Notes under the pieces: generated by a model
What the model saw: only the letters and a program-made list of their open reading frames with translations
Database searches by the model: none
Told to the model about the DNA's origin: nothing
Position numbers and translations under genes: made by a program
IMG/VR virus record: IMGVR_UViG_3300025767_000022
Span: 1 to 57,726 of that record
Length of the DNA: 57,726 bases
Strand: one strand, 5' to 3'
Origin: a virus
Shown: piece after piece, positions 1 through 57,726 of the stretch
Numbering within the stretch: the stretch's first letter is position 1
How the letters are laid out: each line of letters starts with the position of its first letter

Positions 1-880
1 CAATTGGAACTCCTAATTTAGAATTAATATTATAAGTTCTAGCATCGGATTTCAACAATTTAATTTGTGGATTTGCCGCTGGTATTTGTTGTTTAACTTC
101 TTCAGTAAGAATACTAACCGAATAATCCGAATTTAATGTAATATCAAATTCTAAACTTTCATTTGGCTTTGCTATTAAAGGTTGAAGTGATTCAGCTGTT
201 GATGATATTTCAATTTGAGTTATTCGATATAATGATAAATCCGAAGATGTTATTTTATATGTTGTTCCTGCTACATCTTGATAATTTGATTTACCAATTG
301 TTGGGAAGAACTGAGCCGATTTTAATCCATTCTTTAGTACACTAACAGGCGCGCTCTTTCCAGATACAAAAATACCCAATGTATATGTAGATACTTCTTC
401 GGTAGGTGATACCGATACTTTGTTTAACTTAAACTCTAATGTTTTTGAATTGGATTCGGTTAAAGTTTGAGTTGATTGTAATTTATCACCAACATAGTAT
501 TTTAGAACAACCGATGTAGCTGTTAGTCCCAATGTTTTGCCCAATAAACTATTTTTTATTATAGTAGAACCAGCCCCATCTAATTCAATTGTATAATACT
601 CATTTGAATTATAGCCAGATTTACCAACTTTAATAGTATAGGATTGTTTAACCAAATCCTCTTTTTGGATTCTTACAGTCTTTGTGTTATATCTAACCTC
701 ATCATTTACAATTGTATCAAATGAATTTTGGTTTGAAGATATAGTGAATATGTAAGATAAATATGGTGTTTGATTTGTTGTAGAAGTAGCAGAACCTCCC
801 CCACCACCACCAAATGTTATATTGGTGTTGTCATTACTGAAAGTGGAATCATCGAAGTTTATGTATGTAGGTGCTGCCAT
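1..880 (-). CDS. Phage structural protein, C-terminus cut by window edge
   Basis: An open frame runs from an ATG at 880 to the window edge without a stop (293 codons visible). The product begins MAAPTYINFD and has a run of six glycines near residue 25, followed by beta-rich, Thr/Ser-rich sequence without recognisable catalytic motifs. It is the last visible gene of the baseplate/tail operon and has the ATATTTATA late-type motif just upstream (885-893). Its position after the wedge genes and its composition suggest a tail or baseplate accessory protein. The family is not recognised. Confidence 0.7.
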   Translation of the reverse strand, partial: MAAPTYINFDDSTFSNDNTNITFGGGGGGSATSTTNQTPYLSYIFTISSNQNSFDTIVNDEVRYNTKTVRIQKEDLVKQSYTIKVGKSGYNSNEYYTIELDGAGSTIIKNSLLGKTLGLTATSVVLKYYVGDKLQSTQTLTESNSKTLEFKLNKVSVSPTEEVSTYTLGIFVSGKSAPVSVLKNGLKSAQFFPTIGKSNYQDVAGTTYKITSSDLSLYRITQIEISSTAESLQPLIAKPNESLEFDITLNSDYSVSILTEEVKQQIPAANPQIKLLKSDARTYNINSKLGVPI

Positions 881-884
881 TCGT

Positions 885-893
885 TATAAATAT
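885..893 (-). promoter_or_regulatory. Late-type motif ATATTTATA
   Basis: Nine-base motif on the minus strand, 5 nt before the start of the C-terminally cut structural gene. Confidence 0.5.
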
Positions 894-902
894 TTTTATT
901 TC

Positions 903-2069
903 TTATTTAATGTAATTCATTAATGTATTTCGACCACCACCAGAAATAACTTTACCTTGTTTTACCAAAGTTTTTGTTTTACTCTTAATTGGATTTGGTG
1001 TTGAGAATACCGGCATAGGTAATTCTTTTGGAACCTCTTCCATTATTTTATTTTCTAACTCGATTTCTTTTGTTTGAATTGCCTTTTTCTTAGTAACAGT
1101 AACTACCGAATCTTTTGGGTTAATAATTACATCACTTTCTCTTCTTTGTAGAACAGATGAAGTTTTATCAACACTCTCATCGAATACCGTATCAACTTCA
1201 GTTTGAGATTGAATTGTTCTTTTTGGTAAATACAATTCAATACATTCTATCAATATTCTTTGTGCAATTTTGAACACATCATCCTTTGATAATTGAATAG
1301 ATGATTTTATCGGTTTTGGATTTCCATAATTTATATCATTAATAGAGGAATATCTATTTGTGAATTCATAAATCATTGCCTCCATAAATTTGTTATAGAT
1401 TCTAGTCATCATTGTATCAAACCCAGCTATACCAAATTCAGATACTAATTTATTATACCATTTATCAGTATATACCTTTTTAATAAATGAATCAATTTCG
1501 GACGGGTTAATACTTTCGATAAATGAGGATATGTATGGAGCAACATCATCTCTGAAATCACCACCATTAACCATTACACCAAATCTTTGTAGTAAATCAG
1601 TTTTCTTAGATACCTCATTAACTAATGGTAATAACTTTACCTCAGTTCTGGATGGGGATATTTCTTTAATCCACAATTTTTCATTTGGTGATTCAAATCC
1701 AACTCTTTTATTTAATAAAGTAATTTGAGTTTTGAAAATACCATTATTATATCCAGCTTCTCTTATCAATCTTTCAACATCAATAAAGTATTCTTTTGGA
1801 AATTGGAAAGCTTGAAGATAAGTTCCTTCGGGTATTAAAATATAATCTCTTATATTTTGTGAGTTGAATGGAATGTATTTAACCAATTCACCAAATTCTC
1901 CTTGTGGTAGTTGGTTATCATTTGCATCATATAAGATAAATTCAATCATATCCGAATCCGAAAATCCGAAGAATGATTGTAGGGTTCCCTCTTCGAAGAT
2001 TTGCCTATCCTTCGAACTGATTCGGTATCCTTTATTATCTAATATTTCTTTGAATGATTTAATTGCCAT
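903..2069 (-). CDS. Baseplate/tail structural protein, unrecognised family
   Basis: A 388-residue protein starting MAIKSFKEIL. There is no signal peptide or membrane segment. The first 250 residues look globular and mixed alpha/beta. The last 100 residues are charged and rich in Lys/Glu/Val, and end in a short basic tail (GGGRNTLMNYIK). It lies 11 nt downstream of the coiled-coil structural gene in the same operon. A wedge or tail-completion role is inferred from position only. Confidence 0.65.
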   Translation of the reverse strand: MAIKSFKEILDNKGYRISSKDRQIFEEGTLQSFFGFSDSDMIEFILYDANDNQLPQGEFGELVKYIPFNSQNIRDYILIPEGTYLQAFQFPKEYFIDVERLIREAGYNNGIFKTQITLLNKRVGFESPNEKLWIKEISPSRTEVKLLPLVNEVSKKTDLLQRFGVMVNGGDFRDDVAPYISSFIESINPSEIDSFIKKVYTDKWYNKLVSEFGIAGFDTMMTRIYNKFMEAMIYEFTNRYSSINDINYGNPKPIKSSIQLSKDDVFKIAQRILIECIELYLPKRTIQSQTEVDTVFDESVDKTSSVLQRRESDVIINPKDSVVTVTKKKAIQTKEIELENKIMEEVPKELPMPVFSTPNPIKSKTKTLVKQGKVISGGGRNTLMNYIK

Positions 2070-2080
2070 CTTTTTATATT

Positions 2081-3190
2081 TTATTTACCACCATCTCTTC
2101 GTTGAGTAGCTGAACTACTTGTATCTTGTCCAACAATTGATTTAGCCGTATAAGTACTTCCCCAAGTATCTTTTCTCTTAACCTCTTTGAAGTATTTAAC
2201 AGGAAGTGTAAGAGAATCACCAGATGTTGTTTTGATGATAAGATTCTTTTCGTAGATTTTATTTCTATCACTTTGACCCCCAACATTAATTGCGTTCCAT
2301 TTGAACTCAACAGTTGTTACACCAGCTGTTCCAGCCGAGCGAGCCGGTACCTTAAATGGACCCGGTGCAGTTAACCAAGATGGTGCTCCTTCAATTGTAA
2401 ATGTTTGTTCAACATCTGAGAAGTTGAAGAATGCTACTCTTGGTCCATTAATCATATTAAACTTATTATCATTGTAAGTTTCAATATACATACCCAATAC
2501 CGATTGGTTACCAACTAAGTTTGGAGATATTCTCCAACCAGCATTTTCGGTTTGTTCGAAGAATCCATTGATACCTTCGATAGCCGTTTGAGCCGCTTGT
2601 TGTTTTTCGTTTTCAATCGTTAATTGTTTTTGAACTCTAAACGATTCTTGCAATGCTTGAATTCTAGCAGTTAACGATACTCTTTCAACTGCTTCGTTAA
2701 TTGAGTTTTGAATTGCGTTGGATAAATCAATTGTAGTAGATGCTACTTGTTTATTAGCGGTAGTTGATTGTGTTTCAGCAACACTTGCTTTTAACTTTTC
2801 ATTATCAACCTCAACTCTTAAACTTTCGGAAACAATTTCTAATTGAGTAACTTTAGATTGTAAATCTAATACATTTGAAGTTAATCTCTGAACTTCCAAT
2901 GTTAAATCATTTATTGATTGAGTTGCTACATTATAAATTGAACGAAGAACAGTATCAGGTTGAGGAGTTGGTGTTTGTGGAATTAACTCAAATATAGTTG
3001 TATCTAATGATTTTTTTAATTCATCAGTATTATAATTTGGTCTTACCAACTTTCCACTAATAATACCATCGGTTAAATCCGATTGTTCGAAAAGACGTAC
3101 ACCGGCTTCGTTCTTCTGCTTTAAGGCATTAGAACCACTTACTAAAATTTTCCCAACTTGGGATTCATTCTTCAAACCGGCGTTCTTCAT
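2081..3190 (-). CDS. Coiled-coil baseplate/tail structural protein
   Basis: A 369-residue protein. Residues about 100-215 form a long heptad-type coiled coil rich in Leu/Val/Gln/Glu (for example SINDLTLEVQRLTSNVLDLQ). A beta-rich C-terminal domain (about 225-345) carries the segment GRVAFFNFSD-like 'GPRVAFFNFSDVEQTFTIEG'. This fits a trimeric elongated phage structural protein. It begins 2 nt after the stop of the DNRLRE-like gene. The exact counterpart among T4 wedge or fibre proteins is not identifiable by eye. Confidence 0.65.
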   Translation of the reverse strand: MKNAGLKNESQVGKILVSGSNALKQKNEAGVRLFEQSDLTDGIISGKLVRPNYNTDELKKSLDTTIFELIPQTPTPQPDTVLRSIYNVATQSINDLTLEVQRLTSNVLDLQSKVTQLEIVSESLRVEVDNEKLKASVAETQSTTANKQVASTTIDLSNAIQNSINEAVERVSLTARIQALQESFRVQKQLTIENEKQQAAQTAIEGINGFFEQTENAGWRISPNLVGNQSVLGMYIETYNDNKFNMINGPRVAFFNFSDVEQTFTIEGAPSWLTAPGPFKVPARSAGTAGVTTVEFKWNAINVGGQSDRNKIYEKNLIIKTTSGDSLTLPVKYFKEVKRKDTWGSTYTAKSIVGQDTSSSATQRRDGGK

Positions 3191-3191
3191 A

Positions 3192-4256
3192 TTATCCTAC
3201 AACACTAAATGTATAATCCTCATCAAAGAAGTATGGAGTTCCATCTATTACAACTTTGAAATCAATTTTATATACTCTATCAGCTTCCCAATTGGTTAAG
3301 TTTAACTTAAAATAGTTTCCATCAACATCACAACTTAGTTTTGTGTAATCGCTATAAGGAACAATTACATCACCACTATGATAATCGGATATCTGATAGT
3401 AAGATGTTGTTGGTAAGAACTTAGAAATACCATATTGTGCAGTTGAACTAAATGTTTTAACTGGATATAAATCTCTACCAACTACTCTTAGTTTGTGAGT
3501 AGAGTTTACTTTATATTCTTTCTTAAAGTTTCTAATTCCAACTTTGATTTCTTCCGATGTCAATTCGGTTAATGAACCAGTTGCAAATGAACTATCATCC
3601 CAACCAATTCTTAATTTTGGTTGATGGATGGTATTTGTTTCTTTACTGAAGAATCTAAGGATACCATAATCATTCGTATCATTTTCATTCTCAAATGGAA
3701 GTTTAACTATTAAACCATCGTTTGGAATTGAACCACTAACCCAATCCTCAACAATATCTTTAATATCCATATTGATATCTTTACTTAGATATTCAAAGTT
3801 TTGAGTTCCAAATACAGTATAATAGAATGTTCCACCCTTACCCTCATATGAACCAGTAGATTCTGCTACAAATTCATTTAATGGCAACCATCTTAGAGTA
3901 GAATCACCTTCTCTATTATTCCAAGTTACACCAGCGGTTGAAATGGTATCAAATCGAGTACCATTACCCATTTCCCAACTTTGAGAAACTGGATATACTT
4001 CGATTGTAAATTGTAATGGTAATTCTTCAGATTCAGTTTCTCTCATAATAAGAGTTGCCTCATCTAAGATTACATCACCACTAACAATACTTTGTGAAAG
4101 TGGTGTAATATCGAATTTAAGGAGTGCTCTGGATACATCTTTGATGTTACCATAATAAACCTTACTAACCTCTAATACCTCATCTAAACCACAATTCTGG
4201 TCGGGTTGTTGTAAGTAAACCGATGCATCTTTTGATGCTGTTAAAAAGTAATACAT
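3192..4256 (-). CDS. DNRLRE-like baseplate wedge-associated protein
   Basis: A 354-residue protein. Residues about 8-210 resemble the DNRLRE/disaggregatase-type beta-sandwich: an N-terminal Ala-Ser-Val-Tyr strand, then SRALLKFDITPL, then TLIMRETES, a VTWNN motif near residue 110, and a C-terminal LRFFSKETN...PKLRIGW strand. The C-terminal 130 residues are a separate beta-rich domain. Its start overlaps the gp6-like gene by one base, so the two are probably translationally coupled. In this context it probably decorates the baseplate. That is inference, because DNRLRE domains are otherwise surface or carbohydrate-associated. Confidence 0.6.
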   Translation of the reverse strand: MYYFLTASKDASVYLQQPDQNCGLDEVLEVSKVYYGNIKDVSRALLKFDITPLSQSIVSGDVILDEATLIMRETESEELPLQFTIEVYPVSQSWEMGNGTRFDTISTAGVTWNNREGDSTLRWLPLNEFVAESTGSYEGKGGTFYYTVFGTQNFEYLSKDINMDIKDIVEDWVSGSIPNDGLIVKLPFENENDTNDYGILRFFSKETNTIHQPKLRIGWDDSSFATGSLTELTSEEIKVGIRNFKKEYKVNSTHKLRVVGRDLYPVKTFSSTAQYGISKFLPTTSYYQISDYHSGDVIVPYSDYTKLSCDVDGNYFKLNLTNWEADRVYKIDFKVVIDGTPYFFDEDYTFSVVG

Positions 4257-6289
4257 TATCTAGCCCTCCCTTTTATATCCGCATTTGGAAATTTGATTTC
4301 GAAAACTGATGGGTCTAAAGATGGATATAAAATCTTATCTTTAATTGCCGCTTGAATATTATATGAGTTTGGTGAATATTGCCCACCACACTTATTTACA
4401 ATTTCTAATTTCGGAACCGAACTAACTCCATCAACATTTGCGATGATTAATTCCAATTCACTTAAATTGATTGTTTGATTGAATGACCAATTGTTGATAT
4501 CAAAGTAATCCTTCAATTCTTGAATACATTGAGTTACAACTTCAGATTTGTTGTAATTGTTGTATGTTATAATTTCAAAGTTAATACCAATGTTAATAAT
4601 GAATCCATCGTTAATGTTTACACCATCGGTAAGAATTTTGTATTCGTTTAAGTAAGTTTTTAAGTTCTCTTTTACTGCTGAATTAAGAACATCCAATTTA
4701 CCATCTGCATTATACCCCAATAAATAAAGGTTAATTGCAAATGGATTATTCTTTTCATTCTCATTAGATGTTTTTCCAATTAAGAATTTCTGAAGTTCTT
4801 GTTGAACTGATTTTCTATCTGGTTCTTCATTATCTGGCTTCTCCACAAAACTCATTACCAAATCGGTAAACTCTTGTAGAGCTTTTGGTGAACTTAAAAT
4901 TGAAGATGGTGAGTTGTTATCTAAGGTACCATCTGCGGTAGCGTAAGCCTTTGCAATTGAACCATACTTAGTTGGCATCGATAATACTCTAACTTGATAA
5001 TCCTTTGAGGTAACTGCTCTATTTTGAGAACCAAAGTTTGCCAATGCGTTCTCTCTAATCTCATCGATAGTTTCACCACCTCTACCACCAGTTGCAGGAA
5101 CTTCGTTATCAATTGCTACCGAATTTTTGGTTGAGTTATACAATGCTAATTCAGTTTGAGTGAATAATTGAGTATCCTCTTCAAATTCAATCGAACTGAT
5201 TTTAGTTATCGTTCCCTTTGCTACATTAGATTCTACACCACCACCAACTAAATACTTTACCGTAAGTGTTGTGTTTGCTGGTGATGTTCCGTATGTTTTT
5301 GTTTTCAAAAAGTTTGTTGGGTCGAATGATTCTTCCAATCTACTAATTGAGTTTGGTAATCCCAATCCAACATTTTTAAGATTTGGAATTAGTTGTTCAT
5401 CGGATGCCGATGGGTCTCCTGCTCCAAATTGAATAGTTGTTGTACTATCACCATTTACTTTCTTAACAAATCTCTTTGGAGTTTTGATAGTTTTAAGAAT
5501 GTAAGGTACTGTTGATTTGAATTGATAAAGGTCTGGGTCATTTGATTCAGTATTTGGATAATCCACAAATACCATTTCTTGTGCCAAATAAGGAACCTCA
5601 TACCATTTGTTTCCGTTTGAATCTCTTATATCGTAGATATCAATAATATTGGTTTCTAATAAATCTACTTTATTAAATGCCTGATATGAACCAAATGTGA
5701 ATTCCTGCGTTACAACTTCTGCTGAAATTGTTTGAACAAATTTCTTAACCAAATAAAGAGATGCTTCACCAGTAACCGAATCGGTTTGGTAAATTGTAAT
5801 TTCTCTATCCATATCATCTGAAAAATCAACTACATCTTTTGTAATGAAAGATACACCATTTGTAGATGTTGCTCTCATACCTTCTTTTATAGTCAACAAA
5901 TACTTTGGGTCATATGTGTTGTTTACACCACTTCCAATGGATGGAACTAATTGGTAAACCGAAAGGGTTGTTACCGCAGGTGATGTTACTTTTGGTTGGT
6001 ATCCCAAATATTGTGAAAGCGATATTACATTTTCAATATCCTCCGCATGAACCATTAAAGATTCTTTTAGAGTATCATCAATATAATATGAAAGTGAATC
6101 ACCAATATAAGATGCCATCTCAATGAACATCATACCTGGAGATGATTCGTTAAAATCAGAATAAGTTTGTGGGAAATAAGCTTTAGCAAACTCAATTAAG
6201 TTTCCTCTGAATTGAGCAAAATCTTTATTGAGGTATTTTATATCCTTACCCCTATTCTTAAAGTTTTTATTTGTTTTAGTAATTGCCAT
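4256..6289 (-). CDS. Baseplate wedge protein, gp6/baseplate J family
   Basis: A 677-residue protein of the gp6-like/baseplate J class, which forms the ring of the wedge in contractile tails. The N-terminus contains the hallmark 'FNESSPGMMFIEMASYIGDSLSYYIDDTL' region (about residues 45-75), typical of gp6-like proteins. A J-like core follows, with GGRGGETIDEIRENA near residue 400 and TSKDYQVRVLSMP near residue 428. It directly follows the gp25-like gene with a 6-nt gap, the same order as in many T4-like and Mu-like phages. Confidence 0.88.
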   Translation of the reverse strand: MAITKTNKNFKNRGKDIKYLNKDFAQFRGNLIEFAKAYFPQTYSDFNESSPGMMFIEMASYIGDSLSYYIDDTLKESLMVHAEDIENVISLSQYLGYQPKVTSPAVTTLSVYQLVPSIGSGVNNTYDPKYLLTIKEGMRATSTNGVSFITKDVVDFSDDMDREITIYQTDSVTGEASLYLVKKFVQTISAEVVTQEFTFGSYQAFNKVDLLETNIIDIYDIRDSNGNKWYEVPYLAQEMVFVDYPNTESNDPDLYQFKSTVPYILKTIKTPKRFVKKVNGDSTTTIQFGAGDPSASDEQLIPNLKNVGLGLPNSISRLEESFDPTNFLKTKTYGTSPANTTLTVKYLVGGGVESNVAKGTITKISSIEFEEDTQLFTQTELALYNSTKNSVAIDNEVPATGGRGGETIDEIRENALANFGSQNRAVTSKDYQVRVLSMPTKYGSIAKAYATADGTLDNNSPSSILSSPKALQEFTDLVMSFVEKPDNEEPDRKSVQQELQKFLIGKTSNENEKNNPFAINLYLLGYNADGKLDVLNSAVKENLKTYLNEYKILTDGVNINDGFIINIGINFEIITYNNYNKSEVVTQCIQELKDYFDINNWSFNQTINLSELELIIANVDGVSSVPKLEIVNKCGGQYSPNSYNIQAAIKDKILYPSLDPSVFEIKFPNADIKGRAR

Positions 6290-6295
6290 ATCTTA

Positions 6296-6724
6296 TTATC
6301 CCTGTGCTGTGAAGGTTACTTCATTTAGTTGTGCGTTTTCTCCAACTCTAAATGTTAGCGAAACATTTATTCTATTATTATCTTTCAATTCATCAGTTGC
6401 CTCAATGTTAATTTCATCAATTACTACATATGGTAACCATTGTTCAATTGATTCGTTAATAGCATCTTCAATCTTACCTTCAAAATCAGATGTGTTTGGT
6501 TCAAACAATAATTCCTGCAATCCACTTCCAAATTCAGGTTGTAGGATTCGTTCACCCCTTTTAGTTAATAATAGATTTTTTATATTTGATTTAACTTGGT
6601 CTATGGTTTGGTAGGTTTGAGTAAATGTATTATTTCCAAATTGTAAAGGCAATGAAATTCCAATCGCATAACTACTATACGATGGTGTATCCTTTACTAC
6701 TTTTGAACCTAATTCTATTGCCAT
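6296..6724 (-). CDS. Baseplate wedge protein, gp25/GPW family
   Basis: A 142-residue protein of normal length for the GPW/gp25 family. Diagnostic motifs are TKRGER at residues 54-59, followed by QPEFGSGLQELLFEP, and a C-terminal 'INVSLTFRVGENAQ' strand. In the family this protein forms part of the wedge core that joins the sheath-initiation complex. It ends 6 nt before the gp6-like gene and lies 4 nt downstream of a 182-residue gene. Confidence 0.9.
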   Translation of the reverse strand: MAIELGSKVVKDTPSYSSYAIGISLPLQFGNNTFTQTYQTIDQVKSNIKNLLLTKRGERILQPEFGSGLQELLFEPNTSDFEGKIEDAINESIEQWLPYVVIDEINIEATDELKDNNRINVSLTFRVGENAQLNEVTFTAQG

Positions 6725-6728
6725 TTAC

Positions 6729-7277
6729 TTATTCCATTCCAGGTCTCCACGGACCTTTCTTTTTATCCATTGCTTTCATCAAACCACTATAATCCCTATT
6801 CAATGCCTTATCTAAAGCAGGTACTCCAGTTTGAACACCTAACCCTTGAGGTCTAGCTCCACCCATCATATCACCATATCCCATCTTAGCTGCGATATTA
6901 CTTGCTCCCAATAAGTGTGCATCATTTGAATTAAAAGTCATTGTTCCAGATGATACTTCCATTGGTGCACCAGCATAAGGTGATTGTGTATGTTGAGTTC
7001 CATTAAAAGGTTGTGTTTGATTAAGAATTTCGTTTATCACTGGATTCTTACTTAACATCCTTTGTGGTTGTGCTACTATATGTGGTTCGGCAACTACTTC
7101 ATCCATAAATGTTGGTTGAGCAGGTGCTGGTTTTAGAGCTTCTCTTAGTTGTTTGTTTTCTTTCAACAATTTAGCCATCTCAGCCTTCACACCCTCTTTA
7201 ACAAGGCGTGGTAGGACAGCTTTAATTTCTTCCTTTACAATAATTTGTATTGCTTTTACTAATTTATCGGTATCCAT
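6729..7277 (-). CDS. Putative baseplate hub/assembly protein
   Basis: A 182-residue protein with an N-terminal amphipathic helical segment (about 1-48, rich in Lys/Glu/Leu/Val). A Pro/Gln-rich linker and a Gly/Met-rich C-terminal half follow, ending KKKGPWRPGME. No catalytic motif is visible. A late-type ATATTTATA motif lies 30 nt upstream at 7307-7315. Placement between the CHAP hub gene and gp25 suggests a baseplate assembly or small structural protein. The family is not recognised. Confidence 0.6.
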   Translation of the reverse strand: MDTDKLVKAIQIIVKEEIKAVLPRLVKEGVKAEMAKLLKENKQLREALKPAPAQPTFMDEVVAEPHIVAQPQRMLSKNPVINEILNQTQPFNGTQHTQSPYAGAPMEVSSGTMTFNSNDAHLLGASNIAAKMGYGDMMGGARPQGLGVQTGVPALDKALNRDYSGLMKAMDKKKGPWRPGME

Positions 7278-7306
7278 TACTTTTTTGGTATTTGTTTTCC
7301 TCTCCC

Positions 7307-7315
7307 TATAAATAT
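7307..7315 (-). promoter_or_regulatory. Late-type motif ATATTTATA
   Basis: On the minus strand, followed by GGGAGAGG, 30 nt before the 182-residue baseplate gene. Confidence 0.55.
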
Positions 7316-7334
7316 TTGTTTTAGGTTTTTTTGA

Positions 7335-8711
7335 TTATATACACCCAGGCGGTATAACATAACCCACAATTCCCTTCTTAGGACTTTTTGAAAAACACCC
7401 ACATCCGTTTCTATCGAACCCACCACCAGATGTATTTCCTTCGATTGTTGTTATTCTACCATCAGGTAATACGCTGGATACAACACCTATGTGATGTGCA
7501 TGAGCAGCGGTTCCATATAATACAGCTGCACCAACTACTGGTTTTGTTGACCAGTATCCGTTTTTCTTTGCCCAAACTACCCAATTCTGACATCCAGCTG
7601 CACCCGGTGGAGTTGGTAATCCAGCTTCTTTCCACCAAGTTGTAACTGCTGCTGCACACCAATAATATCCACTACCATCTTTCTGAACTTTGGCTTGGTT
7701 GTTTAATCCACAATTCTTTAACATAGCATCAATTCTACCTGGTCTATTGAATCTCTGTCCGCCAGGGAATCCACCATAGTTTTTGCCCGGTGGAGTACCT
7801 GTTTCAACAATACCAATATCCTTTTTAGCGATACTTACAATCTTTAATCCTATTTCACATTTAGAATCACTAATCTCAGTTAACCCATCAACCTCTTCTT
7901 CAGTTAAATCAACATCAGCTGCGCTCTTTTCTCCACTAACAATTTCATCTTGCTTTAATGCAACATAATCTTCAGCGGTTTCTTTTTCCGCATATGTTAG
8001 GGAACCATCTTCTAACATAGCTTCAGCTTCCAACTTTTCAGCTGCGGCTGCTTCTAATTGTTCTTGTGATAAAGTTGTTGATGGTGCTTCATCTAACTTA
8101 GCCAATGCAGCTGCGGCTGCGGCTGGAACTGCTATTGATGGTGCCGAAGGTGGAACATTGTATCCTGTCCAAACAATTACACCCGGCGATGGGATTGGTG
8201 TTGGGACGGATGGATATAATGATGTTGTTTGTATGATACCTGATACCGTTGTTAAATGTAAAGTTGCCGCTGAAATAAATTGGTCAACTATAAGTGAGGT
8301 ATTGTTGTTTGGTGATAGGGGTGGTTGTGGAGTCCAAACTCCGGGGCTAGTAACTAAGTTTGAGTTTACTACTATGTTCTGAACTGAACCTGGTGCTGGG
8401 ATTACGGGTATTGGAAATTGGTTCAATGTTGCCCCAGTCCAATAAGCCTGAACACCTTTACCAAATTCGGTTATTAAACTAAATACAGATGATGGTGATG
8501 ATTGTCCTTGTAACAAAGCCACCTTAAATAAAGATTCCATTAGGGATACATTTCCGTTTTGGACTGATATAAGATTTATATTATCTCTGCCTAATTTAAT
8601 TGCTTTATCGTATTCAGTTGCCCATAGGTTTGCTACAAATTCAATACTGTCTATGTTTTCAGGTGAATCTGCTCTTCGTAATATATTTGATTTGAAAGTA
8701 GCCCAAGACAT
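7335..8711 (-). CDS. Baseplate hub protein with C-terminal CHAP peptidase domain
   Basis: A 458-residue protein. Residues 1-130 resemble a phage structural domain with no known catalytic motif. Residues about 190-280 are a low-complexity Ala/Glu/Pro stalk. Residues about 290-458 form a CHAP amidase/endopeptidase domain with the expected triad: Cys352 in YYWCAAAV, His407 in HAHHIGVV and Asn426 in IEGN. CHAP domains cleave peptidoglycan peptides, so this is probably the virion-associated local wall-digesting enzyme, a role played by the gp5 lysozyme in T4. It overlaps the end of the spike gene by one base. Confidence 0.85.
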   Translation of the reverse strand: MSWATFKSNILRRADSPENIDSIEFVANLWATEYDKAIKLGRDNINLISVQNGNVSLMESLFKVALLQGQSSPSSVFSLITEFGKGVQAYWTGATLNQFPIPVIPAPGSVQNIVVNSNLVTSPGVWTPQPPLSPNNNTSLIVDQFISAATLHLTTVSGIIQTTSLYPSVPTPIPSPGVIVWTGYNVPPSAPSIAVPAAAAAALAKLDEAPSTTLSQEQLEAAAAEKLEAEAMLEDGSLTYAEKETAEDYVALKQDEIVSGEKSAADVDLTEEEVDGLTEISDSKCEIGLKIVSIAKKDIGIVETGTPPGKNYGGFPGGQRFNRPGRIDAMLKNCGLNNQAKVQKDGSGYYWCAAAVTTWWKEAGLPTPPGAAGCQNWVVWAKKNGYWSTKPVVGAAVLYGTAAHAHHIGVVSSVLPDGRITTIEGNTSGGGFDRNGCGCFSKSPKKGIVGYVIPPGCI

Positions 8712-9952
8712 TATGAAGTTTTATTTAATTCACTCAATGTAGTTTTTAATTGAGATTTTATTTTTTGGAATGTAGCAATATTAGTAGGACCTGTTGCTGA
8801 TGGACCTGATGGGGTTAGGAATACTTGAGCTTCAATTGCATCTATTAATTGAGTTAATAAATCTACTAAAGTTTCTCCCCTAACTAATGATTCTAAATTT
8901 TGATTACCTAAATTAATATTCCCATTACCAGTATTTAGGTTAACACTTTTATCATTTGTAGTTACATTTATATTATCACCAACATTTGCCTCAATACCAA
9001 ATTTATTATCAATTGATAACCACCCATCTGATATAAATCCGTAATTTTTCTTTGAGTAAAAAATCATTTCAGCATTTTTAGATGAAATGATAACTCTACC
9101 AGAATTCAAAAGAAGTTGGTCTCCCAATAACTCCGATGGGTAATCTCTAAATGTGGTTGGGGATGTTTCAAAATCAGTTGAACCTTTATCATCAACTGTT
9201 CCTGGCTGAAATGGTAGTTTATATTGGTTAGAACCCAATACTATAATTGTTCCATCTCTGTTTACATCTTCTTCAGTAGATTCACCAAATATCTTTTTAA
9301 GAGATTCACCACTTTCAGAATTTCTTAATATAATCGTTGGTGAAAATTCATTATCAGAGTTGTTGTAAGCGGAAAATCTAATCGATTGACCAAATCTACT
9401 TTCTATTAAAGTATCTCCTTCATACAACTTTAATTTATGAATATTTGAATTTTTTTCAAAGTATTTTCCATATCCATCATATTCTGTACTTGAATCAGCA
9501 TTACTTCTAGCGATTCCCGTTTGTTGAACTGTTGAATATGAAGATGCTTTCTTTTGCTGATTCTTATCTTTTGAAAATGTATTTGTTATAGTTGTTTCAG
9601 ATGAACCTATATTGGGAGTTGGTGATGGAGTTACTCTCTCATACATCATACCATTACCTTCAACATCTATCATTCTTACCAATTCATTTTTAACTGGTAA
9701 TGATGTATAATTTTTATTATAAGGAACTGCTAATGGTAAATACTCATCCGATTTGGTGGTTGAGTTTTGTAATCTATATTGAATTGAACCAATATACTTG
9801 CTTCGTTCACCTTCAGGTATTTCTAAATCTTTTAGAATATCATCATCAATATCCAACACAACGGCATATACAACCCCCATTGTGGTTTTATTATCCGAAC
9901 CACCTTTTGATGTTTTAGTTGCTTGTATTGATGAGTTTCTATTATTAAACAT
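8711..9952 (-). CDS. Baseplate spike/hub protein, gp5-like OB-fold
   Basis: A 413-residue protein. Residues about 25-105 (MGVVYAVVLDIDDD...ELVRMIDVEG) fit the OB-fold entry domain of phage spikes. The middle contains 'ESRFGQSIRFSAYNN', a segment common in gp5/VgrG-like proteins. Residues about 320-360 are a short repetitive beta segment (INVTTNDKSVNLNTGNGNIN), followed by a helical tail. The lysozyme domain of T4 gp5 is missing. That activity appears to have moved to the neighbouring CHAP protein. It starts immediately after the upstream gene stop. Confidence 0.75.
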   Translation of the reverse strand: MFNNRNSSIQATKTSKGGSDNKTTMGVVYAVVLDIDDDILKDLEIPEGERSKYIGSIQYRLQNSTTKSDEYLPLAVPYNKNYTSLPVKNELVRMIDVEGNGMMYERVTPSPTPNIGSSETTITNTFSKDKNQQKKASSYSTVQQTGIARSNADSSTEYDGYGKYFEKNSNIHKLKLYEGDTLIESRFGQSIRFSAYNNSDNEFSPTIILRNSESGESLKKIFGESTEEDVNRDGTIIVLGSNQYKLPFQPGTVDDKGSTDFETSPTTFRDYPSELLGDQLLLNSGRVIISSKNAEMIFYSKKNYGFISDGWLSIDNKFGIEANVGDNINVTTNDKSVNLNTGNGNINLGNQNLESLVRGETLVDLLTQLIDAIEAQVFLTPSGPSATGPTNIATFQKIKSQLKTTLSELNKTS

Positions 9953-10348
9953 TTACTTTGCTATTTTTTGTTTAATTTCTTCCACTTCGTTTTCAATAGA
10001 GTCCATTCTTTGAACTTCATCTTGAACTGATTCTATTTCAGCTAGAAGTTGCTCTCTTTCAGCTTCAGTAAGAAATCCAGTTTCTCCTTCTGATTTTTGA
10101 TTAGATGCAATGATTCTTTGTGCGATGGTTGCAAGTTTCAACAATGCATCATCGTTTCTAACTGATGTATCGATTAAATCTTTAATGATTGGCCCAACAA
10201 CAGCCATATCTCCGGCGTGTCTTACCATTTTTCTCATTTCGGCAATAACTTCTGAGATATGTCTTTTCTTATTTAGTTGGTTATTATAGATATCCTCAAA
10301 TAATCCACTAAGGTTTTTACCTGGAAATAATTCAAAATCCGTTGACAT
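9953..10348 (-). CDS. Conserved phage tail-operon protein, helical
   Basis: A 131-residue, mostly alpha-helical acidic protein starting MSTDFELFPGKNLSGLFEDI. A C-terminal coiled coil (about residues 95-131) contains EREQLLAEIESVQDEVQRM. It is the first gene of the baseplate operon. A late-type motif lies about 25 nt upstream (10373-10381). Its function is unknown. A chaperone or assembly role is possible from size and position. Confidence 0.6.
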   Translation of the reverse strand: MSTDFELFPGKNLSGLFEDIYNNQLNKKRHISEVIAEMRKMVRHAGDMAVVGPIIKDLIDTSVRNDDALLKLATIAQRIIASNQKSEGETGFLTEAEREQLLAEIESVQDEVQRMDSIENEVEEIKQKIAK

Positions 10349-10372
10349 ATGTTTATCAATATTTGTTCAATA

Positions 10373-10381
10373 TATAAATAT
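10373..10381 (-). promoter_or_regulatory. Late-type motif heading baseplate operon
   Basis: ATATTTATA on the minus strand, 25 nt before the first baseplate gene (start 10348). Confidence 0.55.
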
Positions 10382-10401
10382 CAATAAACCAAAAAGTGGA
10401 T

Positions 10402-11196
10402 TTACTCAATAGTTTTGGTAACTATAATTTTAATTTTAGGTGTGTATCCTTTCGGTAATTCATTTTTTATACCAACAAACTCTTCTATATTGTTTGGTCG
10501 ATATGTTAACTTTAATACCTTATTTGTTAAATCTAAAAGTAATTGAGAAGAGGTAAACATCTTTTCAGTATCTCTCCGCATGTTGAGGTTACTATCTCTT
10601 TTATAGTATTGTTTTCTCATTGATGGAAGAACCTTATCAATGGATTCAACTTTACCAACTGCTTTTTCAGCAGATAGCTTTCTAATTTTGGAAGATAGAT
10701 AATCAGGTCCTTCAGAATAACCAGCACCAGCATGAAGATGTCCGTGGTTGGTTCTTACGATAAGTTCATCGTTATGTAGTTCGTATTTAGGATTGTGTTT
10801 GGAGGTTGTTTCAATACAAACTGTCTTTGTTGGAGTTGCTATAAAGGTATGTCCCTTAATACCACCATCAAATGTGATTGCTGAATTGATTGTTTCTCTT
10901 ATGGTTTTTTGTGATAATGCTTTACGAATCTTTTTACCATCTTTAGAAGGTTTACCACCTTTCTTTACGATTTTCTTTTCGTTCTCATCATATCCAACCA
11001 TCAATGCGGTGTTTACTAACCCCACACCATACTCATTCATACCCTCACTCCAATCGGTGATGGTATCTCTTAAATAGGCAACTTCCACACCATCAATAAG
11101 TGTGTGAACAATCTCTAAAGAGGGTTTATAAGCCCTATCTCTATTCTTGGCTAAAATCTTTGAGCCATCGATAGACTTACTAACAATTATACACAT
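10402..11196 (-). CDS. Ntn-hydrolase of the C45/C59-like (IAT/linear amide hydrolase) type
   Basis: A 264-residue protein beginning Met-Cys-Ile-Ile. After Met removal Cys2 would be the N-terminal nucleophile. NRDR at 18-21 and TNH at 149-151 match the C45/C59-like group (penicillin V acylase, acyl-CoA:6-APA acyltransferase, linear amide C-N hydrolases). Such enzymes hydrolyse or transfer acyl-amide bonds. The substrate cannot be read from sequence. It is a single-gene unit with its own late-type motif at 11222-11230 and a GGAGGT purine-rich ribosome-binding-like stretch before the ATG, which is unusual here. An alternative is a secondary-metabolite amidase of host origin. Confidence 0.72.
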   Translation of the reverse strand: MCIIVSKSIDGSKILAKNRDRAYKPSLEIVHTLIDGVEVAYLRDTITDWSEGMNEYGVGLVNTALMVGYDENEKKIVKKGGKPSKDGKKIRKALSQKTIRETINSAITFDGGIKGHTFIATPTKTVCIETTSKHNPKYELHNDELIVRTNHGHLHAGAGYSEGPDYLSSKIRKLSAEKAVGKVESIDKVLPSMRKQYYKRDSNLNMRRDTEKMFTSSQLLLDLTNKVLKLTYRPNNIEEFVGIKNELPKGYTPKIKIIVTKTIE

Positions 11197-11221
11197 AGAG
11201 ATACCTCCAATTAAATACCTA

Positions 11222-11230
11222 TATAAATAT
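11222..11230 (-). promoter_or_regulatory. Late-type motif for Ntn-hydrolase
   Basis: ATATTTATA on the minus strand, 26 nt before the start codon at 11196. Confidence 0.55.
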
Positions 11231-11249
11231 CTAAGATATGTAAATAAAA

Positions 11250-11390
11250 CTACCTACCCTGCCCTCTATAAGCTTTTTTGTAGTTTCTTGAGGTTTTGGT
11301 TTTTGAAGATTTTGTTTTAGCATGTACGCCTGGTCTTGATACATGTCTTTCTAATCTTACACTTACTGATTGTCCTTTTGCCTTTGCCAT
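11250..11390 (-). CDS. Small basic protein, 46 residues
   Basis: A very short frame from ATG at 11390 to TAG, MAKAKGQSVSVRLERHVSRP followed by a Lys/Ser/Thr-rich tail ending in YRGQGR. It is extremely basic, with no hydrophobic core. A C-terminal NYKKAYRGQGR and a central PGVHAKTKSS make it look like a nucleic-acid- or ribosome-binding peptide. I believe similar peptides occur in other Bacteroidetes phages, but I cannot verify this. A weaker late-like motif (ATATTTATTG) lies about 70 nt upstream, near 11455. Confidence 0.6.
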   Translation of the reverse strand: MAKAKGQSVSVRLERHVSRPGVHAKTKSSKTKTSRNYKKAYRGQGR

Positions 11391-11472
11391 AAATGGTTAT
11401 TGTAATAAATTAATATATTGTTTTCCATATAACTTTTTACTATAACACATTTATGGCAATAAATATCACAAA

Positions 11473-11871
11473 TTAATCTAAAGCATCTTCAATTGCTCGT
11501 TTTACAGCAATAGAAAATTCAGTTTGTTCAAATGGTAAATTTTCATCTTGCAATTGGAGTAGAGTTGCTGCCACATTCATCTTAGCAGTTCCTACACCAA
11601 CTGATTCTTTACCATCTTTAGTTACAGTTACAGTCACAAAAGTTTTCTTTTGTTTGAATTCGAATGGTCCGATTCTCACACCTTGAGTTGGTGCTTTGAT
11701 TTCGTTTACAACCACATGGATTGGTGAACCATCAGGACAAAGTGGTGCTTCTTGTCCTACGATTTCTTCGGTGATTTGCCTTACACCGAAAGTGAATTTC
11801 TCTTCGGATACTCCATTGATTGAAGCCATTGAGATTACTGAAGCTACAAAGTAGCATATAATTGTATTCAT
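11473..11871 (-). CDS. Mini-CsgG-like secreted protein, cassette 1
   Basis: A 132-residue protein with an N-terminal hydrophobic export segment (about 1-18). It then shows the skeleton of a reduced CsgG-like domain: FGVRQITEEIV (compare GLGVSNRIIENF in the CsgG-like protein of this cassette), a central beta pair, and a C-terminal helix 'TEFSIAVKRAIEDAL' aligning with VGIATQRALEVA. The 162-residue gene at 36303-36791 in cassette 2 has the same plan. It is the last gene of cassette 1, 1 nt after the preceding stop. The relationship to CsgG is judged by eye. Confidence 0.55.
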   Translation of the reverse strand: MNTIICYFVASVISMASINGVSEEKFTFGVRQITEEIVGQEAPLCPDGSPIHVVVNEIKAPTQGVRIGPFEFKQKKTFVTVTVTKDGKESVGVGTAKMNVAATLLQLQDENLPFEQTEFSIAVKRAIEDALD

Positions 11872-11872
11872 T

Positions 11873-13078
11873 TTAATTTACTTTATTTGAATTAGTTGTT
11901 CTTCGGTGTTTACCCAAAGAAACGATATAAAACCTATTGAGATTGTTAAATGTTCTTACCGATGATTGAGGATATTTGAGATGGTATGTCAAACTATTTG
12001 CGTTTGATTCTATATCATCCTTTTCCAATTGAGAATATACCCAATTGTTATTATAAGTGTATCCGGAATTCTGTCCCCATTTGTAGATTTGATATGCGGA
12101 GAATACATCTGAATAAGTTACAATATCTGAACTATCCAATGCGTAGAAGTTCATTGTATGATAATCCCAAGATGCAATTTCAGTAGGAAACATTCTTAGA
12201 TACATTAAGTAATTCATCTCCGATTCTGTAAATGTGTTAGTGATTCCACTTACATCTACCGTTACTCTATACTGATAGTTATTTGGATTTGAGAATGATA
12301 AGTAACCAGTTGATGTGGTGGTTTGAGTTCCTTGTGTTGTCCAAACCGAATTTGATGTTGCGTTATCAATCACAAAAGCAACACCATTGGAATAAGTTGC
12401 GTTTGTAATCATATTTGATGCTAACCAAGTAGAACCATTTGATAATCCGATTTGTTCTTGTGTTGAACCATCTGCCAAGAATGTTCGTAACACCACAATC
12501 ATTTTATTTGGATTGTTTTTTGGAAAGTATAAATCAATCTTAGTGTTGATACCACTTATATTATATTTGTAACTACCCTCATATCTGATTCGGAATACAT
12601 CACCCCAATATGAATCGTTATAAGCTTCGGTTGATGCATGAGACATATTGTTATCGGTACTACCATTATTTACCGAAGTAAAGTGTAGTGTTGGTACATT
12701 TGGTGCCGTTGCTGATGAATTGTAGCTATTATAAGTTGTAGTTGGAAATGCTAACCAAGCATTAGCATGAAGTAGTGCAGTTGAGTATGTGGTTGTTCCA
12801 ATAGTTGGAGTGTAACCATTTGGAAAAGTTATAAGAACTGAACCTTGGTCCGAGTTTGCGGTTGAGAATACAACCGATGTTCCCTGTCCTCTATCGGCTG
12901 GAATGTTTGATGTTAGTGAACCAATTGTACCAGTTGTTCCACCCGGCACATAATGTTCTACCTCAACATCAATACCACTCATATCCTGCACACCAACAGT
13001 TGCAAAGGTTATAGTTTGAGAATATCCCCCAATTGATACTGTGAGTATAAAAATAAGAGTTAAAATAAACTGTTTCAT
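11873..13078 (-). CDS. Secreted protein with dockerin-like C-terminal segment, cassette 1
   Basis: A 401-residue protein from ATG at 13078, which overlaps the barrel gene stop (TTATGA), so the two are translationally coupled. A longer in-frame start at 13162 would lack a signal peptide and is rejected. The signal peptide is MKQFILTLIFILTVSIGGYS. The mature part is Ser/Thr/Asn/Tyr-rich and beta-type. Near residue 325 the segment 'SDIVTYSDVFSAYQIYKWG' resembles the first helix of the dockerin-like modules in the other cassette proteins. No T9SS C-terminal domain is seen. It is probably a periplasmic or surface partner of the CsgG-like channel (inference). Confidence 0.6.
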   Translation of the reverse strand: MKQFILTLIFILTVSIGGYSQTITFATVGVQDMSGIDVEVEHYVPGGTTGTIGSLTSNIPADRGQGTSVVFSTANSDQGSVLITFPNGYTPTIGTTTYSTALLHANAWLAFPTTTYNSYNSSATAPNVPTLHFTSVNNGSTDNNMSHASTEAYNDSYWGDVFRIRYEGSYKYNISGINTKIDLYFPKNNPNKMIVVLRTFLADGSTQEQIGLSNGSTWLASNMITNATYSNGVAFVIDNATSNSVWTTQGTQTTTSTGYLSFSNPNNYQYRVTVDVSGITNTFTESEMNYLMYLRMFPTEIASWDYHTMNFYALDSSDIVTYSDVFSAYQIYKWGQNSGYTYNNNWVYSQLEKDDIESNANSLTYHLKYPQSSVRTFNNLNRFYIVSLGKHRRTTNSNKVN

Positions 13079-14598
13079 AACATAATTTTTGTTCCAGTTG
13101 AAAGTTGGAAGTTGAGAATATCTGCTTTGTATTGATAAGCCCCACCAAATGAAACACTCCATTTGAAAGTATTGGTAACTTTGAAATCAATATTAGCAAG
13201 TGGAACAAAGAGTAATCCACTCTTATACCACTGTCCCTCATAGTAAAAAATGTAAGGAGAATATATTCCCAACAACATAACATTTCCATTCAGAAACCAA
13301 TCGTTATTGAAGTTAGTGAAACCACCAGCTACAATACTCCAATTCTGAAAATCACTTTCACCAATCTTACCCAAAGTGAAGTTAGTTCCCAACATTGGAG
13401 TTACTATCCAAAGTTTTTGGGAAGCAAGAATGGTTGTAGTATTAAATATATCCGATTTGAAGTTAGTCATTGTGGAGTTAGAGAACACTCCCATAAATCC
13501 CTTATGTTTATACGAACCATATAAAGTTGAGTTCAATACATTTTCACCGGTGGTATAATTAAAGTTGATACCTTTGATGAATGTTTGTTTGGTGTTAACA
13601 TGCGTAAGAGACATATTAAACTTAAAGTTATCCATTCCTTTGGTTTTGTAATCCGATGAATTTCTGATAATCACAAAATCACCTGCTCCGATTAAAGCTC
13701 CTCTACCAATCTTTTCTTGTTTGGATTTTTTAGGTTTTCCACCTCCACCTCCTCCACCGGAATCTTCTCCGCCTTCGGAATCACCACCACTTGCGGTAGT
13801 TGTGTTATCAGTTCCACCAGTAGCACCAGTTTCAGTACCACCACCACTATCAGTTCCACCGGTGTTAGTTCCAGTATCTACTCCACCGGCTTCTCCACCT
13901 CCGCCGATTCCACCGCCGGAGTTATCTCCGCTTTGTCCTCCACCAGACCCGCCGCTTCCGCCCGTTGAACCTCCTCCACCATTTCCGCCACCAGAGCTTC
14001 CACCTCCGCCCGTTGAACCTCCGCTTCCACCACCTCCCGTTGAACCTCCAGAAGAACCAGAGGAACCACCACCAGAAGTAGAACCACCACCAGAGCCAGA
14101 AGAGGACCCGCCAGTTGAAGTTGAACCCCCACTATTAGAAGAACCAGAAGAAGAACCAGAAGAATTCGAGCCATTATCGTTAGAAGATGAAGATGAACCA
14201 CCAGATGGTGGGGTTATAGTTATAGAAGATGCTTGTGAACCTAACCCAGCTGCAATACCTACGATAGAAGATACATTCGCTGCGGTATTTGTTGCGGTTG
14301 ATGAGTTGGATGTTTGTGCGGTTTGTCCACCATTTCCAGCACAAGGGTTTGAACCCGGAGGAAACGATGCGTTGATTGAGTTTACCCAAGCTTCATAACC
14401 ACCACTTTGAAGTTGGGCTTGTGTAAATGTGTTCCATTGTCCAGCATAAAAAAGAGTTACTGAACCTAATGGTTGTGAAATTGTTACGGTGTTAGGTAAA
14501 CCAGTACAGGGGTCTGTGTAAGTATATTGGAACGATTGTCCATACCCCACAAACCCCAATACTGAAAGTAGAATTGTTATCCACCATTTACCATCCAT
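13075..14598 (-). CDS. Outer-membrane barrel protein with long Gly/Ser linker, cassette 1
   Basis: A 507-residue protein. The signal peptide covers residues 1-20. A short N-terminal domain carries DPCTG at 29-33. A very long low-complexity linker follows (about 125-295), consisting of Gly/Ser tracts with occasional Asp/Glu. A basic hinge KPKKSKQEK comes next, then about 200 residues of alternating beta strands typical of an outer-membrane beta-barrel, ending in a hydrophobic strand (STGTKIML). The plan matches the 488-residue protein in cassette 2. Its start overlaps the CsgG-like gene by 11 nt. Large plus-strand frames over the linker are mirror artefacts of the repeated codons. Confidence 0.7.
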   Translation of the reverse strand: MDGKWWITILLSVLGFVGYGQSFQYTYTDPCTGLPNTVTISQPLGSVTLFYAGQWNTFTQAQLQSGGYEAWVNSINASFPPGSNPCAGNGGQTAQTSNSSTATNTAANVSSIVGIAAGLGSQASSITITPPSGGSSSSSNDNGSNSSGSSSGSSNSGGSTSTGGSSSGSGGGSTSGGGSSGSSGGSTGGGGSGGSTGGGGSSGGGNGGGGSTGGSGGSGGGQSGDNSGGGIGGGGEAGGVDTGTNTGGTDSGGGTETGATGGTDNTTTASGGDSEGGEDSGGGGGGGKPKKSKQEKIGRGALIGAGDFVIIRNSSDYKTKGMDNFKFNMSLTHVNTKQTFIKGINFNYTTGENVLNSTLYGSYKHKGFMGVFSNSTMTNFKSDIFNTTTILASQKLWIVTPMLGTNFTLGKIGESDFQNWSIVAGGFTNFNNDWFLNGNVMLLGIYSPYIFYYEGQWYKSGLLFVPLANIDFKVTNTFKWSVSFGGAYQYKADILNFQLSTGTKIML

Positions 14599-15328
14599 AA
14601 GCTTCCATGCGTTTCACAAGGTTTACCGTAGCAACCTCCAACGCTCTTTGGGTAGCGATACCTACTGTTGAGTTATCAAATCCCATTTGTGGGTTTTTGA
14701 AGAAACCTTCACCAACTTGAGTAGCCGTTCCCTGCCCAGAAGCAACAATGTATTGTGAGTTATCAACATTAACCATTCTGATTTGAATACCCATAATGGT
14801 TGTGTTGGTTTTCTCTACTTTACCTTTGTTATAGTTCTCACCATATGATACAGCGAAATCATAAATCTCCGCATATACGATGTATTTAGGAACTGCGATA
14901 CCTTCCATTGATAATTGAGTTTTACCATTGGACATTCCTTCTAATTCAGTTTCCCAAGCATCTAACATTTGTCCAACAATAGCATCTTTCTCTTCAGCGT
15001 AAGAGAATCTACCAGTCATTTCAAAGTTTTCAATGATACGATTGGAAACACCCAAACCAACTCTTTTATCTCTAAGTTCTGGGAACATTTCCCAAAGTTC
15101 TTTGTTTACATTAAGTTTAGAGAGTTGAACTACTTGTCTTTCACCAGTATAAATTGGCATTGAGTTTAATGGTTCTGCTTTCTCAAAATCAGCTTGGTAT
15201 TGTTGAACACCAATAGAAGATTTACATGAGGTTGCCATTCCACCAACAAAAAGTAAAGATACTACCACTAATATCAATCCAAGTGGAGCAAATATGTATT
15301 CTAAAATTTCGTCTTTTCGTGTTCTCAT
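14588..15328 (-). CDS. CsgG-like outer-membrane secretion channel lipoprotein, cassette 1
   Basis: A 246-residue protein. It has a hydrophobic export segment at 12-30 and a lipobox-like MATSC with Cys35. The body matches the CsgG fold pattern: RVGLGVSNRIIENF, YIVYAEIYDFAVSYGE, IQIRMVNVDNSQYIVASGQG and the C-terminal helix VGIATQRALEVATVNLVKRM. CsgG forms a nonameric lipoprotein channel in the outer membrane that exports curli subunits. Length (about 212 mature residues) is slightly below the usual 260-280. It lies between a small membrane protein and the barrel protein. I am confident of the CsgG-like fold, less so of curli function. Confidence 0.75.
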   Translation of the reverse strand: MRTRKDEILEYIFAPLGLILVVVSLLFVGGMATSCKSSIGVQQYQADFEKAEPLNSMPIYTGERQVVQLSKLNVNKELWEMFPELRDKRVGLGVSNRIIENFEMTGRFSYAEEKDAIVGQMLDAWETELEGMSNGKTQLSMEGIAVPKYIVYAEIYDFAVSYGENYNKGKVEKTNTTIMGIQIRMVNVDNSQYIVASGQGTATQVGEGFFKNPQMGFDNSTVGIATQRALEVATVNLVKRMEAYGW

Positions 15329-15329
15329 C

Positions 15330-15713
15330 TTAGTTACCTCCGTTTCTTTCTTCTCTTGCTTTCTTCAATCTAGCCATTCTTTCCGCATTGGTTTCTGGCT
15401 TCTCCTCAACAACTTGAACAGGTGCAGGTTGTGCTGCTGGAACTTCCCTTACAGTTTCTCTCACAATAGTTTGTGTAGGTGCTGCTTTTTGTTCTGGAAT
15501 ATTGATAATTACTTGCTGATTATTCGATTGAGATTGTTGTTGATTTGCATCAATTACAACTTCAGTTGCTGCTCCAGCAGATTCCTCTTCAATACCCATT
15601 AAAGTATTGAATTGAGTGGTTACATAAGTTCCTATCGCAGCTGCCATTGTTCCCGCAACTCCGATGATACCTTTTTTGAGGCTTGACATACCCTCTTTGA
15701 TTTCTTCGTTCAT
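15330..15713 (-). CDS. Small membrane protein with conserved Gln/Asn motif, cassette 1
   Basis: A 127-residue protein with one transmembrane or amphipathic segment at about 15-40 (GIIGVAGTMAAAIGTYVTTQ), then QQQSQSNNQQVIINIPEQK, a Pro/Val/Glu-rich stretch, and a charged C-terminal helix. The 19-residue Gln/Asn motif is identical in the 107-residue protein of cassette 2. It sits 1 nt upstream of the CsgG-like gene. No signal peptidase site is obvious, so it may sit in the inner membrane with the motif exposed. Function unknown. Confidence 0.65.
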   Translation of the reverse strand: MNEEIKEGMSSLKKGIIGVAGTMAAAIGTYVTTQFNTLMGIEEESAGAATEVVIDANQQQSQSNNQQVIINIPEQKAAPTQTIVRETVREVPAAQPAPVQVVEEKPETNAERMARLKKAREERNGGN

Positions 15714-15719
15714 AATGAA

Positions 15720-17645
15720 TTAGTATTTAATAATTTTGAAGAGTTTCTCTCTATCAACAGTAACCAATTTAACAATATAGAATCCCTTTGGTAAATCACT
15801 CAAATTAATGCCGTGATATTGGTATCCTCTATCGTATATCTTATCAGAGAATGATTTAATCAATCTTCCGTTTATATCGTATATTCCACCATTGATTGTA
15901 GAATTCTTATAATCGTTGATGTGTTCAATCATTAACCAGTTACCAGTCATATCACTAACAGGGTTAGGGAACAATTTGAATGATTCAACCAACTCCAATA
16001 ACTCAGGGTCAATTGACATTTTGTTTACAACTGAACCATCGTTTGGTGAAGGTTTAACACTAACATCATATGCGTTTTCATCACCAGCTGCTTTGTTGAA
16101 GATTCTCAATGGTGAGGTAGTCCAACCTAATGGATTAACAACATCAAATACGAATGTGAATTGAGTTGTCATATCTTCAATAACCGCTGGATTCATCTTA
16201 TCTTCGTGTCCTGCCCAAAATACACTATTCTCTTTTACCGAAAGAAGTGATGTCCATTTTGAAGCAGCATCTCCCATTTGGATAGAATTGAATCTAAAAA
16301 TGTTTGTATCATATTCAATACCCATTTGAGCTGCTCCTAACTTATTACCAAATGTGTAAAGAGTTACAGGTACTTCCATTTTGTAGTCTTGCGTTACTAC
16401 CAACTTTGGAAGATAGAACTGAACAGTATCAGGTTTGTTGGAAAGGTAAACCGCTGGGTCTAAGATGTATTGAGTTCCCAATGATGGGTCAACCATTTTA
16501 GCCAATATAGTTGCTGGGTTGTTGTATCCAGTTGTAGTAGCATCACCCACTACATAGATGTAAGGTTCTAATGAATCTAATGAGTTTACGATTGTATCAA
16601 TAGCGTATCGTCTTGGTTGGTTTGTCCAGTTTGGAGCCGCTACTGCTGATTGAGCGGTAGTCCATTCGTTCTCCCATAAAACCGATACATTGTTTACACC
16701 ACTAAATAAAGTGTTCCAATTTGTGGAACCCAATGCCAATCTATTGAACATTGCGAATGCATCTGAAATAGAACCATTTCCATCTTCGTTGATATCACCT
16801 TCGTACCACTCAATACCACTTAGAGTATCTTGTTGTGAAGAGTGGTTTGCTAATTTGTATGCATCGGTAATTGTTAAAGCACCACCATCGGTCATTGTGT
16901 CCGTTTGTGCTACTAATCTTAAATGCCAGAAGTTGGTATCAATTGGGTGAACCACATTCATAATACCATTTGAGTTGGTAGAATCAGATATGATGGTTGT
17001 CCAAACTCCTTGTGTATTTGTTTTCAATCTTTTACTTGCGGTGAAGTAAACACCTTGAGCAGGAGAAGCATCAGCGTTTCTAACTTTGATTGGGAAAGTT
17101 AATGGTGTCATTTGGAAGTTACCACCATAGTTAAACATACCCAATGACTGGTCAACACCATTACCAGTTGTAGATAAGTTGTTGTAAGATGAAGTACCAC
17201 TAATAGCGATTGAATCTACTACACCATCAAATGCGGTTGCGTGATATAATCTTAACTTAAACATAGCACCATCAGCCCAATTAAAGTTAGATGATGTACC
17301 TGTGTAAGTTGCTACAACATTTATATAATCCGAATTGTTAAAGTATGAACCATACTTATCCGTTACCAATTGTGCGGTTGGTCCCCAATACATTACAGCT
17401 GATGAGAATTTCACATTATCGTAAAACAAACGGAACTGAACTGATTTAATATCATCTACCGTTGGGTTAGCGAAGTGAACATAAACATCAGTATAAGTTG
17501 CTGGATAATTGTCCAATGTGAACAATGTATCAACCAAAATGTAAGGAGTTGTTGAGGTTGGAGCAGTGAGTATCTCACCAGCTCCATTTTGTGCGAAGGT
17601 GTAGGTTGACATTAAGAGTGCCAACCCCATAAAAATCTTTTTCAT
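15720..17645 (-). CDS. Cohesin/dockerin-like secreted protein with T9SS type-A sorting domain
   Basis: A 641-residue protein. Signal peptide 1-18. A cohesin-like domain spans about 36-150 (DDIKSVQFRLFYDNVKFSSA). A dockerin-like module spans about 257-302, with the calcium-type loop GDINEDGNGSISDAF. A second cohesin-like domain spans about 425-545 (GAAQMGIEYDTNIFRFNSIQ). The C-terminal 75 residues are a Por-secretion type-A sorting domain (LFPNPVSD...INGRLIKSF...LPKGFYIVKL). T9SS cargo is exported across the outer membrane and usually anchored. It is the first gene of cassette 1, with a late-type motif 106 nt upstream (17751-17759) and a long leader. Confidence 0.78.
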   Translation of the reverse strand: MKKIFMGLALLMSTYTFAQNGAGEILTAPTSTTPYILVDTLFTLDNYPATYTDVYVHFANPTVDDIKSVQFRLFYDNVKFSSAVMYWGPTAQLVTDKYGSYFNNSDYINVVATYTGTSSNFNWADGAMFKLRLYHATAFDGVVDSIAISGTSSYNNLSTTGNGVDQSLGMFNYGGNFQMTPLTFPIKVRNADASPAQGVYFTASKRLKTNTQGVWTTIISDSTNSNGIMNVVHPIDTNFWHLRLVAQTDTMTDGGALTITDAYKLANHSSQQDTLSGIEWYEGDINEDGNGSISDAFAMFNRLALGSTNWNTLFSGVNNVSVLWENEWTTAQSAVAAPNWTNQPRRYAIDTIVNSLDSLEPYIYVVGDATTTGYNNPATILAKMVDPSLGTQYILDPAVYLSNKPDTVQFYLPKLVVTQDYKMEVPVTLYTFGNKLGAAQMGIEYDTNIFRFNSIQMGDAASKWTSLLSVKENSVFWAGHEDKMNPAVIEDMTTQFTFVFDVVNPLGWTTSPLRIFNKAAGDENAYDVSVKPSPNDGSVVNKMSIDPELLELVESFKLFPNPVSDMTGNWLMIEHINDYKNSTINGGIYDINGRLIKSFSDKIYDRGYQYHGINLSDLPKGFYIVKLVTVDREKLFKIIKY

Positions 17646-17750
17646 TACAAGAATACTCTATTAGTGTAGTATCCGTAACATTTTAATAAGAACTGCTTAT
17701 TTACTTAAACAATTAAAGTGAAGTAAGTTGTTTTGTTTAAGTTTATCAGT

Positions 17751-17759
17751 TATAAATAT
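17751..17759 (-). promoter_or_regulatory. Late-type motif for secretion cassette 1
   Basis: ATATTTATA on the minus strand, 106 nt before the 641-residue gene. The leader contains a TTAAACAA...TTGTTTAA stem. Confidence 0.55.
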
Positions 17760-17773
17760 AAGAATAATTACAT

Positions 17774-18493
17774 TTAATAACTAAAAAATTCATCTTCTAT
17801 GGAATCATTAGAAACCGAACCATAATCTAAATATTCATTTAACATTCGAATCTGATGTTCTTTCATTATATTTACAACCTTTGTGATGTAATGCGTTTTA
17901 CAATCAGTCATTTCTCTGATTAGAAGATAAAGGTGCTTTTTGTTAAAGTTTTCAATGTATTGACTTCTTCGGAATAATTCTAAGATAGCATCTGCTATTT
18001 GAATATCTCTTTTCTTTGTAAAAACTTTTGTGAGATTTTTATCCCAATATTGCAACATCAAATCTTTGAACTCATTGTACTCATTACCCATTTGTACATC
18101 ATAGAAATCGTTTTCTGGATTCCAAGTTTCAGGCATCTGCGATAGCAAATCCGTTTTCTTATATCTTTTATAATTTGAATTATTATTAAGAATAAGATAG
18201 TTTTTTGCTACGATAGAAAAGTAAGAAAATGCTTTACCCTTACCTTCTTTGAACATATGAATTTTTTGAATGAGTACAGAAACCACTTCCATTTGGATAT
18301 CCTCTTTAGGTACATCAAAATAAGAAAACTTAAATGTATTTAATACATTTTCAGCAAGTTTGTCAAATGGATACTGAATTTTATCCCGATATAGTTGATT
18401 GCGTTCTCTATCAGAATTTGATTTATTATATGCGATTATTGCATCCTCAGTTTCCTGAGTGAAATACATTTTATTTTTTCTTGGTCTTGGCAT
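17774..18493 (-). CDS. Phage sigma-70-family-like factor, candidate late sigma
   Basis: A 239-residue protein with a basic N-terminus (MPRPRKNKMYFTQ). A region-2-like helical core spans about 40-105 (DKLAENVLNTF, EDIQMEVVSVLIQKIHMF, KAFSYFSIVAKNYLI) and an acidic C-terminus contains SIEDEFF. Its size and pattern resemble the T4 gp55-type sigma factors of large phages. The T4 factor directs late transcription from TATAAATA. Here it may read the ATATTTATA motif (inference). It follows an 88-residue membrane protein by 2 nt and is driven by the host-type promoter at 18781-18812. Confidence 0.7.
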   Translation of the reverse strand: MPRPRKNKMYFTQETEDAIIAYNKSNSDRERNQLYRDKIQYPFDKLAENVLNTFKFSYFDVPKEDIQMEVVSVLIQKIHMFKEGKGKAFSYFSIVAKNYLILNNNSNYKRYKKTDLLSQMPETWNPENDFYDVQMGNEYNEFKDLMLQYWDKNLTKVFTKKRDIQIADAILELFRRSQYIENFNKKHLYLLIREMTDCKTHYITKVVNIMKEHQIRMLNEYLDYGSVSNDSIEDEFFSY

Positions 18494-18495
18494 TA

Positions 18496-18762
18496 TTATA
18501 AATTATTTTTGTACTTTTCAATAATATCTTTTAATTCATTAAAAACCACACCAACTTCATCATCGGATTCAAACGAACCTCTAATATCAATTTGTCTCAT
18601 CTCCTCCAACATTGTTTCTAATGCGGAAATAGTATCTTCTGAGAAATCACTATAACTTGTTTGAATTTCTTCAATTTGTTTTACTAATTGGGTTCCCTTA
18701 ATCACAAAGAAAATATTCGATGCTATAAGTAATACCACTACCATGTATAATATTGTTTCCAT
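18496..18762 (-). CDS. Small single-pass membrane protein
   Basis: An 88-residue protein. The transmembrane segment is at about 4-22 (ILYMVVVLLIASNIFFVIKG). An acidic cytosolic coil follows (about 27-88) with a helix ISALETMLEEMRQID. It is the first gene after a host-type promoter and lies 2 nt upstream of the sigma-factor gene, so the two are co-expressed. Function unknown. No anti-sigma motif can be demonstrated. Confidence 0.6.
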   Translation of the reverse strand: METILYMVVVLLIASNIFFVIKGTQLVKQIEEIQTSYSDFSEDTISALETMLEEMRQIDIRGSFESDDEVGVVFNELKDIIEKYKNNL

Positions 18763-18780
18763 ATTGTATAAAAAGATATG

Positions 18781-18812
18781 TAAAGATACGAAAAATATTT
18801 CAATTATCCAAA
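18781..18812 (-). promoter_or_regulatory. Host-type promoter for membrane protein and sigma gene
   Basis: Read on the minus strand: TTTG, 20 nt, TATCTTTA, with TTTCG directly before the -7 box. This fits the Bacteroidetes -33/-7 pattern. The start codon at 18762 lies 19 nt beyond. Confidence 0.7.
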
Positions 18813-18813
18813 T

Positions 18814-19029
18814 TTATGCTTCACCTTTTGGTCCCATAAAAAAATTTGGATAATCAACATCTTTCTCAATATCAATCTCTTCTCTTAATTTATTTAATTT
18901 ATCAAAAATAATATTATCCAATCGTTTACCATCGATTGTTTTTGAATTCTCAAGTTCTTCAATTAAGGATTCTAATATTACTTCTAATGTAATAACTTTA
19001 GTTGCTAAGTAATCTAATTCTGTCATCAA
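18814..19029 (-). CDS. Small helical protein, unknown
   Basis: A 71-residue acidic helical protein starting MMTELDYLATKVITLEVILE (the second Met is equally possible). The C-terminus, NFFMGPKGEA, is Gly/Pro-rich. Its start overlaps the end of the 85-residue gene by 4 nt, so the pair is probably coupled. The -33 element of the promoter at 18781-18812 lies just past its stop. No family recognised. Confidence 0.5.
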   Translation of the reverse strand: MMTELDYLATKVITLEVILESLIEELENSKTIDGKRLDNIIFDKLNKLREEIDIEKDVDYPNFFMGPKGEA

Positions 19030-19283
19030 TATTCTCCTGCTAATGAACCAGTCAATACATTTATTGATTGTAAGAATTCACTAAAATCCTTATCCGATTC
19101 GGTTTCGTAATCCGTTTCTCCGAATGCTTTTTTTACGGAGTTTGGTGCATATCCCATAGCATGAGCCAAACGAACACACATTATTTTTAATTCAAAGATA
19201 TTCATATCATCAGGTACATCAAAACTAATTTGTCTTGCTTCTCTGATTTGAGATTCTTCGGATGTATAACTTAATATTGCCAT
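19026..19283 (-). CDS. Small conserved-looking phage protein
   Basis: An 85-residue acidic protein (MAILSYTSEESQIREARQIS) with a helical middle (FELKIMCVRLAHAMGYAPNS). It lies 1 nt downstream of the deformylase-like gene and overlaps the following gene by 4 nt. No signal peptide or recognised motif. Function unknown. Confidence 0.5.
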   Translation of the reverse strand: MAILSYTSEESQIREARQISFDVPDDMNIFELKIMCVRLAHAMGYAPNSVKKAFGETDYETESDKDFSEFLQSINVLTGSLAGEY

Positions 19284-19284
19284 A

Positions 19285-19857
19285 TTATACTAATTGATAT
19301 CCTTGATTGAGTAAAGGTTGTGCGTTTTTATATTTCACAAATTGCATTTCACCATTTGGTCCTTGCAACATTACTCTCTCATTTCTACCAGGTGTTTTGT
19401 TTGCAGTAACTTGTGGATTGTATCTACGAAGTGGTGAAGTTACATCAATACCATCAATGGAATCAATCAATCGTTGTGCCAATACACATTCGAATAAACC
19501 AATATCATTCATAAACTCATTTTCGTTTTTCCAACTTTCCTTATCTGATGAAAACTCAACAATGCCTAAATTATCGGTATCTACTTTGAACCAACGATGT
19601 CTTACTGTTTTTCTCGTTTTGTTCTTTGTAGAATCCCTTTCAAAATAAACAACCATTTCATCGGAGCGTTCAGTAACTGTCGGATTTACCAAAGTTAGTT
19701 CATCGTATTCTCCACCAAATCGAAGTGTGATGATTCTCTTATCGATACCAACATCAGATGCGTTAAATGCAATACCCTGTAATTTAGATACTGCTTCTTT
19801 ATATTGGTTTAATTCATCGGATGTTACTGATGATTTATTTATTAGTTTTACTTTCAT
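19285..19857 (-). CDS. Degenerate peptide-deformylase-like protein
   Basis: A 190-residue protein. Residues about 15-140 follow the order of peptide-deformylase motifs in altered form: GIAFNASDVGIDKRIITLRF (compare GLAAPQVG), LVNPTVTE (compare the NP strand), and a helix 'CVLAQRLIDSIDGID' where active enzymes have QHExDHLxG. Both metal-binding His and the catalytic Glu are missing, and no EGCLS-type Cys motif is visible. It is therefore unlikely to deformylate. The C-terminal tail (PNGEMQFVKYKNAQPLLNQG) is a separate extension. A structural or regulatory role for the fold is inferred. The call is moderate. Confidence 0.4.
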   Translation of the reverse strand: MKVKLINKSSVTSDELNQYKEAVSKLQGIAFNASDVGIDKRIITLRFGGEYDELTLVNPTVTERSDEMVVYFERDSTKNKTRKTVRHRWFKVDTDNLGIVEFSSDKESWKNENEFMNDIGLFECVLAQRLIDSIDGIDVTSPLRRYNPQVTANKTPGRNERVMLQGPNGEMQFVKYKNAQPLLNQGYQLV

Positions 19858-20011
19858 TATATTCTTTTAGTTTTTGTGTCAAATAATCTACTGATTCTGA
19901 ACTTCCAACAAATCCGTCATACTTTGCATAATAACGCAAAACCGATGGATTTGTTTCAATGTTCGTTTTCAAATCTTCTATTTCGGGTAAATGAGTGTGT
20001 GTATAACTCAT
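19835..20011 (-). CDS. Small protein, 58 residues, between cupin and deformylase-like genes
   Basis: A short frame from ATG at 20011, overlapping the cupin gene stop (TTATGA), to TAA at 19835, and overlapping the start of the following gene by 23 nt. The product begins MSYTHTHLPEIEDLKTNIET and is soluble and mixed charge. Coupled overlaps at both ends support translation. No family recognised. Confidence 0.55.
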   Translation of the reverse strand: MSYTHTHLPEIEDLKTNIETNPSVLRYYAKYDGFVGSSESVDYLTQKLKEYNESKTNK

Positions 20012-20394
20012 AATAAGTCCTCAGGTGTTTCTCTATAAACTCTATAACTATCTCCATCAAAGTGTTCGGTTGATACTTCAAATACAATTGAGTTATCTTC
20101 CAATGCAATTAACTGATGAGGTAATCCTCTTTCAATTAAAACACTTTCACCCTTCTCTAATGTTTTACCCATTAGTTTTCCGTTCTCTACATCAATCCAA
20201 TTAAATTGGAATCTACCTTCTTGCACATACCAACTTTCTTTTTTCTGAATGTGGTAATGCATGGAGAATCGGTTTCTTTCTTTTGTGAAAACTAAAAGTT
20301 TACCACAATATTCTGAATCGTTATGAATCCAAAGTTCATAACCCCATTTTTTTTCTACTCTTTTCGGAGTTGTAATATCTACATCTATAATCAT
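20008..20394 (-). CDS. Cupin-domain protein, mannose-6-phosphate isomerase type II-like
   Basis: A 128-residue single cupin. The N-terminal EKKWGYELWIHN resembles the EKPWGYE entry of sugar-phosphate isomerase cupins. Metal ligands are likely His46, His48 and Glu53 (SMHYHIQKKESW) and His93 (GLPHQL). It overlaps the UV endonuclease gene by 4 nt. The substrate is unknown. Sugar-nucleotide metabolism is possible given the polysaccharide genes near 54-57 kb, but there is no direct evidence. Confidence 0.7.
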   Translation of the reverse strand: MIIDVDITTPKRVEKKWGYELWIHNDSEYCGKLLVFTKERNRFSMHYHIQKKESWYVQEGRFQFNWIDVENGKLMGKTLEKGESVLIERGLPHQLIALEDNSIVFEVSTEHFDGDSYRVYRETPEDLL

Positions 20395-21344
20395 AATGCG
20401 TAACTATCTACATTCATTAATCCACTATATGCACAAGTTCTTTGTTTAATTATAAATGGTAGAATAGCCAATTCTTTAGCTTTTGCCTCTACCATAATAT
20501 CAACATCTATGCCATATGTTTCAGGTATCTCATTGATATAATCTGAGTGAGCTTGTGGTTTTAGTTTTTCGTTTTCTTCGTGCAATGCTTTACTTTCCGA
20601 ATAGTGAACTACTGGTGTAATTCCTTCGGGCCAAGTACTTACGGCCAACGATAAGGCCTGTTCTTCGGTGAGTCCCCCCGTCTGAAACTTATGATGGTGG
20701 TAATCAAAAACAATAGGTATTTTAATCTTTTCATGTATATACATTAAATCTTTTACTGAATACATTGTTGCTTTATCATCGTTTTCAACAGTCAAACGAG
20801 ATTTAACCGAATCTGATAATCGTTGGAAGTTTTCACAAAATCTATCCATAGCAGAAATCTTATCCCCATACACACCATTACAATGAATGTTAATCTTATT
20901 GTATGGAGTACGGGATAGTCCCATCATATCAAATACTTTACCATGTATCTCCAAATCAGTAATTGTATTTTGAACTACATTTTCTCTCGGAGATGTCAAA
21001 ACACAAAATGGACCAGGGTGAGATGTAATACGAATACCATTTTGTTTTGCGTAATTACCACAACCAGCTAATAAAGTTTTGATACGATGGTATTGTGGTA
21101 AATCTTCAAAATTATACTCACTAGCCCAAGGGAAAAACTCAGATGATAAACGAAACAATTTAATTCCGTTTTCATTGTTCCATTTCAAAATATGAAATAA
21201 ATCTCTTGCGTTCTGCAATCCTAACTCACCGGCATATTCCAAACCTTTTTGTTGGAATGTCCGTTTAACCATAGAACGATTTGTGGTAATCTTTGGCTTA
21301 GACCCAGAAAGAGTCATATTGATGCAAGCGTATCCTAAATTCAT
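20391..21344 (-). CDS. uvsE: UV-damage endonuclease, UvsE/UVDE family
   Basis: A 317-residue protein of usual length for UVDE TIM-barrel endonucleases, which nick 5' of UV photoproducts in alternative excision repair. Family features are the start NLGYACINMTL, LFRLSSEFFPWAS, RITSHPGPFCVL, a VENDDK motif (compare LENDD) and VFDYHHHKF near residues 205-215 supplying metal-binding His/Asp. It has its own host-type promoter at 21364-21395, about 20 nt upstream, so early expression is likely. The cupin gene follows with a 4-nt overlap. Confidence 0.88.
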   Translation of the reverse strand: MNLGYACINMTLSGSKPKITTNRSMVKRTFQQKGLEYAGELGLQNARDLFHILKWNNENGIKLFRLSSEFFPWASEYNFEDLPQYHRIKTLLAGCGNYAKQNGIRITSHPGPFCVLTSPRENVVQNTITDLEIHGKVFDMMGLSRTPYNKINIHCNGVYGDKISAMDRFCENFQRLSDSVKSRLTVENDDKATMYSVKDLMYIHEKIKIPIVFDYHHHKFQTGGLTEEQALSLAVSTWPEGITPVVHYSESKALHEENEKLKPQAHSDYINEIPETYGIDVDIMVEAKAKELAILPFIIKQRTCAYSGLMNVDSYAL

Positions 21345-21363
21345 TTTTCTATTTGTTTATACA

Positions 21364-21395
21364 CAAATATACAAAAATAATTTGATATAACCAAA
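21364..21395 (-). promoter_or_regulatory. Host-type promoter for UV endonuclease
   Basis: TTTG-N20-TATATTTG on the minus strand, a perfect Bacteroidetes -33/-7 pair. It ends 19 nt before the uvsE start. Confidence 0.8.
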
Positions 21396-21401
21396 TATTA
21401 T

Positions 21402-22736
21402 TTAATAAGTTTTAGAATCGAAGTCCGTTGGATAGGTATTATCTCTATCATTTTTAATATGAGTAATCCAATAGTTAACCGCATTTTGGTTATTTATCCA
21501 AGCCTTTCTATTTCCCCAATCAAAATTAGGTCTAGCATAAAATGGTAATTCCTTTAATACATATTGTGCTCTACGAGATGAAGATGGTACTGGTTCATCA
21601 ATTAATCCATCCCCATTATTATCATATCCATCAATAGTTCCATCACCATCTAAATCGATACCTCTACGATTAGTATCTCTTTTTAAGTTAGCAAGTTCGG
21701 CATCTTCGGTTGATTTGGATTCTTCAATAATTGATTCAATTTCTTTTTCAGATAAATCCGATACCATATCGTTCATTACCATATCCAATGCATGGTCTTC
21801 ATCCCAAGGTAAATCATCTAAACCATCATTAAGAGTTGTATCCCAATCTTTTAACTCATCTTCGGTGTAGATATCAGAACCCTCTTCATTTTCGGGTTCT
21901 TCACCATATAATTCTCTCTTTTCAATTACTTTTTTTTTATCTGTTTCACCTTTGTCAACTTTTAATGCGGTGTTAAATGCGATTACTAAGGTTACTGCTA
22001 ATGGGTCGAATACAAATACGATAAATAAAGCAAACCAATTCACAATACTATTCATTGGTTTACCTGTTGCTTCAGCAATAAACTTTAGAGGTCCAACTTC
22101 CCCAGCTACTTCAGAACTTTGTTGAATATCTAATGCTTTCAAATCCAATGAGGTGATTGAATCACTCAATACCTCAATCTTTTTAGATACACTTTCTCTT
22201 TGAGTTTTAGCATCATTTAATTGAGCTTCTAATGCTCTACGAGTAGCAGATGATGTGGTTGTGATAAGATTTCCATCTTTATCTTTATACTGAATTACAT
22301 TGTTGGATAATCCTTTTGATAATTCAGAAATAGATTGTGCTAATTGTTGCTTTTCTTCGTTATATCCATCCAATTGTTCTTGGAATCTATTCTTTTTTAG
22401 ATTCACTAATTCAACTTGCTTATCTACTACTCCTAATTGGTCCGCAGTTGTTTGATATGCGGAAGTTAGGAATCCATAGATACCGGCTGAAGTGATAAGG
22501 ATAAGTACACCCACACCTATGAGTAGGTATGTACGAAGGAACTTATTTATCTTATCCCAATAATTGTAAAGGAATCCAGCGGAAATTAACTTTCCAAATT
22601 CTAAAGAACTTGCCATTAGGATTACGGCAGTACTTGCCCCAGCGAATAACTTGGAGAGACCAGTTACCGAAAAAAAAGCCGCTGCTGATGCTATGAAAAG
22701 AGCGGATAATCCCAACAATAAAGTTCTGAATTTCAC
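21402..22736 (-). CDS. Four-helix membrane protein with coiled coil and calcium-binding motif
   Basis: A 444-residue protein with a GTG start at 22736. Transmembrane segments lie at about 5-25, 34-56, 71-93 and 231-256. A long coiled coil spans about 97-210. The acidic C-terminal tail has a thrombospondin-type-3/dockerin-type calcium loop at 361-381 (DLDGDGTIDGYDNNGDGLID). The C-terminus ends with an aromatic-rich domain. It follows the 59-residue gene by a single base. Function unknown. The calcium motif recalls the dockerin-like modules of the secretion cassettes, but a direct link is speculative. Confidence 0.65.
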   Translation of the reverse strand: MKFRTLLLGLSALFIASAAAFFSVTGLSKLFAGASTAVILMASSLEFGKLISAGFLYNYWDKINKFLRTYLLIGVGVLILITSAGIYGFLTSAYQTTADQLGVVDKQVELVNLKKNRFQEQLDGYNEEKQQLAQSISELSKGLSNNVIQYKDKDGNLITTTSSATRRALEAQLNDAKTQRESVSKKIEVLSDSITSLDLKALDIQQSSEVAGEVGPLKFIAEATGKPMNSIVNWFALFIVFVFDPLAVTLVIAFNTALKVDKGETDKKKVIEKRELYGEEPENEEGSDIYTEDELKDWDTTLNDGLDDLPWDEDHALDMVMNDMVSDLSEKEIESIIEESKSTEDAELANLKRDTNRRGIDLDGDGTIDGYDNNGDGLIDEPVPSSSRRAQYVLKELPFYARPNFDWGNRKAWINNQNAVNYWITHIKNDRDNTYPTDFDSKTY

Positions 22737-22737
22737 C

Positions 22738-22917
22738 TTATGATAACTCCACTATATTTTTTGTTTGTTCAAGTAACCTTTCGATTTCCATTGTTAATCT
22801 GATGGCTTGTTCTTGATTAGCAGGTCTTTTTCCTTGCATCATTTCTTGAATAGCTTTGGTTCTGTTCTGAACCCCCTCCATATACGATAATGCTTTTTCT
22901 TTATATTCTGGCTTCAT
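22738..22917 (-). CDS. Small helical protein, 59 residues
   Basis: A short frame from ATG at 22917 to TAA at 22738, beginning MKPEYKEKALSYMEGVQNRT. It is a predicted amphipathic helix pair. The late-type motif lies at 22938-22946, about 20 nt upstream. It sits directly before the 444-residue membrane protein, which implies co-transcription. Unknown function. Confidence 0.6.
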   Translation of the reverse strand: MKPEYKEKALSYMEGVQNRTKAIQEMMQGKRPANQEQAIRLTMEIERLLEQTKNIVELS

Positions 22918-22937
22918 AATAACTATTATTTTATATA

Positions 22938-22946
22938 TATAAATAT
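22938..22946 (-). promoter_or_regulatory. Late-type motif for membrane/calcium protein pair
   Basis: ATATTTATA on the minus strand, 21 nt before the 59-residue gene. Confidence 0.5.
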
Positions 22947-22949
22947 CTA

Positions 22950-22981
22950 AAAAACGAAAAAGGGAGATTTTTCAATCTCCC
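22950..22981 (-). terminator. Intrinsic terminator after Hsp20 gene
   Basis: Stem GGGAGATT/AATCTCCC with a 4-nt loop followed on the minus strand by a T-rich run (TTTTTCGTTTTTT). Confidence 0.8.
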
Positions 22982-23005
22982 CATCTCAAAACTAACACCC
23001 TACAA

Positions 23006-23374
23006 TTAAAATTTAATTTTAACTTTTTTACCTTTTGTTTGTTCTTTTTTGTCCAACAAAATAGTTAGAATTCCATTTTCGATAGAAGCATCCGCAGTTG
23101 TTCCATCGTATTCCTTACCTACAGTAAATTTAAGATTTACATCCTTAATTACCGCATTCACTCTTTCAGCAATTGCTTGAATGTGAATTTCATTCTCCGT
23201 AACATTTACATTTACATCCTTTGGGTCATGCCCAACTACACTCACCATAAGTTCCTTTCTACCATCTTCAGTTGTGTTGATAGAATAGTTACCTTGATTG
23301 TGGTAAACATCTCTAAAAACTACTGGTGCTTCGTTTAGTAATTCATTAAATAAATTGTTAAATGTGTAATTCAT
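23006..23374 (-). CDS. Small heat-shock protein, Hsp20/alpha-crystallin domain
   Basis: A 122-residue protein. The N-terminal arm is about 1-28. The alpha-crystallin domain spans about 29-115 with ELMVSVVGHDPKDVNVNVTE, a region KFTVGKEYD, and the closing strand motif ASIENGILTILLDKK, matching the A-x-x-x-n-G-v-L family signature. The C-terminus, KGKKVKIKF, is in the usual place of the I-x-I motif. Hsp20s are ATP-independent holdases, and T4-like phages often carry one. An intrinsic terminator follows at 22950-22981. Confidence 0.9.
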   Translation of the reverse strand: MNYTFNNLFNELLNEAPVVFRDVYHNQGNYSINTTEDGRKELMVSVVGHDPKDVNVNVTENEIHIQAIAERVNAVIKDVNLKFTVGKEYDGTTADASIENGILTILLDKKEQTKGKKVKIKF

Positions 23375-23459
23375 AATATTTCTTTTTTAGGTTAAACATT
23401 TATACTCTTATTTACCAATTTTATACCATAGAGAAGTTTATGACTATTTGTCAGTTGTT

Positions 23460-24146
23460 CTAAAAATTTTCGGAAACATTGTCATACATACCAGTTGCTT
23501 TTCGGTATTCTGAGTTTTCCTGTCTACTAGCCATACAATCCGCCCAATGTAGGATGTAAGGTAAATCCGTTTTAAGTTGGAAATCTTCGTTGTAAGAAAC
23601 CCAATACTTTTTAGTTGCTTCATTATACAACCCATCAGCCATATGAATACCCAATTGTTCTTTCTGAGTGTATGTGATTCCATATTTGTTCAACAACCAA
23701 AATGCTCTATCGGTTACATCAAAGTATTGTAACTTTGGATTGTGGGTAAAGTATTCCAATTTGTTTTTCTGATGCCACTCTGATGTTTGTGGTAGGTAGT
23801 ATGGTTCAGCCCCATCTCCCAACTTTCCTAAATCGTGATGGAATGCTGCGAATAATAATTCTTCATCGGTGAAGTTCACATGCCCACCACCCTCTACAAA
23901 CATCTTTTTAATTTTGTAAGCATTTGTAGCCACATTCATCACGTGGTCAATGTACCCACCCACATACGCAGAGTGGAAGTTTAGTTTACCACTAGCGGGT
24001 GCGATTGTGAGTTCTACCCCCAATTCGTTTTCGGAATACATATGGAGTAATTTCTCCAATCGTTCTCCTTTGAATACCTTTTTTAATGCGTTAATAAAAC
24101 GCTCGTAGTTTTGTTGAAGTTGTTCTTCGGTGTAGTTTCTAATCAT
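23460..24146 (-). CDS. HD-domain phosphohydrolase
   Basis: A 228-residue protein. HD-superfamily metal ligands appear in order: His68 (GYIDHVMNV), His103-His104-Asp105 (AAFHHDLGKLGDG) and a C-terminal Asp (HWADCMASRQ). HD proteins of this size in phages are usually nucleotide or nucleic-acid phosphohydrolases. The substrate cannot be assigned. It overlaps the preceding 122-residue gene by 4 nt, forming a coupled run 24.1-25.5 kb with a lipoprotein and a nucleotidase. Confidence 0.78.
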   Translation of the reverse strand: MIRNYTEEQLQQNYERFINALKKVFKGERLEKLLHMYSENELGVELTIAPASGKLNFHSAYVGGYIDHVMNVATNAYKIKKMFVEGGGHVNFTDEELLFAAFHHDLGKLGDGAEPYYLPQTSEWHQKNKLEYFTHNPKLQYFDVTDRAFWLLNKYGITYTQKEQLGIHMADGLYNEATKKYWVSYNEDFQLKTDLPYILHWADCMASRQENSEYRKATGMYDNVSENF

Positions 24147-24511
24147 TCTTCTATGTATTTTCCAGTTAAAGCTCTATACAAAATTTCTAATTCTTCTTCG
24201 GTGGTACAATAACCCAGTCCATCGGTGTCCAATAATTCAATGAAATATTGACCTGGTGCTAATCCCATCCCTTTAAGTGCTTCTAATTCATCTGATGAGT
24301 TTGATACCAACATAGGTGCGTATTTATCAATTCTATCTTTTGGTAGTGGTAAGGTAAAGAAGTATGGCTGGTCATCATCTTCACCTAAATTCTCATCACC
24401 ATCTTCATCATCGGTTTCAAAATCAAAATCTTCGGAAAGGTGTCTTTTCCACTTCTGTCTTTTGAATGTTTCTTCGGTAATTGGTGTTGCTTGTAATCTT
24501 ACTCGTCTCAT
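24143..24511 (-). CDS. Acidic protein of unknown function
   Basis: A 122-residue protein with a basic N-terminus (MRRVRLQATPITEETFKRQK), a strongly acidic stretch at about 28-50 (ETDDEDGDENLGEDDDQ), and a folded-looking C-terminal half. Overlaps of 4 nt on both sides show tight coupling to the lipoprotein and HD genes. The acidic tract could mimic DNA, but nothing else supports that. Confidence 0.55.
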   Translation of the reverse strand: MRRVRLQATPITEETFKRQKWKRHLSEDFDFETDDEDGDENLGEDDDQPYFFTLPLPKDRIDKYAPMLVSNSSDELEALKGMGLAPGQYFIELLDTDGLGYCTTEEELEILYRALTGKYIEE

Positions 24512-25023
24512 TCTAAAATTACTTTAATTGTTTTTTCCAAGTCCCTAAAATGTGCTTTGATTGTCATTGTATCACCTTTCATAAAATCAACAGGCGCAAT
24601 AACAGTATTGATTTCTCCATCGGTTCCACTATATGAAAACTCATTGATAGTTGGAACAACTGAACCAGCAAATCCGGTTACATAAGTTGTATCTACATTT
24701 ACCCACTCACCTAAGTAGTTGATAGTTCTACGAATGAAAACATACGCTGTATCATTTACCGTCCAACTATGAGATGATTCCCACTCTACTAATTGAGGTG
24801 GATTTGGTTCTACTCCATTGTTGAGAAGTTTACCTGTAATTCGGTGAATTGTTTGAATTGAATTATTAGATGAATTTAATTCTAATTTGTACAATCCTTC
24901 ATTTGTCGTATCCAATCTACCGTCCAACTCCATTATGTAGTTATCGGGTATTGGTTCTACAATTGTATCTTCACAACTGAAGAACAGTAAACTTAAAGCA
25001 AGTATTCCAAAATACTTTCCCAT
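24508..25023 (-). CDS. Phage-encoded lipoprotein
   Basis: A 171-residue protein with a signal peptide and lipobox (LALSLLFFSCED; Cys17 would be lipidated). The mature part is beta-rich and Thr/Asn-rich with no catalytic motif. It overlaps the nucleotidase gene by 31 nt in a different frame. Phage lipoproteins often act in superinfection exclusion or outer-membrane remodelling. Here that is only a possibility. Confidence 0.65.
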   Translation of the reverse strand: MGKYFGILALSLLFFSCEDTIVEPIPDNYIMELDGRLDTTNEGLYKLELNSSNNSIQTIHRITGKLLNNGVEPNPPQLVEWESSHSWTVNDTAYVFIRRTINYLGEWVNVDTTYVTGFAGSVVPTINEFSYSGTDGEINTVIAPVDFMKGDTMTIKAHFRDLEKTIKVILE

Positions 25024-25490
25024 GTTGGATATTCGTTTGGTTTATTATCGTTTTCCCAATCCACACCATATCGAAGAAGTTTACCAGAGAACTCACCAGC
25101 ACCATTCTTCAATCGGTCATCGATTAGGTAATCACCCATCAACAAATCTTTTCGGTGAGTAGTAATCAATCGTTTGTGGAATAAATTTCCGAAGTGGTTC
25201 TCAATCCAATATCGTTTATCGGTTAGAGATTCGGGATTTCCCCAAGGAGCGGCGGTGGCGATGAATAATTCATACTCACCACTTTCAGCCAATACTTTTA
25301 CTGCTTCGATAGCACCCTCAATAGGAGGAGGATTTCGGAAGATACCTGGAATGTGGTCGGGGTTGTTTTTGTATCGTTCTTTTAAGTGCGGATGGTTTTC
25401 CAACCATTTGTTTATCTCATAGTTAAGGTCAACTAAGACCCCATCCATATCAATATAAACTATTTTTTTCTTATCAGTCATCTCAATCAT
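24993..25490 (-). CDS. HAD-family 5'(3')-deoxyribonucleotidase-like
   Basis: A 165-residue protein with HAD motif I DMDGVL (Asp14/Asp16), motif II 'LFIATAAPW' and a late 'LIDDRLKNG' motif, the arrangement of the cytosolic 5'-nucleotidase (deoxy type C) family. It would remove phosphate from deoxynucleotides. Met4 at 25481 may be the real start, because the host-type promoter (25498-25529) leaves almost no leader for the first ATG. It co-occurs with the HD and dCMP deaminase genes as a nucleotide-pool set. Confidence 0.78.
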   Translation of the reverse strand: MIEMTDKKKIVYIDMDGVLVDLNYEINKWLENHPHLKERYKNNPDHIPGIFRNPPPIEGAIEAVKVLAESGEYELFIATAAPWGNPESLTDKRYWIENHFGNLFHKRLITTHRKDLLMGDYLIDDRLKNGAGEFSGKLLRYGVDWENDNKPNEYPTWESILEYLL

Positions 25491-25497
25491 TTACTAT

Positions 25498-25529
25498 CAA
25501 ATATACAAAATATATTTGAATCATGCAAG
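25498..25529 (-). promoter_or_regulatory. Host-type promoter for nucleotidase gene
   Basis: CTTG-N20-TATATTTG on the minus strand, preceded by AAAAGG. The very short leader favours the second ATG of the gene. Confidence 0.78.
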
Positions 25530-25540
25530 CCTTTTGTGAA

Positions 25541-25768
25541 TTAATTTAGCCAAAGATTGTAAACATAATCGTAAGGAGTTCCCAACTCTTCGGCAAGATG
25601 TTCGAACAACCTCTCACGGACGATAGAATCATATACCCCTATATACTCATATACATCATTACCTTTGTGTAGTTCATCCATCAAACCTACAAAGGTTGCC
25701 TCTTTGTTAATCTCAACTCCCAACTCATCCACTGGGTAGACGTTCTGATAATATTCTTTTAATTTCAT
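25541..25768 (-). CDS. Small acidic protein, 75 residues
   Basis: The product begins MKLKEYYQNVYPVDELGVEI and is helical and acidic, with a C-terminal YDYVYNLWLN. It has no signal or membrane segment. It is preceded by the A-rich leader (TTTTAAAACAT-like) common to the tiny early genes and lies just upstream of the promoter of the nucleotidase gene. Function unknown. Confidence 0.5.
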   Translation of the reverse strand: MKLKEYYQNVYPVDELGVEINKEATFVGLMDELHKGNDVYEYIGVYDSIVRERLFEHLAEELGTPYDYVYNLWLN

Positions 25769-25791
25769 ATCTTTTATGTTTTAAGATTTTA

Positions 25792-26103
25792 TTAGATTAA
25801 GTATTTTGGTCCGTAGTATTCCCAAGCATCAGTTCCATCAAAGATGTTACCTCTACTATGTTTAGCAGGAGATTGCCAACCGGCGGGTTTCAGTAAATCA
25901 CCTTTCTTAACTGGAACTCCTTTGTTAAAACCATCAATCATAGAAACGAAAGCCCAAACTGAACTTCCATCGATTAACTTCACATACTTTCTACCTTTTT
26001 CAACTTTCAAAGGTTCGTAGGGTTTGTAACCAAATTTACTTTCCCAATACTCTTTACGCTCTTCGTTAACTTTTTCGAGCCACAAATTAAATTTAGTTTT
26101 CAT
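25792..26103 (-). CDS. Small protein, about 103 residues
   Basis: The start is chosen at ATG 26103 (MKTKFNLWLEKVNEERKEYW). A longer frame to 26142 would begin at the promoter and cover the conserved leader AATTAAAACCCTAAAAGA. The product is soluble, Trp/Tyr/Lys-rich, with LIDGSSVWAFVSMIDG in the middle and WEYYGPKYLI at the end. The host-type promoter is at 26151-26182. Unknown family. Confidence 0.5.
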   Translation of the reverse strand: MKTKFNLWLEKVNEERKEYWESKFGYKPYEPLKVEKGRKYVKLIDGSSVWAFVSMIDGFNKGVPVKKGDLLKPAGWQSPAKHSRGNIFDGTDAWEYYGPKYLI

Positions 26104-26150
26104 ATCTTTTAGGGTTTTAATTCTTTTAACTCTTACTCTCAATTACAGTA

Positions 26151-26182
26151 CTAACATACAAAATAATTTTGAATTATGCAAG
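26151..26182 (-). promoter_or_regulatory. Host-type promoter with conserved leader
   Basis: CTTG-N20-TATGTTAG on the minus strand, followed by the shared leader TACTGTAATTGAGAG. It drives the 103-residue gene. Confidence 0.72.
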
Positions 26183-26193
26183 TCTTTTTTGAA

Positions 26194-26523
26194 TTATTTT
26201 TGATGGTTATCAATTAAATTTACCAACTCTTCAGCGTAATGTTTTGTATTCCAAGAGTAGTAAGTATCAGTTGAATCAATGTTCATATTGATTTGAGGAA
26301 CTTTGAACCAAAATCCAGTATAGGTTCTACTACCACCAGAGGTGTAATATCTATATCCAGCAGCAGAACTCCACTTTTCACAACTTGATTCATAACAAGA
26401 GTTTTCAATACCTAATTCGGTTAGTAGTTTACTAACTTTGTTGAGGTTTGGCATTCGAGTTCGTTCTCCGTATCGAGCGGTGGCTTTCTTAGTAAGGGCT
26501 TGGTAAGTTTTAAGGTTTTTCAT
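26194..26523 (-). CDS. Small protein, 109 residues
   Basis: The product begins MKNLKTYQALTKKATARYGE, with a middle 'CYESSCEKWSSAAGYRYYTS' and aromatic-rich beta segments. It has its own host-type promoter at 26545-26576 and a short conserved leader (TGTAATTGAGAGA). This is a probable early gene. No recognised family. Confidence 0.5.
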   Translation of the reverse strand: MKNLKTYQALTKKATARYGERTRMPNLNKVSKLLTELGIENSCYESSCEKWSSAAGYRYYTSGGSRTYTGFWFKVPQINMNIDSTDTYYSWNTKHYAEELVNLIDNHQK

Positions 26524-26544
26524 ATCTATCTCTCAATTACAGTA

Positions 26545-26576
26545 CTAACATACAAAATAATTTTGACATATACAAG
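26545..26576 (-). promoter_or_regulatory. Host-type promoter with conserved leader
   Basis: CTTG-N20-TATGTTAG on the minus strand. The same TACTGTAATTGAGAG leader follows, then the 109-residue gene. Confidence 0.72.
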
Positions 26577-26593
26577 CCTTTTGTGGATTATTT

Positions 26594-26638
26594 TCAAAAA
26601 AAATCCCCATCAATGAACTTAATCAAAGATAGGGATTT
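26594..26638 (-). terminator. Intrinsic terminator after phoH
   Basis: Stem AAATCCC-ATC/GAT-GGGATTT (one internal mismatch) with a 16-nt loop, then eight T on the minus strand. Confidence 0.75.
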
Positions 26639-26671
26639 ACACCTCTAAGGTAGCTGCCGTCAAGGATATCT

Positions 26672-27334
26672 TTAGTTGTATTCGTATAACAACTTTAGTA
26701 TTTCATTCAATGCTTCATGTCTATGGTTATCTTTCAATACAGTTTGATAAACATGCTGAGAACCTTTCAGTTTTGGAACATCATGTATAGCAGAATCATT
26801 ATTGAACTTCAAATCAATTTGTTGTGGGTCTCCAGTAAGAATCATTGTAGATAACTTACCCAATCTACCCAATACCATTCCTAATTGTGGTTTAGTTAAG
26901 TTTTGGAACTCATCAACAATAACACAGGCGTTATCAAATGTTCTACCTCTGAAGTGAGATAGGGAAACCAATTCGATATTTTCTTCCTTTTCCATCTTTT
27001 CCAAAATATGGGGTTTGTTATAAACCTTTCTCATATTAGAACGAATCGGAACTAACCAAGGTTCCATCTTTTCGGAAAGTGAACCAGGTAGATAACCATT
27101 ATCTTCATTTGAAACAGTTGGTCTTGTTATAACGATTTTGTTTACTTGTCTTGTAAAATACATATCCAATGCCACCTGAACCGCTAAGAGTGTTTTACCA
27201 CTTCCAGCTTTTCCCATTATAAAATTATATGGGTGATAAAGAATATTTGATTTAGCATCTTTTTGTTCATTGGATAAGTTCAAATCAAATTTGATTTTTC
27301 CTTTTGGTGGTGTCTTTTCGATGTTCTCCGGCAT
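26672..27334 (-). CDS. phoH: PhoH-family ATPase
   Basis: A 220-residue protein. Walker A GKAGSGKT at 41-48, Walker B VIVDEFQN with Asp142/Glu143, a GDPQQIDL sensor motif near residue 170 and a terminal HRHEALNEIL segment match the phage PhoH family (RNA helicase-like P-loop ATPases, common in large phages). Length is normal for phage PhoH. It follows a 121-residue gene by 9 nt and is terminated by the hairpin at 26594-26638. Confidence 0.9.
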   Translation of the reverse strand: MPENIEKTPPKGKIKFDLNLSNEQKDAKSNILYHPYNFIMGKAGSGKTLLAVQVALDMYFTRQVNKIVITRPTVSNEDNGYLPGSLSEKMEPWLVPIRSNMRKVYNKPHILEKMEKEENIELVSLSHFRGRTFDNACVIVDEFQNLTKPQLGMVLGRLGKLSTMILTGDPQQIDLKFNNDSAIHDVPKLKGSQHVYQTVLKDNHRHEALNEILKLLYEYN

Positions 27335-27343
27335 AAATAAAAT

Positions 27344-27709
27344 TTAAGTAGTTAATTGTTTTTGCGTTTTCTTTTTGGTTAACTCTTTTGTAAGTTCAAA
27401 TTGTTTTTGATATTTTGCAATCTCAGAACATATTTCATAGTGTTCCAAAAGTTCACACAATTTTAATAATCTATGTAACGCCAATGTGTAATCTGATTTT
27501 GATATTACAGATACCACATCAGATTTTGCAAATTCAATAAGAATGATAGATGGAAGATTGTTAGATTGGGCTGTTGATAAAAGTTCAAATACTCCCCATA
27601 GATAATACTCACCGAAATCTTTTAGATATTCGTTTAGTGTATGGTTTTCAGTTGAGATGTATTTTCTCCATTCAACATTTACTAAAGGTCTTTTTTTCAA
27701 AGTATCCAA
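27344..27709 (-). CDS. Helical protein of unknown function
   Basis: A 121-residue soluble protein starting MDTLKKRPLVNVEWRKYIST, with a Lys/Thr-rich C-terminus (TKELTKKKTQKQLTT). It is mostly helical. It lies 9 nt upstream of phoH, probably co-transcribed. No family recognised. Confidence 0.5.
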   Translation of the reverse strand: MDTLKKRPLVNVEWRKYISTENHTLNEYLKDFGEYYLWGVFELLSTAQSNNLPSIILIEFAKSDVVSVISKSDYTLALHRLLKLCELLEHYEICSEIAKYQKQFELTKELTKKKTQKQLTT

Positions 27710-27758
27710 TCTTTAATGTTACTATTATAAGTATTATGAAATCAGTAATTAGTTTGAG

Positions 27759-28712
27759 TTATCTTTCTTGCAATCTCCATTGCTGAAGTGATTCAATCCA
27801 CCAATATAATTCACCATTAAATAATACTTCTTCCTCATCTTCAACTCCCTTTCTTCCGATTGGAGGATACTGAGTAGATGGTGGAGTTGTTGTTACATTT
27901 ATAGATGGTTGAGTTGGTGATGGGGTTGTTACTTCGATACTTCCGTATTGACCTAATAAATTTGCTTGTAGTATTCTTTCGTTATAATTTGTATTTGGTT
28001 TACGAACAACCCAAGATATATATTTTACCAACTCTATATAATCGTAAGTTGGTTCTGCTTTTAATCCACCTTCATTTGTTGTTTGATAGTTTGATTTTTC
28101 AAATAAATTTCTATGAACTTGAACATATTTCTTTTCACCATTTGAGGCTGTAAGATTTATATCTAAATTTAGTTCATCTGCTCTAAGTTCACTTATTTTT
28201 TGTTTTAATGGAGATAAGTTAACCAATACAATATGTTCTGCATCAACTACATAGTTAACATATATTGGATTAACATTGTAGATTCCAACAAGCGTATTGT
28301 AAAACTTTGAGGATGTGTATAATTTTGGATTAGTATCCGTTTCATCTTCTTGCAGTGCCAATATGAAGTTAATATCAACACCAGAATCATTGACTGAAAT
28401 TACGCTGGATATATCATATTTAGGAATGGTTAATGTATTTTGTGGATAATCTCCACTCAATGTTACCGAACCTTTTTGAGTTAAGTTTGATACTTTTACT
28501 TTCTCAACAATACCATCAAATTCAACAGTCTTAGTTGTTTGTAATGTTTCATTTTCCATTTTTTGTAAAATTGGAGATGAAAACACACTTACATTTGTAT
28601 TGTTTGTAGGAACTACACTCTTAGGTATAGTAAATGGACCCGAAGATGAGTTATCTTCAAAATTAATTACATTTGTATTTGTAGAATTGTTAAGTAGTAA
28701 TCGTTCAGCCAC
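27759..28712 (-). CDS. Putative virion structural protein
   Basis: A 317-residue protein with a GTG start at 28712. It is beta-rich and Asn/Thr/Val-rich. A Pro/Thr-rich linker near 265-285 (PSPTQPSINVTTTPPSTQYP) leads to a small C-terminal domain with ELYWWIESLQQWRLQER. A late-type motif (ATATTTATG, 28728-28736) lies directly upstream, which argues for late expression. No signal peptide is seen. It may be a neck, whisker or head-decoration type protein, but no specific homologue is recognised. Confidence 0.55.
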   Translation of the reverse strand: MAERLLLNNSTNTNVINFEDNSSSGPFTIPKSVVPTNNTNVSVFSSPILQKMENETLQTTKTVEFDGIVEKVKVSNLTQKGSVTLSGDYPQNTLTIPKYDISSVISVNDSGVDINFILALQEDETDTNPKLYTSSKFYNTLVGIYNVNPIYVNYVVDAEHIVLVNLSPLKQKISELRADELNLDINLTASNGEKKYVQVHRNLFEKSNYQTTNEGGLKAEPTYDYIELVKYISWVVRKPNTNYNERILQANLLGQYGSIEVTTPSPTQPSINVTTTPPSTQYPPIGRKGVEDEEEVLFNGELYWWIESLQQWRLQER

Positions 28713-28727
28713 AATAGTTTCATTTTA

Positions 28728-28736
28728 CATAAATAT
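28728..28736 (-). promoter_or_regulatory. Late-type motif variant ATATTTATG
   Basis: On the minus strand, 16 nt before the GTG start of the putative virion protein. Confidence 0.45.
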
Positions 28737-29179
28737 CATTTATCATAATATTCTATTGTAACACCTGCTTCAGTAAACATTTGAATTGAACGAACAGCCG
28801 ATTCTTCCCACTTAGTTCCGTTAGCACCCTTACCTTCTCTGAGTACTATTTTAGAAATTCCACTATTGATAATTGCTCGGGCACAATCTGCGCAACTGAT
28901 ACCACAAGTCATATACATTGTTGTTCCCAATGTGGATACACCGATTCGTGCTGCATTGTAAATAGCGTTTCTTTCCGCATGCTCAAACCAAAAGTATTTC
29001 TCAGGCCTTTCTTGCCTTTCATCAACATCATCGTTTATACCGCGTGGAAATGAGTTATAGCCGGTAGAAACAATTTCGTTGTCTTTACCAACTATAACCA
29101 CTCCAATTTGAGTTTTCTTATCTTTGGACTTAAGCTTTACCTGCTCTGCTATATTTATGAAATACTCGTCCCAATTCAT
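28736..29179 (-). CDS. dCMP deaminase
   Basis: A 147-residue protein of the deoxycytidylate deaminase family. It converts dCMP to dUMP for dTTP supply. The zinc site is complete: His67 and the catalytic Glu69 (FEHAERNAIYNAARIG), Cys96 and Cys99 (SCADCARAII). Also typical are an N-terminal YFINIAEQVKLKSKD helix and STGYNSFPRG. It overlaps the metallophosphoesterase gene by 50 nt in another frame. Confidence 0.9.
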   Translation of the reverse strand: MNWDEYFINIAEQVKLKSKDKKTQIGVVIVGKDNEIVSTGYNSFPRGINDDVDERQERPEKYFWFEHAERNAIYNAARIGVSTLGTTMYMTCGISCADCARAIINSGISKIVLREGKGANGTKWEESAVRSIQMFTEAGVTIEYYDK

Positions 29180-29891
29180 ATTTTACTTTTTCAAATAGTG
29201 ATTTCTTTGTTTTAATTTCAAACACATTTCCATTAGAAGATAGTTTTCCGAACCTACCATCCTTTACAACTGAACCATTTGAAAATTTAGTTGGTAGAGT
29301 ACTGATTTGCAAAATACCCTGATTTATAATATCCTCACAATTGTGAATGTGTCCAAATAAAACCAACTTAGGTCTTACTTCGATAATTCTATTCATTAAA
29401 GATTTATCACCACATCTTTCCATCGCACCATTTCTATCAAATGAAATATCCAATATTCCTTTTGGTGGTCCGTGATTGATGACAATATCAGTATCAATAT
29501 CAATAATATTTCTCCAAATTCTATCCAACTTTGTTCTATCTTTGTTGAAAGACCAACCAAATCCAAATGAAGGTGTGTAAGGTGAACCAAAGATTTTTAG
29601 CCCCTCAATAGTTGTGTAACTGTTTTCTAAATAAATAATACCAGCATTCATAAAATCATATTTAGTAACCAACCTCTTTTCAATTGAAGTATCGTGATTA
29701 CCTGCTACAAAGATTTTGTGTTTAACCGGAAGAGCACTATACCAATCAATAAAATCCCTAACTTCGGGTTCATTGGCAAAGGGGTCTCTTGGATTAGAAC
29801 AATCCCCACTAAAAATCACCATATCAATATCCGCTGGAATCTCCAACAAATTATGAAAGGTGTGTGTATCTGATATGTGCCAAATTTTCAT
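29130..29891 (-). CDS. Calcineurin-like metallophosphoesterase
   Basis: A 253-residue protein from ATG at 29891. A TTG four codons upstream is possible but less likely. Motifs of the two-metal phosphoesterase core appear in order: ISDTH, FSGDCSNPRD, VAGNHD, INHGPP and LFGHIH. Substrates in this family range from phosphomonoesters to nucleic acids and cyclic nucleotides, so none is assigned. The C-terminal 50 residues are basic and overlap the dCMP deaminase start. Confidence 0.83.
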   Translation of the reverse strand: MKIWHISDTHTFHNLLEIPADIDMVIFSGDCSNPRDPFANEPEVRDFIDWYSALPVKHKIFVAGNHDTSIEKRLVTKYDFMNAGIIYLENSYTTIEGLKIFGSPYTPSFGFGWSFNKDRTKLDRIWRNIIDIDTDIVINHGPPKGILDISFDRNGAMERCGDKSLMNRIIEVRPKLVLFGHIHNCEDIINQGILQISTLPTKFSNGSVVKDGRFGKLSSNGNVFEIKTKKSLFEKVKYELGRVFHKYSRAGKA

Positions 29892-29892
29892 T

Positions 29893-30030
29893 TTAGATTC
29901 CAATTACAATTTCCCATTTTAACCAACCGATGATAAGTTCTAAATCACCATTAAGAGTTCGAGTGTGGGTTAGTTTAACATAAGGGAGTAGATAAACCTG
30001 TCCCCATACTTCACAATAAGTTACTCTCAT
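29893..30030 (-). CDS. Small protein, 45 residues
   Basis: A short frame from ATG at 30030, overlapping the stop of the DUF1599 gene (TAATG), to TAA at 29893, 1 nt before the metallophosphoesterase start. It begins MRVTYCEVWGQVYLLPYVKL and ends in a hydrophobic strand GWLKWEIVIGI. The perfect packing between two genes supports translation. Function unknown. Confidence 0.6.
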   Translation of the reverse strand: MRVTYCEVWGQVYLLPYVKLTHTRTLNGDLELIIGWLKWEIVIGI

Positions 30031-30392
30031 TATTTTGCCCATTTACCTCTTTGGACAATCTGAGCAATTACACCATAAACTGATAAATCTTCGTAAGTGT
30101 CTTGAATTGATTCACCTACTTCATCAGGTTGTCCTAATACTACTAATTGTTTCAAACGCTGAACCTTATCATTGATACGAAACCACAATCCAGTAAGTGA
30201 AAGTTTCACATCTTCGTTTGTTTCCAAAGCCGTACCTACGGAAATGTTGCCAGGTCCATAGTTTCGTTGTTTCTTACAAAAGGTAATGTACATCTCGTCC
30301 AAAATCTTTTTGAACTCTTCAGTTGTTTGTGGGTAAGTTGCCTCACAATACTCAACAGCCGATTGACCGTATTCGATTTTCTCTTCGCTCAT
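30030..30392 (-). CDS. DUF1599/nucleotide-modification-associated domain protein
   Basis: A 120-residue all-helical protein with CKKQRNYGPGNISVG, SLTGLWFRINDKVQRLKQL and SIQDTYEDLSVYGVIAQ, matching the DUF1599 family. That family is linked by context to modified-nucleotide biosynthesis and resembles MazG-like folds. It has a host-type promoter at 30415-30446 and is followed by a coupled 45-residue gene and the phosphoesterase. A role in the nucleotide pool or base modification is inferred. Confidence 0.75.
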   Translation of the reverse strand: MSEEKIEYGQSAVEYCEATYPQTTEEFKKILDEMYITFCKKQRNYGPGNISVGTALETNEDVKLSLTGLWFRINDKVQRLKQLVVLGQPDEVGESIQDTYEDLSVYGVIAQIVQRGKWAK

Positions 30393-30414
30393 AACTTGTT
30401 TTGATGTTTATGAA

Positions 30415-30446
30415 CAAATATACGAAAAATATTTTACATATACAAG
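30415..30446 (-). promoter_or_regulatory. Host-type promoter for DUF1599 gene
   Basis: CTTG-N20-TATATTTG on the minus strand, with TTTTTCG upstream of the -7 box. 22 nt before the start codon. Confidence 0.8.
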
Positions 30447-30702
30447 CTAAACAAACTATAATTACGAAAAATGAAAATAGTTGAATTTTTTTTATCGTTT
30501 GGGAAAAGTAGTATATATGTATTTATAAATTACACATAAGATACTCTCAGGTGAAGCTATGAGTTTAAGCGCTTCGAAACTTCAGGTACCCACTCCTGTT
30601 GGATAAGATAAATTTTACTTTTTTGAATTTCACAAAACGCACAGAGACACGGTGCAAGATAAGACAGCAAAAAAAATTAAAATAAAAATTAGACAATAAA
30701 AA
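30447..30702. other. Intergenic region with structured leader-like segment
   Basis: No long gene. On the plus strand a TATTTATA (about 30515-30525) precedes a segment with self-complementarity (GAAGC...GCTTC, CTCA...TGAG) and a 15-codon frame MSLSASKLQVPTPVG starting in the middle of 30541-30600 after AGGTGAAGCT. The right part is A-rich with no signal. It may be a plus-strand small RNA or peptide gene. Weakly supported. Confidence 0.3.
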
Positions 30703-30939
30703 TCAAATAACTTCGTAGTTAAATTTATCTAATCTCTTAACAACTCTATAAACTCTAGGTGTAGGGTCCTCAGCATCCAATTCATCTCTTTTAGATTGTG
30801 CTTCGGATAATGTGTCGAATTCATCTAATGAATCTTCTCCATTTAATTTGTAAACCCAAATCTGTCTTTTTGCCCAATTAGGGTCTCCAGCATTTTGGTC
30901 AACTGGTATGAGTTGTTTTTGTACAGCGTATTCTTTCAT
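30703..30939 (-). CDS. Small protein, 78 residues
   Basis: The product begins MKEYAVQKQLIPVDQNAGDP and is mixed alpha/beta with an acidic helix 'LDEFDTLSEAQSKRDELDAE' and a C-terminal YRVVKRLDKFNYEVI. A late-type motif lies at 30954-30962, 15 nt upstream. No family recognised. Confidence 0.55.
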   Translation of the reverse strand: MKEYAVQKQLIPVDQNAGDPNWAKRQIWVYKLNGEDSLDEFDTLSEAQSKRDELDAEDPTPRVYRVVKRLDKFNYEVI

Positions 30940-30953
30940 ATCAATTTATTTTG

Positions 30954-30962
30954 TATAAATAT
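30954..30962 (-). promoter_or_regulatory. Late-type motif ATATTTATA
   Basis: On the minus strand, 15 nt before the 78-residue gene. Confidence 0.5.
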
Positions 30963-30968
30963 TTAATT

Positions 30969-31484
30969 TTACCAATTCCATAAAGGGTTGTTGGGGTTCT
31001 CCCACCAAAACAATAATCCACCATCCTTTTCAAAATCAAACTTTTCAGTATAGTAATCTGGCTCAAATACCGAATTAGATTGTAGATACAAACATCCAAA
31101 TCTAAAGTTATTAACCGAACCAATTAGTTGATTTTTAAGAGTACCGAAATTACTTCCTCTTAAACACCCCGAATCAATACACAATAGTTTCTTATCAGTT
31201 CCTCTATATTTTTCAGAAAGTTCTTCACACAACATTGAGTATTCAGATTTATTTAATCGTTCCTCATTTGGATATGGCATTTCTAAAAACTCCATTTCAA
31301 ATGGTTCATTGTTGTTGAGATGTGAAAGGGAATGGTTTATTATTTGACATAATTGTGAACTATATTCAGGTGAGCAAACAACAATAATTGTGTTTGAATC
31401 AACCCACTCACTATCCTTTATCTTTTTGATAAGTGTGAGTGTATCTATATACTCCTTATCTCTATCTATCACAAAATATCCCAT
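30969..31484 (-). CDS. Unknown protein next to secretion cassette 2
   Basis: A 171-residue soluble protein, MGYFVIDRDKEYIDTLTLIK, with a Rossmann-like alternation (NTIIVVCSPEYSS, KLLCIDSGCLRGSNF) and a Trp-rich end (LLFWWENPNNPLWNW). It lies 12 nt after the barrel gene start region, with its own late-type motif at 31488-31496. A phosphoribosyltransferase-like loop was considered but the match is weak, so no function is assigned. Confidence 0.5.
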   Translation of the reverse strand: MGYFVIDRDKEYIDTLTLIKKIKDSEWVDSNTIIVVCSPEYSSQLCQIINHSLSHLNNNEPFEMEFLEMPYPNEERLNKSEYSMLCEELSEKYRGTDKKLLCIDSGCLRGSNFGTLKNQLIGSVNNFRFGCLYLQSNSVFEPDYYTEKFDFEKDGGLLFWWENPNNPLWNW

Positions 31485-31487
31485 AAG

Positions 31488-31496
31488 GATAAATAT
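31488..31496 (-). promoter_or_regulatory. Late-type motif variant ATATTTATC
   Basis: On the minus strand, 4 nt before the 171-residue gene, in the gap between it and the barrel gene of cassette 2. Confidence 0.45.
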
Positions 31497-32963
31497 CTAA
31501 AAAGGAAGTTTGGAACCAATCATAAAAGAATTGATGATTGGCATACCCTTTACAGTTGATTTAATAATTGTCCAACCTGTATTGATTGTGAACCTTCGTG
31601 TCAATCTTATTGTAAAAGAATTAGCAAGTATTGTCATCCCACCAATAGTAGTTCCCTTCAAATCATTTTGTAAATCAAACCCACCCATATATGGTGATTG
31701 TGTCCAAATGATTGCCGGTGCGTAAGTTATTCTATTATTTACATTAACAATGTTTGTGTATAACACATTATACCCAATTACACTCATTTGATACTTACCT
31801 TCGCCAAACATATTAGCCATTGAGAATCCTATACCAGCGGTTCCCCATTTTCCCATAGGTTTCATTCTATTTGCGGAAAGAACAATGGTTCCATTACCAA
31901 AGTTGTTTGAATATCCCAATGAAAACGCATTGATAGAACCTACCGTTGGAGTAGGGGGTGTTAGAGGGGACTTAGAAGATACTTTACCATCAACACCATA
32001 GTGTGTATGGTCTCCGTGTATAAGTGTTGTTAGAGAGGGGATTTTGATATTAACCTTTGAGTATGAAGCAGTTAAAGCAAACTGTCTGAAGTTACTCCAA
32101 ATCATTCCGTTCAATCCAAAAGTTTCATCACCAAATAAAGAAGTTTGAGATGCCCCAGTAGCCATAACAACATCATACGAACCCAGCAAAGATTGTATTG
32201 CCATCATATCTGCTTTAACTTGGATAGGATTAAACTTCTTAACCCTTTCCTTTTTCTCATCCTTCTTTTCTTCTTTTTTTTCCTCGTCCTTTACTTCTTC
32301 TTCAGATTCTTCTCCATCTCCATTATCATCATCACTCGATTTCTCATCTCCACCTTCTTCTCCTCCTCCGTCATCTCCATTTTCTTCGGTGGAATCCTCA
32401 GATTCTCCACTCTTTGTTTCAGTCTCTTCACTTTTAGTTTCAGTTGTTTCTCCTCCACCATTTTCGGTTGAAGAATCATTTGTACTTGATGTATCAGTAT
32501 TACCACTCTCAGTAGTACTATTTGTAGATGTACTTTCAGATGTGGAGTTGTTAGTTGTATTAGATGGTGCATTCGTACCTCCCGTTGTATTAGTTGTTGG
32601 TGTGGGTGGTGGTGTAGTTGGTACCGATGTAGCCGCACTAGCAGCAGTTTGAGCTGCCTGTTGTGCGGTTTGAGCGGTTTGTTGAGCTTGTTGTGTTTGT
32701 TGAGTTGCGGTTGAACACGGTGATAGTAAGTTCCACCACACATATGTTTCGTTTAACCATTGTTGTAATACTCCACTGGTAAACTCAGCGTAAGTAAAGA
32801 TTCTTATCTTATTATAGAATGCAACTGTTGCTGAACCATTTACGAAGTTAGCAGTTACTACCTTTACTTCACCAGTACACCTGTCCACAAATGTTTGAGT
32901 AAAAACTTGTCCATAAGAACTAAATCCGAATAATAGAAATAATATTATTAATATTCGTTTCAT
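31497..32963 (-). CDS. Outer-membrane barrel protein with acidic linker, cassette 2
   Basis: A 488-residue paralogue of the 507-residue cassette 1 protein. Signal peptide 1-18. Short N-terminal domain with DRCTG at 27-31. A linker of Gln/Ala, then Thr/Asn/Ser, then Glu/Asp/Gly/Lys tracts follows (about 88-245). A C-terminal beta-barrel (about 250-488) ends in the strand FMIGSKLPF with a terminal aromatic residue, as in outer-membrane proteins. The linker chemistry differs completely from the Gly/Ser linker of cassette 1, while order and flanks are kept. It follows the CsgG-like gene by 3 nt. Confidence 0.7.
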   Translation of the reverse strand: MKRILIILFLLFGFSSYGQVFTQTFVDRCTGEVKVVTANFVNGSATVAFYNKIRIFTYAEFTSGVLQQWLNETYVWWNLLSPCSTATQQTQQAQQTAQTAQQAAQTAASAATSVPTTPPPTPTTNTTGGTNAPSNTTNNSTSESTSTNSTTESGNTDTSSTNDSSTENGGGETTETKSEETETKSGESEDSTEENGDDGGGEEGGDEKSSDDDNGDGEESEEEVKDEEKKEEKKDEKKERVKKFNPIQVKADMMAIQSLLGSYDVVMATGASQTSLFGDETFGLNGMIWSNFRQFALTASYSKVNIKIPSLTTLIHGDHTHYGVDGKVSSKSPLTPPTPTVGSINAFSLGYSNNFGNGTIVLSANRMKPMGKWGTAGIGFSMANMFGEGKYQMSVIGYNVLYTNIVNVNNRITYAPAIIWTQSPYMGGFDLQNDLKGTTIGGMTILANSFTIRLTRRFTINTGWTIIKSTVKGMPIINSFMIGSKLPF

Positions 32964-32966
32964 TCA

Positions 32967-33683
32967 TTAGTTCTCGAAGATTCCTTTTTTAATCATTCGT
33001 GAAACAATTCTTGCAGATGCGGTTTCTAATGCTTTACGAGTTGTTACTCCAATGGCAGATTGTCTGAAGTTAATTTCTTCAACATCCAATCCTAAGATAC
33101 CTTCTTGTGTTTTTACAGTGTTAGCATCACCTAAACCAGAACCAACAAAATAAGTTCCATCGGTTGCATTGGTGAATCTAACTTGCAACCCCAAACGAGT
33201 TGTTTGTGTTTGTTTAGAACCATCTCTCATAGAAAGAACTTCATCTTCCGATACTGAGAAATCATAAACCTCAATCGTTACAAAGTATTCTGCTAATTTA
33301 ATTTTACCCATTCCATAGACCTGATTTTCGGATACACCTTTACGAGATGCAACCCATTGGTCTTTCATTCTATTTTTAATTTCAGATTTCTCCTCAACAA
33401 ATTGGAATCGGTTTGTCCAATCCAAATATTCAATTACCATATTGGTAACACCCAATCCAATTCTAGCATCTTTCAAATCAGGATACATCTCATATACTTC
33501 ATCGGAGATACCCACATTCAAAAGTGCAATTGGAATCATTGGTCCATCATAATCAGAAACATCATCAATCGATGCTTTCTTTTCAAACTCAGCTTGATAA
33601 GTTTCTGCTTTAATTGAACCTATTTGTGCATAAGAGGTAAGTGTAAAAAATACACCCACCATTATTAATATTATTTTTTTCAT
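32967..33683 (-). CDS. CsgG-like secretion channel protein, cassette 2
   Basis: A 238-residue CsgG-like protein with matching landmarks: RIGLGVTNMVIEYLDWTNRF, YFVTIEVYDFSVSED, LGLQVRFTNATDGTYFVGSG and IGVTTRKALETASARIVSRM. Unlike the cassette 1 copy it has a plain signal peptide (MKKIILIMVGVFFTLTSYAQ) and no lipobox Cys, so it would be non-lipidated. CsgG channels are normally lipoproteins, so membrane insertion may differ or depend on the lipidated paralogue (inference). Confidence 0.72.
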   Translation of the reverse strand: MKKIILIMVGVFFTLTSYAQIGSIKAETYQAEFEKKASIDDVSDYDGPMIPIALLNVGISDEVYEMYPDLKDARIGLGVTNMVIEYLDWTNRFQFVEEKSEIKNRMKDQWVASRKGVSENQVYGMGKIKLAEYFVTIEVYDFSVSEDEVLSMRDGSKQTQTTRLGLQVRFTNATDGTYFVGSGLGDANTVKTQEGILGLDVEEINFRQSAIGVTTRKALETASARIVSRMIKKGIFEN

Positions 33684-33684
33684 A

Positions 33685-33888
33685 TTATGACCCTAATGTA
33701 TCGTATATACCAAATTGAACATTATCCCACATATGTGGATTTAGTATGGTTGCAACTAAAATTGTTGATAACCCACCAATTGCTAAAACAAATAATCCGG
33801 TAATCCATAAAGCAACTAAATACTCTAATGGTGAATTTGCTTCTTTCCAAATATTCACAATTGAATTGTTTAATATAAAATCTTTCAT
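33685..33888 (-). CDS. Small membrane protein, cassette 2
   Basis: A 67-residue protein with one or two hydrophobic helices at about 22-50 (EYLVALWITGLFVLAIGGLS). It lies between the 107-residue protein and the CsgG-like gene, 1 nt from the latter. Cassette 1 has no obvious counterpart. Its size and position would suit a holin-like or accessory membrane component, but there is no further evidence. Confidence 0.6.
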   Translation of the reverse strand: MKDFILNNSIVNIWKEANSPLEYLVALWITGLFVLAIGGLSTILVATILNPHMWDNVQFGIYDTLGS

Positions 33889-33905
33889 AATGTTTTTAGT
33901 TTATG

Positions 33906-34229
33906 TTACCAATCTATTTCTTGTTCTTTTTCCAATTTCTTTACAGGTTTTCTAGCGGTAGTATCTTTAATAATCACCGTCTTAGTTTCCGCTGGTTTTT
34001 GTTCTGGAATGTTAATAATAACTTGTTGATTGTTCGATTGAGATTGTTGTTGTTGCTGAACCATTTCGGTTTTAGCTCCACCCTCTTCTTCATCTGCAAT
34101 ACCCAAAATACCCTTTACCTCATCGATAAAAATACCACCGATGGTTGTTAACACAACCCCAGCACCTGTTATGATTTGGTTCTTCAAATTAGAAAAGAAC
34201 CCACCATTGTTTTCTGCTTCTTCGCTCAT
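33906..34229 (-). CDS. Small membrane protein with conserved Gln/Asn motif, cassette 2
   Basis: A 107-residue protein with a hydrophobic segment at about 15-38 (NQIITGAGVVLTTIGGIFID), an acidic patch, then QQQSQSNNQQVIINIPEQK, identical over 19 residues to the cassette 1 protein at 15330-15713. It ends in a charged tail. It overlaps the small lipoprotein gene by 4 nt. The strict conservation of the motif against a divergent background points to a binding site for a shared partner (inference). Confidence 0.65.
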   Translation of the reverse strand: MSEEAENNGGFFSNLKNQIITGAGVVLTTIGGIFIDEVKGILGIADEEEGGAKTEMVQQQQQSQSNNQQVIINIPEQKPAETKTVIIKDTTARKPVKKLEKEQEIDW

Positions 34230-34573
34230 AATTTTATTGTTGTTTGTTTAATGATGTTATCTTTAACATCTTTTATTAATAATTTGTAACTACCCCTTGG
34301 AAGGGCTCTTGTGTAAATGTTAAGTTTGTTGTCTCCAACCTTACCATAAAAGATTTCATTGGTATGTGTTATGTTTGTAAACTCATCAACCAACGATATT
34401 TTGAATTCACCTTCGGATACAATATTAATGTTAATCTCATCACCATCGTTCACAACAGTACTCTGAACTTCGAAGATATCAACACTATTGGTAACCGGCT
34501 CTAATATTTCAAAAGTATCATCAGTACATGAGAACACAACCAAAAGTAGCAATATGTAAAATAGTTTTTTCAT
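34226..34573 (-). CDS. Lipoprotein resembling a detached T9SS sorting domain, cassette 2
   Basis: A 115-residue lipoprotein. The signal is MKKLFYILLLLVVFSC with lipobox Cys16. The rest is a single beta domain whose final strands (LNIYTRALPRGSYKLLIKDV) follow the pattern of T9SS type-A C-terminal domains (L-x-x-G-x-Y-x-L). It overlaps the end of the 577-residue cohesin/dockerin gene by one base, and that protein lacks its own C-terminal sorting domain. A split cargo/anchor arrangement is inferred, and the domain assignment is moderate. Confidence 0.55.
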   Translation of the reverse strand: MKKLFYILLLLVVFSCTDDTFEILEPVTNSVDIFEVQSTVVNDGDEININIVSEGEFKISLVDEFTNITHTNEIFYGKVGDNKLNIYTRALPRGSYKLLIKDVKDNIIKQTTIKL

Positions 34574-36306
34574 TATTCTATATTCATTTTAAGTTGTTCA
34601 CTTTTTGCGTTTACCGCATCGGTGTTAGTTAGAATAACCAATCCTAATGTGTTATCAAGTTGGACTTTTGGTGTAAAAGTTAATGTATATTTTGTCTTAC
34701 CATCCAAATACTGGTCTTTGATTTGGACAAATGAACCAATATTGATGTAATCATTTTTTAAGTTACTAAAGTTAGTTGATACATTATTTGTTTGATAATT
34801 GATTTCATCAAAAATTAATTTAGATGAATCAAATTTAACTTTATATTGTGCACCAATTACTTTTTGTTGTTTAGGGTCTAATGTAATATTTGCAATAACT
34901 TTTCCATTAACTAATTCAGTTGTAATGGTAGTTGATATTTGTCTTTCAACTTTATTTGTTGCTTTAGCATATGATGGGATAAACACCTTAGCGGTAGTTG
35001 TTTGTTCTGATTGAACATTTGGAGTTGTTGAATGTGATAAGTTAACATCACCTCTCCAAGTGATAGCGGATTCAAAACTAAATTGTAATTTTGAATTATT
35101 TTTGTTATCCAAATAATTCATCAAAGTTGTTCCGTTTGGAATCTGAGAATAGTTAGTTGTAGTAATTGTATCGTATTGTGCTTTAGGATAAAACTTGGAA
35201 GCATAAACCATACCATCTCCCTCTAAATAAGTGGATACATCTAATACTTGTGAAAGTAATAGGTAGGTATCATCTGAATTAAACTGACCATCACCATTAA
35301 CATCCGCATTCATAAATTGGATACCATTTCCAAATTCGTTACCAACTTCATTTTGGTTAATACCTCTATTGTTTAATTCAGCAAACGCAAGAGCAACATC
35401 TGATATTGTTACTATCTCATCATATTGTTCTCCAAAGGTAATTGTATAATCACCATTTTGTGCATCAACTACATACCCATCCCAATTAGCAATAACTGCC
35501 AAATCAGAAGTTCTATCAAATCCTTGTGTGATATTCATCGAACCATCTGTACTAAAGTTTTCATAAGTTGCATAATCCGGTTGCAACCAGCTCTGAACAT
35601 CATTTGGGTCTTTTGTGTATAACCCACCATCAAACAATGTAGGGTCTAATGTTTCGGGAAATAATACCTTAAACGATGCGGTTACCTTTGTTGAGGTTGG
35701 TACATTGTCGAATGTTTGATTTGGAAACGCTTTAACATCGGTAAATAGATATCCAGTTATGTTATCCCTAACCGATGCTTTTCTTAACATTGCTGATTGA
35801 TTAAAGTCAAATCCGTTTGGTACTTGTTTATATCTAAACTTTAATCTAGCCACAACACCAATTAGTTCACCTGTTGTTTGTGAACTAATAACCATCGGTG
35901 CATGGAATGATTGTTCCCCTATGTAATTCCATCTATGGTCAGTATAATACTGCCCATATAAATCATCAACTGTTGCAGTTGTTGAGTTTTGAAATTCATA
36001 AACAGATGGCCATTGGTTGGTGTACCAGTTACCATTTGGATTTGGATTATCAATTCCCAAATAATCAAACGCATCATTTTTGAAAGTAAACCAAATATCT
36101 GCAAAAGTTACTTTTCTTTGTGAGTTATCTGAATTATAAATTGTAACATCTAAATAAAACTCATCGCCAATTTCCAATGCGGTAATTGGTGTTACTTCTC
36201 CTTGAACTGGTTCATTGATTAAACCAGCATAATCCAATGATATGTTTATGGTTTGTGAAAACGATAACATTGGTAATAGAAATAATAATACTAATAATTT
36301 TTTCAT
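34573..36306 (-). CDS. Cohesin/dockerin-like secreted protein, cassette 2
   Basis: A 577-residue paralogue of the 641-residue cassette 1 protein. Signal peptide 1-18. Cohesin-like domain about 38-165. Dockerin-like module about 299-352 with the calcium loop ADVNGDGQFNSDDTYLLLSQ. Second cohesin-like domain about 455-577 (VIGAQYKVKFDSSKLIFDEI). It ends without a T9SS sorting domain. The next gene may supply one. Its start overlaps the mini-CsgG-like gene by 4 nt. Intermolecular cohesin-dockerin pairing between the two cassettes' products is a testable possibility. Confidence 0.68.
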   Translation of the reverse strand: MKKLLVLLFLLPMLSFSQTINISLDYAGLINEPVQGEVTPITALEIGDEFYLDVTIYNSDNSQRKVTFADIWFTFKNDAFDYLGIDNPNPNGNWYTNQWPSVYEFQNSTTATVDDLYGQYYTDHRWNYIGEQSFHAPMVISSQTTGELIGVVARLKFRYKQVPNGFDFNQSAMLRKASVRDNITGYLFTDVKAFPNQTFDNVPTSTKVTASFKVLFPETLDPTLFDGGLYTKDPNDVQSWLQPDYATYENFSTDGSMNITQGFDRTSDLAVIANWDGYVVDAQNGDYTITFGEQYDEIVTISDVALAFAELNNRGINQNEVGNEFGNGIQFMNADVNGDGQFNSDDTYLLLSQVLDVSTYLEGDGMVYASKFYPKAQYDTITTTNYSQIPNGTTLMNYLDNKNNSKLQFSFESAITWRGDVNLSHSTTPNVQSEQTTTAKVFIPSYAKATNKVERQISTTITTELVNGKVIANITLDPKQQKVIGAQYKVKFDSSKLIFDEINYQTNNVSTNFSNLKNDYINIGSFVQIKDQYLDGKTKYTLTFTPKVQLDNTLGLVILTNTDAVNAKSEQLKMNIE

Positions 36307-36791
36307 TTAAGTAATTCCTCTACTATTTGTGATACTACCTTTTTTAATGCGATGGAAGCAGTTTGTTGATTGAATGTACCATCATCCGCAACTACGAGTG
36401 TAGAGGTAGAGACTTCTTTTGATTCACCCTTTTGGGTAGTTTTTTTCTTTACCTTCTTCCCTTCTTGAAGTTCACCTATGGCTATAATCTGAGTTATAGA
36501 CACATCTTTGTGGAATACCGCAACATTCGTTCCGATATTCTTAATATCAAAAAATACTAATTTAATATTGATTTGCTTTTCCGCATTTGGTGAAAGTGAA
36601 TAATCACTATCCATAAGAATTTCTTCTACGATATTCTTAACACCAAATGCAAGGTTACGGTTACCAGCGAATTGTCCTATTCGGATTTCGTTAGTAATTT
36701 CCCCCACCTTAATCAAATCATCTTGTGCTTGAACCGATTCCAATCCAAACAGTAGGAATAGACATATCCCTACAAATTTCAAAGCATTCAT
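36303..36791 (-). CDS. Mini-CsgG-like secreted protein, cassette 2
   Basis: A 162-residue protein with a signal peptide (about 1-22, cleaved after VQA). It has the reduced CsgG-like skeleton: LAFGVKNIVEEILMD, INIKLVFFDIKNIGTN and a final helix 'QTASIALKKVVSQIVEELL'. It is the first gene of cassette 2, whereas its 132-residue relative is the last gene of cassette 1. A late-type motif lies 96 nt upstream (36887-36895), leaving a long leader as in cassette 1. Confidence 0.57.
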   Translation of the reverse strand: MNALKFVGICLFLLFGLESVQAQDDLIKVGEITNEIRIGQFAGNRNLAFGVKNIVEEILMDSDYSLSPNAEKQINIKLVFFDIKNIGTNVAVFHKDVSITQIIAIGELQEGKKVKKKTTQKGESKEVSTSTLVVADDGTFNQQTASIALKKVVSQIVEELLK

Positions 36792-36886
36792 AAAATGCTA
36801 CCTTTCTTTTCTAAAGTAACAATTTATATAACTTGATTAAATGTAAACCTGATTGAGTATTAGATACTATCTATTGAGTATTCGAT

Positions 36887-36895
36887 TATAAATAT
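36887..36895 (-). promoter_or_regulatory. Late-type motif for secretion cassette 2
   Basis: ATATTTATA on the minus strand, 96 nt before the first cassette gene, again with a long leader. Confidence 0.55.
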
Positions 36896-36903
36896 AAGGA
36901 TAA

Positions 36904-38286
36904 TTAAATACCAATAGATTTTAATCTGAGTATTTCATCCTTAACCTTTTGATTAAAAGGTGTCCAACTGAAGTTGTTTAACATCCACTCCCTATATGAA
37001 GCAGGGATTTCCCTAACCTCCTTACCAGCAAACTTACCAAATGGCATAACTACCTTAACACCTTCAGCCGCTTTTTCTTGCGGAGACTTTTCACCTTCAA
37101 TATGTAAACCAATTTCACTAATAGGAATTCCAGTGAGTAACTTTTTATCCTCACCATACATCTGCCACATCCCATTATCCTCCTCTTTGAAGTAGATATC
37201 TTCAACCTTTCCAAACTTTGGAACTGCTCCTACAAAATCTACAACTAATCCTTCGGGTTTGTTTGGGTGGATACGAGTAACCCTACCAACGAACTGATAC
37301 CACCAACTTAAAGATGCGGTGGGTCTACCAGTAATGATACAATCCAATTCAGGATAATCAAATCCAACCGATAAGATATTGACTTGTGCAATACATCTTA
37401 ACCTACCACTCTTAAACTCTTCCAAAGTTTCTCTTCTTTCTTGCGGAGGCATATCAGAATACACCGCTTTACAACTTGGAATGAGTGTAGTTAGTTCTTT
37501 AGCTTCATCAATTGATGGCACAGCTATAAGAATTGACTTCCTATTGTACAACTCTTCTACCTTTTTGACAATCTTTGATGAAATTTTCTGGTTTTTGTAT
37601 GCCTTCTTAATAGATGAGTTGGAATATTCAGCTCCAGTAGTGTTGTAAATCAAATCACCTGTATTGAAATCGTAGGATTGATATTCCAATCTACTCCAAA
37701 ACTTTAATTCAACCATTTCTTGAATTTGGGCAACATAAATAATTTTCTTAAAGAAGTTACCTTTCTTAGAACGATTAGTTAACATTACCAACTTTGAAAA
37801 TGGTCTACCATCATCTCCCATATTTGTCTGAAGTTTGAGAGGAGTTGCGGTTAAACCCAATGTATGAACGATACCAGCACCCTTTAGGAAGCGCCTAAGC
37901 ATTCCATTTGGTTCTCTGGGGAATCTATCACACTCATCGATGATAACCTTTGTAATCCCCATCTCTTTGAATTTATGTGCAATGTTAACAATCGAACCAA
38001 TTGTTGCATATGTAACAGAACCAATTTCTTTTTCACCCATTGCCGCAGAATAAATGGATGCTTCACCACCTAAGTTGATAAACTTATCATAATTCTGCTC
38101 CAACAATTCTTTAGATGGTTGAATCACCAATAATCTTTCACCAACCCCTTTAGCAATCTGAGCTATTACAATGGACTTACCAAATGCCGTAGGGGCAACA
38201 ATAATTGAAGGAACGGGCTTTCGTTCCTTAAAGTATTCAATCCCCAATCTAACGGGTTCTATTTGGTTCGGTCTTAATTCTAACAT
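36904..38286 (-). CDS. UvsW-like superfamily 2 DNA helicase
   Basis: A 460-residue protein from ATG 38286 (MLELRPNQIEPV). A longer frame to 38343 contains the promoter and is rejected. SF2 motifs: Walker A APTAFGKS at 31-38, DECD at 117-120, GLTATP, and motif VI QFVGRVTR. T4 UvsW unwinds recombination and R-loop structures and switches origin use. A C-terminal domain 'MPFGKFAGKEVREIPASYRE' (a DUF3820-like exonuclease-associated motif) follows the helicase core. Host-type promoter at 38319-38349, and also a late-like motif at 38301-38309. Confidence 0.82.
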   Translation of the reverse strand: MLELRPNQIEPVRLGIEYFKERKPVPSIIVAPTAFGKSIVIAQIAKGVGERLLVIQPSKELLEQNYDKFINLGGEASIYSAAMGEKEIGSVTYATIGSIVNIAHKFKEMGITKVIIDECDRFPREPNGMLRRFLKGAGIVHTLGLTATPLKLQTNMGDDGRPFSKLVMLTNRSKKGNFFKKIIYVAQIQEMVELKFWSRLEYQSYDFNTGDLIYNTTGAEYSNSSIKKAYKNQKISSKIVKKVEELYNRKSILIAVPSIDEAKELTTLIPSCKAVYSDMPPQERRETLEEFKSGRLRCIAQVNILSVGFDYPELDCIITGRPTASLSWWYQFVGRVTRIHPNKPEGLVVDFVGAVPKFGKVEDIYFKEEDNGMWQMYGEDKKLLTGIPISEIGLHIEGEKSPQEKAAEGVKVVMPFGKFAGKEVREIPASYREWMLNNFSWTPFNQKVKDEILRLKSIGI

Positions 38287-38318
38287 AATATATCTATATA
38301 CATAAATATACAAACTTT

Positions 38319-38349
38319 CAAATATACGAAAAAAATTTGACATACCAAA
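38319..38349 (-). promoter_or_regulatory. Host-type promoter for UvsW-like helicase
   Basis: TTTG-N19-TATATTTG on the minus strand. A late-like ATATTTATG at 38301-38309 lies just downstream, so the helicase may be transcribed in both phases. Confidence 0.72.
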
Positions 38350-38382
38350 GTTTATTTAATGTTAAATTTTTCCAAATAATCA

Positions 38383-38414
38383 TTTGGTTATCTCAGGAAT
38401 TATTCGTATCTTTG
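38383..38414 (+). promoter_or_regulatory. Host-type promoter for TonB receptor
   Basis: TTTG-N20-TATCTTTG on the plus strand, a perfect match, facing away from the helicase promoter. About 125 nt of leader follows, containing a GGAATTG/CAATTCC hairpin at 38481-38503. Confidence 0.8.
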
Positions 38415-38540
38415 TATCAAAATAAAAGTATATGTGCCTTTTTGAATTTTGAAAAAGAGGATAGGGGGATACATATATGGGGAATTGATACGACACCAAT
38501 TCCTTAATAGGTTACATTATATTAATTAAATAAAACAATT

Positions 38541-41255
38541 ATGAAGCAATTTTTGATTGGTATGTTGATGTTCTTTACATCACTTACATCCTTCGCTCAA
38601 ATTACCGGTAAGGTAGTTGATGCGGAAACAAACGAACCCTTACCAGGCGCTACGCTAATTGTAAAAGGAACCCAAACAGGTGCTACCACCGACTTTGAAG
38701 GTTCCTTTTCTTTTGATGTGGAAACCGGTTCGGTACTACAAATATCCTTTGTTGGATATAAAACTTTGGAAGTTACGGCTAAAAAAGGATTACTTGTTCA
38801 ATTACTACCTCAAGTAAACACATTGGGTGAAGTAGTAGTTACATCAGGTGTTATCGATGTAGCGAGAGAAAGAGAAACTCCAGTTGCAGTTTCAGCAATT
38901 TCCCCAGCGGAGATTGCATTGAAAGTTGGTAATACGGAATTCCCTGAAATTATGAACCGCACACCTGGTGTGTATGCTACCAAAACAGGTGGTGGTTATG
39001 GTGATTCTCGTATCAACCTTAGAGGTTTTGACCAAAGAAACACTTCTTTCCTTATTAACGGACAACCTGTTAATGATATGGAGAGTGGTTGGGTATATTG
39101 GTCTAACTGGCAAGGGTTAACCGATGTAGCAAGTGGTATCCAAATCCAAAGAGGTTTAGGAGCATCTCGTTTAGCAGTTCCATCAGTAGGTGGTACTGTT
39201 TCTATTTTTACCAAAGCTGCTGAAAAGAAGCAAGGTGGTTCGGTTTCCGAAACTATTGGTAATAATGGATTTGCTAAAACATCCGTTACCTACAACACAG
39301 GTAAAAATGAAAAAGGATGGGCATCATCTTTCTTACTTTCACAATGGAGTGGTGATGGTTACGCATATGGTACTTCTGGTGCAGGAACAACTTACTTCGC
39401 AGCAGTTGGTTACCAACCAGAAGGTTCTAAGCACTCACTCAACCTTTCTATCTTAGGTGCAGCACAATGGCACCACCAAAGAAGTTCTTGGGTTTCTATT
39501 AGAGATTACCAAAACTTTGGTTCAGACCACAAAGATGGTATTGACCGTAGATGGAATACCGATGCTGGTTTCCTCAATGGTGAAGAATATAATATGAGAA
39601 GAAACTTCTACAACAAACCATTGGCTACTTTCAACTGGGATTATGAAATCTCATCTAAATTGAAATTGAATACCTCATTCTATGGTTCAGCCGGTAGAGG
39701 TGGTGGTACAGGTCCACGTGGTGGAAACTTCCGTAATGGAGTTACCGATTTATATCCATACAACAAAGACCTTACTGACCATTACTTAAATGGTGGTAGA
39801 GGAGCTAGAGATGAAAATGGTTTCATCAACTTCGATGCAGTAATTGCAAACAACCAATCAACTACATCCGGTTACACAGGCGCATTATCAGCATTCGAAG
39901 GACAATTGATTGGTTCTAATGGATTCAAAGATGATGGTGTAAATCGTTCAGTATTGGTTCGTAGAGCATCAATGAACTCACACGATTGGGTTGGAGCAAT
40001 CTCTAACTTAGAAGGTCAGTTCGGAAACTTCAAAACTTCTATTGGTGTAGATTTAAGACAATACAAAGGATACCACTATCGTGTTCTTAACGATTTGATG
40101 GGATTAGATGGTTACTACTCAACTGGTAATAAAAACTCTGCAGGTCAAATCATCAACACTTTAGTTGAAGCAACTCCATTTACTGGAACTGGTTTAGATG
40201 GTCCTAAGATTGATTACTTCAACAATGGTATCGTTGGATGGCAAGGTGTGAATGGTATGGTAGAATACTCTAAGAATCGTTTGAACGCAGTTCTTCAGGG
40301 TGGTTTATCTAACCAATCATTCCAAAGAGAAGATTTCTTTGACCAACCAGCACTTCCGATTTCGGATACTAAGAATCAGGGTGGTGGATATCTTAAAGGT
40401 GGTGCTAACTACAACCTTGATGAGAAATCGAATGTATTCTTTAATGCAGGTATGATTTCAAGACAACCTCAGTTTGATGCAGTATTCCCTAACTTCGCTA
40501 ATGTTGTAAACGAAGATTTACAAAACGAAGAAATCCGTTCATTGGAAGTAGGGTATGGTTTCATTGGTGAAGATTTAACTTTCAACATTAACGCATACTC
40601 AACTACTTGGGGTAATAGATTTATCTCTCGTTCATTGAATAACGCACAAGGTGACCAAGGTTCTGCACAATTTAAGGATATCGATGTACAACACAATGGT
40701 ATAGAATTTGAATCAGTTTACCGTCCAACTACAAGATTGAAATTGAATGGTATGTTATCAATCGGTGATTGGAGATACACCAAAGATTTCACCGCAGAGT
40801 TGTTTGATGCTAACCAACAATCAATCGGTACAGGTACTTTGTATATGAAAGATGTTAAAGTTGGTAACGCTGCTCAGTTCACCGCTAATGTTGGTGCTGA
40901 TTATAGAATCGGTAAAACTAACTTCGATATCGCTTATCGTTTCGTTGATGGTTTATACGCTGATTACACAATCACCGATGCAGGATTTACACAACAAGAT
41001 AACTTGGGTGCTGTAAAACTTCCTTCTTACGGATTGGCTGATGCTGGTATGACTACTCGTTTCAAAGTATTTGGTAACAACGCATCGTTCAGAGTAAACA
41101 TCAACAACTTGTTTGATAAAGTTTACATTGCTGAATCTAACACTAACATCCACGCTGATGAATCATCAGTTACTTGGAATGGTGTAGATGTTCGTAACTC
41201 AGTATGGTTTGGTTTCGGTAGAACTTGGAACGCTTCATTGAAGTACAACTTCTAA
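38541..41255 (+). CDS. TonB-dependent outer-membrane receptor (SusC/CarboxypepD_reg type)
   Basis: A 904-residue protein on the opposite strand from its surroundings. Signal peptide 1-20. A carboxypeptidase-regulatory-like domain spans about 21-95 (ITGKVVDAETNEPLPGATLI). The TonB-box-like region is LGEVVVTSG. The plug domain spans about 110-230, with SRINLRGFDQRNTSFLINGQ. A 22-strand-type barrel follows, ending in the terminal Phe (SLKYNF). It is full length, with a perfect host promoter at 38383-38414, a leader hairpin and a terminator. TonB receptors import siderophores, glycans or vitamins. In a phage this is very unusual and suggests capture from a host. Confidence 0.9.
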   Translation: MKQFLIGMLMFFTSLTSFAQITGKVVDAETNEPLPGATLIVKGTQTGATTDFEGSFSFDVETGSVLQISFVGYKTLEVTAKKGLLVQLLPQVNTLGEVVVTSGVIDVARERETPVAVSAISPAEIALKVGNTEFPEIMNRTPGVYATKTGGGYGDSRINLRGFDQRNTSFLINGQPVNDMESGWVYWSNWQGLTDVASGIQIQRGLGASRLAVPSVGGTVSIFTKAAEKKQGGSVSETIGNNGFAKTSVTYNTGKNEKGWASSFLLSQWSGDGYAYGTSGAGTTYFAAVGYQPEGSKHSLNLSILGAAQWHHQRSSWVSIRDYQNFGSDHKDGIDRRWNTDAGFLNGEEYNMRRNFYNKPLATFNWDYEISSKLKLNTSFYGSAGRGGGTGPRGGNFRNGVTDLYPYNKDLTDHYLNGGRGARDENGFINFDAVIANNQSTTSGYTGALSAFEGQLIGSNGFKDDGVNRSVLVRRASMNSHDWVGAISNLEGQFGNFKTSIGVDLRQYKGYHYRVLNDLMGLDGYYSTGNKNSAGQIINTLVEATPFTGTGLDGPKIDYFNNGIVGWQGVNGMVEYSKNRLNAVLQGGLSNQSFQREDFFDQPALPISDTKNQGGGYLKGGANYNLDEKSNVFFNAGMISRQPQFDAVFPNFANVVNEDLQNEEIRSLEVGYGFIGEDLTFNINAYSTTWGNRFISRSLNNAQGDQGSAQFKDIDVQHNGIEFESVYRPTTRLKLNGMLSIGDWRYTKDFTAELFDANQQSIGTGTLYMKDVKVGNAAQFTANVGADYRIGKTNFDIAYRFVDGLYADYTITDAGFTQQDNLGAVKLPSYGLADAGMTTRFKVFGNNASFRVNINNLFDKVYIAESNTNIHADESSVTWNGVDVRNSVWFGFGRTWNASLKYNF

Positions 41256-41276
41256 GAAACTTTACACTTATTTACT

Positions 41277-41307
41277 AAAGGGGATTCCGAAAGGTTTCCC
41301 CTTTTTT
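41277..41307 (+). terminator. Intrinsic terminator after TonB receptor gene
   Basis: Stem AAAGGGGA/TCCCCTTT followed by TTTTATT on the plus strand, 22 nt after the stop. Confidence 0.8.
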
Positions 41308-41405
41308 ATTAACAAATAAATAATGTGAATCTTACTTAGTGTTAACAACATATTGGTAGTCGATTTAATATACTAACTATGTATTATAAATTAATATTAT
41401 ACAAT

Positions 41406-42437
41406 ATGAAAAAATTATTATTATTATTTATCGTTGGTATCACAAGTTGTGTTACAGAACCACCACAACCACAACCAAAGGATTGGGAAGGAATTTTGGT
41501 GAATGTGGATATTGATTCAAATACCACTTGGTATTCAGATTCAATCTATACACTACAAGGCCGTATATCTGTAATCAATGGAGCTACCCTTACCATTCAG
41601 CCGGGTTGTTTAATTAAAGCACAATCTGGTATAGGTTCAGTAGCATCATCGTTGGTAATTGCTAGGGGTTCTAAGATTATGGCAGAAGGAACTCCAAACG
41701 CACCAATAATATTTACAAGCGTTATTGATTCAATTGGCATTGGTGAATTAATATCTCCGAACTTAGATGAAGATGTTCAAGGATTATGGGGTGGTATAGT
41801 AATATTGGGATATGCTCCAATTTCAGCCGGTTCAGTACCCCTACAAATTGAAGGTATTCCATCTTCAGATGCAAGTGGATTATATGGTGGTACGGATTCA
41901 TTGGATAATTCCGGTGTGTTATCATATGTATCAATCAGACATGGAGGAACAAACATCGGACAGGGCAATGAGTTAAATGGATTAACATTAGGTGGAGTAG
42001 GTAAAGGAACTACAATTAATAATATTGAAATCGTAGCAAATCAAGATGATGGTATTGAATTCTTTGGAGGATGTGTAGATGCAGAAAATCTATTGGTATG
42101 GGCATATGGTGATGATGGTTTGGATGTTGACCAAGGCTATAGTGGATTGATTCAAAACTATGTAGTAGTAGAGGGTAGTAATTCAGACCACGCATTGGAA
42201 TTAGATGGTGGTGAGGGTAATTGGAACTCTTCCTTTAATATGCTAGATGGTTTACTTATTTCAACAAATGGTTCTGAGGTTCATTGTAGAGATGGCGCTA
42301 TGGGATTCATTCAATTTGATGGTATAGCAAATGTAGAATTAGATAACGGAACTCAAATGGTTGTAGATACCCTTAATAGTGCGGTAACCATAATGGAGTT
42401 TGATTGGACATTGACTTACGCAAAAGGAAAGTTGTGA
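41406..42437 (+). CDS. Beta-helix lipoprotein following the TonB receptor
   Basis: A 343-residue lipoprotein from ATG 41406 (MKKLLLLFIVGITSC, lipobox Cys15). A start 9 codons upstream would spoil the signal. The sequence is a repetitive Gly/Asn/Asp-rich right-handed beta-helix (VINGATLTIQPGCLIKAQSG, GTTINNIEIVANQDDGIEFF), a type common beside TonB receptors in Bacteroidetes. It is probably surface-exposed and may bind or process the receptor ligand (inference). It ends before a bidirectional terminator at 42455-42490. Confidence 0.78.
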   Translation: MKKLLLLFIVGITSCVTEPPQPQPKDWEGILVNVDIDSNTTWYSDSIYTLQGRISVINGATLTIQPGCLIKAQSGIGSVASSLVIARGSKIMAEGTPNAPIIFTSVIDSIGIGELISPNLDEDVQGLWGGIVILGYAPISAGSVPLQIEGIPSSDASGLYGGTDSLDNSGVLSYVSIRHGGTNIGQGNELNGLTLGGVGKGTTINNIEIVANQDDGIEFFGGCVDAENLLVWAYGDDGLDVDQGYSGLIQNYVVVEGSNSDHALELDGGEGNWNSSFNMLDGLLISTNGSEVHCRDGAMGFIQFDGIANVELDNGTQMVVDTLNSAVTIMEFDWTLTYAKGKL

Positions 42438-42454
42438 TTCAATATTATTGAGCA

Positions 42455-42490
42455 TAAAAAACCCCACTCAATAGGTGGGGTTTCTTTTTT
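42455..42490. terminator. Bidirectional terminator between convergent genes
   Basis: Stem ACCCCAC/GTGGGGT flanked by A-run on the left and T-run on the right, so it works for the plus-strand lipoprotein and the facing minus-strand DUF5856-like gene. Confidence 0.82.
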
Positions 42491-42851
42491 AATTTAATCT
42501 CTTTAATTTATAAATTGTAGAACGAAGTAGTTCATCTACACTATCGTATAGATTCATTAGGTAACCATCTTGAGGAAGTTTGGTTCTCTTTAATTCACAA
42601 TACTTTGCTAATTGTTCAAAGTATGCAATCGTATCTTCTTCATTTTCCAAATCTTTGATAGCACCTACCATCTTATATCCCTTTAAGATATCATACTTAC
42701 CTTGATAAGATTCAACAATAGAATCAATTAAACCAATGATACCATCATAGTATCCGTTTAACGCCATATGCTTTGAATAAGATGAGGTTTGTAAGTGGAA
42801 GATGTGAGCTTGGTTTCTACTCTGCATCAATGTTCCGATATATTCGTTCAT
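42489..42851 (-). CDS. DUF5856-like (ferritin/Dps-like fold) phage protein
   Basis: A 120-residue helical protein. The start MNEYIGTLMQSRNQAHIFHL followed by QTSSYSKHMALNGYYDGIIG resembles the phage DUF5856 family, whose members look like small ferritin/Dps four-helix bundles (H-x-x-H near residues 16-19 and a later E/D helix). The role in phages is unknown. Late-type motif at 42873-42881, 22 nt upstream. Confidence 0.7.
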   Translation of the reverse strand: MNEYIGTLMQSRNQAHIFHLQTSSYSKHMALNGYYDGIIGLIDSIVESYQGKYDILKGYKMVGAIKDLENEEDTIAYFEQLAKYCELKRTKLPQDGYLMNLYDSVDELLRSTIYKLKRLN

Positions 42852-42872
42852 AATAAAATCCTTTTAACTCCC

Positions 42873-42881
42873 TATAAATAT
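42873..42881 (-). promoter_or_regulatory. Late-type motif for DUF5856-like gene
   Basis: ATATTTATA followed by GGGAG on the minus strand, 22 nt before the start codon. Confidence 0.55.
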
Positions 42882-42884
42882 AAA

Positions 42885-43100
42885 TCAAATCCAATTTTCG
42901 AAAGGATGTGGCTTTTCTTTAACTACCGCTCGGAATGGTTTATCAAAAGAAACTATCTCAGTATCCCATTTGAAGGCATCCTCTAAGTAGGATTTCCACT
43001 CCCCCTTAAACTCATTCCAATACCTATCCGAAGTTAATCGTTCTAATTGCTTTCTATCATTAACTATTGAGCGGTAATCGATTTCTTCGAACTCTTCCAT
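42885..43100 (-). CDS. Small soluble protein, 71 residues
   Basis: The start is chosen at ATG 43100 (MEEFEEIDYRSIVNDRKQLE), which overlaps the upstream membrane-protein gene by 37 nt. The longer frame from 43184 would run deep into that gene and begins with hydrophobic residues unlike the rest. It is helical with a C-terminal VKEKPHPFENWI. Function unknown. Confidence 0.5.
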   Translation of the reverse strand: MEEFEEIDYRSIVNDRKQLERLTSDRYWNEFKGEWKSYLEDAFKWDTEIVSFDKPFRAVVKEKPHPFENWI

Positions 43101-43291
43101 AACTTTACAATATGAATTAATATCACACACATATTCAAAAACATAATGGAGTACCCATCGGTAAACATTCCATATACGAACCACAAAAGGGCTCCCACAC
43201 TATTTACCACTCGTAACTTATTTCCATCCATTACAAACGATGCTAGGATGAATAGGGTGGCTACAAACCCCAAATATTCAATTGATTCCAT
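43064..43291 (-). CDS. Small polytopic membrane protein, YgjV-like
   Basis: A 75-residue protein with two to three transmembrane helices (EYLGFVATLFILASFVMDGN, VNSVGALLWFVYGMFTDGYS, IMFLNMCVILIHIVKLWK). The layout, including the charged loop K-L-R-x-x-N between helices 1 and 2, resembles YgjV-type small membrane proteins. A function for this group is not established. It lies upstream of the 71-residue gene in an overlapping run. Confidence 0.6.
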   Translation of the reverse strand: MESIEYLGFVATLFILASFVMDGNKLRVVNSVGALLWFVYGMFTDGYSIMFLNMCVILIHIVKLWKSSKKSITAQ

Positions 43292-43429
43292 TATATTTGT
43301 TATTGGTCTTATTTACTATTACTACTATACTATTGAACATATTCTCCATCGGTGTTGAGAGGGAACCGATTCCCCCCTATAATTGTCTTTTTACAAAATT
43401 TTTCATCGGTGTCGGTCAAAAGGTTATTT

Positions 43430-43591
43430 TTAGTCGTTTACCCCTATCTTCTTTTTGATAGTGTCTACCCACCGAGTAACTCCCCCATTAGGATTGGCAG
43501 TTGTAAATTGATGGGAGATAACCCTTATCAATTCGCCCGTTGGATTGTGAGCTAAAAACCTTGTTCTTGATTTGTGTGGTATTGATTTCAT
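43430..43591 (-). CDS. Small basic protein, 53 residues
   Basis: A short frame from ATG at 43591, overlapping the upstream gene's stop (ATGA), to TAA at 43430. It begins MKSIPHKSRTRFLAHNPTGE and is basic, beta-like, ending DTIKKKIGVND. Coupling to the 83-residue gene supports it. Function unknown. Confidence 0.55.
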   Translation of the reverse strand: MKSIPHKSRTRFLAHNPTGELIRVISHQFTTANPNGGVTRWVDTIKKKIGVND

Positions 43592-43839
43592 CTTCTATGT
43601 CTACCTTTTTGTATTACCTTAGTTACTCCAGCCTTTATTCCCATCGAAGGTTTAATCTCCTCTACCTTTTTGGGTTGGGGAAAATCAATCCATCGTAAAC
43701 CAAAAAACAACCAAGCAAAGAATCTTCGCAAGGGGTTAGGTTTCTTAGTTAGCGCAAAGGAGATAAAGTAATTCTCATCCCCAATCTTCCATTCCCCTAT
43801 TGGTAAAGGGGCTTGTACATTCATCATTTGATTTTTCAT
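43588..43839 (-). CDS. Small basic protein, 83 residues
   Basis: The product begins MKNQMMNVQAPLPIGEWKIG. There is a hydrophobic patch in the centre (RRFFAWLFFGLRWIDFPQPK) and a strongly basic C-terminus (VIQKGRHRR). It overlaps the upstream gene by 65 nt in another frame and the following gene by 4 nt. A membrane-associated or nucleic-acid-binding role is possible. Unrecognised. Confidence 0.5.
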   Translation of the reverse strand: MKNQMMNVQAPLPIGEWKIGDENYFISFALTKKPNPLRRFFAWLFFGLRWIDFPQPKKVEEIKPSMGIKAGVTKVIQKGRHRR

Positions 43840-44089
43840 TTTCGTTATATAGCGTTTCCATTAATTTCCAAACAACCTCACAATCCTCATACCTTTCATC
43901 CGATTCTAATTCGGTTAGTAAATCCACTAAGGATGTATAGGGTATAAGGGAAACGATTGTTCCCCTTCTGATAGTTCCCTTAGTGTATCCATCCAATACC
44001 CATTTAAGAGAGGAAATTCGTATCTCCCTTAAATCCTCATTGTTCAAGCCTCTGAGGTATTCCATATAGTAGAATTCTTCTGGTCCCAT
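43775..44089 (-). CDS. Small acidic protein, about 104 residues
   Basis: The start is placed at ATG 44089 (MGPEEFYYMEYLRGLNNEDL), because the late-type motif at 44096-44104 lies inside the longer frame from 44128. The product is helical and Glu-rich (LTELESDERYEDCEVVWKLM). It overlaps the next gene by 65 nt. No family recognised. Confidence 0.55.
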   Translation of the reverse strand: MGPEEFYYMEYLRGLNNEDLREIRISSLKWVLDGYTKGTIRRGTIVSLIPYTSLVDLLTELESDERYEDCEVVWKLMETLYNENEKSNDECTSPFTNRGMEDWG

Positions 44090-44095
44090 AGTGGA

Positions 44096-44104
44096 TATAA
44101 ATAT
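44096..44104 (-). promoter_or_regulatory. Late-type motif inside tiny-gene run
   Basis: ATATTTATA on the minus strand, 7 nt before ATG 44089. It sets the start of that gene. Confidence 0.5.
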
Positions 44105-44155
44105 ACTCCTATAAGGGATTAAACCCAAGAGGCTGAGTAACTACCCAATCTCCAA

Positions 44156-44410
44156 TTATTTAATCCAATTCTTTCCTTTAAGGTAACACTCTCTAGCAAA
44201 GTTAAGAGCTTCTCTATCCTCTTCTCCATAGAATCCAAAATTCAAAACCCTTCCTAAGATGAGCTTATATTTCTCTTCTACCCAAAAGGGATTTGAATCC
44301 GAAGGGAATAACAACTCTTCAATCATTCTTTGTTGTTGAGGTTTTAACTCAAAGGTATCCAATTCCATACGAAGGATTTCCTCTTGCCAATCTCTCAACT
44401 CATTTCCCAT
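44156..44410 (-). CDS. Small acidic helical protein, 84 residues
   Basis: The product is MGNELRDWQEEILRMELDTF followed by a Gln-rich helix and 'WVEEKYKLILGRVLNFGFYG', with a basic end (YLKGKNWIK). It overlaps the upstream 53-residue gene by 11 nt. Unknown function. Confidence 0.55.
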   Translation of the reverse strand: MGNELRDWQEEILRMELDTFELKPQQQRMIEELLFPSDSNPFWVEEKYKLILGRVLNFGFYGEEDREALNFARECYLKGKNWIK

Positions 44411-44561
44411 TCTTCTTCAATTCCTTTTGTAGTTCCTTTACCCTCTTTAATCGGATTGTATCCTTTAACTCATCCGAATGTGAAGGATTATCCTTACTTC
44501 TTTTCAAGCGCTTCTTCAACTGATTAAGTTTGTATCTTAGTTTACCAAAATCCTTTTTCAT
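44400..44561 (-). CDS. Small basic coiled-coil protein, 53 residues
   Basis: A frame from ATG 44561 to TGA 44400, beginning MKKDFGKLRYKLNQLKKRLK. It is extremely Lys/Arg/Leu-rich with heptad character along its length, and is a likely RNA- or DNA-binding helical peptide. It overlaps its neighbours by 20 nt upstream and 11 nt downstream, consistent with a compact early operon. Confidence 0.5.
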   Translation of the reverse strand: MKKDFGKLRYKLNQLKKRLKRSKDNPSHSDELKDTIRLKRVKELQKELKKNGK

Positions 44562-44772
44562 CTTCTCCTTCTTTATTTTGAATTTCCCTTAGCCATCCCC
44601 ATTTCAATCCATTAGAGATTCTATTCCCAATAGTATCCCAATCTCTCTTCTCTTCACAATAGATGAAATCCGATAGAATTTGTTCATCTCTATTGGTATC
44701 CTCATCCCTATTGGTTTGTTCGCTGAGGATTTCATATCTCTTTCCCCTATATGTGTATATGGGATTCTTCAC
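44542..44772 (-). CDS. Small protein, 76 residues
   Basis: The product starts MKNPIYTYRGKRYEILSEQT and contains a tandem NRDEDTNRDE, then a Trp-rich C-terminal part (LKWGWLREIQNKEGEDEKGF). The N-terminal YRGKRYEIL is typical of a small beta-barrel (SH3-like) start. It begins 3 nt after the upstream gene stop. Unknown function. Confidence 0.5.
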   Translation of the reverse strand: MKNPIYTYRGKRYEILSEQTNRDEDTNRDEQILSDFIYCEEKRDWDTIGNRISNGLKWGWLREIQNKEGEDEKGFW

Positions 44773-44775
44773 TTT

Positions 44776-44943
44776 TTATGGGCGCTCTTCTATGAGGGGC
44801 CTGTTAGAGTTGTAGAAGTGGATACCTTCAATTACGATTGATTTGGTTGCTGTCCATTTACCTCCATAGGTATAATGCCAATAGTTCTCACCATCTACTA
44901 CTATGTACTTATTGTTAAACGAAAAAGTTTGTAATTCACTCAT
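44776..44943 (-). CDS. Small protein, 55 residues, first gene of a tiny-gene operon
   Basis: A frame from ATG 44943 to TAA 44776 (MSELQTFSFNNKYIVVDGEN, then WHYTYGGKWTATKSIVIEGI). It is beta-rich and aromatic. It is driven by the host-type promoter at 44969-45000 and heads the overlapping run down to 43.4 kb. No family recognised. Confidence 0.6.
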   Translation of the reverse strand: MSELQTFSFNNKYIVVDGENYWHYTYGGKWTATKSIVIEGIHFYNSNRPLIEERP

Positions 44944-44968
44944 AGGGTCAAGTATTTTATATTAATTA

Positions 44969-45000
44969 CAAATATACGAAATAAATCTGAGATAACCAAA
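44969..45000 (-). promoter_or_regulatory. Host-type promoter for tiny-gene operon
   Basis: TTTG-N20-TATATTTG on the minus strand. It heads the overlapping run of small genes from 44943 to about 43430. Confidence 0.8.
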
Positions 45001-45404
45001 TCTTAGATAGATTATTTTCAGTTCACTTATCCCACCTGTCCACAGATACACCGAAGGGGGTATCAAAGGGTATCTTCCCAGAGAGGAAAAAAACCGGGCT
45101 CCGCATGAAAACGGACCAGACCGGGCCTGTGCCCATGCGTGTTTTCCGGTAGTTACAAGAAACCTGTCAGAGGGGGGTGGGGGGTCCCCTGCACCTCAAC
45201 CGATGTGCGTATTTTTTTTGGGGGTGCTTCTTAACGCTCGCTAGCGCTCGCTTAGCTGGGAAGTGGGTAGTAGTTCCCCTATATACCCTATGTGTTCTCC
45301 CTTATACTATATACTGAGTGTTAGTTATATACTCTATACTACTATGGGTTATATTCTTAGCTATATTATTTTTATTAAGGGTGTCCAACTTCGGTTTGGG
45401 ATTT
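45001..45404. other. GC-rich noncoding island
   Basis: No convincing gene in about 400 nt. It differs from its AT-rich surroundings: C- and G-tracts (45170-45200), GGGC-CTGT-GCCC hairpin, a CGCTCGCT-AG-CGCTCGCT direct repeat near 45235-45255, and a GATAC...GTATC inverted repeat near 45050-45072. It could be an origin, a structured RNA or a packaging-type signal. No function can be read. Confidence 0.4.
45356..45382. repeat. 27-bp direct repeat, copy 1
   Basis: Identical to 49055-49081, with similarity continuing (TCCAA, then GGTTTGGGAT/TTTTGGGAT) into the neighbouring terminator on each side. Both copies lie at the downstream edge of a minus-strand intrinsic terminator. Confidence 0.75.
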
Positions 45405-45555
45405 GGGCATAAAAAAAGAGAGCCATGCATTAGCTCTCTAATCCCACCATCCTCTCGAGCGGATGATTAGTTGTTGAGTAGTGAGTTGGCTATTGCCTTA
45501 TGGGACTCTTTAACGCCGGACTTACTCCACACCGGCATACTTACCTCAACTAACT
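45405..45555 (-). ncRNA. Candidate independent small RNA, about 140 nt
   Basis: It lies alone between the promoter 45559-45590 and the terminator 45410-45439. The RNA has an 11-bp closing stem with one bulge (45545-45556 with 45468-45478), an internal GCCGG/CCGGC hairpin, a GAGT/ACTC arm containing GGC/GCC, and a small ATCC/GGAT hairpin. A 23-codon frame (45467-45538, MPVWSKSGVKESHKAIANSL...) is inside the stem region. Either an sRNA or a tiny-peptide mRNA is possible. Confidence 0.6.
45410..45439 (-). terminator. Intrinsic terminator of small RNA
   Basis: Stem AGAGAGC/GCTCTCT with a 9-nt loop, then seven T on the minus strand. Confidence 0.82.
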
Positions 45556-45558
45556 ATA

Positions 45559-45590
45559 CTAATATACGAAATCTTTTCCATTCATGCAAG
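45559..45590 (-). promoter_or_regulatory. Host-type promoter for small RNA at 45.4-45.6 kb
   Basis: CTTG-N20-TATATTAG on the minus strand, preceded by AAAGGG. The only thing between it and the terminator at 45410-45439 is the candidate small RNA. Confidence 0.75.
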
Positions 45591-45622
45591 CCCTTTGTGA
45601 AATTTAGAATCCATCTAAATAA

Positions 45623-45647
45623 GAAAAGGGGAACATCTCTGTCCCCC
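45623..45647 (-). terminator. Intrinsic terminator after 61-residue gene
   Basis: A GGGGAC/GTTCCCC stem with one bulge, then TTTTCTTATTT on the minus strand. It closes the transcript that carries the tRNA-like elements. Confidence 0.7.
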
Positions 45648-45677
45648 TATACATAACCCTAATTTATGTAACCCTAA

Positions 45678-45863
45678 TTAAAAGTATGAACTCCTTGTCT
45701 CTATGAAATCATTGGTAGCCATTACCAACGCATCTCTATATGGTAGTTTGTATTCGCCTTCGGAGAGTTCCTTCTGAAGTTTCTTTGCAATAGCTTTCAC
45801 CTCTTCTTCCTTTCCGATTTCCTTTATGTGTTTCCTAGCTCGTTGATAATCAATCACTTCCAA
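45678..45863 (-). CDS. Small helical protein, 61 residues
   Basis: The product is MEVIDYQRARKHIKEIGKEE followed by 'AIAKKLQKELSEGEYKLPYR', highly charged and helical. It overlaps the preceding 95-residue gene by 10 nt and is followed by an intrinsic terminator at 45623-45647. It is the last gene of the transcript that starts at the promoter 46423-46454 and carries the tRNA-like elements. Confidence 0.55.
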   Translation of the reverse strand: MEVIDYQRARKHIKEIGKEEEVKAIAKKLQKELSEGEYKLPYRDALVMATNDFIETRSSYF

Positions 45864-46141
45864 TCCTTTATCTCTTCTTTTAGTTTAACTAATATGTTCA
45901 GCTTCTCTTCCGCATTTCGTTTGACCTCTTCGCTATCGTTGATGAGGTGTTGAATGAAAACCTCAGCAGCCTTCTTCCTTCCCCACTTCTTCGGATACAC
46001 TAAGCGATTGCCCATAGGGATATACTCCTTCTTCACCAAGCCTGGACTCTTTGGCTCGGAGAGGATATACCATACTCCATCTTTCTCATGGAGATACATC
46101 ACTTCTTGCGTTTCCCTATTGTTCGCTACCTGTTCTCCCAT
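45854..46141 (-). CDS. Small basic protein downstream of tRNA-like elements, 95 residues
   Basis: The product begins MGEQVANNRETQEVMYLHEK. A compact N-terminal beta part (DGVWYILSEPKSPGLVKKEY) is followed by KKWGRKKAAEVFIQHLINDS and a charged helix. Its ATG lies only 6 nt after the 3' end (TCA) of the second tRNA-like element, so processing or folding of that RNA would directly affect translation of this gene (inference). Confidence 0.55.
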   Translation of the reverse strand: MGEQVANNRETQEVMYLHEKDGVWYILSEPKSPGLVKKEYIPMGNRLVYPKKWGRKKAAEVFIQHLINDSEEVKRNAEEKLNILVKLKEEIKDWK

Positions 46142-46150
46142 AATATCTGA

Positions 46151-46221
46151 GCGGAAGGGTGGAGCCGCCCCACCATCTCCGAGCTGGAAGCCCGGCGAGT
46201 TTCTCTCAACTCTTCTTCCGC
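46151..46221 (-). ncRNA. tRNA-Gly-like cloverleaf RNA, copy 2
   Basis: Second 71-nt element. Acceptor GCGGAAG/CTTCCGC is the acceptor stem seen in many bacterial tRNA-Gly. D-position arm GAGT/ACTC. Anticodon-position arm CCGGG/CTCGG with loop CTTCCAG, which places U at 33 and UCC (Gly) at the anticodon. T-position arm GGTGG/CCACC with loop GGCGGCT. TCA follows. Compared with copy 1 the acceptor, anticodon and T stems all change with compensation. It ends 6 nt before the ATG of the 95-residue gene. Confidence 0.68.
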
Positions 46222-46298
46222 AATATATAAATGTGAACCTGCTTATACTACTCTCACATTAACACCAGTAGGGTGATGATTCTCCTTTTTCAATTTGA

Positions 46299-46369
46299 GC
46301 GGAGGGATAGAACCGCCCTACCTTCTATTGGCTGGATGCCAATCGAGTTTCTCTTAACTCCTCCTCCGC
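46299..46369 (-). ncRNA. tRNA-Gly-like cloverleaf RNA, copy 1 (promoter-proximal)
   Basis: Exactly 71 nt with tRNA geometry on the minus strand: acceptor GCGGAGG/CCTCCGC, 2-nt spacer, D-position arm GAGT/ACTC with 8-nt loop, one base, anticodon-position arm ATTGG/CCAAT with 7-nt loop CATCCAG, 4-nt variable region, T-position arm GGTAG/CTATC with 7-nt loop GGCGGTT. It is followed by TCA. G-U wobble in the T-position arm fits only the minus strand. D-loop GG and T-loop TTC consensus are absent, so it is probably not a working tRNA. Confidence 0.65.
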
Positions 46370-46422
46370 ATTTGGTTAGTTGTTCTTAGTTAGAGTAATT
46401 CTCAATCACCTCAACAACTATG

Positions 46423-46454
46423 TAAAGATACGAAATAAATCTGATATATCCAAA
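46423..46454 (-). promoter_or_regulatory. Host-type promoter for tRNA-like transcript
   Basis: TTTG-N20-TATCTTTA on the minus strand. The transcript begins with the hairpin TAGTTGTT...AACAACTA and then carries both cloverleaf elements. Confidence 0.75.
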
Positions 46455-46470
46455 TTTATTTCAAACTTTT

Positions 46471-46623
46471 TTATCCGTAAACCTCAATATGACGGTTAAC
46501 GAAGTAGTTCAACTTCTCAGTTGCTACTTTAATACCACCCACATTATTGGAGGAGATGGCTAACTCCAGCTTCCCCTTCCAGAACTCAATCTTCGGAAGG
46601 TAACCTCGTTCATACTTACTCAT
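46471..46623 (-). CDS. Small protein, 50 residues
   Basis: A frame from ATG 46623 to TAA 46471 (MSKYERGYLPKIEFWKGKLE, then helical, ending YFVNRHIEVYG). It begins 1 nt after the upstream gene stop and ends just before the -33 element of the next promoter. Unknown function. Confidence 0.55.
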   Translation of the reverse strand: MSKYERGYLPKIEFWKGKLELAISSNNVGGIKVATEKLNYFVNRHIEVYG

Positions 46624-46624
46624 A

Positions 46625-46996
46625 TTAAGATAATTTACTTTTAAGATTAACCATAGCTTGTAGTAATTTAGTTTCTACATTGAAATACTCAGTAGAATCA
46701 ACTACATTCTTCACATAACAATTTCCATGTGAATCAAACTTAAATCCTTCTTTCATCAGATAATGAACAGCAACAGATGGCCAGTTCTTAATACCATCAA
46801 CATTTCGTTTCATACCACCTTGCTTCATTGAACCATTATAGTTTAACTGAACAATGTATTTACCTTTTACAATCTGTCCACCTTTTACCTGCGGATATGC
46901 TTGGTATTGTATCTTACCAATCGTTAATTGTTTAGAATCACGATTCAACAACTTAGATTCATAACCTAACATTGGCTTAATTTCAATCTTATTCAT
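46625..46996 (-). CDS. Small basic protein, about 123 residues
   Basis: The start is set at ATG 46996 (MNKIEIKPMLGYESKLLNRD). The longer frame to 47032 would start at the transcription start and cover the conserved AATTAAAACCCTAAAAGA leader. It is a basic, beta-rich N-terminal half with YIVQLNYNGSMKQGG and a helical end. Host-type promoter at 47041-47072. Unrecognised. Confidence 0.55.
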   Translation of the reverse strand: MNKIEIKPMLGYESKLLNRDSKQLTIGKIQYQAYPQVKGGQIVKGKYIVQLNYNGSMKQGGMKRNVDGIKNWPSVAVHYLMKEGFKFDSHGNCYVKNVVDSTEYFNVETKLLQAMVNLKSKLS

Positions 46997-47040
46997 TTTA
47001 TCTTCTTTTAGGGTTTTAATTCTGTCTCTCAATTACTATA

Positions 47041-47072
47041 CTAATATACGAAATCTTTTTCAAACAGGCAAG
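47041..47072 (-). promoter_or_regulatory. Host-type promoter with conserved leader
   Basis: CTTG-N20-TATATTAG on the minus strand, then GTAATTGAGAGA and AATTAAAACCCTAAAAGA before the ATG at 46996. It decides the start of that gene. Confidence 0.74.
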
Positions 47073-47083
47073 CCTTTCCTCAA

Positions 47084-47620
47084 TTATTTTTGAAGAAGAA
47101 GGGCTGCTTTAGCTTTAGATTTCCTACCTTCTGCATCGGTGTAGAAACGAACCACCTCAGCGAACTCTCTACCTTCGTTGATTACTTCGTTAAGGATAGC
47201 CTCCACAGTTCCGAAGCGAGGGCGGTTGTTCACATGCACATACTTCACACCAGCTTCAACCTGCGTTCCCTTATCGGTTACAGTGCCAGAGTTTTCGTAA
47301 CTCTCATAGATATCATACATCCCATCGAACTTACCATACTCAAACTGATGAGCGAATTGGTTAATCTTCTCAAAGTTATGTTGGGGAATAGAACCACCAT
47401 TGGAAGTAGTTACATACACATCCAAAGAGTTTCCCATTGAGAAGTGGTCTGCCTTCACTCTACATAGGTATTGAGGGAAGTTTTTCTTAACGAATTGTTT
47501 CACCAACTGTCCAGCTTCCGTTGGACCGCCGTAGATGGTTGGTTTACCTTTGTAGTTACGGAGAGCGTTTTCTCTAACTTGGTAGGTTTCTCCGTTTAGT
47601 TGAATCTTAATATTTGCCAT
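47084..47620 (-). CDS. LPD29-like (large polyvalent protein-associated domain) protein
   Basis: A 178-residue protein. 'LVKQFVKKNFPQYLCRVKAD' followed by SMGNSLDVYVTT, a middle INQFAHQFEYGKFDGMYDIY and later FGTVEAILNEV match the pattern of the LPD29 domain. That domain is found in polyvalent proteins of phages and mobile elements, and its molecular function is uncertain. It has its own host-type promoter at 47672-47703 and a long A-rich leader, which suggests early expression and a possible take-over or anti-defence role (inference). Confidence 0.6.
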   Translation of the reverse strand: MANIKIQLNGETYQVRENALRNYKGKPTIYGGPTEAGQLVKQFVKKNFPQYLCRVKADHFSMGNSLDVYVTTSNGGSIPQHNFEKINQFAHQFEYGKFDGMYDIYESYENSGTVTDKGTQVEAGVKYVHVNNRPRFGTVEAILNEVINEGREFAEVVRFYTDAEGRKSKAKAALLLQK

Positions 47621-47671
47621 TTTGTTTTAGGGTTTTAAGGTTTTAATTATCTCTCTCTCAATCTTACAGTG

Positions 47672-47703
47672 TAAACATACGAAATAAAATTGAATCATGC
47701 AAG
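47672..47703 (-). promoter_or_regulatory. Host-type promoter for LPD29-like gene
   Basis: CTTG-N20-TATGTTTA on the minus strand, followed by CACTGTAAGATTGAGAGAGA and an AAACCCTAAAAC stretch. Confidence 0.75.
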
Positions 47704-47748
47704 CCTTTCACAAACTTTTTTCAAATTATTTTCGTGCTTTCATATCTC

Positions 47749-48015
47749 TTAGTTTATATATTCATTGGTTGGAAGCTCAACACCACTTTGTTTCTTTATC
47801 TGATAGAATACATTGAAGAATGCTTTGTAAACTTTTCCAGCATGTTCTAAGTAATCAGAGTTAGGATTCTTCCACATCAACTCACCACCACTCATTCGGT
47901 GTTTGTTAACAACCTCAATTGTGTACCCTTTAAGGATGAGGTTAACTATCTTCTTCTGAGGAGGAGTAAACTTAACTCCCTCAATTGCTTTCTGAAACTT
48001 TTCTACTCTATTCAT
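47749..48015 (-). CDS. Small protein, 88 residues
   Basis: The product begins MNRVEKFQKAIEGVKFTPPQ. It is basic and helical, with NLILKGYTIEVVNKHRMSGG and a C-terminal YQIKKQSGVELPTNEYIN. It has its own host-type promoter (48042-48073) with the conserved TGTAAGATTGAGAGAGA leader. Possibly a small DNA-binding protein. No motif is certain. Confidence 0.55.
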   Translation of the reverse strand: MNRVEKFQKAIEGVKFTPPQKKIVNLILKGYTIEVVNKHRMSGGELMWKNPNSDYLEHAGKVYKAFFNVFYQIKKQSGVELPTNEYIN

Positions 48016-48041
48016 ATCTTATCTCTCTCAATCTTACAGTG

Positions 48042-48073
48042 TAAACATACGAATAATAATCCAATTGCACAAG
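48042..48073 (-). promoter_or_regulatory. Host-type promoter for 88-residue gene
   Basis: CTTG-N20-TATGTTTA on the minus strand with the same CACTGTAAGATTGAGAGAGA leader as the LPD29-like gene. Confidence 0.75.
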
Positions 48074-48253
48074 CTTTTTTTCATTTATTTTTCATTTTGA
48101 TAGGTTAATTTTTCCCTTTTTTTAATCATTCCAAACCCCAACAGGTGCCGCATGCTTTATTTTTCCCTATATGCGCATGAAATCGTATTCGGACCTCCGC
48201 CGGTTATTCTCTCCTTCCCTATCATTATTATTTTTTTTATATATATCCCCCCA

Positions 48254-48285
48254 CTAAGATACAAAATAAATTCCATATAGCCAAA
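48254..48285 (-). promoter_or_regulatory. Orphan host-type promoter
   Basis: TTTG-N20-TATCTTAG on the minus strand. No convincing gene lies in the 180 nt before the next promoter. A 22-codon frame (MIGKERITGGGPNTISCAYR...) is the only start nearby. Confidence 0.6.
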
Positions 48286-48387
48286 TTTTCTAGCTAAAAC
48301 TTATTAACACCAGCTATGTTGATAACTTTTTATACCCCAATCGGTTGTTAATAACTTTTTTATCAGACACATTGTCAGGCCTTATGG

Positions 48388-48419
48388 CTTGTATATGTGG
48401 ATTTTATTTCGTATCTTTG
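48388..48419 (+). promoter_or_regulatory. Host-type promoter, plus strand, no clear protein gene
   Basis: CTTG-N20-TATCTTTG on the plus strand, a perfect match including TTTCG before the -7 box. It points into 48.42-48.6 kb, where only short frames and RNA-like stems are seen. Confidence 0.72.
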
Positions 48420-48424
48420 TTCAT

Positions 48425-48575
48425 ACAGCCCTATTTTCTAGCTCCTTCAGGGATTGTCTCTAAGCGCTTGTGTGTGTTGGGGGTTAAAGGTGTAGGGTGG
48501 CTCGGAGAATGTATCAGAATCGCTATGGAAAAAGTTAAGAGGCCAACACATCCCCCCTTAAGCCTCTCTTAGGGG
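48425..48575 (+). ncRNA. Candidate plus-strand structured RNA
   Basis: It starts just after the perfect plus-strand promoter (48388-48419). A long-range stem TGTGTTGG/CCAACACA and a CCCC-TAAG/CTTAGGGG hairpin (one bulge) near 48550-48575 are visible. Only frames of about 9-15 codons begin after the promoter. No T-run follows the last hairpin, so the 3' end is uncertain. Confidence 0.4.
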
Positions 48576-48690
48576 TTGATAGGGTGGTTTTCTTAGCCAT
48601 TCCATTATTAGTGTGGTATGGGGTGGGGAAAAGTGGGAGAAAGTGGTAGGTAGTGGGATAGGGTAGGGAATTAAGGTGGAATAGTGGTAA

Positions 48691-48717
48691 AATAAAAAAG
48701 CCCCTATAACGGGGCTT
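48691..48717 (-). terminator. Intrinsic terminator after 51-residue frame
   Basis: Perfect stem AAGCCCC/GGGGCTT with a 6-nt loop, then TTTTTATTTT on the minus strand. It shows that a minus-strand transcript ends here. Confidence 0.8.
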
Positions 48718-48798
48718 GTGAGTGAGGTTAATTATATATAGATATCAAAATTAGAATATAGGTATGTATCTATCTATATGAAGTGGGGAAGTGTAAGG

Positions 48799-48954
48799 TT
48801 ACTCTTCTATCTCCTCTCCTATTATCCTTTTTATTTCTTCTATCTTCTTTTGTATTCCTTCTATGGGGAATGAATTCGTTTCTATCTCTTCTTCTATATC
48901 TAAGATTTGGAAATAGATTTGGATTAGCGTTGATTGGTAGTGATTCTTATTCAT
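48799..48954 (-). CDS. Putative small acidic helical protein, 51 residues
   Basis: A frame from ATG 48954 to TAA 48799: MNKNHYQSTLIQIYFQILDI, then a Glu/Ile/Lys helix ending KRIIGEEIEE. Such amphipathic periodicity is unlikely by chance, and an intrinsic terminator (48691-48717) follows. No promoter is obvious directly upstream, and the hydrophobic plus-strand frame over the same bases is its mirror image. Tentative. Confidence 0.4.
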   Translation of the reverse strand: MNKNHYQSTLIQIYFQILDIEEEIETNSFPIEGIQKKIEEIKRIIGEEIEE

Positions 48955-49054
48955 ATGGGTTAGAGGGATTATGGGGTTTACCTTTATATATACTACCTTA
49001 TATGGATTTTACTTCTTCTTTATCTGAATTACCTATACTATTAATAGTCTTAGT

Positions 49055-49081
49055 CTTAGCTATATTATTTTTATTAAGGGT
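49055..49081. repeat. 27-bp direct repeat, copy 2
   Basis: Second copy of the repeat at 45356-45382, next to the ATPase-gene terminator (49121-49148). It suggests past duplication of a terminator-adjacent module. Confidence 0.75.
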
Positions 49082-49120
49082 TTCCAAGCTCCAGTTGGTT
49101 TTGGGATTCGGTTGTTGAAT

Positions 49121-49148
49121 GAAAAAACCCACCTTTTCGGGGTGGGTT
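49121..49148 (-). terminator. Intrinsic terminator after AAA ATPase gene
   Basis: Stem AACCCACC/GGTGGGTT with a loop CCGAAAA-type, then TTTTTTC on the minus strand, 10 nt after the stop. Confidence 0.82.
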
Positions 49149-49157
49149 CATCTTAGG

Positions 49158-49922
49158 TTAAGCCGCTTGAATCGTTGTGCAATATTCTAACAATCCTTTC
49201 CAATCTCCACCTAAGCTTCTCAGTTTGATTGCAGTGCAAAGGGTTCGAAGGGATACATCCTTATTGATTAACTTATTCTTCATAATCTCATCCAATGCAT
49301 CTTTCTTAGCCAACATTCCAATTTCCGGCATAAAATCCTTTTGTTGGATTAGTTCCTTCATCCTATCGTATTTCTCATTAGTGTTCATACTCACATCCAC
49401 ACATAGGGAACGAGAACGAAGTGGTTGAGGTATCTTTTCAATAGATAGGTTGGATATGAATATTACCTGCCCTTTGAATTCAAATACAGGGGGTAATCCT
49501 TTATCCTTTGCTGTCATTGTATTTCTCCAACTGATAATTCTCCTATCATATGAGTCCAATGCTCCTTTGAGAATATTCACTCCCGTTGGGTCTTTCAGAA
49601 TGTTATCACAATCATCGAATACCAAAACTGCTCCGTTGTTGGTATACATGGTTTTGTAGAGTGCCTTTGCGGTTGAGTATCCTTTAATGAATCTGAATGT
49701 TCCTTTGAATTCTCCTTCAAATACTTCACCATGTCCGAAATCATCGAATAGGGAAAGGTCTCTCAACCTCATTCTTTGTAGGGTGTCTTGAACTGTCCAA
49801 GTTTTTCCAACTCCACCTACACCGGTTATGATAGCGGATGGGATACTTCCCTTCCCCACCAATGCGGTTAATTGTCTTAGGTAATTAAATCGTTTGTTAA
49901 TGTCAACTCTCTGCTTTTGCAT
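49158..49922 (-). CDS. AAA-type P-loop ATPase
   Basis: A 254-residue protein. Walker A GVGGVGKT at 34-41. Walker B AVLVFDDCDNI with Asp103/Asp104. A sensor-1-like FISNLSIEKIPQPLRSRS region with a likely Arg finger, and a helical C-terminal lid (about 200-254). It resembles DnaC/clamp-loader-like single-AAA proteins of phages. Partner unknown. It stands alone, closed by a strong terminator at 49121-49148. Confidence 0.75.
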   Translation of the reverse strand: MQKQRVDINKRFNYLRQLTALVGKGSIPSAIITGVGGVGKTWTVQDTLQRMRLRDLSLFDDFGHGEVFEGEFKGTFRFIKGYSTAKALYKTMYTNNGAVLVFDDCDNILKDPTGVNILKGALDSYDRRIISWRNTMTAKDKGLPPVFEFKGQVIFISNLSIEKIPQPLRSRSLCVDVSMNTNEKYDRMKELIQQKDFMPEIGMLAKKDALDEIMKNKLINKDVSLRTLCTAIKLRSLGGDWKGLLEYCTTIQAA

Positions 49923-50011
49923 AATATATAGATTTAGGGGTTACTCAATCATTACATACAAAAGTCAGAAATTATTTTGGATTTTCCAAGAACTTTAACA
50001 TTTATTTTTAC

Positions 50012-50203
50012 CTAATCTACACAATTGTTTATGGTTTTGACTGTAATATTGTTGTAGGTAGTTCCATCATACTCAACCTTCACCAATTTGTTATCAGTCC
50101 AATAGATTCGGTTGTATAATCCATCCACATCACTTACCAATCCCCAACCTTCCTTTACCATTTTGGGTTCGGTTTTGATTACTTTATTTGGGTCTGCTTT
50201 CAT
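50012..50203 (-). CDS. Small protein, 63 residues
   Basis: The product begins MKADPNKVIKTEPKMVKEGW, then a small beta fold (LVSDVDGLYNRIYWTDNKLV) ending NNCVD. It overlaps the upstream 71-residue gene by 4 nt. The ATG is preceded by ACACCAACGAGAA, the same leader as its neighbour. Unknown function. Confidence 0.5.
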   Translation of the reverse strand: MKADPNKVIKTEPKMVKEGWGLVSDVDGLYNRIYWTDNKLVKVEYDGTTYNNITVKTINNCVD

Positions 50204-50220
50204 TTCTCGTTGGTGTTAGA
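50199..50220. repeat. Duplicated leader element, copy 1
   Basis: TTTCATTTCTCGTTGGTGTTA overlaps the start of the 63-residue gene. The same string recurs at about 50410-50430 before the 71-residue gene, where CATTTCTCGTTT is additionally repeated. A duplicated translation-initiation region. Confidence 0.6.
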
Positions 50221-50415
50221 GTTTTTGTTGAGGTGTTGCTCATACATATTTACTGTATCTGCCTGCCCCGTAGCATACCAATCAATCATTTGCTCCTGCT
50301 CCATTTCAAGGGCTTTTTGCCATTCTTCGTCAAGTATAGATTCATCATAAGCTGGTTGGTTTTCGTATAAGTCTCTCAACCACTCTACTGCTGTCTGTTT
50401 CATTTCTCGTTTCAT
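50200..50415 (-). CDS. Small acidic helical protein, about 67-71 residues
   Basis: Two starts are possible: ATG 50415 (MKREMKQTAVEW) or ATG 50403 (MKQTAVEWLRDLYENQPAYD). The second is favoured because the leader element AACGAGAA is duplicated and sits just before it. Acidic helices follow (WQKALEMEQEQMIDWYATGQ). Proteins starting MKQTAVEWL are, to my knowledge, common in phages, with unknown function. Confidence 0.55.
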   Translation of the reverse strand: MKREMKQTAVEWLRDLYENQPAYDESILDEEWQKALEMEQEQMIDWYATGQADTVNMYEQHLNKNSNTNEK

Positions 50416-50427
50416 TTCTCGTTGGTG

Positions 50428-50598
50428 TTAAATTTCCATTAGTAATTCATCAAAACATTCCAAACAAATGAACATCATATTACATTCATTCTTCACATCT
50501 GAATCAAATGGGTTCATAGTCCATACACCATCTTTTTTCTCACAACATTCGCAAGTGTTGATGAGGTGTCCGAATTGTTCTTTAGTTGTAGTTTTCAT
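50428..50598 (-). CDS. Small zinc-ribbon-like protein, 56 residues
   Basis: A frame from ATG 50598 to TAA 50428: MKTTTKEQFGHLINTCECCE, then a linker, then MMFICLECFDELLMEI. The paired Cys motifs (CECC and CLEC, about 29 residues apart) suggest a treble-clef or zinc-ribbon finger. Host-type promoter at 50656-50687 with a 50-nt leader. Probably an early regulatory or inhibitory peptide (inference). Confidence 0.6.
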   Translation of the reverse strand: MKTTTKEQFGHLINTCECCEKKDGVWTMNPFDSDVKNECNMMFICLECFDELLMEI

Positions 50599-50655
50599 TT
50601 TAAGTTTAGTTTAAGATTTACTGTCTCTATTAAACTCTTATCTCTTATTACTCTA

Positions 50656-50687
50656 CTAATATACGAAGGGAATTTGAATATACCAAA
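50656..50687 (-). promoter_or_regulatory. Host-type promoter for zinc-ribbon-like peptide
   Basis: TTTG-N20-TATATTAG on the minus strand. A 50-nt A-rich leader leads to ATG 50598. Confidence 0.75.
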
Positions 50688-50714
50688 TCGGTTTTAATCA
50701 AAGTATCACCAATT

Positions 50715-52778
50715 TTAATCACCTAATATAGTAATCGTAAAATCATACTGCTCTACCTCACCACTATCGGATACCAATAGAACACCAAAGTAAACTCCAT
50801 CGGATACACCTCCACCATTCCAATCGTTTTGGTAATCCTCACTTCTGAATACTATACCACCCCATCTATTAAAGATAGTCAATTCTCTATAATCCCAGCT
50901 CATTAGATTTTGAATCGTAAGGATATCGTTTATCCCATCACCATTTGGTGTAATGATATTTGGAATGATAAGGAAAGGTGGTTGTGGTTGAGAGCATCTT
51001 ACATAGTTACTTTCTGAAGTATATGTTCCATCGGTTGTAACTACTTTCACATCATAGTTGCCCACCTCCAAAGTATCGGATTTTAAGCAGTATGTTGTAT
51101 CGGTAATTGGAACATCGTTCCATTTAATCCATTGGTTTTGATAATTTAGGTAAACATCGTATTGTGGTGTTGGCCACCCATTGTATGGATTCCAAACTAA
51201 ATAAAGGGAATCACATCCACCTCCACCTCTTAACCAAATAGAATGAATTGAATCAGAAGGTCCGAATGTAAATCCGCTGAATCTAAAATCAATCTTATAT
51301 GAGTAACTTTCCAAATCAACATTACTTGCTGTCAAATCATCATAATACAATTTCTTCCAATTGGTAAGTAATTGGCGGAATTGATACTGAACACCATCCC
51401 ATCTATAAATGCCATATCCCTCAAAGTAAGTAGTATCAAATGAATTGGTATCGATACTCCATTCCAACATCGTATGATTATCATTCACCACACTCACATT
51501 TTCAAACTCCCAAATTGGTTCAAAGCAATCATCCACAATGATTACCAAAGTATCAAACTCATTCATTGGGAATCCACACTTATTGGTTAGGGTATTCCCA
51601 TCGTTACCCGTCTTTGAGTAAAGGAAATATCTACCATTTACCAAAAGTGGTTTGAATAGGTGAACTGTGATTGCTTGGGTTTCTCCATTGATATCACAAT
51701 TTGCGGATAACTCACTAATTGGAATAGGTTGTCCATTTGGATTGGTTAAACGGAAATCAGTTCCATCCTCTGAAATTGATTCACAATCTAACTTAACCAA
51801 AAAGTTCAGTTCAATCACCGAATCCCCACAACTATAATCCACCGCAGGTAACCCCGTTATCGTATCTATGTATTGACCCGGAAAGTTATAATCCAACACC
51901 ACACCTTGAGCTGCAGTCGGTGAACAATTGGCTGATATGGAAATCATCATATCTCTTGATGCCGAACCGACCGGATACCAAACTAAATAAAGTGAATCGT
52001 ATCGATATTCGGTAATCTTAATGCTCATCACATCAATTTCTTGCTGAGTTGGTAAGAATGAAATAGTTCCAGTCTTTGTATTCAGATTGAAATAGGTTGA
52101 AGTTACTGGCTGAGTTGCTGACCATCCAGCATCAAATGGAATATTGGTTTGGTTAGGGTATGCGTTTTCTCTACAACTTATCATTTCATAGTGAACACTA
52201 TCCCCATCATACTCAACACTCTTTTGTGCCCAATTGAATGGATTACCCACACAAAATGCTCTAACAGGTTCGGAAATAAAAATCGGTGAAGAATTCTCAC
52301 CCAAAGTATTATCTAAATTTGCATCAAAGAAAAACCCATCTGCACCAAATCCATTTGAGGTATTGATGTTGGTAATTCCGGGAGGTCTACAACAATTGGA
52401 ATACCAAAACTTAAATGTAGAACAAGCACCAGGTAGAGTTACATATCCTTTGTAGGTATAAATCTCCAAAGTTTTAGTTCCAGAACTTCCTTGAGTTACA
52501 CAATCAAATAGAGTTGGTGCAACTAAACCCGAGCCCGCTTGTAAGGTCATCGGAACATTGATATTGGAATAACAATTGGATGAAACTGTTACAGTTTCGG
52601 TTGTAGGCATTCCAATTCCGGTTACATCCCTATAAACTCTTAAAATTACTTTGTATTGTCTGGCTACACCGGTCGAATCACCAATGTATCTATATTGAAT
52701 ATCACCCCCAGATAGGTGGGATGCGGAAACCGCATAACTTAATAGTCCCAAAAATAGAACAAAAATCCTCTTCATCAT
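50715..52778 (-). CDS. Secreted protein with T9SS type-B (gliding-type) sorting domain
   Basis: A 687-residue protein (the alternate start is one codon downstream). Signal peptide about 1-19 (SYAVSASHLSGGDIQYRYIG follows). Cys-rich beta domains cover the N-terminal 300 residues, then Ig/fibronectin-like repeats to about 600. The last 85 residues are a CHU_C/type-B sorting domain: IPNIITPNGDGINDILTIQN, TIFNRWGGIVFRS, DGVYFGVLL. Such proteins are surface adhesins exported by T9SS. The late-type motif at 52806-52814 suggests late expression. Host-derived adhesin or receptor-modifying role is inferred. Confidence 0.82.
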   Translation of the reverse strand: MMKRIFVLFLGLLSYAVSASHLSGGDIQYRYIGDSTGVARQYKVILRVYRDVTGIGMPTTETVTVSSNCYSNINVPMTLQAGSGLVAPTLFDCVTQGSSGTKTLEIYTYKGYVTLPGACSTFKFWYSNCCRPPGITNINTSNGFGADGFFFDANLDNTLGENSSPIFISEPVRAFCVGNPFNWAQKSVEYDGDSVHYEMISCRENAYPNQTNIPFDAGWSATQPVTSTYFNLNTKTGTISFLPTQQEIDVMSIKITEYRYDSLYLVWYPVGSASRDMMISISANCSPTAAQGVVLDYNFPGQYIDTITGLPAVDYSCGDSVIELNFLVKLDCESISEDGTDFRLTNPNGQPIPISELSANCDINGETQAITVHLFKPLLVNGRYFLYSKTGNDGNTLTNKCGFPMNEFDTLVIIVDDCFEPIWEFENVSVVNDNHTMLEWSIDTNSFDTTYFEGYGIYRWDGVQYQFRQLLTNWKKLYYDDLTASNVDLESYSYKIDFRFSGFTFGPSDSIHSIWLRGGGGCDSLYLVWNPYNGWPTPQYDVYLNYQNQWIKWNDVPITDTTYCLKSDTLEVGNYDVKVVTTDGTYTSESNYVRCSQPQPPFLIIPNIITPNGDGINDILTIQNLMSWDYRELTIFNRWGGIVFRSEDYQNDWNGGGVSDGVYFGVLLVSDSGEVEQYDFTITILGD

Positions 52779-52805
52779 CTCTCTTCACTTTTTAATTTGT
52801 TCTTA

Positions 52806-52814
52806 TATAAATAT
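52806..52814 (-). promoter_or_regulatory. Late-type motif for T9SS type-B protein
   Basis: ATATTTATA on the minus strand, 28 nt before the 687-residue gene. Confidence 0.55.
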
Positions 52815-52815
52815 C

Positions 52816-53046
52816 CTAAAATGGAAGGTCATCATCCAAATTGGTAGTTTGCTTCCATCGGATATAATCATCTCTCAATTCCAACAATAGAATTCGTTCA
52901 TTGGAATTGTATTCTCTTATGTATCCAACTGATTTCAAAAGTTCGGCTGCTCTCTTTCTTAAATCCCAAGGTACAGTCTGAAATACTTCATCACCTCCAC
53001 TTACTAATTCGAGTAGCCAATTAAATTGTTTTTGTGTTAGATTCAT
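52816..53046 (-). CDS. Small helical protein, 76 residues
   Basis: The product begins MNLTQKQFNWLLELVSGGDE and is helical and acidic, with a middle DLRKRAAELLKSVGYIREYN resembling a winged-helix-like layout, ending TTNLDDDLPF. It overlaps the 67-residue gene by 26 nt. Unknown. Confidence 0.5.
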   Translation of the reverse strand: MNLTQKQFNWLLELVSGGDEVFQTVPWDLRKRAAELLKSVGYIREYNSNERILLLELRDDYIRWKQTTNLDDDLPF

Positions 53047-53224
53047 TTTTATAATGATTTTCGTGGTATTCCTTACTCATCAGATGTCCGCCTAACATTT
53101 GGTTAACAGTTACAGCTTCATTCCAAGTTTCATAATTATACACATTTTCTCCTCTCACAATAACCCAGCCTTTTTGATTTGTTAGTTCGGGTCTATTCAT
53201 CCATTCCCACTCTTTAATGCTCAT
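53021..53224 (-). CDS. Small protein, 67 residues
   Basis: The product begins MSIKEWEWMNRPELTNQKGW. A beta hairpin VIVRGENVYNYETWNEAVTV is followed by a helical, His/Asn-rich tail. It overlaps the upstream membrane protein by 11 nt and the downstream gene by 26 nt. Unknown. Confidence 0.45.
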   Translation of the reverse strand: MSIKEWEWMNRPELTNQKGWVIVRGENVYNYETWNEAVTVNQMLGGHLMSKEYHENHYKNESNTKTI

Positions 53225-53399
53225 CTTTGTTTTTCTTTAACATTTCATATATTGAAAATCCCATAATAATTGGCCAGAAAAAAACAGTAGCTAATCTTTC
53301 CCAATTATTAAATCTTAGTTCTTCGGTTTTTACCAAATAATAGTGAACCATATCATAAAATAATGATATTACCAATCCGATTATCAAATATAGAATCAT
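53214..53399 (-). CDS. Small two-helix membrane protein
   Basis: A 61-residue protein with transmembrane helices at about 1-18 (MILYLIIGLVISLFYDMVHY) and 35-52 (ATVFFWPIIMGFSIYEMLKK), and a charged C-terminus. It lies directly after the coiled-coil gene. It could be a holin-like or accessory membrane protein by size alone, but no lysis cassette is seen nearby. Confidence 0.5.
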   Translation of the reverse strand: MILYLIIGLVISLFYDMVHYYLVKTEELRFNNWERLATVFFWPIIMGFSIYEMLKKNKDEH

Positions 53400-53570
53400 T
53401 TAGTATCTTTTTGTGTTATTTGCAATGTCCAACAACATTTCTAGCTCACGAATCTTCTTTTTCGAGCTCAAAATTTCCTCTTTTTGAACCGCAATATGTT
53501 CACGCATGAGCTGTATTTGGTTTTCCAACCTTCCAATCTCTTCCTTTAACTTCTTAACTTTACCAAACAT
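53400..53570 (-). CDS. Coiled-coil peptide, 56 residues
   Basis: A frame from ATG 53570 to TAA 53400: MFGKVKKLKEEIGRLENQIQ, continuing as an uninterrupted heptad coil to RELEMLLDIANNTKRY. It starts just after the WavE-like gene stop and precedes the small membrane protein by one base. It is probably a dimerising scaffold or structural peptide. Confidence 0.6.
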   Translation of the reverse strand: MFGKVKKLKEEIGRLENQIQLMREHIAVQKEEILSSKKKIRELEMLLDIANNTKRY

Positions 53571-53571
53571 A

Positions 53572-54576
53572 TTATTGATTAATATCTATCATACAATCCT
53601 CAATTTCATTTGGAAAATCATCCCTATACCAAACTCTACCTTTGGTTCCACCAAAGTTTCGAGTTGAAATATATGGTTTAAGTTCATTAATATCAATGAT
53701 ATCAAACCACTTTCTCATATATCCCCTTTCATCCAATGGTTGAAATCTCATATCAGCTATGGAATTAGATACATTTGATAGTATATTAATTATATAATCC
53801 AATTCGTTTTTAATATCATCAAAATATATCTTTTTAGCAGAGTAATTGAATTCATGTGCTAAAATACTAAATGCCTTTTGTGTTGTAATTTCCAATCCTT
53901 TATAGATTGCAGAAGTAACCTCACCAACATCTTGCTTTGGCTTATTTCTCATTGAACTCATATAATTCAGTTTCTCTCTGATATCTTTATTATTCAATAA
54001 GTTATCTTTCGCCATAACATAACCCAATCCTAATTGGGATTCTGGTATAGTTTCATCCCACAATTTTAACTCCAAATTATGTAAAGTTGATTCAAACATC
54101 AGAGTTATATTATCCGTAGTTCCTCCCAATATTTTATCACCACAATGGAATGGATACATTCCCCATTTTCGGAAAAACATTGAACCACTTACAATCTTAT
54201 TTGGATTAGATTTCATCTTATCAAAAATCTTGTCCAAATTAGACCAATACTCATCACATCTCATTTTAATTACCCAATTGGTTTCCACATATTGTAAACC
54301 ATGCAATGTGGTGATAATTTGGTAATCCAAATTTGCTTGTGGTCTAAATCTGATAAATGGGTAGTGGTTTATCACCACTTTCCATTTTTTTGGAATATCG
54401 AATGAACTTAAATCCTCATCTTCCCATATAGATAATACAACCTTAGATTCCGAATGATTCTTTATCCAAAGATTGAGAGTCTCTTCGTTAATCTTACCCT
54501 GTAACAATATTGTGTAGGGATGTTTGTTCATAAATTTATTAAAGTAGGTGAGGTTTAGCTTCATTTTGTCCAGCAT
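53572..54576 (-). CDS. WavE-like glycosyltransferase
   Basis: A 334-residue protein. The start HPYTILLQGKINEETLNLWI and ESKVVLSIWEDED match the WavE lipopolysaccharide-synthesis family entry (QGK-x-x-x-x-T, S-x-W). The middle 'WVIKMRCDEYW' provides the acidic K-x-R-x-D motif, and WGMYPFHCGDKILGG follows. No signal peptide. It overlaps the IMPDH-like gene by 38 nt. It presumably modifies a surface glycan, together with the acyltransferases at 56.4-57.7 kb. Confidence 0.65.
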   Translation of the reverse strand: MLDKMKLNLTYFNKFMNKHPYTILLQGKINEETLNLWIKNHSESKVVLSIWEDEDLSSFDIPKKWKVVINHYPFIRFRPQANLDYQIITTLHGLQYVETNWVIKMRCDEYWSNLDKIFDKMKSNPNKIVSGSMFFRKWGMYPFHCGDKILGGTTDNITLMFESTLHNLELKLWDETIPESQLGLGYVMAKDNLLNNKDIREKLNYMSSMRNKPKQDVGEVTSAIYKGLEITTQKAFSILAHEFNYSAKKIYFDDIKNELDYIINILSNVSNSIADMRFQPLDERGYMRKWFDIIDINELKPYISTRNFGGTKGRVWYRDDFPNEIEDCMIDINQ

Positions 54577-55615
54577 TAGTTACCACTACATATTTTGGTT
54601 TATAAGTTTGTAGATTCTCAGCTCCACCATAACTTAGTGCTGATTTTACTCCATCTAATAATCCGTTTACAATAAATTTCACTCCACCTTTGTAGGGAAT
54701 CACTGTTGATTCACCTTCCACATTTCGAGCTGCCTGTCCATGTGTTACTTTGGTTTCCAACGATGCTGAACCTCGGTATCGTTTGTACAATCCTTTTGGT
54801 GTTTCTAAGATTTGACCAGGAGATTCATCCGTTCCAGCGATTAGTGAACCAATCATAATTGTAGATGCTCCCAATGCTAGAGCTTTAGCCATATCTCCAC
54901 TGGTTCGGATACCACCATCAGCCATCACAGGTGTTTTGGCTTCTGAAACTACATCTTCCAATGAAGTTACATTCGGAACACCGAATCCCGTCTTAATACG
55001 AGTAGTACAAAGTGAACCACCACCAATACCAACTCTTAAACCATCTGCTCCAGCGTTTTCCAAATCAATCGCTGCTTCCGCTGTTGCGATATTTCCAGCA
55101 ATGATGTCCACATCCACAAATTCGGGTTGTTCTTTACACCACTTAACCATATCGATTACATTTTTGTGGTGTCCATGTGCTACATCAATTAGTAGAACAT
55201 TTGCCCCAGCTTTTACCAATTCTTTGGCACGAACCCTATCTTCAGATTGAACTCCGATTGCTACTACGATTGGAACATATGGCATTTCCGCATGCCAATC
55301 ATCAAACATAACTCCCCAATTTTCAGCGATACTTCCACCAAATCCTTCTCCATAAATGTCTGATTGTAATCTCTTCACAATTTTGGATTGTTCTTCAACG
55401 GACATGAATCGGTGAATCACTCCAGCTCCACCCATCATAGCCATTTTGTAAGCCATTTCGTATCCACAAACGGTATCCATTGGAGATGCTACCAAAGGTT
55501 GGAGTAACCCATATCGTTTGGTCAACATCGTTTTTAGGTTGATACTTTGACGAGATTTGATTTCCGAATAGGCTGGAACCAATTGAATATCATCGTATGT
55601 TAGTGCGTAATTCAT
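54539..55615 (-). CDS. CBS-less IMP dehydrogenase/GMP reductase family enzyme
   Basis: A 358-residue TIM-barrel enzyme. The start [20 protein letters not shown] and the catalytic-loop motif [15 protein letters not shown] with Cys203 define the IMPDH/GMPR family. The two CBS domains of normal IMPDH are absent. Length and the C-terminal [15 protein letters not shown] segment are closer to GMP reductase. Either IMP to XMP or GMP to IMP is possible, so the purine pool is the target in both cases. It is fused to no other domain and lies 8 nt downstream of a 74-residue gene. Confidence 0.85.
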
Positions 55616-55623
55616 TGTAACTT

Positions 55624-55848
55624 TTATTTTTGTTGTTGTCCTTTAGTTTGATAAACCATATTATCTTCTTCGGTGATAGGTGCATTCATAATCTTCTTAT
55701 AAACTCTACATCCATACTTCCCAGCTCTAGCACCAGTTTCGTTATCTGCATATCTTTGTGCTATAAATTGGGAATCGCAAACTGCTACTAAATAGGAGTG
55801 GTTTTCAGTATCACCCCATCGATATGCAATTACTACATAAACTTCCAT
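55624..55848 (-). CDS. Small protein, 74 residues
   Basis: The product begins MEVYVVIAYRWGDTENHSYL, an alpha/beta fold with 'VCDSQFIAQRYADNETGARA' and a Lys/Gln-rich tail. It lies between the IMPDH-like and methylglyoxal synthase genes (8 nt and 2 nt gaps), clearly in one operon. Unknown function. Confidence 0.55.
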   Translation of the reverse strand: MEVYVVIAYRWGDTENHSYLVAVCDSQFIAQRYADNETGARAGKYGCRVYKKIMNAPITEEDNMVYQTKGQQQK

Positions 55849-55850
55849 AT

Positions 55851-56240
55851 TTAATCTACTTTATCCATAAAATGTTTAATAATAATATGTCCAGCTTTAT
55901 AATTGGTTGCTAGAGGAACATCATGAACATCACACAATCTCATTAACATTGAGATATCCACATCATGTGGGTGCTTATCCAATGGGTCTCTGAAGAAGAT
56001 AACTGCATCGATTTCTTTACGAACTACCATAGCCCCAATTTCGGCATCTCCACCCCAAGGACCTGAACTTACTCTCTCAACTTTATCAACTCCGGCATGC
56101 AGAATCATAGTACCAGTTGTTCCAGTGGTTACAATATCCACATTTTCTTTGTTAAAAAAGTCTAATCGTTTCATTACGAAAGAAACCATAGATGCCTTCT
56201 TTCCATCGTGAGCGATAAGCGCAACCTTCATTTTGTTCAT
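55851..56240 (-). CDS. mgsA: Methylglyoxal synthase
   Basis: A 129-residue protein that converts dihydroxyacetone phosphate to methylglyoxal and phosphate. All hallmarks are present: ALIAHDGKK, TGTTG at 39-43, SGPWGGDAEIGA with Asp65, and FFRDPLDKHPHDVD with His92 and Asp95, corresponding to E. coli Asp71, His98 and Asp101. It is slightly shorter than the 152-residue E. coli enzyme. Host-type promoter at 56259-56290 lies about 20 nt upstream, so early expression is expected. Operon with the purine enzyme follows. Confidence 0.9.
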   Translation of the reverse strand: MNKMKVALIAHDGKKASMVSFVMKRLDFFNKENVDIVTTGTTGTMILHAGVDKVERVSSGPWGGDAEIGAMVVRKEIDAVIFFRDPLDKHPHDVDISMLMRLCDVHDVPLATNYKAGHIIIKHFMDKVD

Positions 56241-56258
56241 TTTCGAATTTTATTTATA

Positions 56259-56290
56259 CAAATATACGAAAAATAATTGAGACCTACAAG
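56259..56290 (-). promoter_or_regulatory. Host-type promoter for methylglyoxal synthase operon
   Basis: CTTG-N20-TATATTTG on the minus strand, perfect match, 19 nt before the mgsA start. It gives the operon mgsA, the 74-residue gene, the IMPDH-like gene and the WavE-like gene. Confidence 0.8.
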
Positions 56291-56367
56291 TCTTTGTATT
56301 CATCAATTTGTAATTTGATAACCCATATTCCAGCTATCACAAAAAATATTAATCCAATGGTACTCAT
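56284..56367 (-). CDS. Tiny single-pass membrane peptide, 27 residues
   Basis: A frame from ATG 56367, overlapping the acyltransferase stop (ATGA), to TAG 56284: MSTIGLIFFVIAGIWVIKLQ then IDEYKDL. One hydrophobic helix with a charged cytosolic tail. The coupling overlap supports translation, and its stop sits in the promoter of mgsA. Short, so moderate confidence. Confidence 0.45.
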   Translation of the reverse strand: MSTIGLIFFVIAGIWVIKLQIDEYKDL

Positions 56368-57188
56368 TTTCTCCAATTTGGCATTCCACTAAGTTTACCT
56401 GTTGTGGATTTGATTCTTTTAGCTGGTAATCCAAAATAAACACCCGATTCTTTGATGGATTTGGTCAAAGTACTTCCAGCTCCTATCACAACATCGGATT
56501 CAGATATCGTAACACCGGGGTTTATAATAGCACCACACCCTACAAAGTTATAATCTGCGATTGAAACTGAACCACCTATGGTTACATTGTTTGCAAAGTG
56601 TACACTCTTACCTATGTAAGTCCCATGTCCAACACAACAACCTGGCGCCATATTAACTCCATCTTCTAATATAGTTAACTCATTGGCTGAACCTCTAACT
56701 ATTGCTGAATTGGAACCGATGATACAATTTTTACCAATCCTAACACCACCCAATTGTTTGAGGAATACTTTTGAATCACCATCCCAAACCCACATCATAC
56801 CTTCAGTTCCGATGGTACAATTTGCATCAATTCGAGTCCCACTTCCAATTTCAGTTTTGGAATAGATTACACTATTAGGTCCAATGGTTACATTATCACC
56901 AATAATAACCCCATCACCAATTACGGCCGTGGGGTGAATATCACATCCTTTGCCGGTATGATATATTCCACCATTTGGGTGAAATGTATATACATCTTCA
57001 ATCCAATGAGATAACTTATAAAAGTATAATTGTGGGTCATCCACAATGATTTGCTCCACATTATCCAATCCCTCAAATTCCATTTTACAAATTAAGGTAC
57101 AATTTGATAAGTGGGAAATGTGTTCGAACTTATCACCCACATAATATGTGGTTGAACCTTCACCTGCGTTTTTTAGGATTGATAACAT
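56364..57188 (-). CDS. LpxD-like hexapeptide-repeat acyltransferase
   Basis: A 274-residue protein from ATG 57188 (MLSILKNAGEGSTTYYVGDK), which overlaps the upstream stop (TAATG). The frame extended to 57230 is rejected. The N-terminal uridine-binding-like domain is about 1-90. Left-handed beta-helix repeats ([LIV]-G-x-x-x-x) follow, starting GCDIHPTAVIGDGVIIGDNV and running to residue 250. Layout and length resemble LpxD (UDP-acyl-glucosamine acyltransferase), but the catalytic His is not confirmed. It may modify lipid A or a surface sugar. Confidence 0.65.
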   Translation of the reverse strand: MLSILKNAGEGSTTYYVGDKFEHISHLSNCTLICKMEFEGLDNVEQIIVDDPQLYFYKLSHWIEDVYTFHPNGGIYHTGKGCDIHPTAVIGDGVIIGDNVTIGPNSVIYSKTEIGSGTRIDANCTIGTEGMMWVWDGDSKVFLKQLGGVRIGKNCIIGSNSAIVRGSANELTILEDGVNMAPGCCVGHGTYIGKSVHFANNVTIGGSVSIADYNFVGCGAIINPGVTISESDVVIGAGSTLTKSIKESGVYFGLPAKRIKSTTGKLSGMPNWRK

Positions 57189-57655
57189 TATTTGTTTTTC
57201 TTTAAGAACACCGCTGGTGAACCATACCAAGTTTCATTATCAGGTACATCTTTTCTAATCTGAGAACATGCCCCAATTACACAATTGGAACCGATTGATT
57301 TTCCTGGCATTAGGGTTACATTAGCTCCAATCAAAGTGTTATCACCAACCCCCTTAACTACCTTTTTATCATTAGCTTTCAAATCAGGAGTATCGGTTAA
57401 CACAAATGAATATTTGATAACACAATTTTCTCCAATTGTAGCGTTTGCTGAAATGGTACATCTACTTCCCATAGTTGTCCCATCCCCTACCACCACATTT
57501 TCTCTAATCTCACAGTATGCGGTAAATGAACAATTCTTACCAATTTTAGCTCCCTTTCTTACAATACAAAATGGACCTATCTTTGTGTTATCACCAATTT
57601 CAACACCCTCTTCAACATATGCAAGAGGATGGATTTGTACATTTTCTCCAATCAT
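57188..57655 (-). CDS. Hexapeptide-repeat sugar acetyltransferase, WlbB-like
   Basis: A 155-residue left-handed beta-helix protein: MIGENVQIHPLAYVEEGVEI with repeated I-G-x-x-x motifs, a central 'VLTDTPDLKANDKKVV' and a terminal CSQIRKDVPDNETWYGSPAV. That C-terminal motif is shared with WlbB/PglD-type N-acetyltransferases. It transfers acyl groups to sugar nucleotides. Coupled to the LpxD-like gene by a TAATG overlap and preceded closely by another sugar-gene remnant. Confidence 0.75.
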   Translation of the reverse strand: MIGENVQIHPLAYVEEGVEIGDNTKIGPFCIVRKGAKIGKNCSFTAYCEIRENVVVGDGTTMGSRCTISANATIGENCVIKYSFVLTDTPDLKANDKKVVKGVGDNTLIGANVTLMPGKSIGSNCVIGACSQIRKDVPDNETWYGSPAVFLKKNK

Positions 57656-57658
57656 AAT

Positions 57659-57726
57659 TTATCTATTAGCTTTATTATATATTTCAAATTTACTCAAATC
57701 TGGATATGGTAATTCTAAATCTTCAT
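57659..57726 (-). CDS. C-terminal end of an upstream gene cut by window edge
   Basis: Only the last 21-22 codons are inside the window: the product ends EDLELPYPDLSKFEIYNKAN-Arg before TAA at 57659. It ends 4 nt before the acetyltransferase start, so it is in the same operon. A sugar aminotransferase, dehydrogenase or epimerase would fit the neighbours, but nothing in this fragment identifies it. Confidence 0.5.
   Translation of the reverse strand, partial: EDLELPYPDLSKFEIYNKANR

Follow-up and report, generated by a model that had tools for sequence, protein, structure and literature searches.

What would a phage gain from a CsgG-like outer-membrane protein and the genes that accompany it, carried twice? 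The question is raised by the IMG/VR virus record IMGVR_UViG_3300025767_000022, analysed here over its positions 1 to 57,726 (57,726 nucleotides; hereafter the window). Two complete cassettes lie on one phage backbone, both on the minus strand, as do all features located below. Each encodes a CsgG-fold protein, a mini-CsgG, a one-helix small membrane protein (SM), a secreted domain-linker-barrel protein (BAR), and secreted cohesin/dockerin proteins. ORF coordinates and gene order were checked and match those of the initial annotation, whose view of the cassettes as paralogous is borne out by the two CsgG-fold proteins: CsgG1 (14588..15328) is 34% identical to CsgG2 (32967..33683; E = 3e-43). 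As a whole, that earlier interpretation is partly supported, as set out below.

CsgG-fold proteins and their relation to curli

CsgG1 possesses a lipobox-like cysteine (ATSC), and CsgG2 has a signal peptide and no lipobox. The CsgG fold escaped single-sequence Pfam and PHROG searches as well as profile comparison with PDB sequences; support for it comes from structure prediction. The AlphaFold2 model of CsgG2 (pLDDT 73.6, pTM 0.63) was compared with the PDB using Foldseek, and curli CsgG chains made up 24 of the 25 best matches (best E = 5.7e-8, TM 0.4–0.5). The same search returned PelC (5e-4) and LptE (3e-4), placing these and other CsgG-like outer-membrane lipoproteins in the same fold family, with no sequence relation found between them and the cassette CsgGs. 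PelC, LptE, and similar lipoproteins act beside a barrel partner.

A mini-CsgG had been proposed for both cassettes, and this holds. Mini-CsgG 1 (11473..11871) and mini-CsgG 2 (36303..36791), the latter being the first gene of cassette 2, are not convincingly related in pairwise comparison (E = 0.01); however, the cassette-1-type mini model matches mini-CsgG 2 at 1.5e-13, and profile alignment of the mini family, which includes mini-CsgG 1, relates it to the full CsgGs (96.9%, E = 1.8e-10). A similarity of mini-CsgG to ribosomal protein S1 was judged to be a chance match.

A curli-type (type VIII) secretion system, in which a CsgG pore would export amyloid or dockerin proteins, is suggested by the fold itself and by the curli systems of other phages (PMC7029224, PMC9599517), but is improbable. 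The signature GGxGARYFG is present in 15 of 15 curli CsgGs and in none of 30 cassette-family CsgGs. The membrane hairpins of the family span 28–29 and 47–51 residues, versus 32 and 59–60 in curli, and are thus 3–4 and 8–12 residues shorter (spans of 105 in two rows were pattern-match errors and were left out). Pfam scans of cassette proteins found no CsgF, curlin-repeat, or CsgE domain. PF03783 matches neither CsgG1 nor CsgG2 and only one of 29 family members (9.7e-4), the family being linked to it only via an Ignavibacteriales relative. Reciprocally, the phage CsgG family profile misses the curli CsgG of HTVC008M, and PF03783 misses the protein of Flavobacterium phage immuto. Because the signature is missing, the hairpins are shorter, and neither CsgF nor curlin was found, the cassette is not considered a curli system. 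The shortened hairpins also place any pore role in question, and an open channel, as the originally proposed export pore implies, is not established. Host curli genes were likewise rejected as a source, since profile comparison did not relate the family to the curli CsgG of Flavobacteriaceae.

Phage-borne curli are known from pelagimyophages, pelagipodophages, and the OM43 phage Melnitz, and ideas of lysis and cell capture have been put forward for them (PMC7029224, PMC9599517, PMC9004378). These modules resemble the present cassettes in that a phage-borne CsgG-fold protein belongs to a conserved gene set that the host lacks. They differ in encoding a true curli CsgG (HTVC008M CsgG matches PF03783 at 1.8e-54) together with CsgF and reported curlin repeats, whereas the cassettes combine a diverged CsgG family with a mini-CsgG, a barrel, cohesin/dockerin proteins, and type IX tails. 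The earlier statement that no such phage system had been described is too broad, since phage CsgG systems are published (PMC7029224, PMC9004378, PMC9599517); the cassettes are of another lineage and gene set. A chromosomal CsgG and mini-CsgG also lie side by side in an Ignavibacteriales genome (L108), the CsgG being 36% identical and matching the phage model at 5.4e-63 and PF03783 at 2.5e-6. This pair differs in what follows it, namely a transglutaminase-like protein and a CHASE2-type adenylate cyclase, both assigned by eye, together with another kind of barrel; nothing at that locus matched SM, BAR, or cohesin.

Barrel and small membrane proteins

BAR1 (13075..14598) comprises a signal peptide, an N-domain with two cysteines (DPC...PC), a helix, a disordered Gly/Ser linker (residues about 120–298), and a predicted 12-stranded beta barrel. 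Its AlphaFold2 model has a mean pLDDT of 59, with the barrel mostly at 70–86, and the barrel matches PgaA, NanC, and KdgM in the PDB. BAR2 (31497..32963) has the same N-domain, an acidic/Ser linker, and a beta barrel. The common N-terminal domain covers 71 aa (E = 2e-10), and the BAR1-type and BAR2-type barrels align by profile (95%, E = 2e-8) in two groups that have no common members. Thus, each cassette does encode a protein with signal peptide, linker, and barrel, as first read from the sequence. An identity of the N-domain with CsgF was rejected, since apart from the signal peptide only a few residues align.

SM1 (15330..15713) has no signal peptide, a single weak transmembrane segment at about residues 15–33, and the tail QQQSQSNNQQVIINIPEQK. 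SM2 (33906..34229) is 47% identical to it over 90 aa, and the motif described as common to the two small transmembrane proteins, QQQSQSNNQQVIINIPEQK, is confirmed. No recognisable spanin was found, SM1 matching an Rz-like family at just 0.053. Between CsgG2 and SM2 lies a 67-aa transmembrane protein (33685..33888; hydropathy 2.31 at residues 31–49), which occupies the place of holin-like proteins in other cassettes and has similar proteins at the same position elsewhere (cluster 16).

Secreted scaffold proteins

COH1 (15720..17645) consists of a signal peptide, a cohesin (Pfam 1.1e-4, just under the cut-off), a dockerin-like segment, and a C-terminal sorting domain for type IX secretion (Por_Secre_tail, 1.1e-8; 35.6 bits against a cut-off of 27). 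Among cassette-1-type scaffold proteins, the sorting tail is found in 29 of 29 (E ≤ 0.01) and a cohesin in 26 of 29 (best 8e-13). The second secreted protein of cassette 1, DL1, is dockerin-like/adhesin-like; its listed start at 13162 is most likely to be corrected to 13078 (MKQFILTLIF...), giving 11873..13078.

COH/DOC2 (34573..36306) is a secreted protein of dockerin/cohesin type (Dockerin_1, 1.3e-4) with no sorting tail. Cassette-2-type scaffold proteins in general have no fused tail, and relatives contain cohesin, C-type lectin, PA14, and GLEYA domains. The neighbouring small lipoprotein (34226..34573; lipobox FSC, by eye) may resemble a separated sorting-tail domain, and in a cassette-2-type neighbourhood of another phage (G013), a 124-aa ORF matches Por_Secre_tail at 1.1e-4, under the cut-off. 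The scaffold proteins of the two cassettes show no recognisable paralogy (BLAST E = 0.15; hhalign results for the coh1, doc2, and dl1 groups were not used, as their alignments have common members). The cohesin/dockerin assignment is clear for cohesin across relatives, but weak, at about 1e-4, in the two window proteins, and dockerin matches are weak in window proteins and relatives alike.

Of 17 relative phage records queried, 16 contain cohesins, and each of their 25 cohesin matches is found no more than about 6 kb from CsgG. Sorting-tail matches in relative phage records number 16, of which 14 fall in the cassette scaffold gene. Phage-carried type IX cargo is known from a cryophage (PMC7468147) and BACON phages (PMC6949934), where phage proteins likewise bear a type IX sorting domain, but with no link to a CsgG/barrel cassette or to cohesins.

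Distribution and transfer

About 100 viral contigs carry the gene set as a conserved unit, as does the cultured lytic Flavobacterium phage immuto. Among 55 non-redundant loci, BAR (including its N-domain) and COH/DL proteins are present in all 55, SM in 53, and mini-CsgG in 44. A TonB-dependent receptor was rejected as a cassette part, only three of 28 relatives having one. Of 199 Flavobacteriaceae genomes, 198 lack the set, the exception being a weak partial match, and the window contains baseplate wedge genes; a phage origin, as originally assigned, is upheld.

An assembly chimera or host locus could be suspected, as two cassettes occur in this record only (46 records checked) and cassette 1 resembles the cassette of an unrelated phage, DL1 being 78% identical to its G021 homologue. 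Both flanks of cassette 1 are, however, syntenic with one phage, G003, and the family is nearly absent from host genomes; this explanation is already largely refuted and barely credible. Cassette 1 was acquired horizontally, from an unrelated phage.

Probable late expression and neighbouring lysis genes

Read in the usual orientation, the T4 late promoter TATAAATA shows no enrichment; its reverse complement, ATATTTATA, is enriched upstream of genes, with 10 intergenic occurrences versus 0.37 expected. On the minus strand, it is found about 100 nt upstream of COH1 (17751..17759) and of mini-CsgG 2 (36887..36895), as a probable late promoter in both cases. Since it also precedes baseplate-region genes and, in several relatives, the cassette, late expression of the cassettes is likely. 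The motif, and the position of cassette 1, with the baseplate region on one side and a gene judged by eye to be gp55-like on the other, would also suit a virion part or an adhesion structure on released virions. This is highly improbable: no cohesin was found outside the cassette in 18 records, and signal peptides take the proteins away from the cytoplasm, the site of virion assembly.

Lysis genes are frequent neighbours. Of the 24 contigs with a GH19 endolysin, 16 have it no more than 7 kb from CsgG, against an expectation of 3.3 (P = 8e-10; without three close relatives, 13 of 21, P = 1e-7), and a second endolysin type is equally close in eight of 12. Relatives L025, L027, and L030 carry an ORF of 285–286 aa within the cassette, directly before SM; two of them, L025 and L030, have a GH19 endolysin at about this position. 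In G021, the cassette runs directly into a two-TM protein, an endolysin, a PF05105-like holin, and a one-TM protein, and holin-like small TM proteins adjoin CsgG in about half of the loci. This neighbourhood favours the main rival explanation, an outer-membrane disruption device in which the small inner-membrane proteins would drive ring and barrel to open or rupture the outer membrane in place of spanins. A lysis role for phage CsgG has also been proposed by the authors of the Melnitz study (PMC9004378). Nevertheless, such a device is rather unlikely. It leaves the conserved sorting-tail cohesin scaffold and the lectins unexplained, the GH19 endolysin of immuto lies 30 kb from CsgG, and, PF05105 excepted, holin families give only weak matches to the small TM neighbours. 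In the window, the sole lysis-like gene encodes a baseplate-region protein with an endolysin-like C terminus.

A proposed late envelope module

The reading preferred here, tentatively, is a late module of the envelope, through which the infected flavobacterial cell would display a scaffold around lysis. The gene set, its folds, domains, and sorting tails, its conservation, and its neighbourhood are observed; the assembly of the ring, the contacts among the parts, their timing, and their purpose are inferred. Each cassette would act as a late phage operon remodelling the envelope of its host. A CsgG-fold ring and the smaller CsgG relative would reside in the outer membrane, into which the C-terminal barrel of BAR would also insert, with the BAR N-domain, on its long flexible linker, probably docking to the ring. 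SM, with its one helix, is probably located in the inner membrane. The cassette-1-type cohesin/dockerin scaffold would be exported by the host type IX secretion system for surface display, where, in relatives, lectin- or PA14-type proteins may join it. The module probably serves to alter the cell surface late, around lysis, by masking or sticking, for example so that released progeny do not re-adsorb, other phages are kept out, or cells stay together. The cassette-2-type scaffolds, having no fused sorting tail, and the shortened hairpins sit uneasily with envelope display.

More broadly, the cassettes may represent a new phage envelope machine in the lysis programme of flavobacterial phages, a possibility advanced with some reserve. 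A CsgG-fold ring, a flexible-linker barrel, and type IX-exported cohesin/dockerin adhesins would either break the outer membrane or coat the dying cell, as a module passed between unrelated phages. As the set is carried by a cultured phage, immuto, which grows on Flavobacterium sp. LMO8, a bench test is possible. The set links a CsgG-fold protein and an outer-membrane barrel with type IX secretion and with lysis genes in one conserved, mobile unit, which bears on how Bacteroidota phages breach the outer membrane and on why phages carry CsgG.

The two cassettes and the arrival of cassette 1

Two complete minus-strand cassettes encoding CsgG-fold proteins lie in the window, at exactly the positions proposed in the initial annotation. 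Cassette 1 (11473-17645) runs in the order COH1 (secreted cohesin scaffold protein), SM1 (small one-helix membrane protein), CsgG1, BAR1 (N-domain, linker, and beta-barrel), DL1 (secreted dockerin-like/adhesin-like protein), and mini1 (a smaller CsgG relative); cassette 2 (31497-36791) comprises mini2, COH/DOC2, a lipoprotein, SM2, a 67-aa TM protein, CsgG2, and BAR2. CsgG1 and CsgG2 are paralogues (34% identity, E=3e-43), as are SM1 and SM2 and the N-domains of BAR1 and BAR2; the two barrels are related at profile level (95%), and the kinship of mini1 and mini2 is likewise seen by profile (E=1.5e-13). For the secreted scaffold proteins, BLAST recognised no kinship between one cassette and the other.

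A single CsgG is found in 45 of 46 other records searched, with none in pelagiphage HTVC008M by the phage-family profile. On either side of cassette 1, the window backbone (0.9-10.3 kb and 17.8-28.7 kb) is syntenic with G003 (45-53 kb and 18-42 kb), a 276-kb phage carrying a cassette-2-type set. Cassette 1 is 57-90% identical to the cassette of G021 and G239, which otherwise share with the window a TonB-dependent receptor, three weak or isolated matches, and almost nothing more. Synteny on both flanks combined with this likeness indicates that cassette 1 came in as one module and that the record is no obvious chimera. The module may also have brought in an Ntn-hydrolase-like gene (10402-11196, minus strand), as in some relatives the cassette is followed by a gene of this kind (cluster 29, four loci). 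A lipoprotein-like gene (41379-42437) and the TonB-dependent receptor (38541-41255; Pfam plug and barrel) are encoded on the opposite, plus strand of the phage genome; among 28 phage contigs searched, receptors 71-78% identical to the latter occur in G003, G005, and G021.

A CsgG fold outside curli

Curli CsgG accounts for 24 of the 25 top PDB matches of the CsgG2 AlphaFold2 model (pLDDT 73.6, pTM 0.63; best E=5.7e-8), with TM scores of only 0.4-0.5. Sequence links to curli CsgG are thin, PF03783 being reached by one of 29 phage family members (9.7e-4). A relative encoded on an Ignavibacteriales chromosome (L108) is 36% identical, and PF03783 matches at its position (2.5e-6). The minis are shortened relatives of CsgG (profile comparison, 96.9%, E=1.8e-10) and, because L108 holds both proteins side by side (5.4e-63 and 1.7e-14), the pair is probably of cellular origin. 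The L108 operon (L108:7977-15413) also encodes a transglutaminase-like protein, a CHASE2-type adenylate cyclase, and a barrel, all three assigned by eye; it looks like an undescribed cellular relative.

The cassette system is not curli. The motif GGxGARYFG is present in all 14 Flavobacteriaceae curli CsgGs used as reference and in HTVC008M CsgG vs 0/30 in the phage family, and hairpins span 32 and 59-60 residues in these curli proteins, HTVC008M included, vs 28-29 and 47-51. The phage-family profile does not detect HTVC008M CsgG; PF03783 detects HTVC008M (1.8e-54) and not immuto, a cultured lytic Flavobacterium phage. No curlin or CsgE domain was found among the cassette proteins scanned, and comparison with CsgF ruled it out as the identity of the BAR N-domain. 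Phage curli operons have been described in pelagimyophages (PMC7029224), pelagipodophages (PMC9599517), and OM43 phage Melnitz, the last with a lysis idea (PMC9004378). No description of the present gene set was found in the open-licence literature searched, which is not proof of novelty.

Distribution and the secreted proteins

Two scans yielded 104 viral loci. Among non-redundant loci with enough flank, BAR and COH/DL are each present in 55/55, SM in 53/55, and mini in 44/55; in immuto, which infects Flavobacterium sp. LMO8, the set is gp015-gp019. A pattern scan of 85,000 species genomes returned three loci only: L108, and two that look like phage contigs in MAGs, each with an entire cassette and a PG-binding/GH19-type endolysin. 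Across 199 Flavobacteriaceae genomes, the sole strong match falls in the genome holding the L106 phage contig, with a weak partial match (2.9e-4) in one other.

Confidence in the BAR model is low overall, with a mean pLDDT of 59 and values of mostly 70-86 in the barrel. In it, a small N-domain and a helix precede a disordered linker (about residues 120-298), which leads into a barrel of 12 strands; the model weakly matches PgaA, NanC, and KdgM.

A type IX sorting tail is present in 29/29 cassette-1-type COH proteins tested and a cohesin in 26/29. In cassette-2-type proteins, which lack the sorting tail, the domains are cohesin, C-type lectin, PA14, or GLEYA; here a tail-like domain may be held separately on the small lipoprotein, and a 124-aa ORF in relative G013 matches such a domain below cut-off (1.1e-4). 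In a search of 17 relatives with HTVC008M as control, each of the 25 cohesin matches, spread over 16 relatives, was no more than about 6 kb from CsgG. The window phage has a second type IX cargo (50715-52778, minus strand), a secreted protein of 687 aa bearing a CHU_C type IX secretion signal, with ATATTTATA 28 nt upstream; type IX tails on phage proteins have been reported before (PMC7468147, PMC6949934). A surface coat serving masking, adhesion, or exclusion, the reading we tentatively favour, accounts for the secretion tails and lectins better than outer-membrane disruption does.

Lysis neighbourhood and timing

The gene neighbourhood is better explained by outer-membrane disruption, which we consider the less likely of the two, than by a coat. 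Of the 24 contigs with a GH19 endolysin, 16 have it no more than 7 kb from CsgG (3.3 expected, P=8e-10); without three close relatives the count is 13/21 (P=1e-7). These P values are optimistic, as the contigs are related. A second endolysin type lies within the same distance in 8/12. Continuing from the G021 cassette are genes for a 2-TM protein, an endolysin, a PF05105-type holin (assigned via a similar protein in locus L013), and a 1-TM protein. No recognised lysis gene adjoins either window cassette; a 458-aa protein in the baseplate region (7335-8711, minus strand) has an endolysin-like C-terminus (PHROG 9589, 6e-13). Elsewhere, a secreted DNA/RNA non-specific endonuclease (L063:3850-4437 and similar; immuto gp012) adjoins the cassette in 19/86 loci, and downstream of mini-CsgG, 21/86 loci encode a secreted protein of 150 aa that has a metallopeptidase-like HESLH motif (L072:10378-10830 and similar).

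The motif ATATTTATA occurs strand-specifically in intergenic DNA, with 10 coding-strand copies (885, 7307, 10373, 11222, 17751, 22938, 30954, 36887, 42873, and 52806) vs 0.37 expected and none reversed. Seven sit 15-30 nt before a gene, baseplate-region genes included; copies lie about 100 nt ahead of both cassettes, and several relatives also have one ahead of theirs. It probably serves this phage group as its late promoter.

In the proposed arrangement, the parts together would span the envelope, from SM, probably an inner-membrane protein, through CsgG and mini, placed at the outer membrane, and BAR, inserted in that membrane, to COH/DL outside. Late expression beside lysis genes fits a surface coat or outer-membrane disruption alike.
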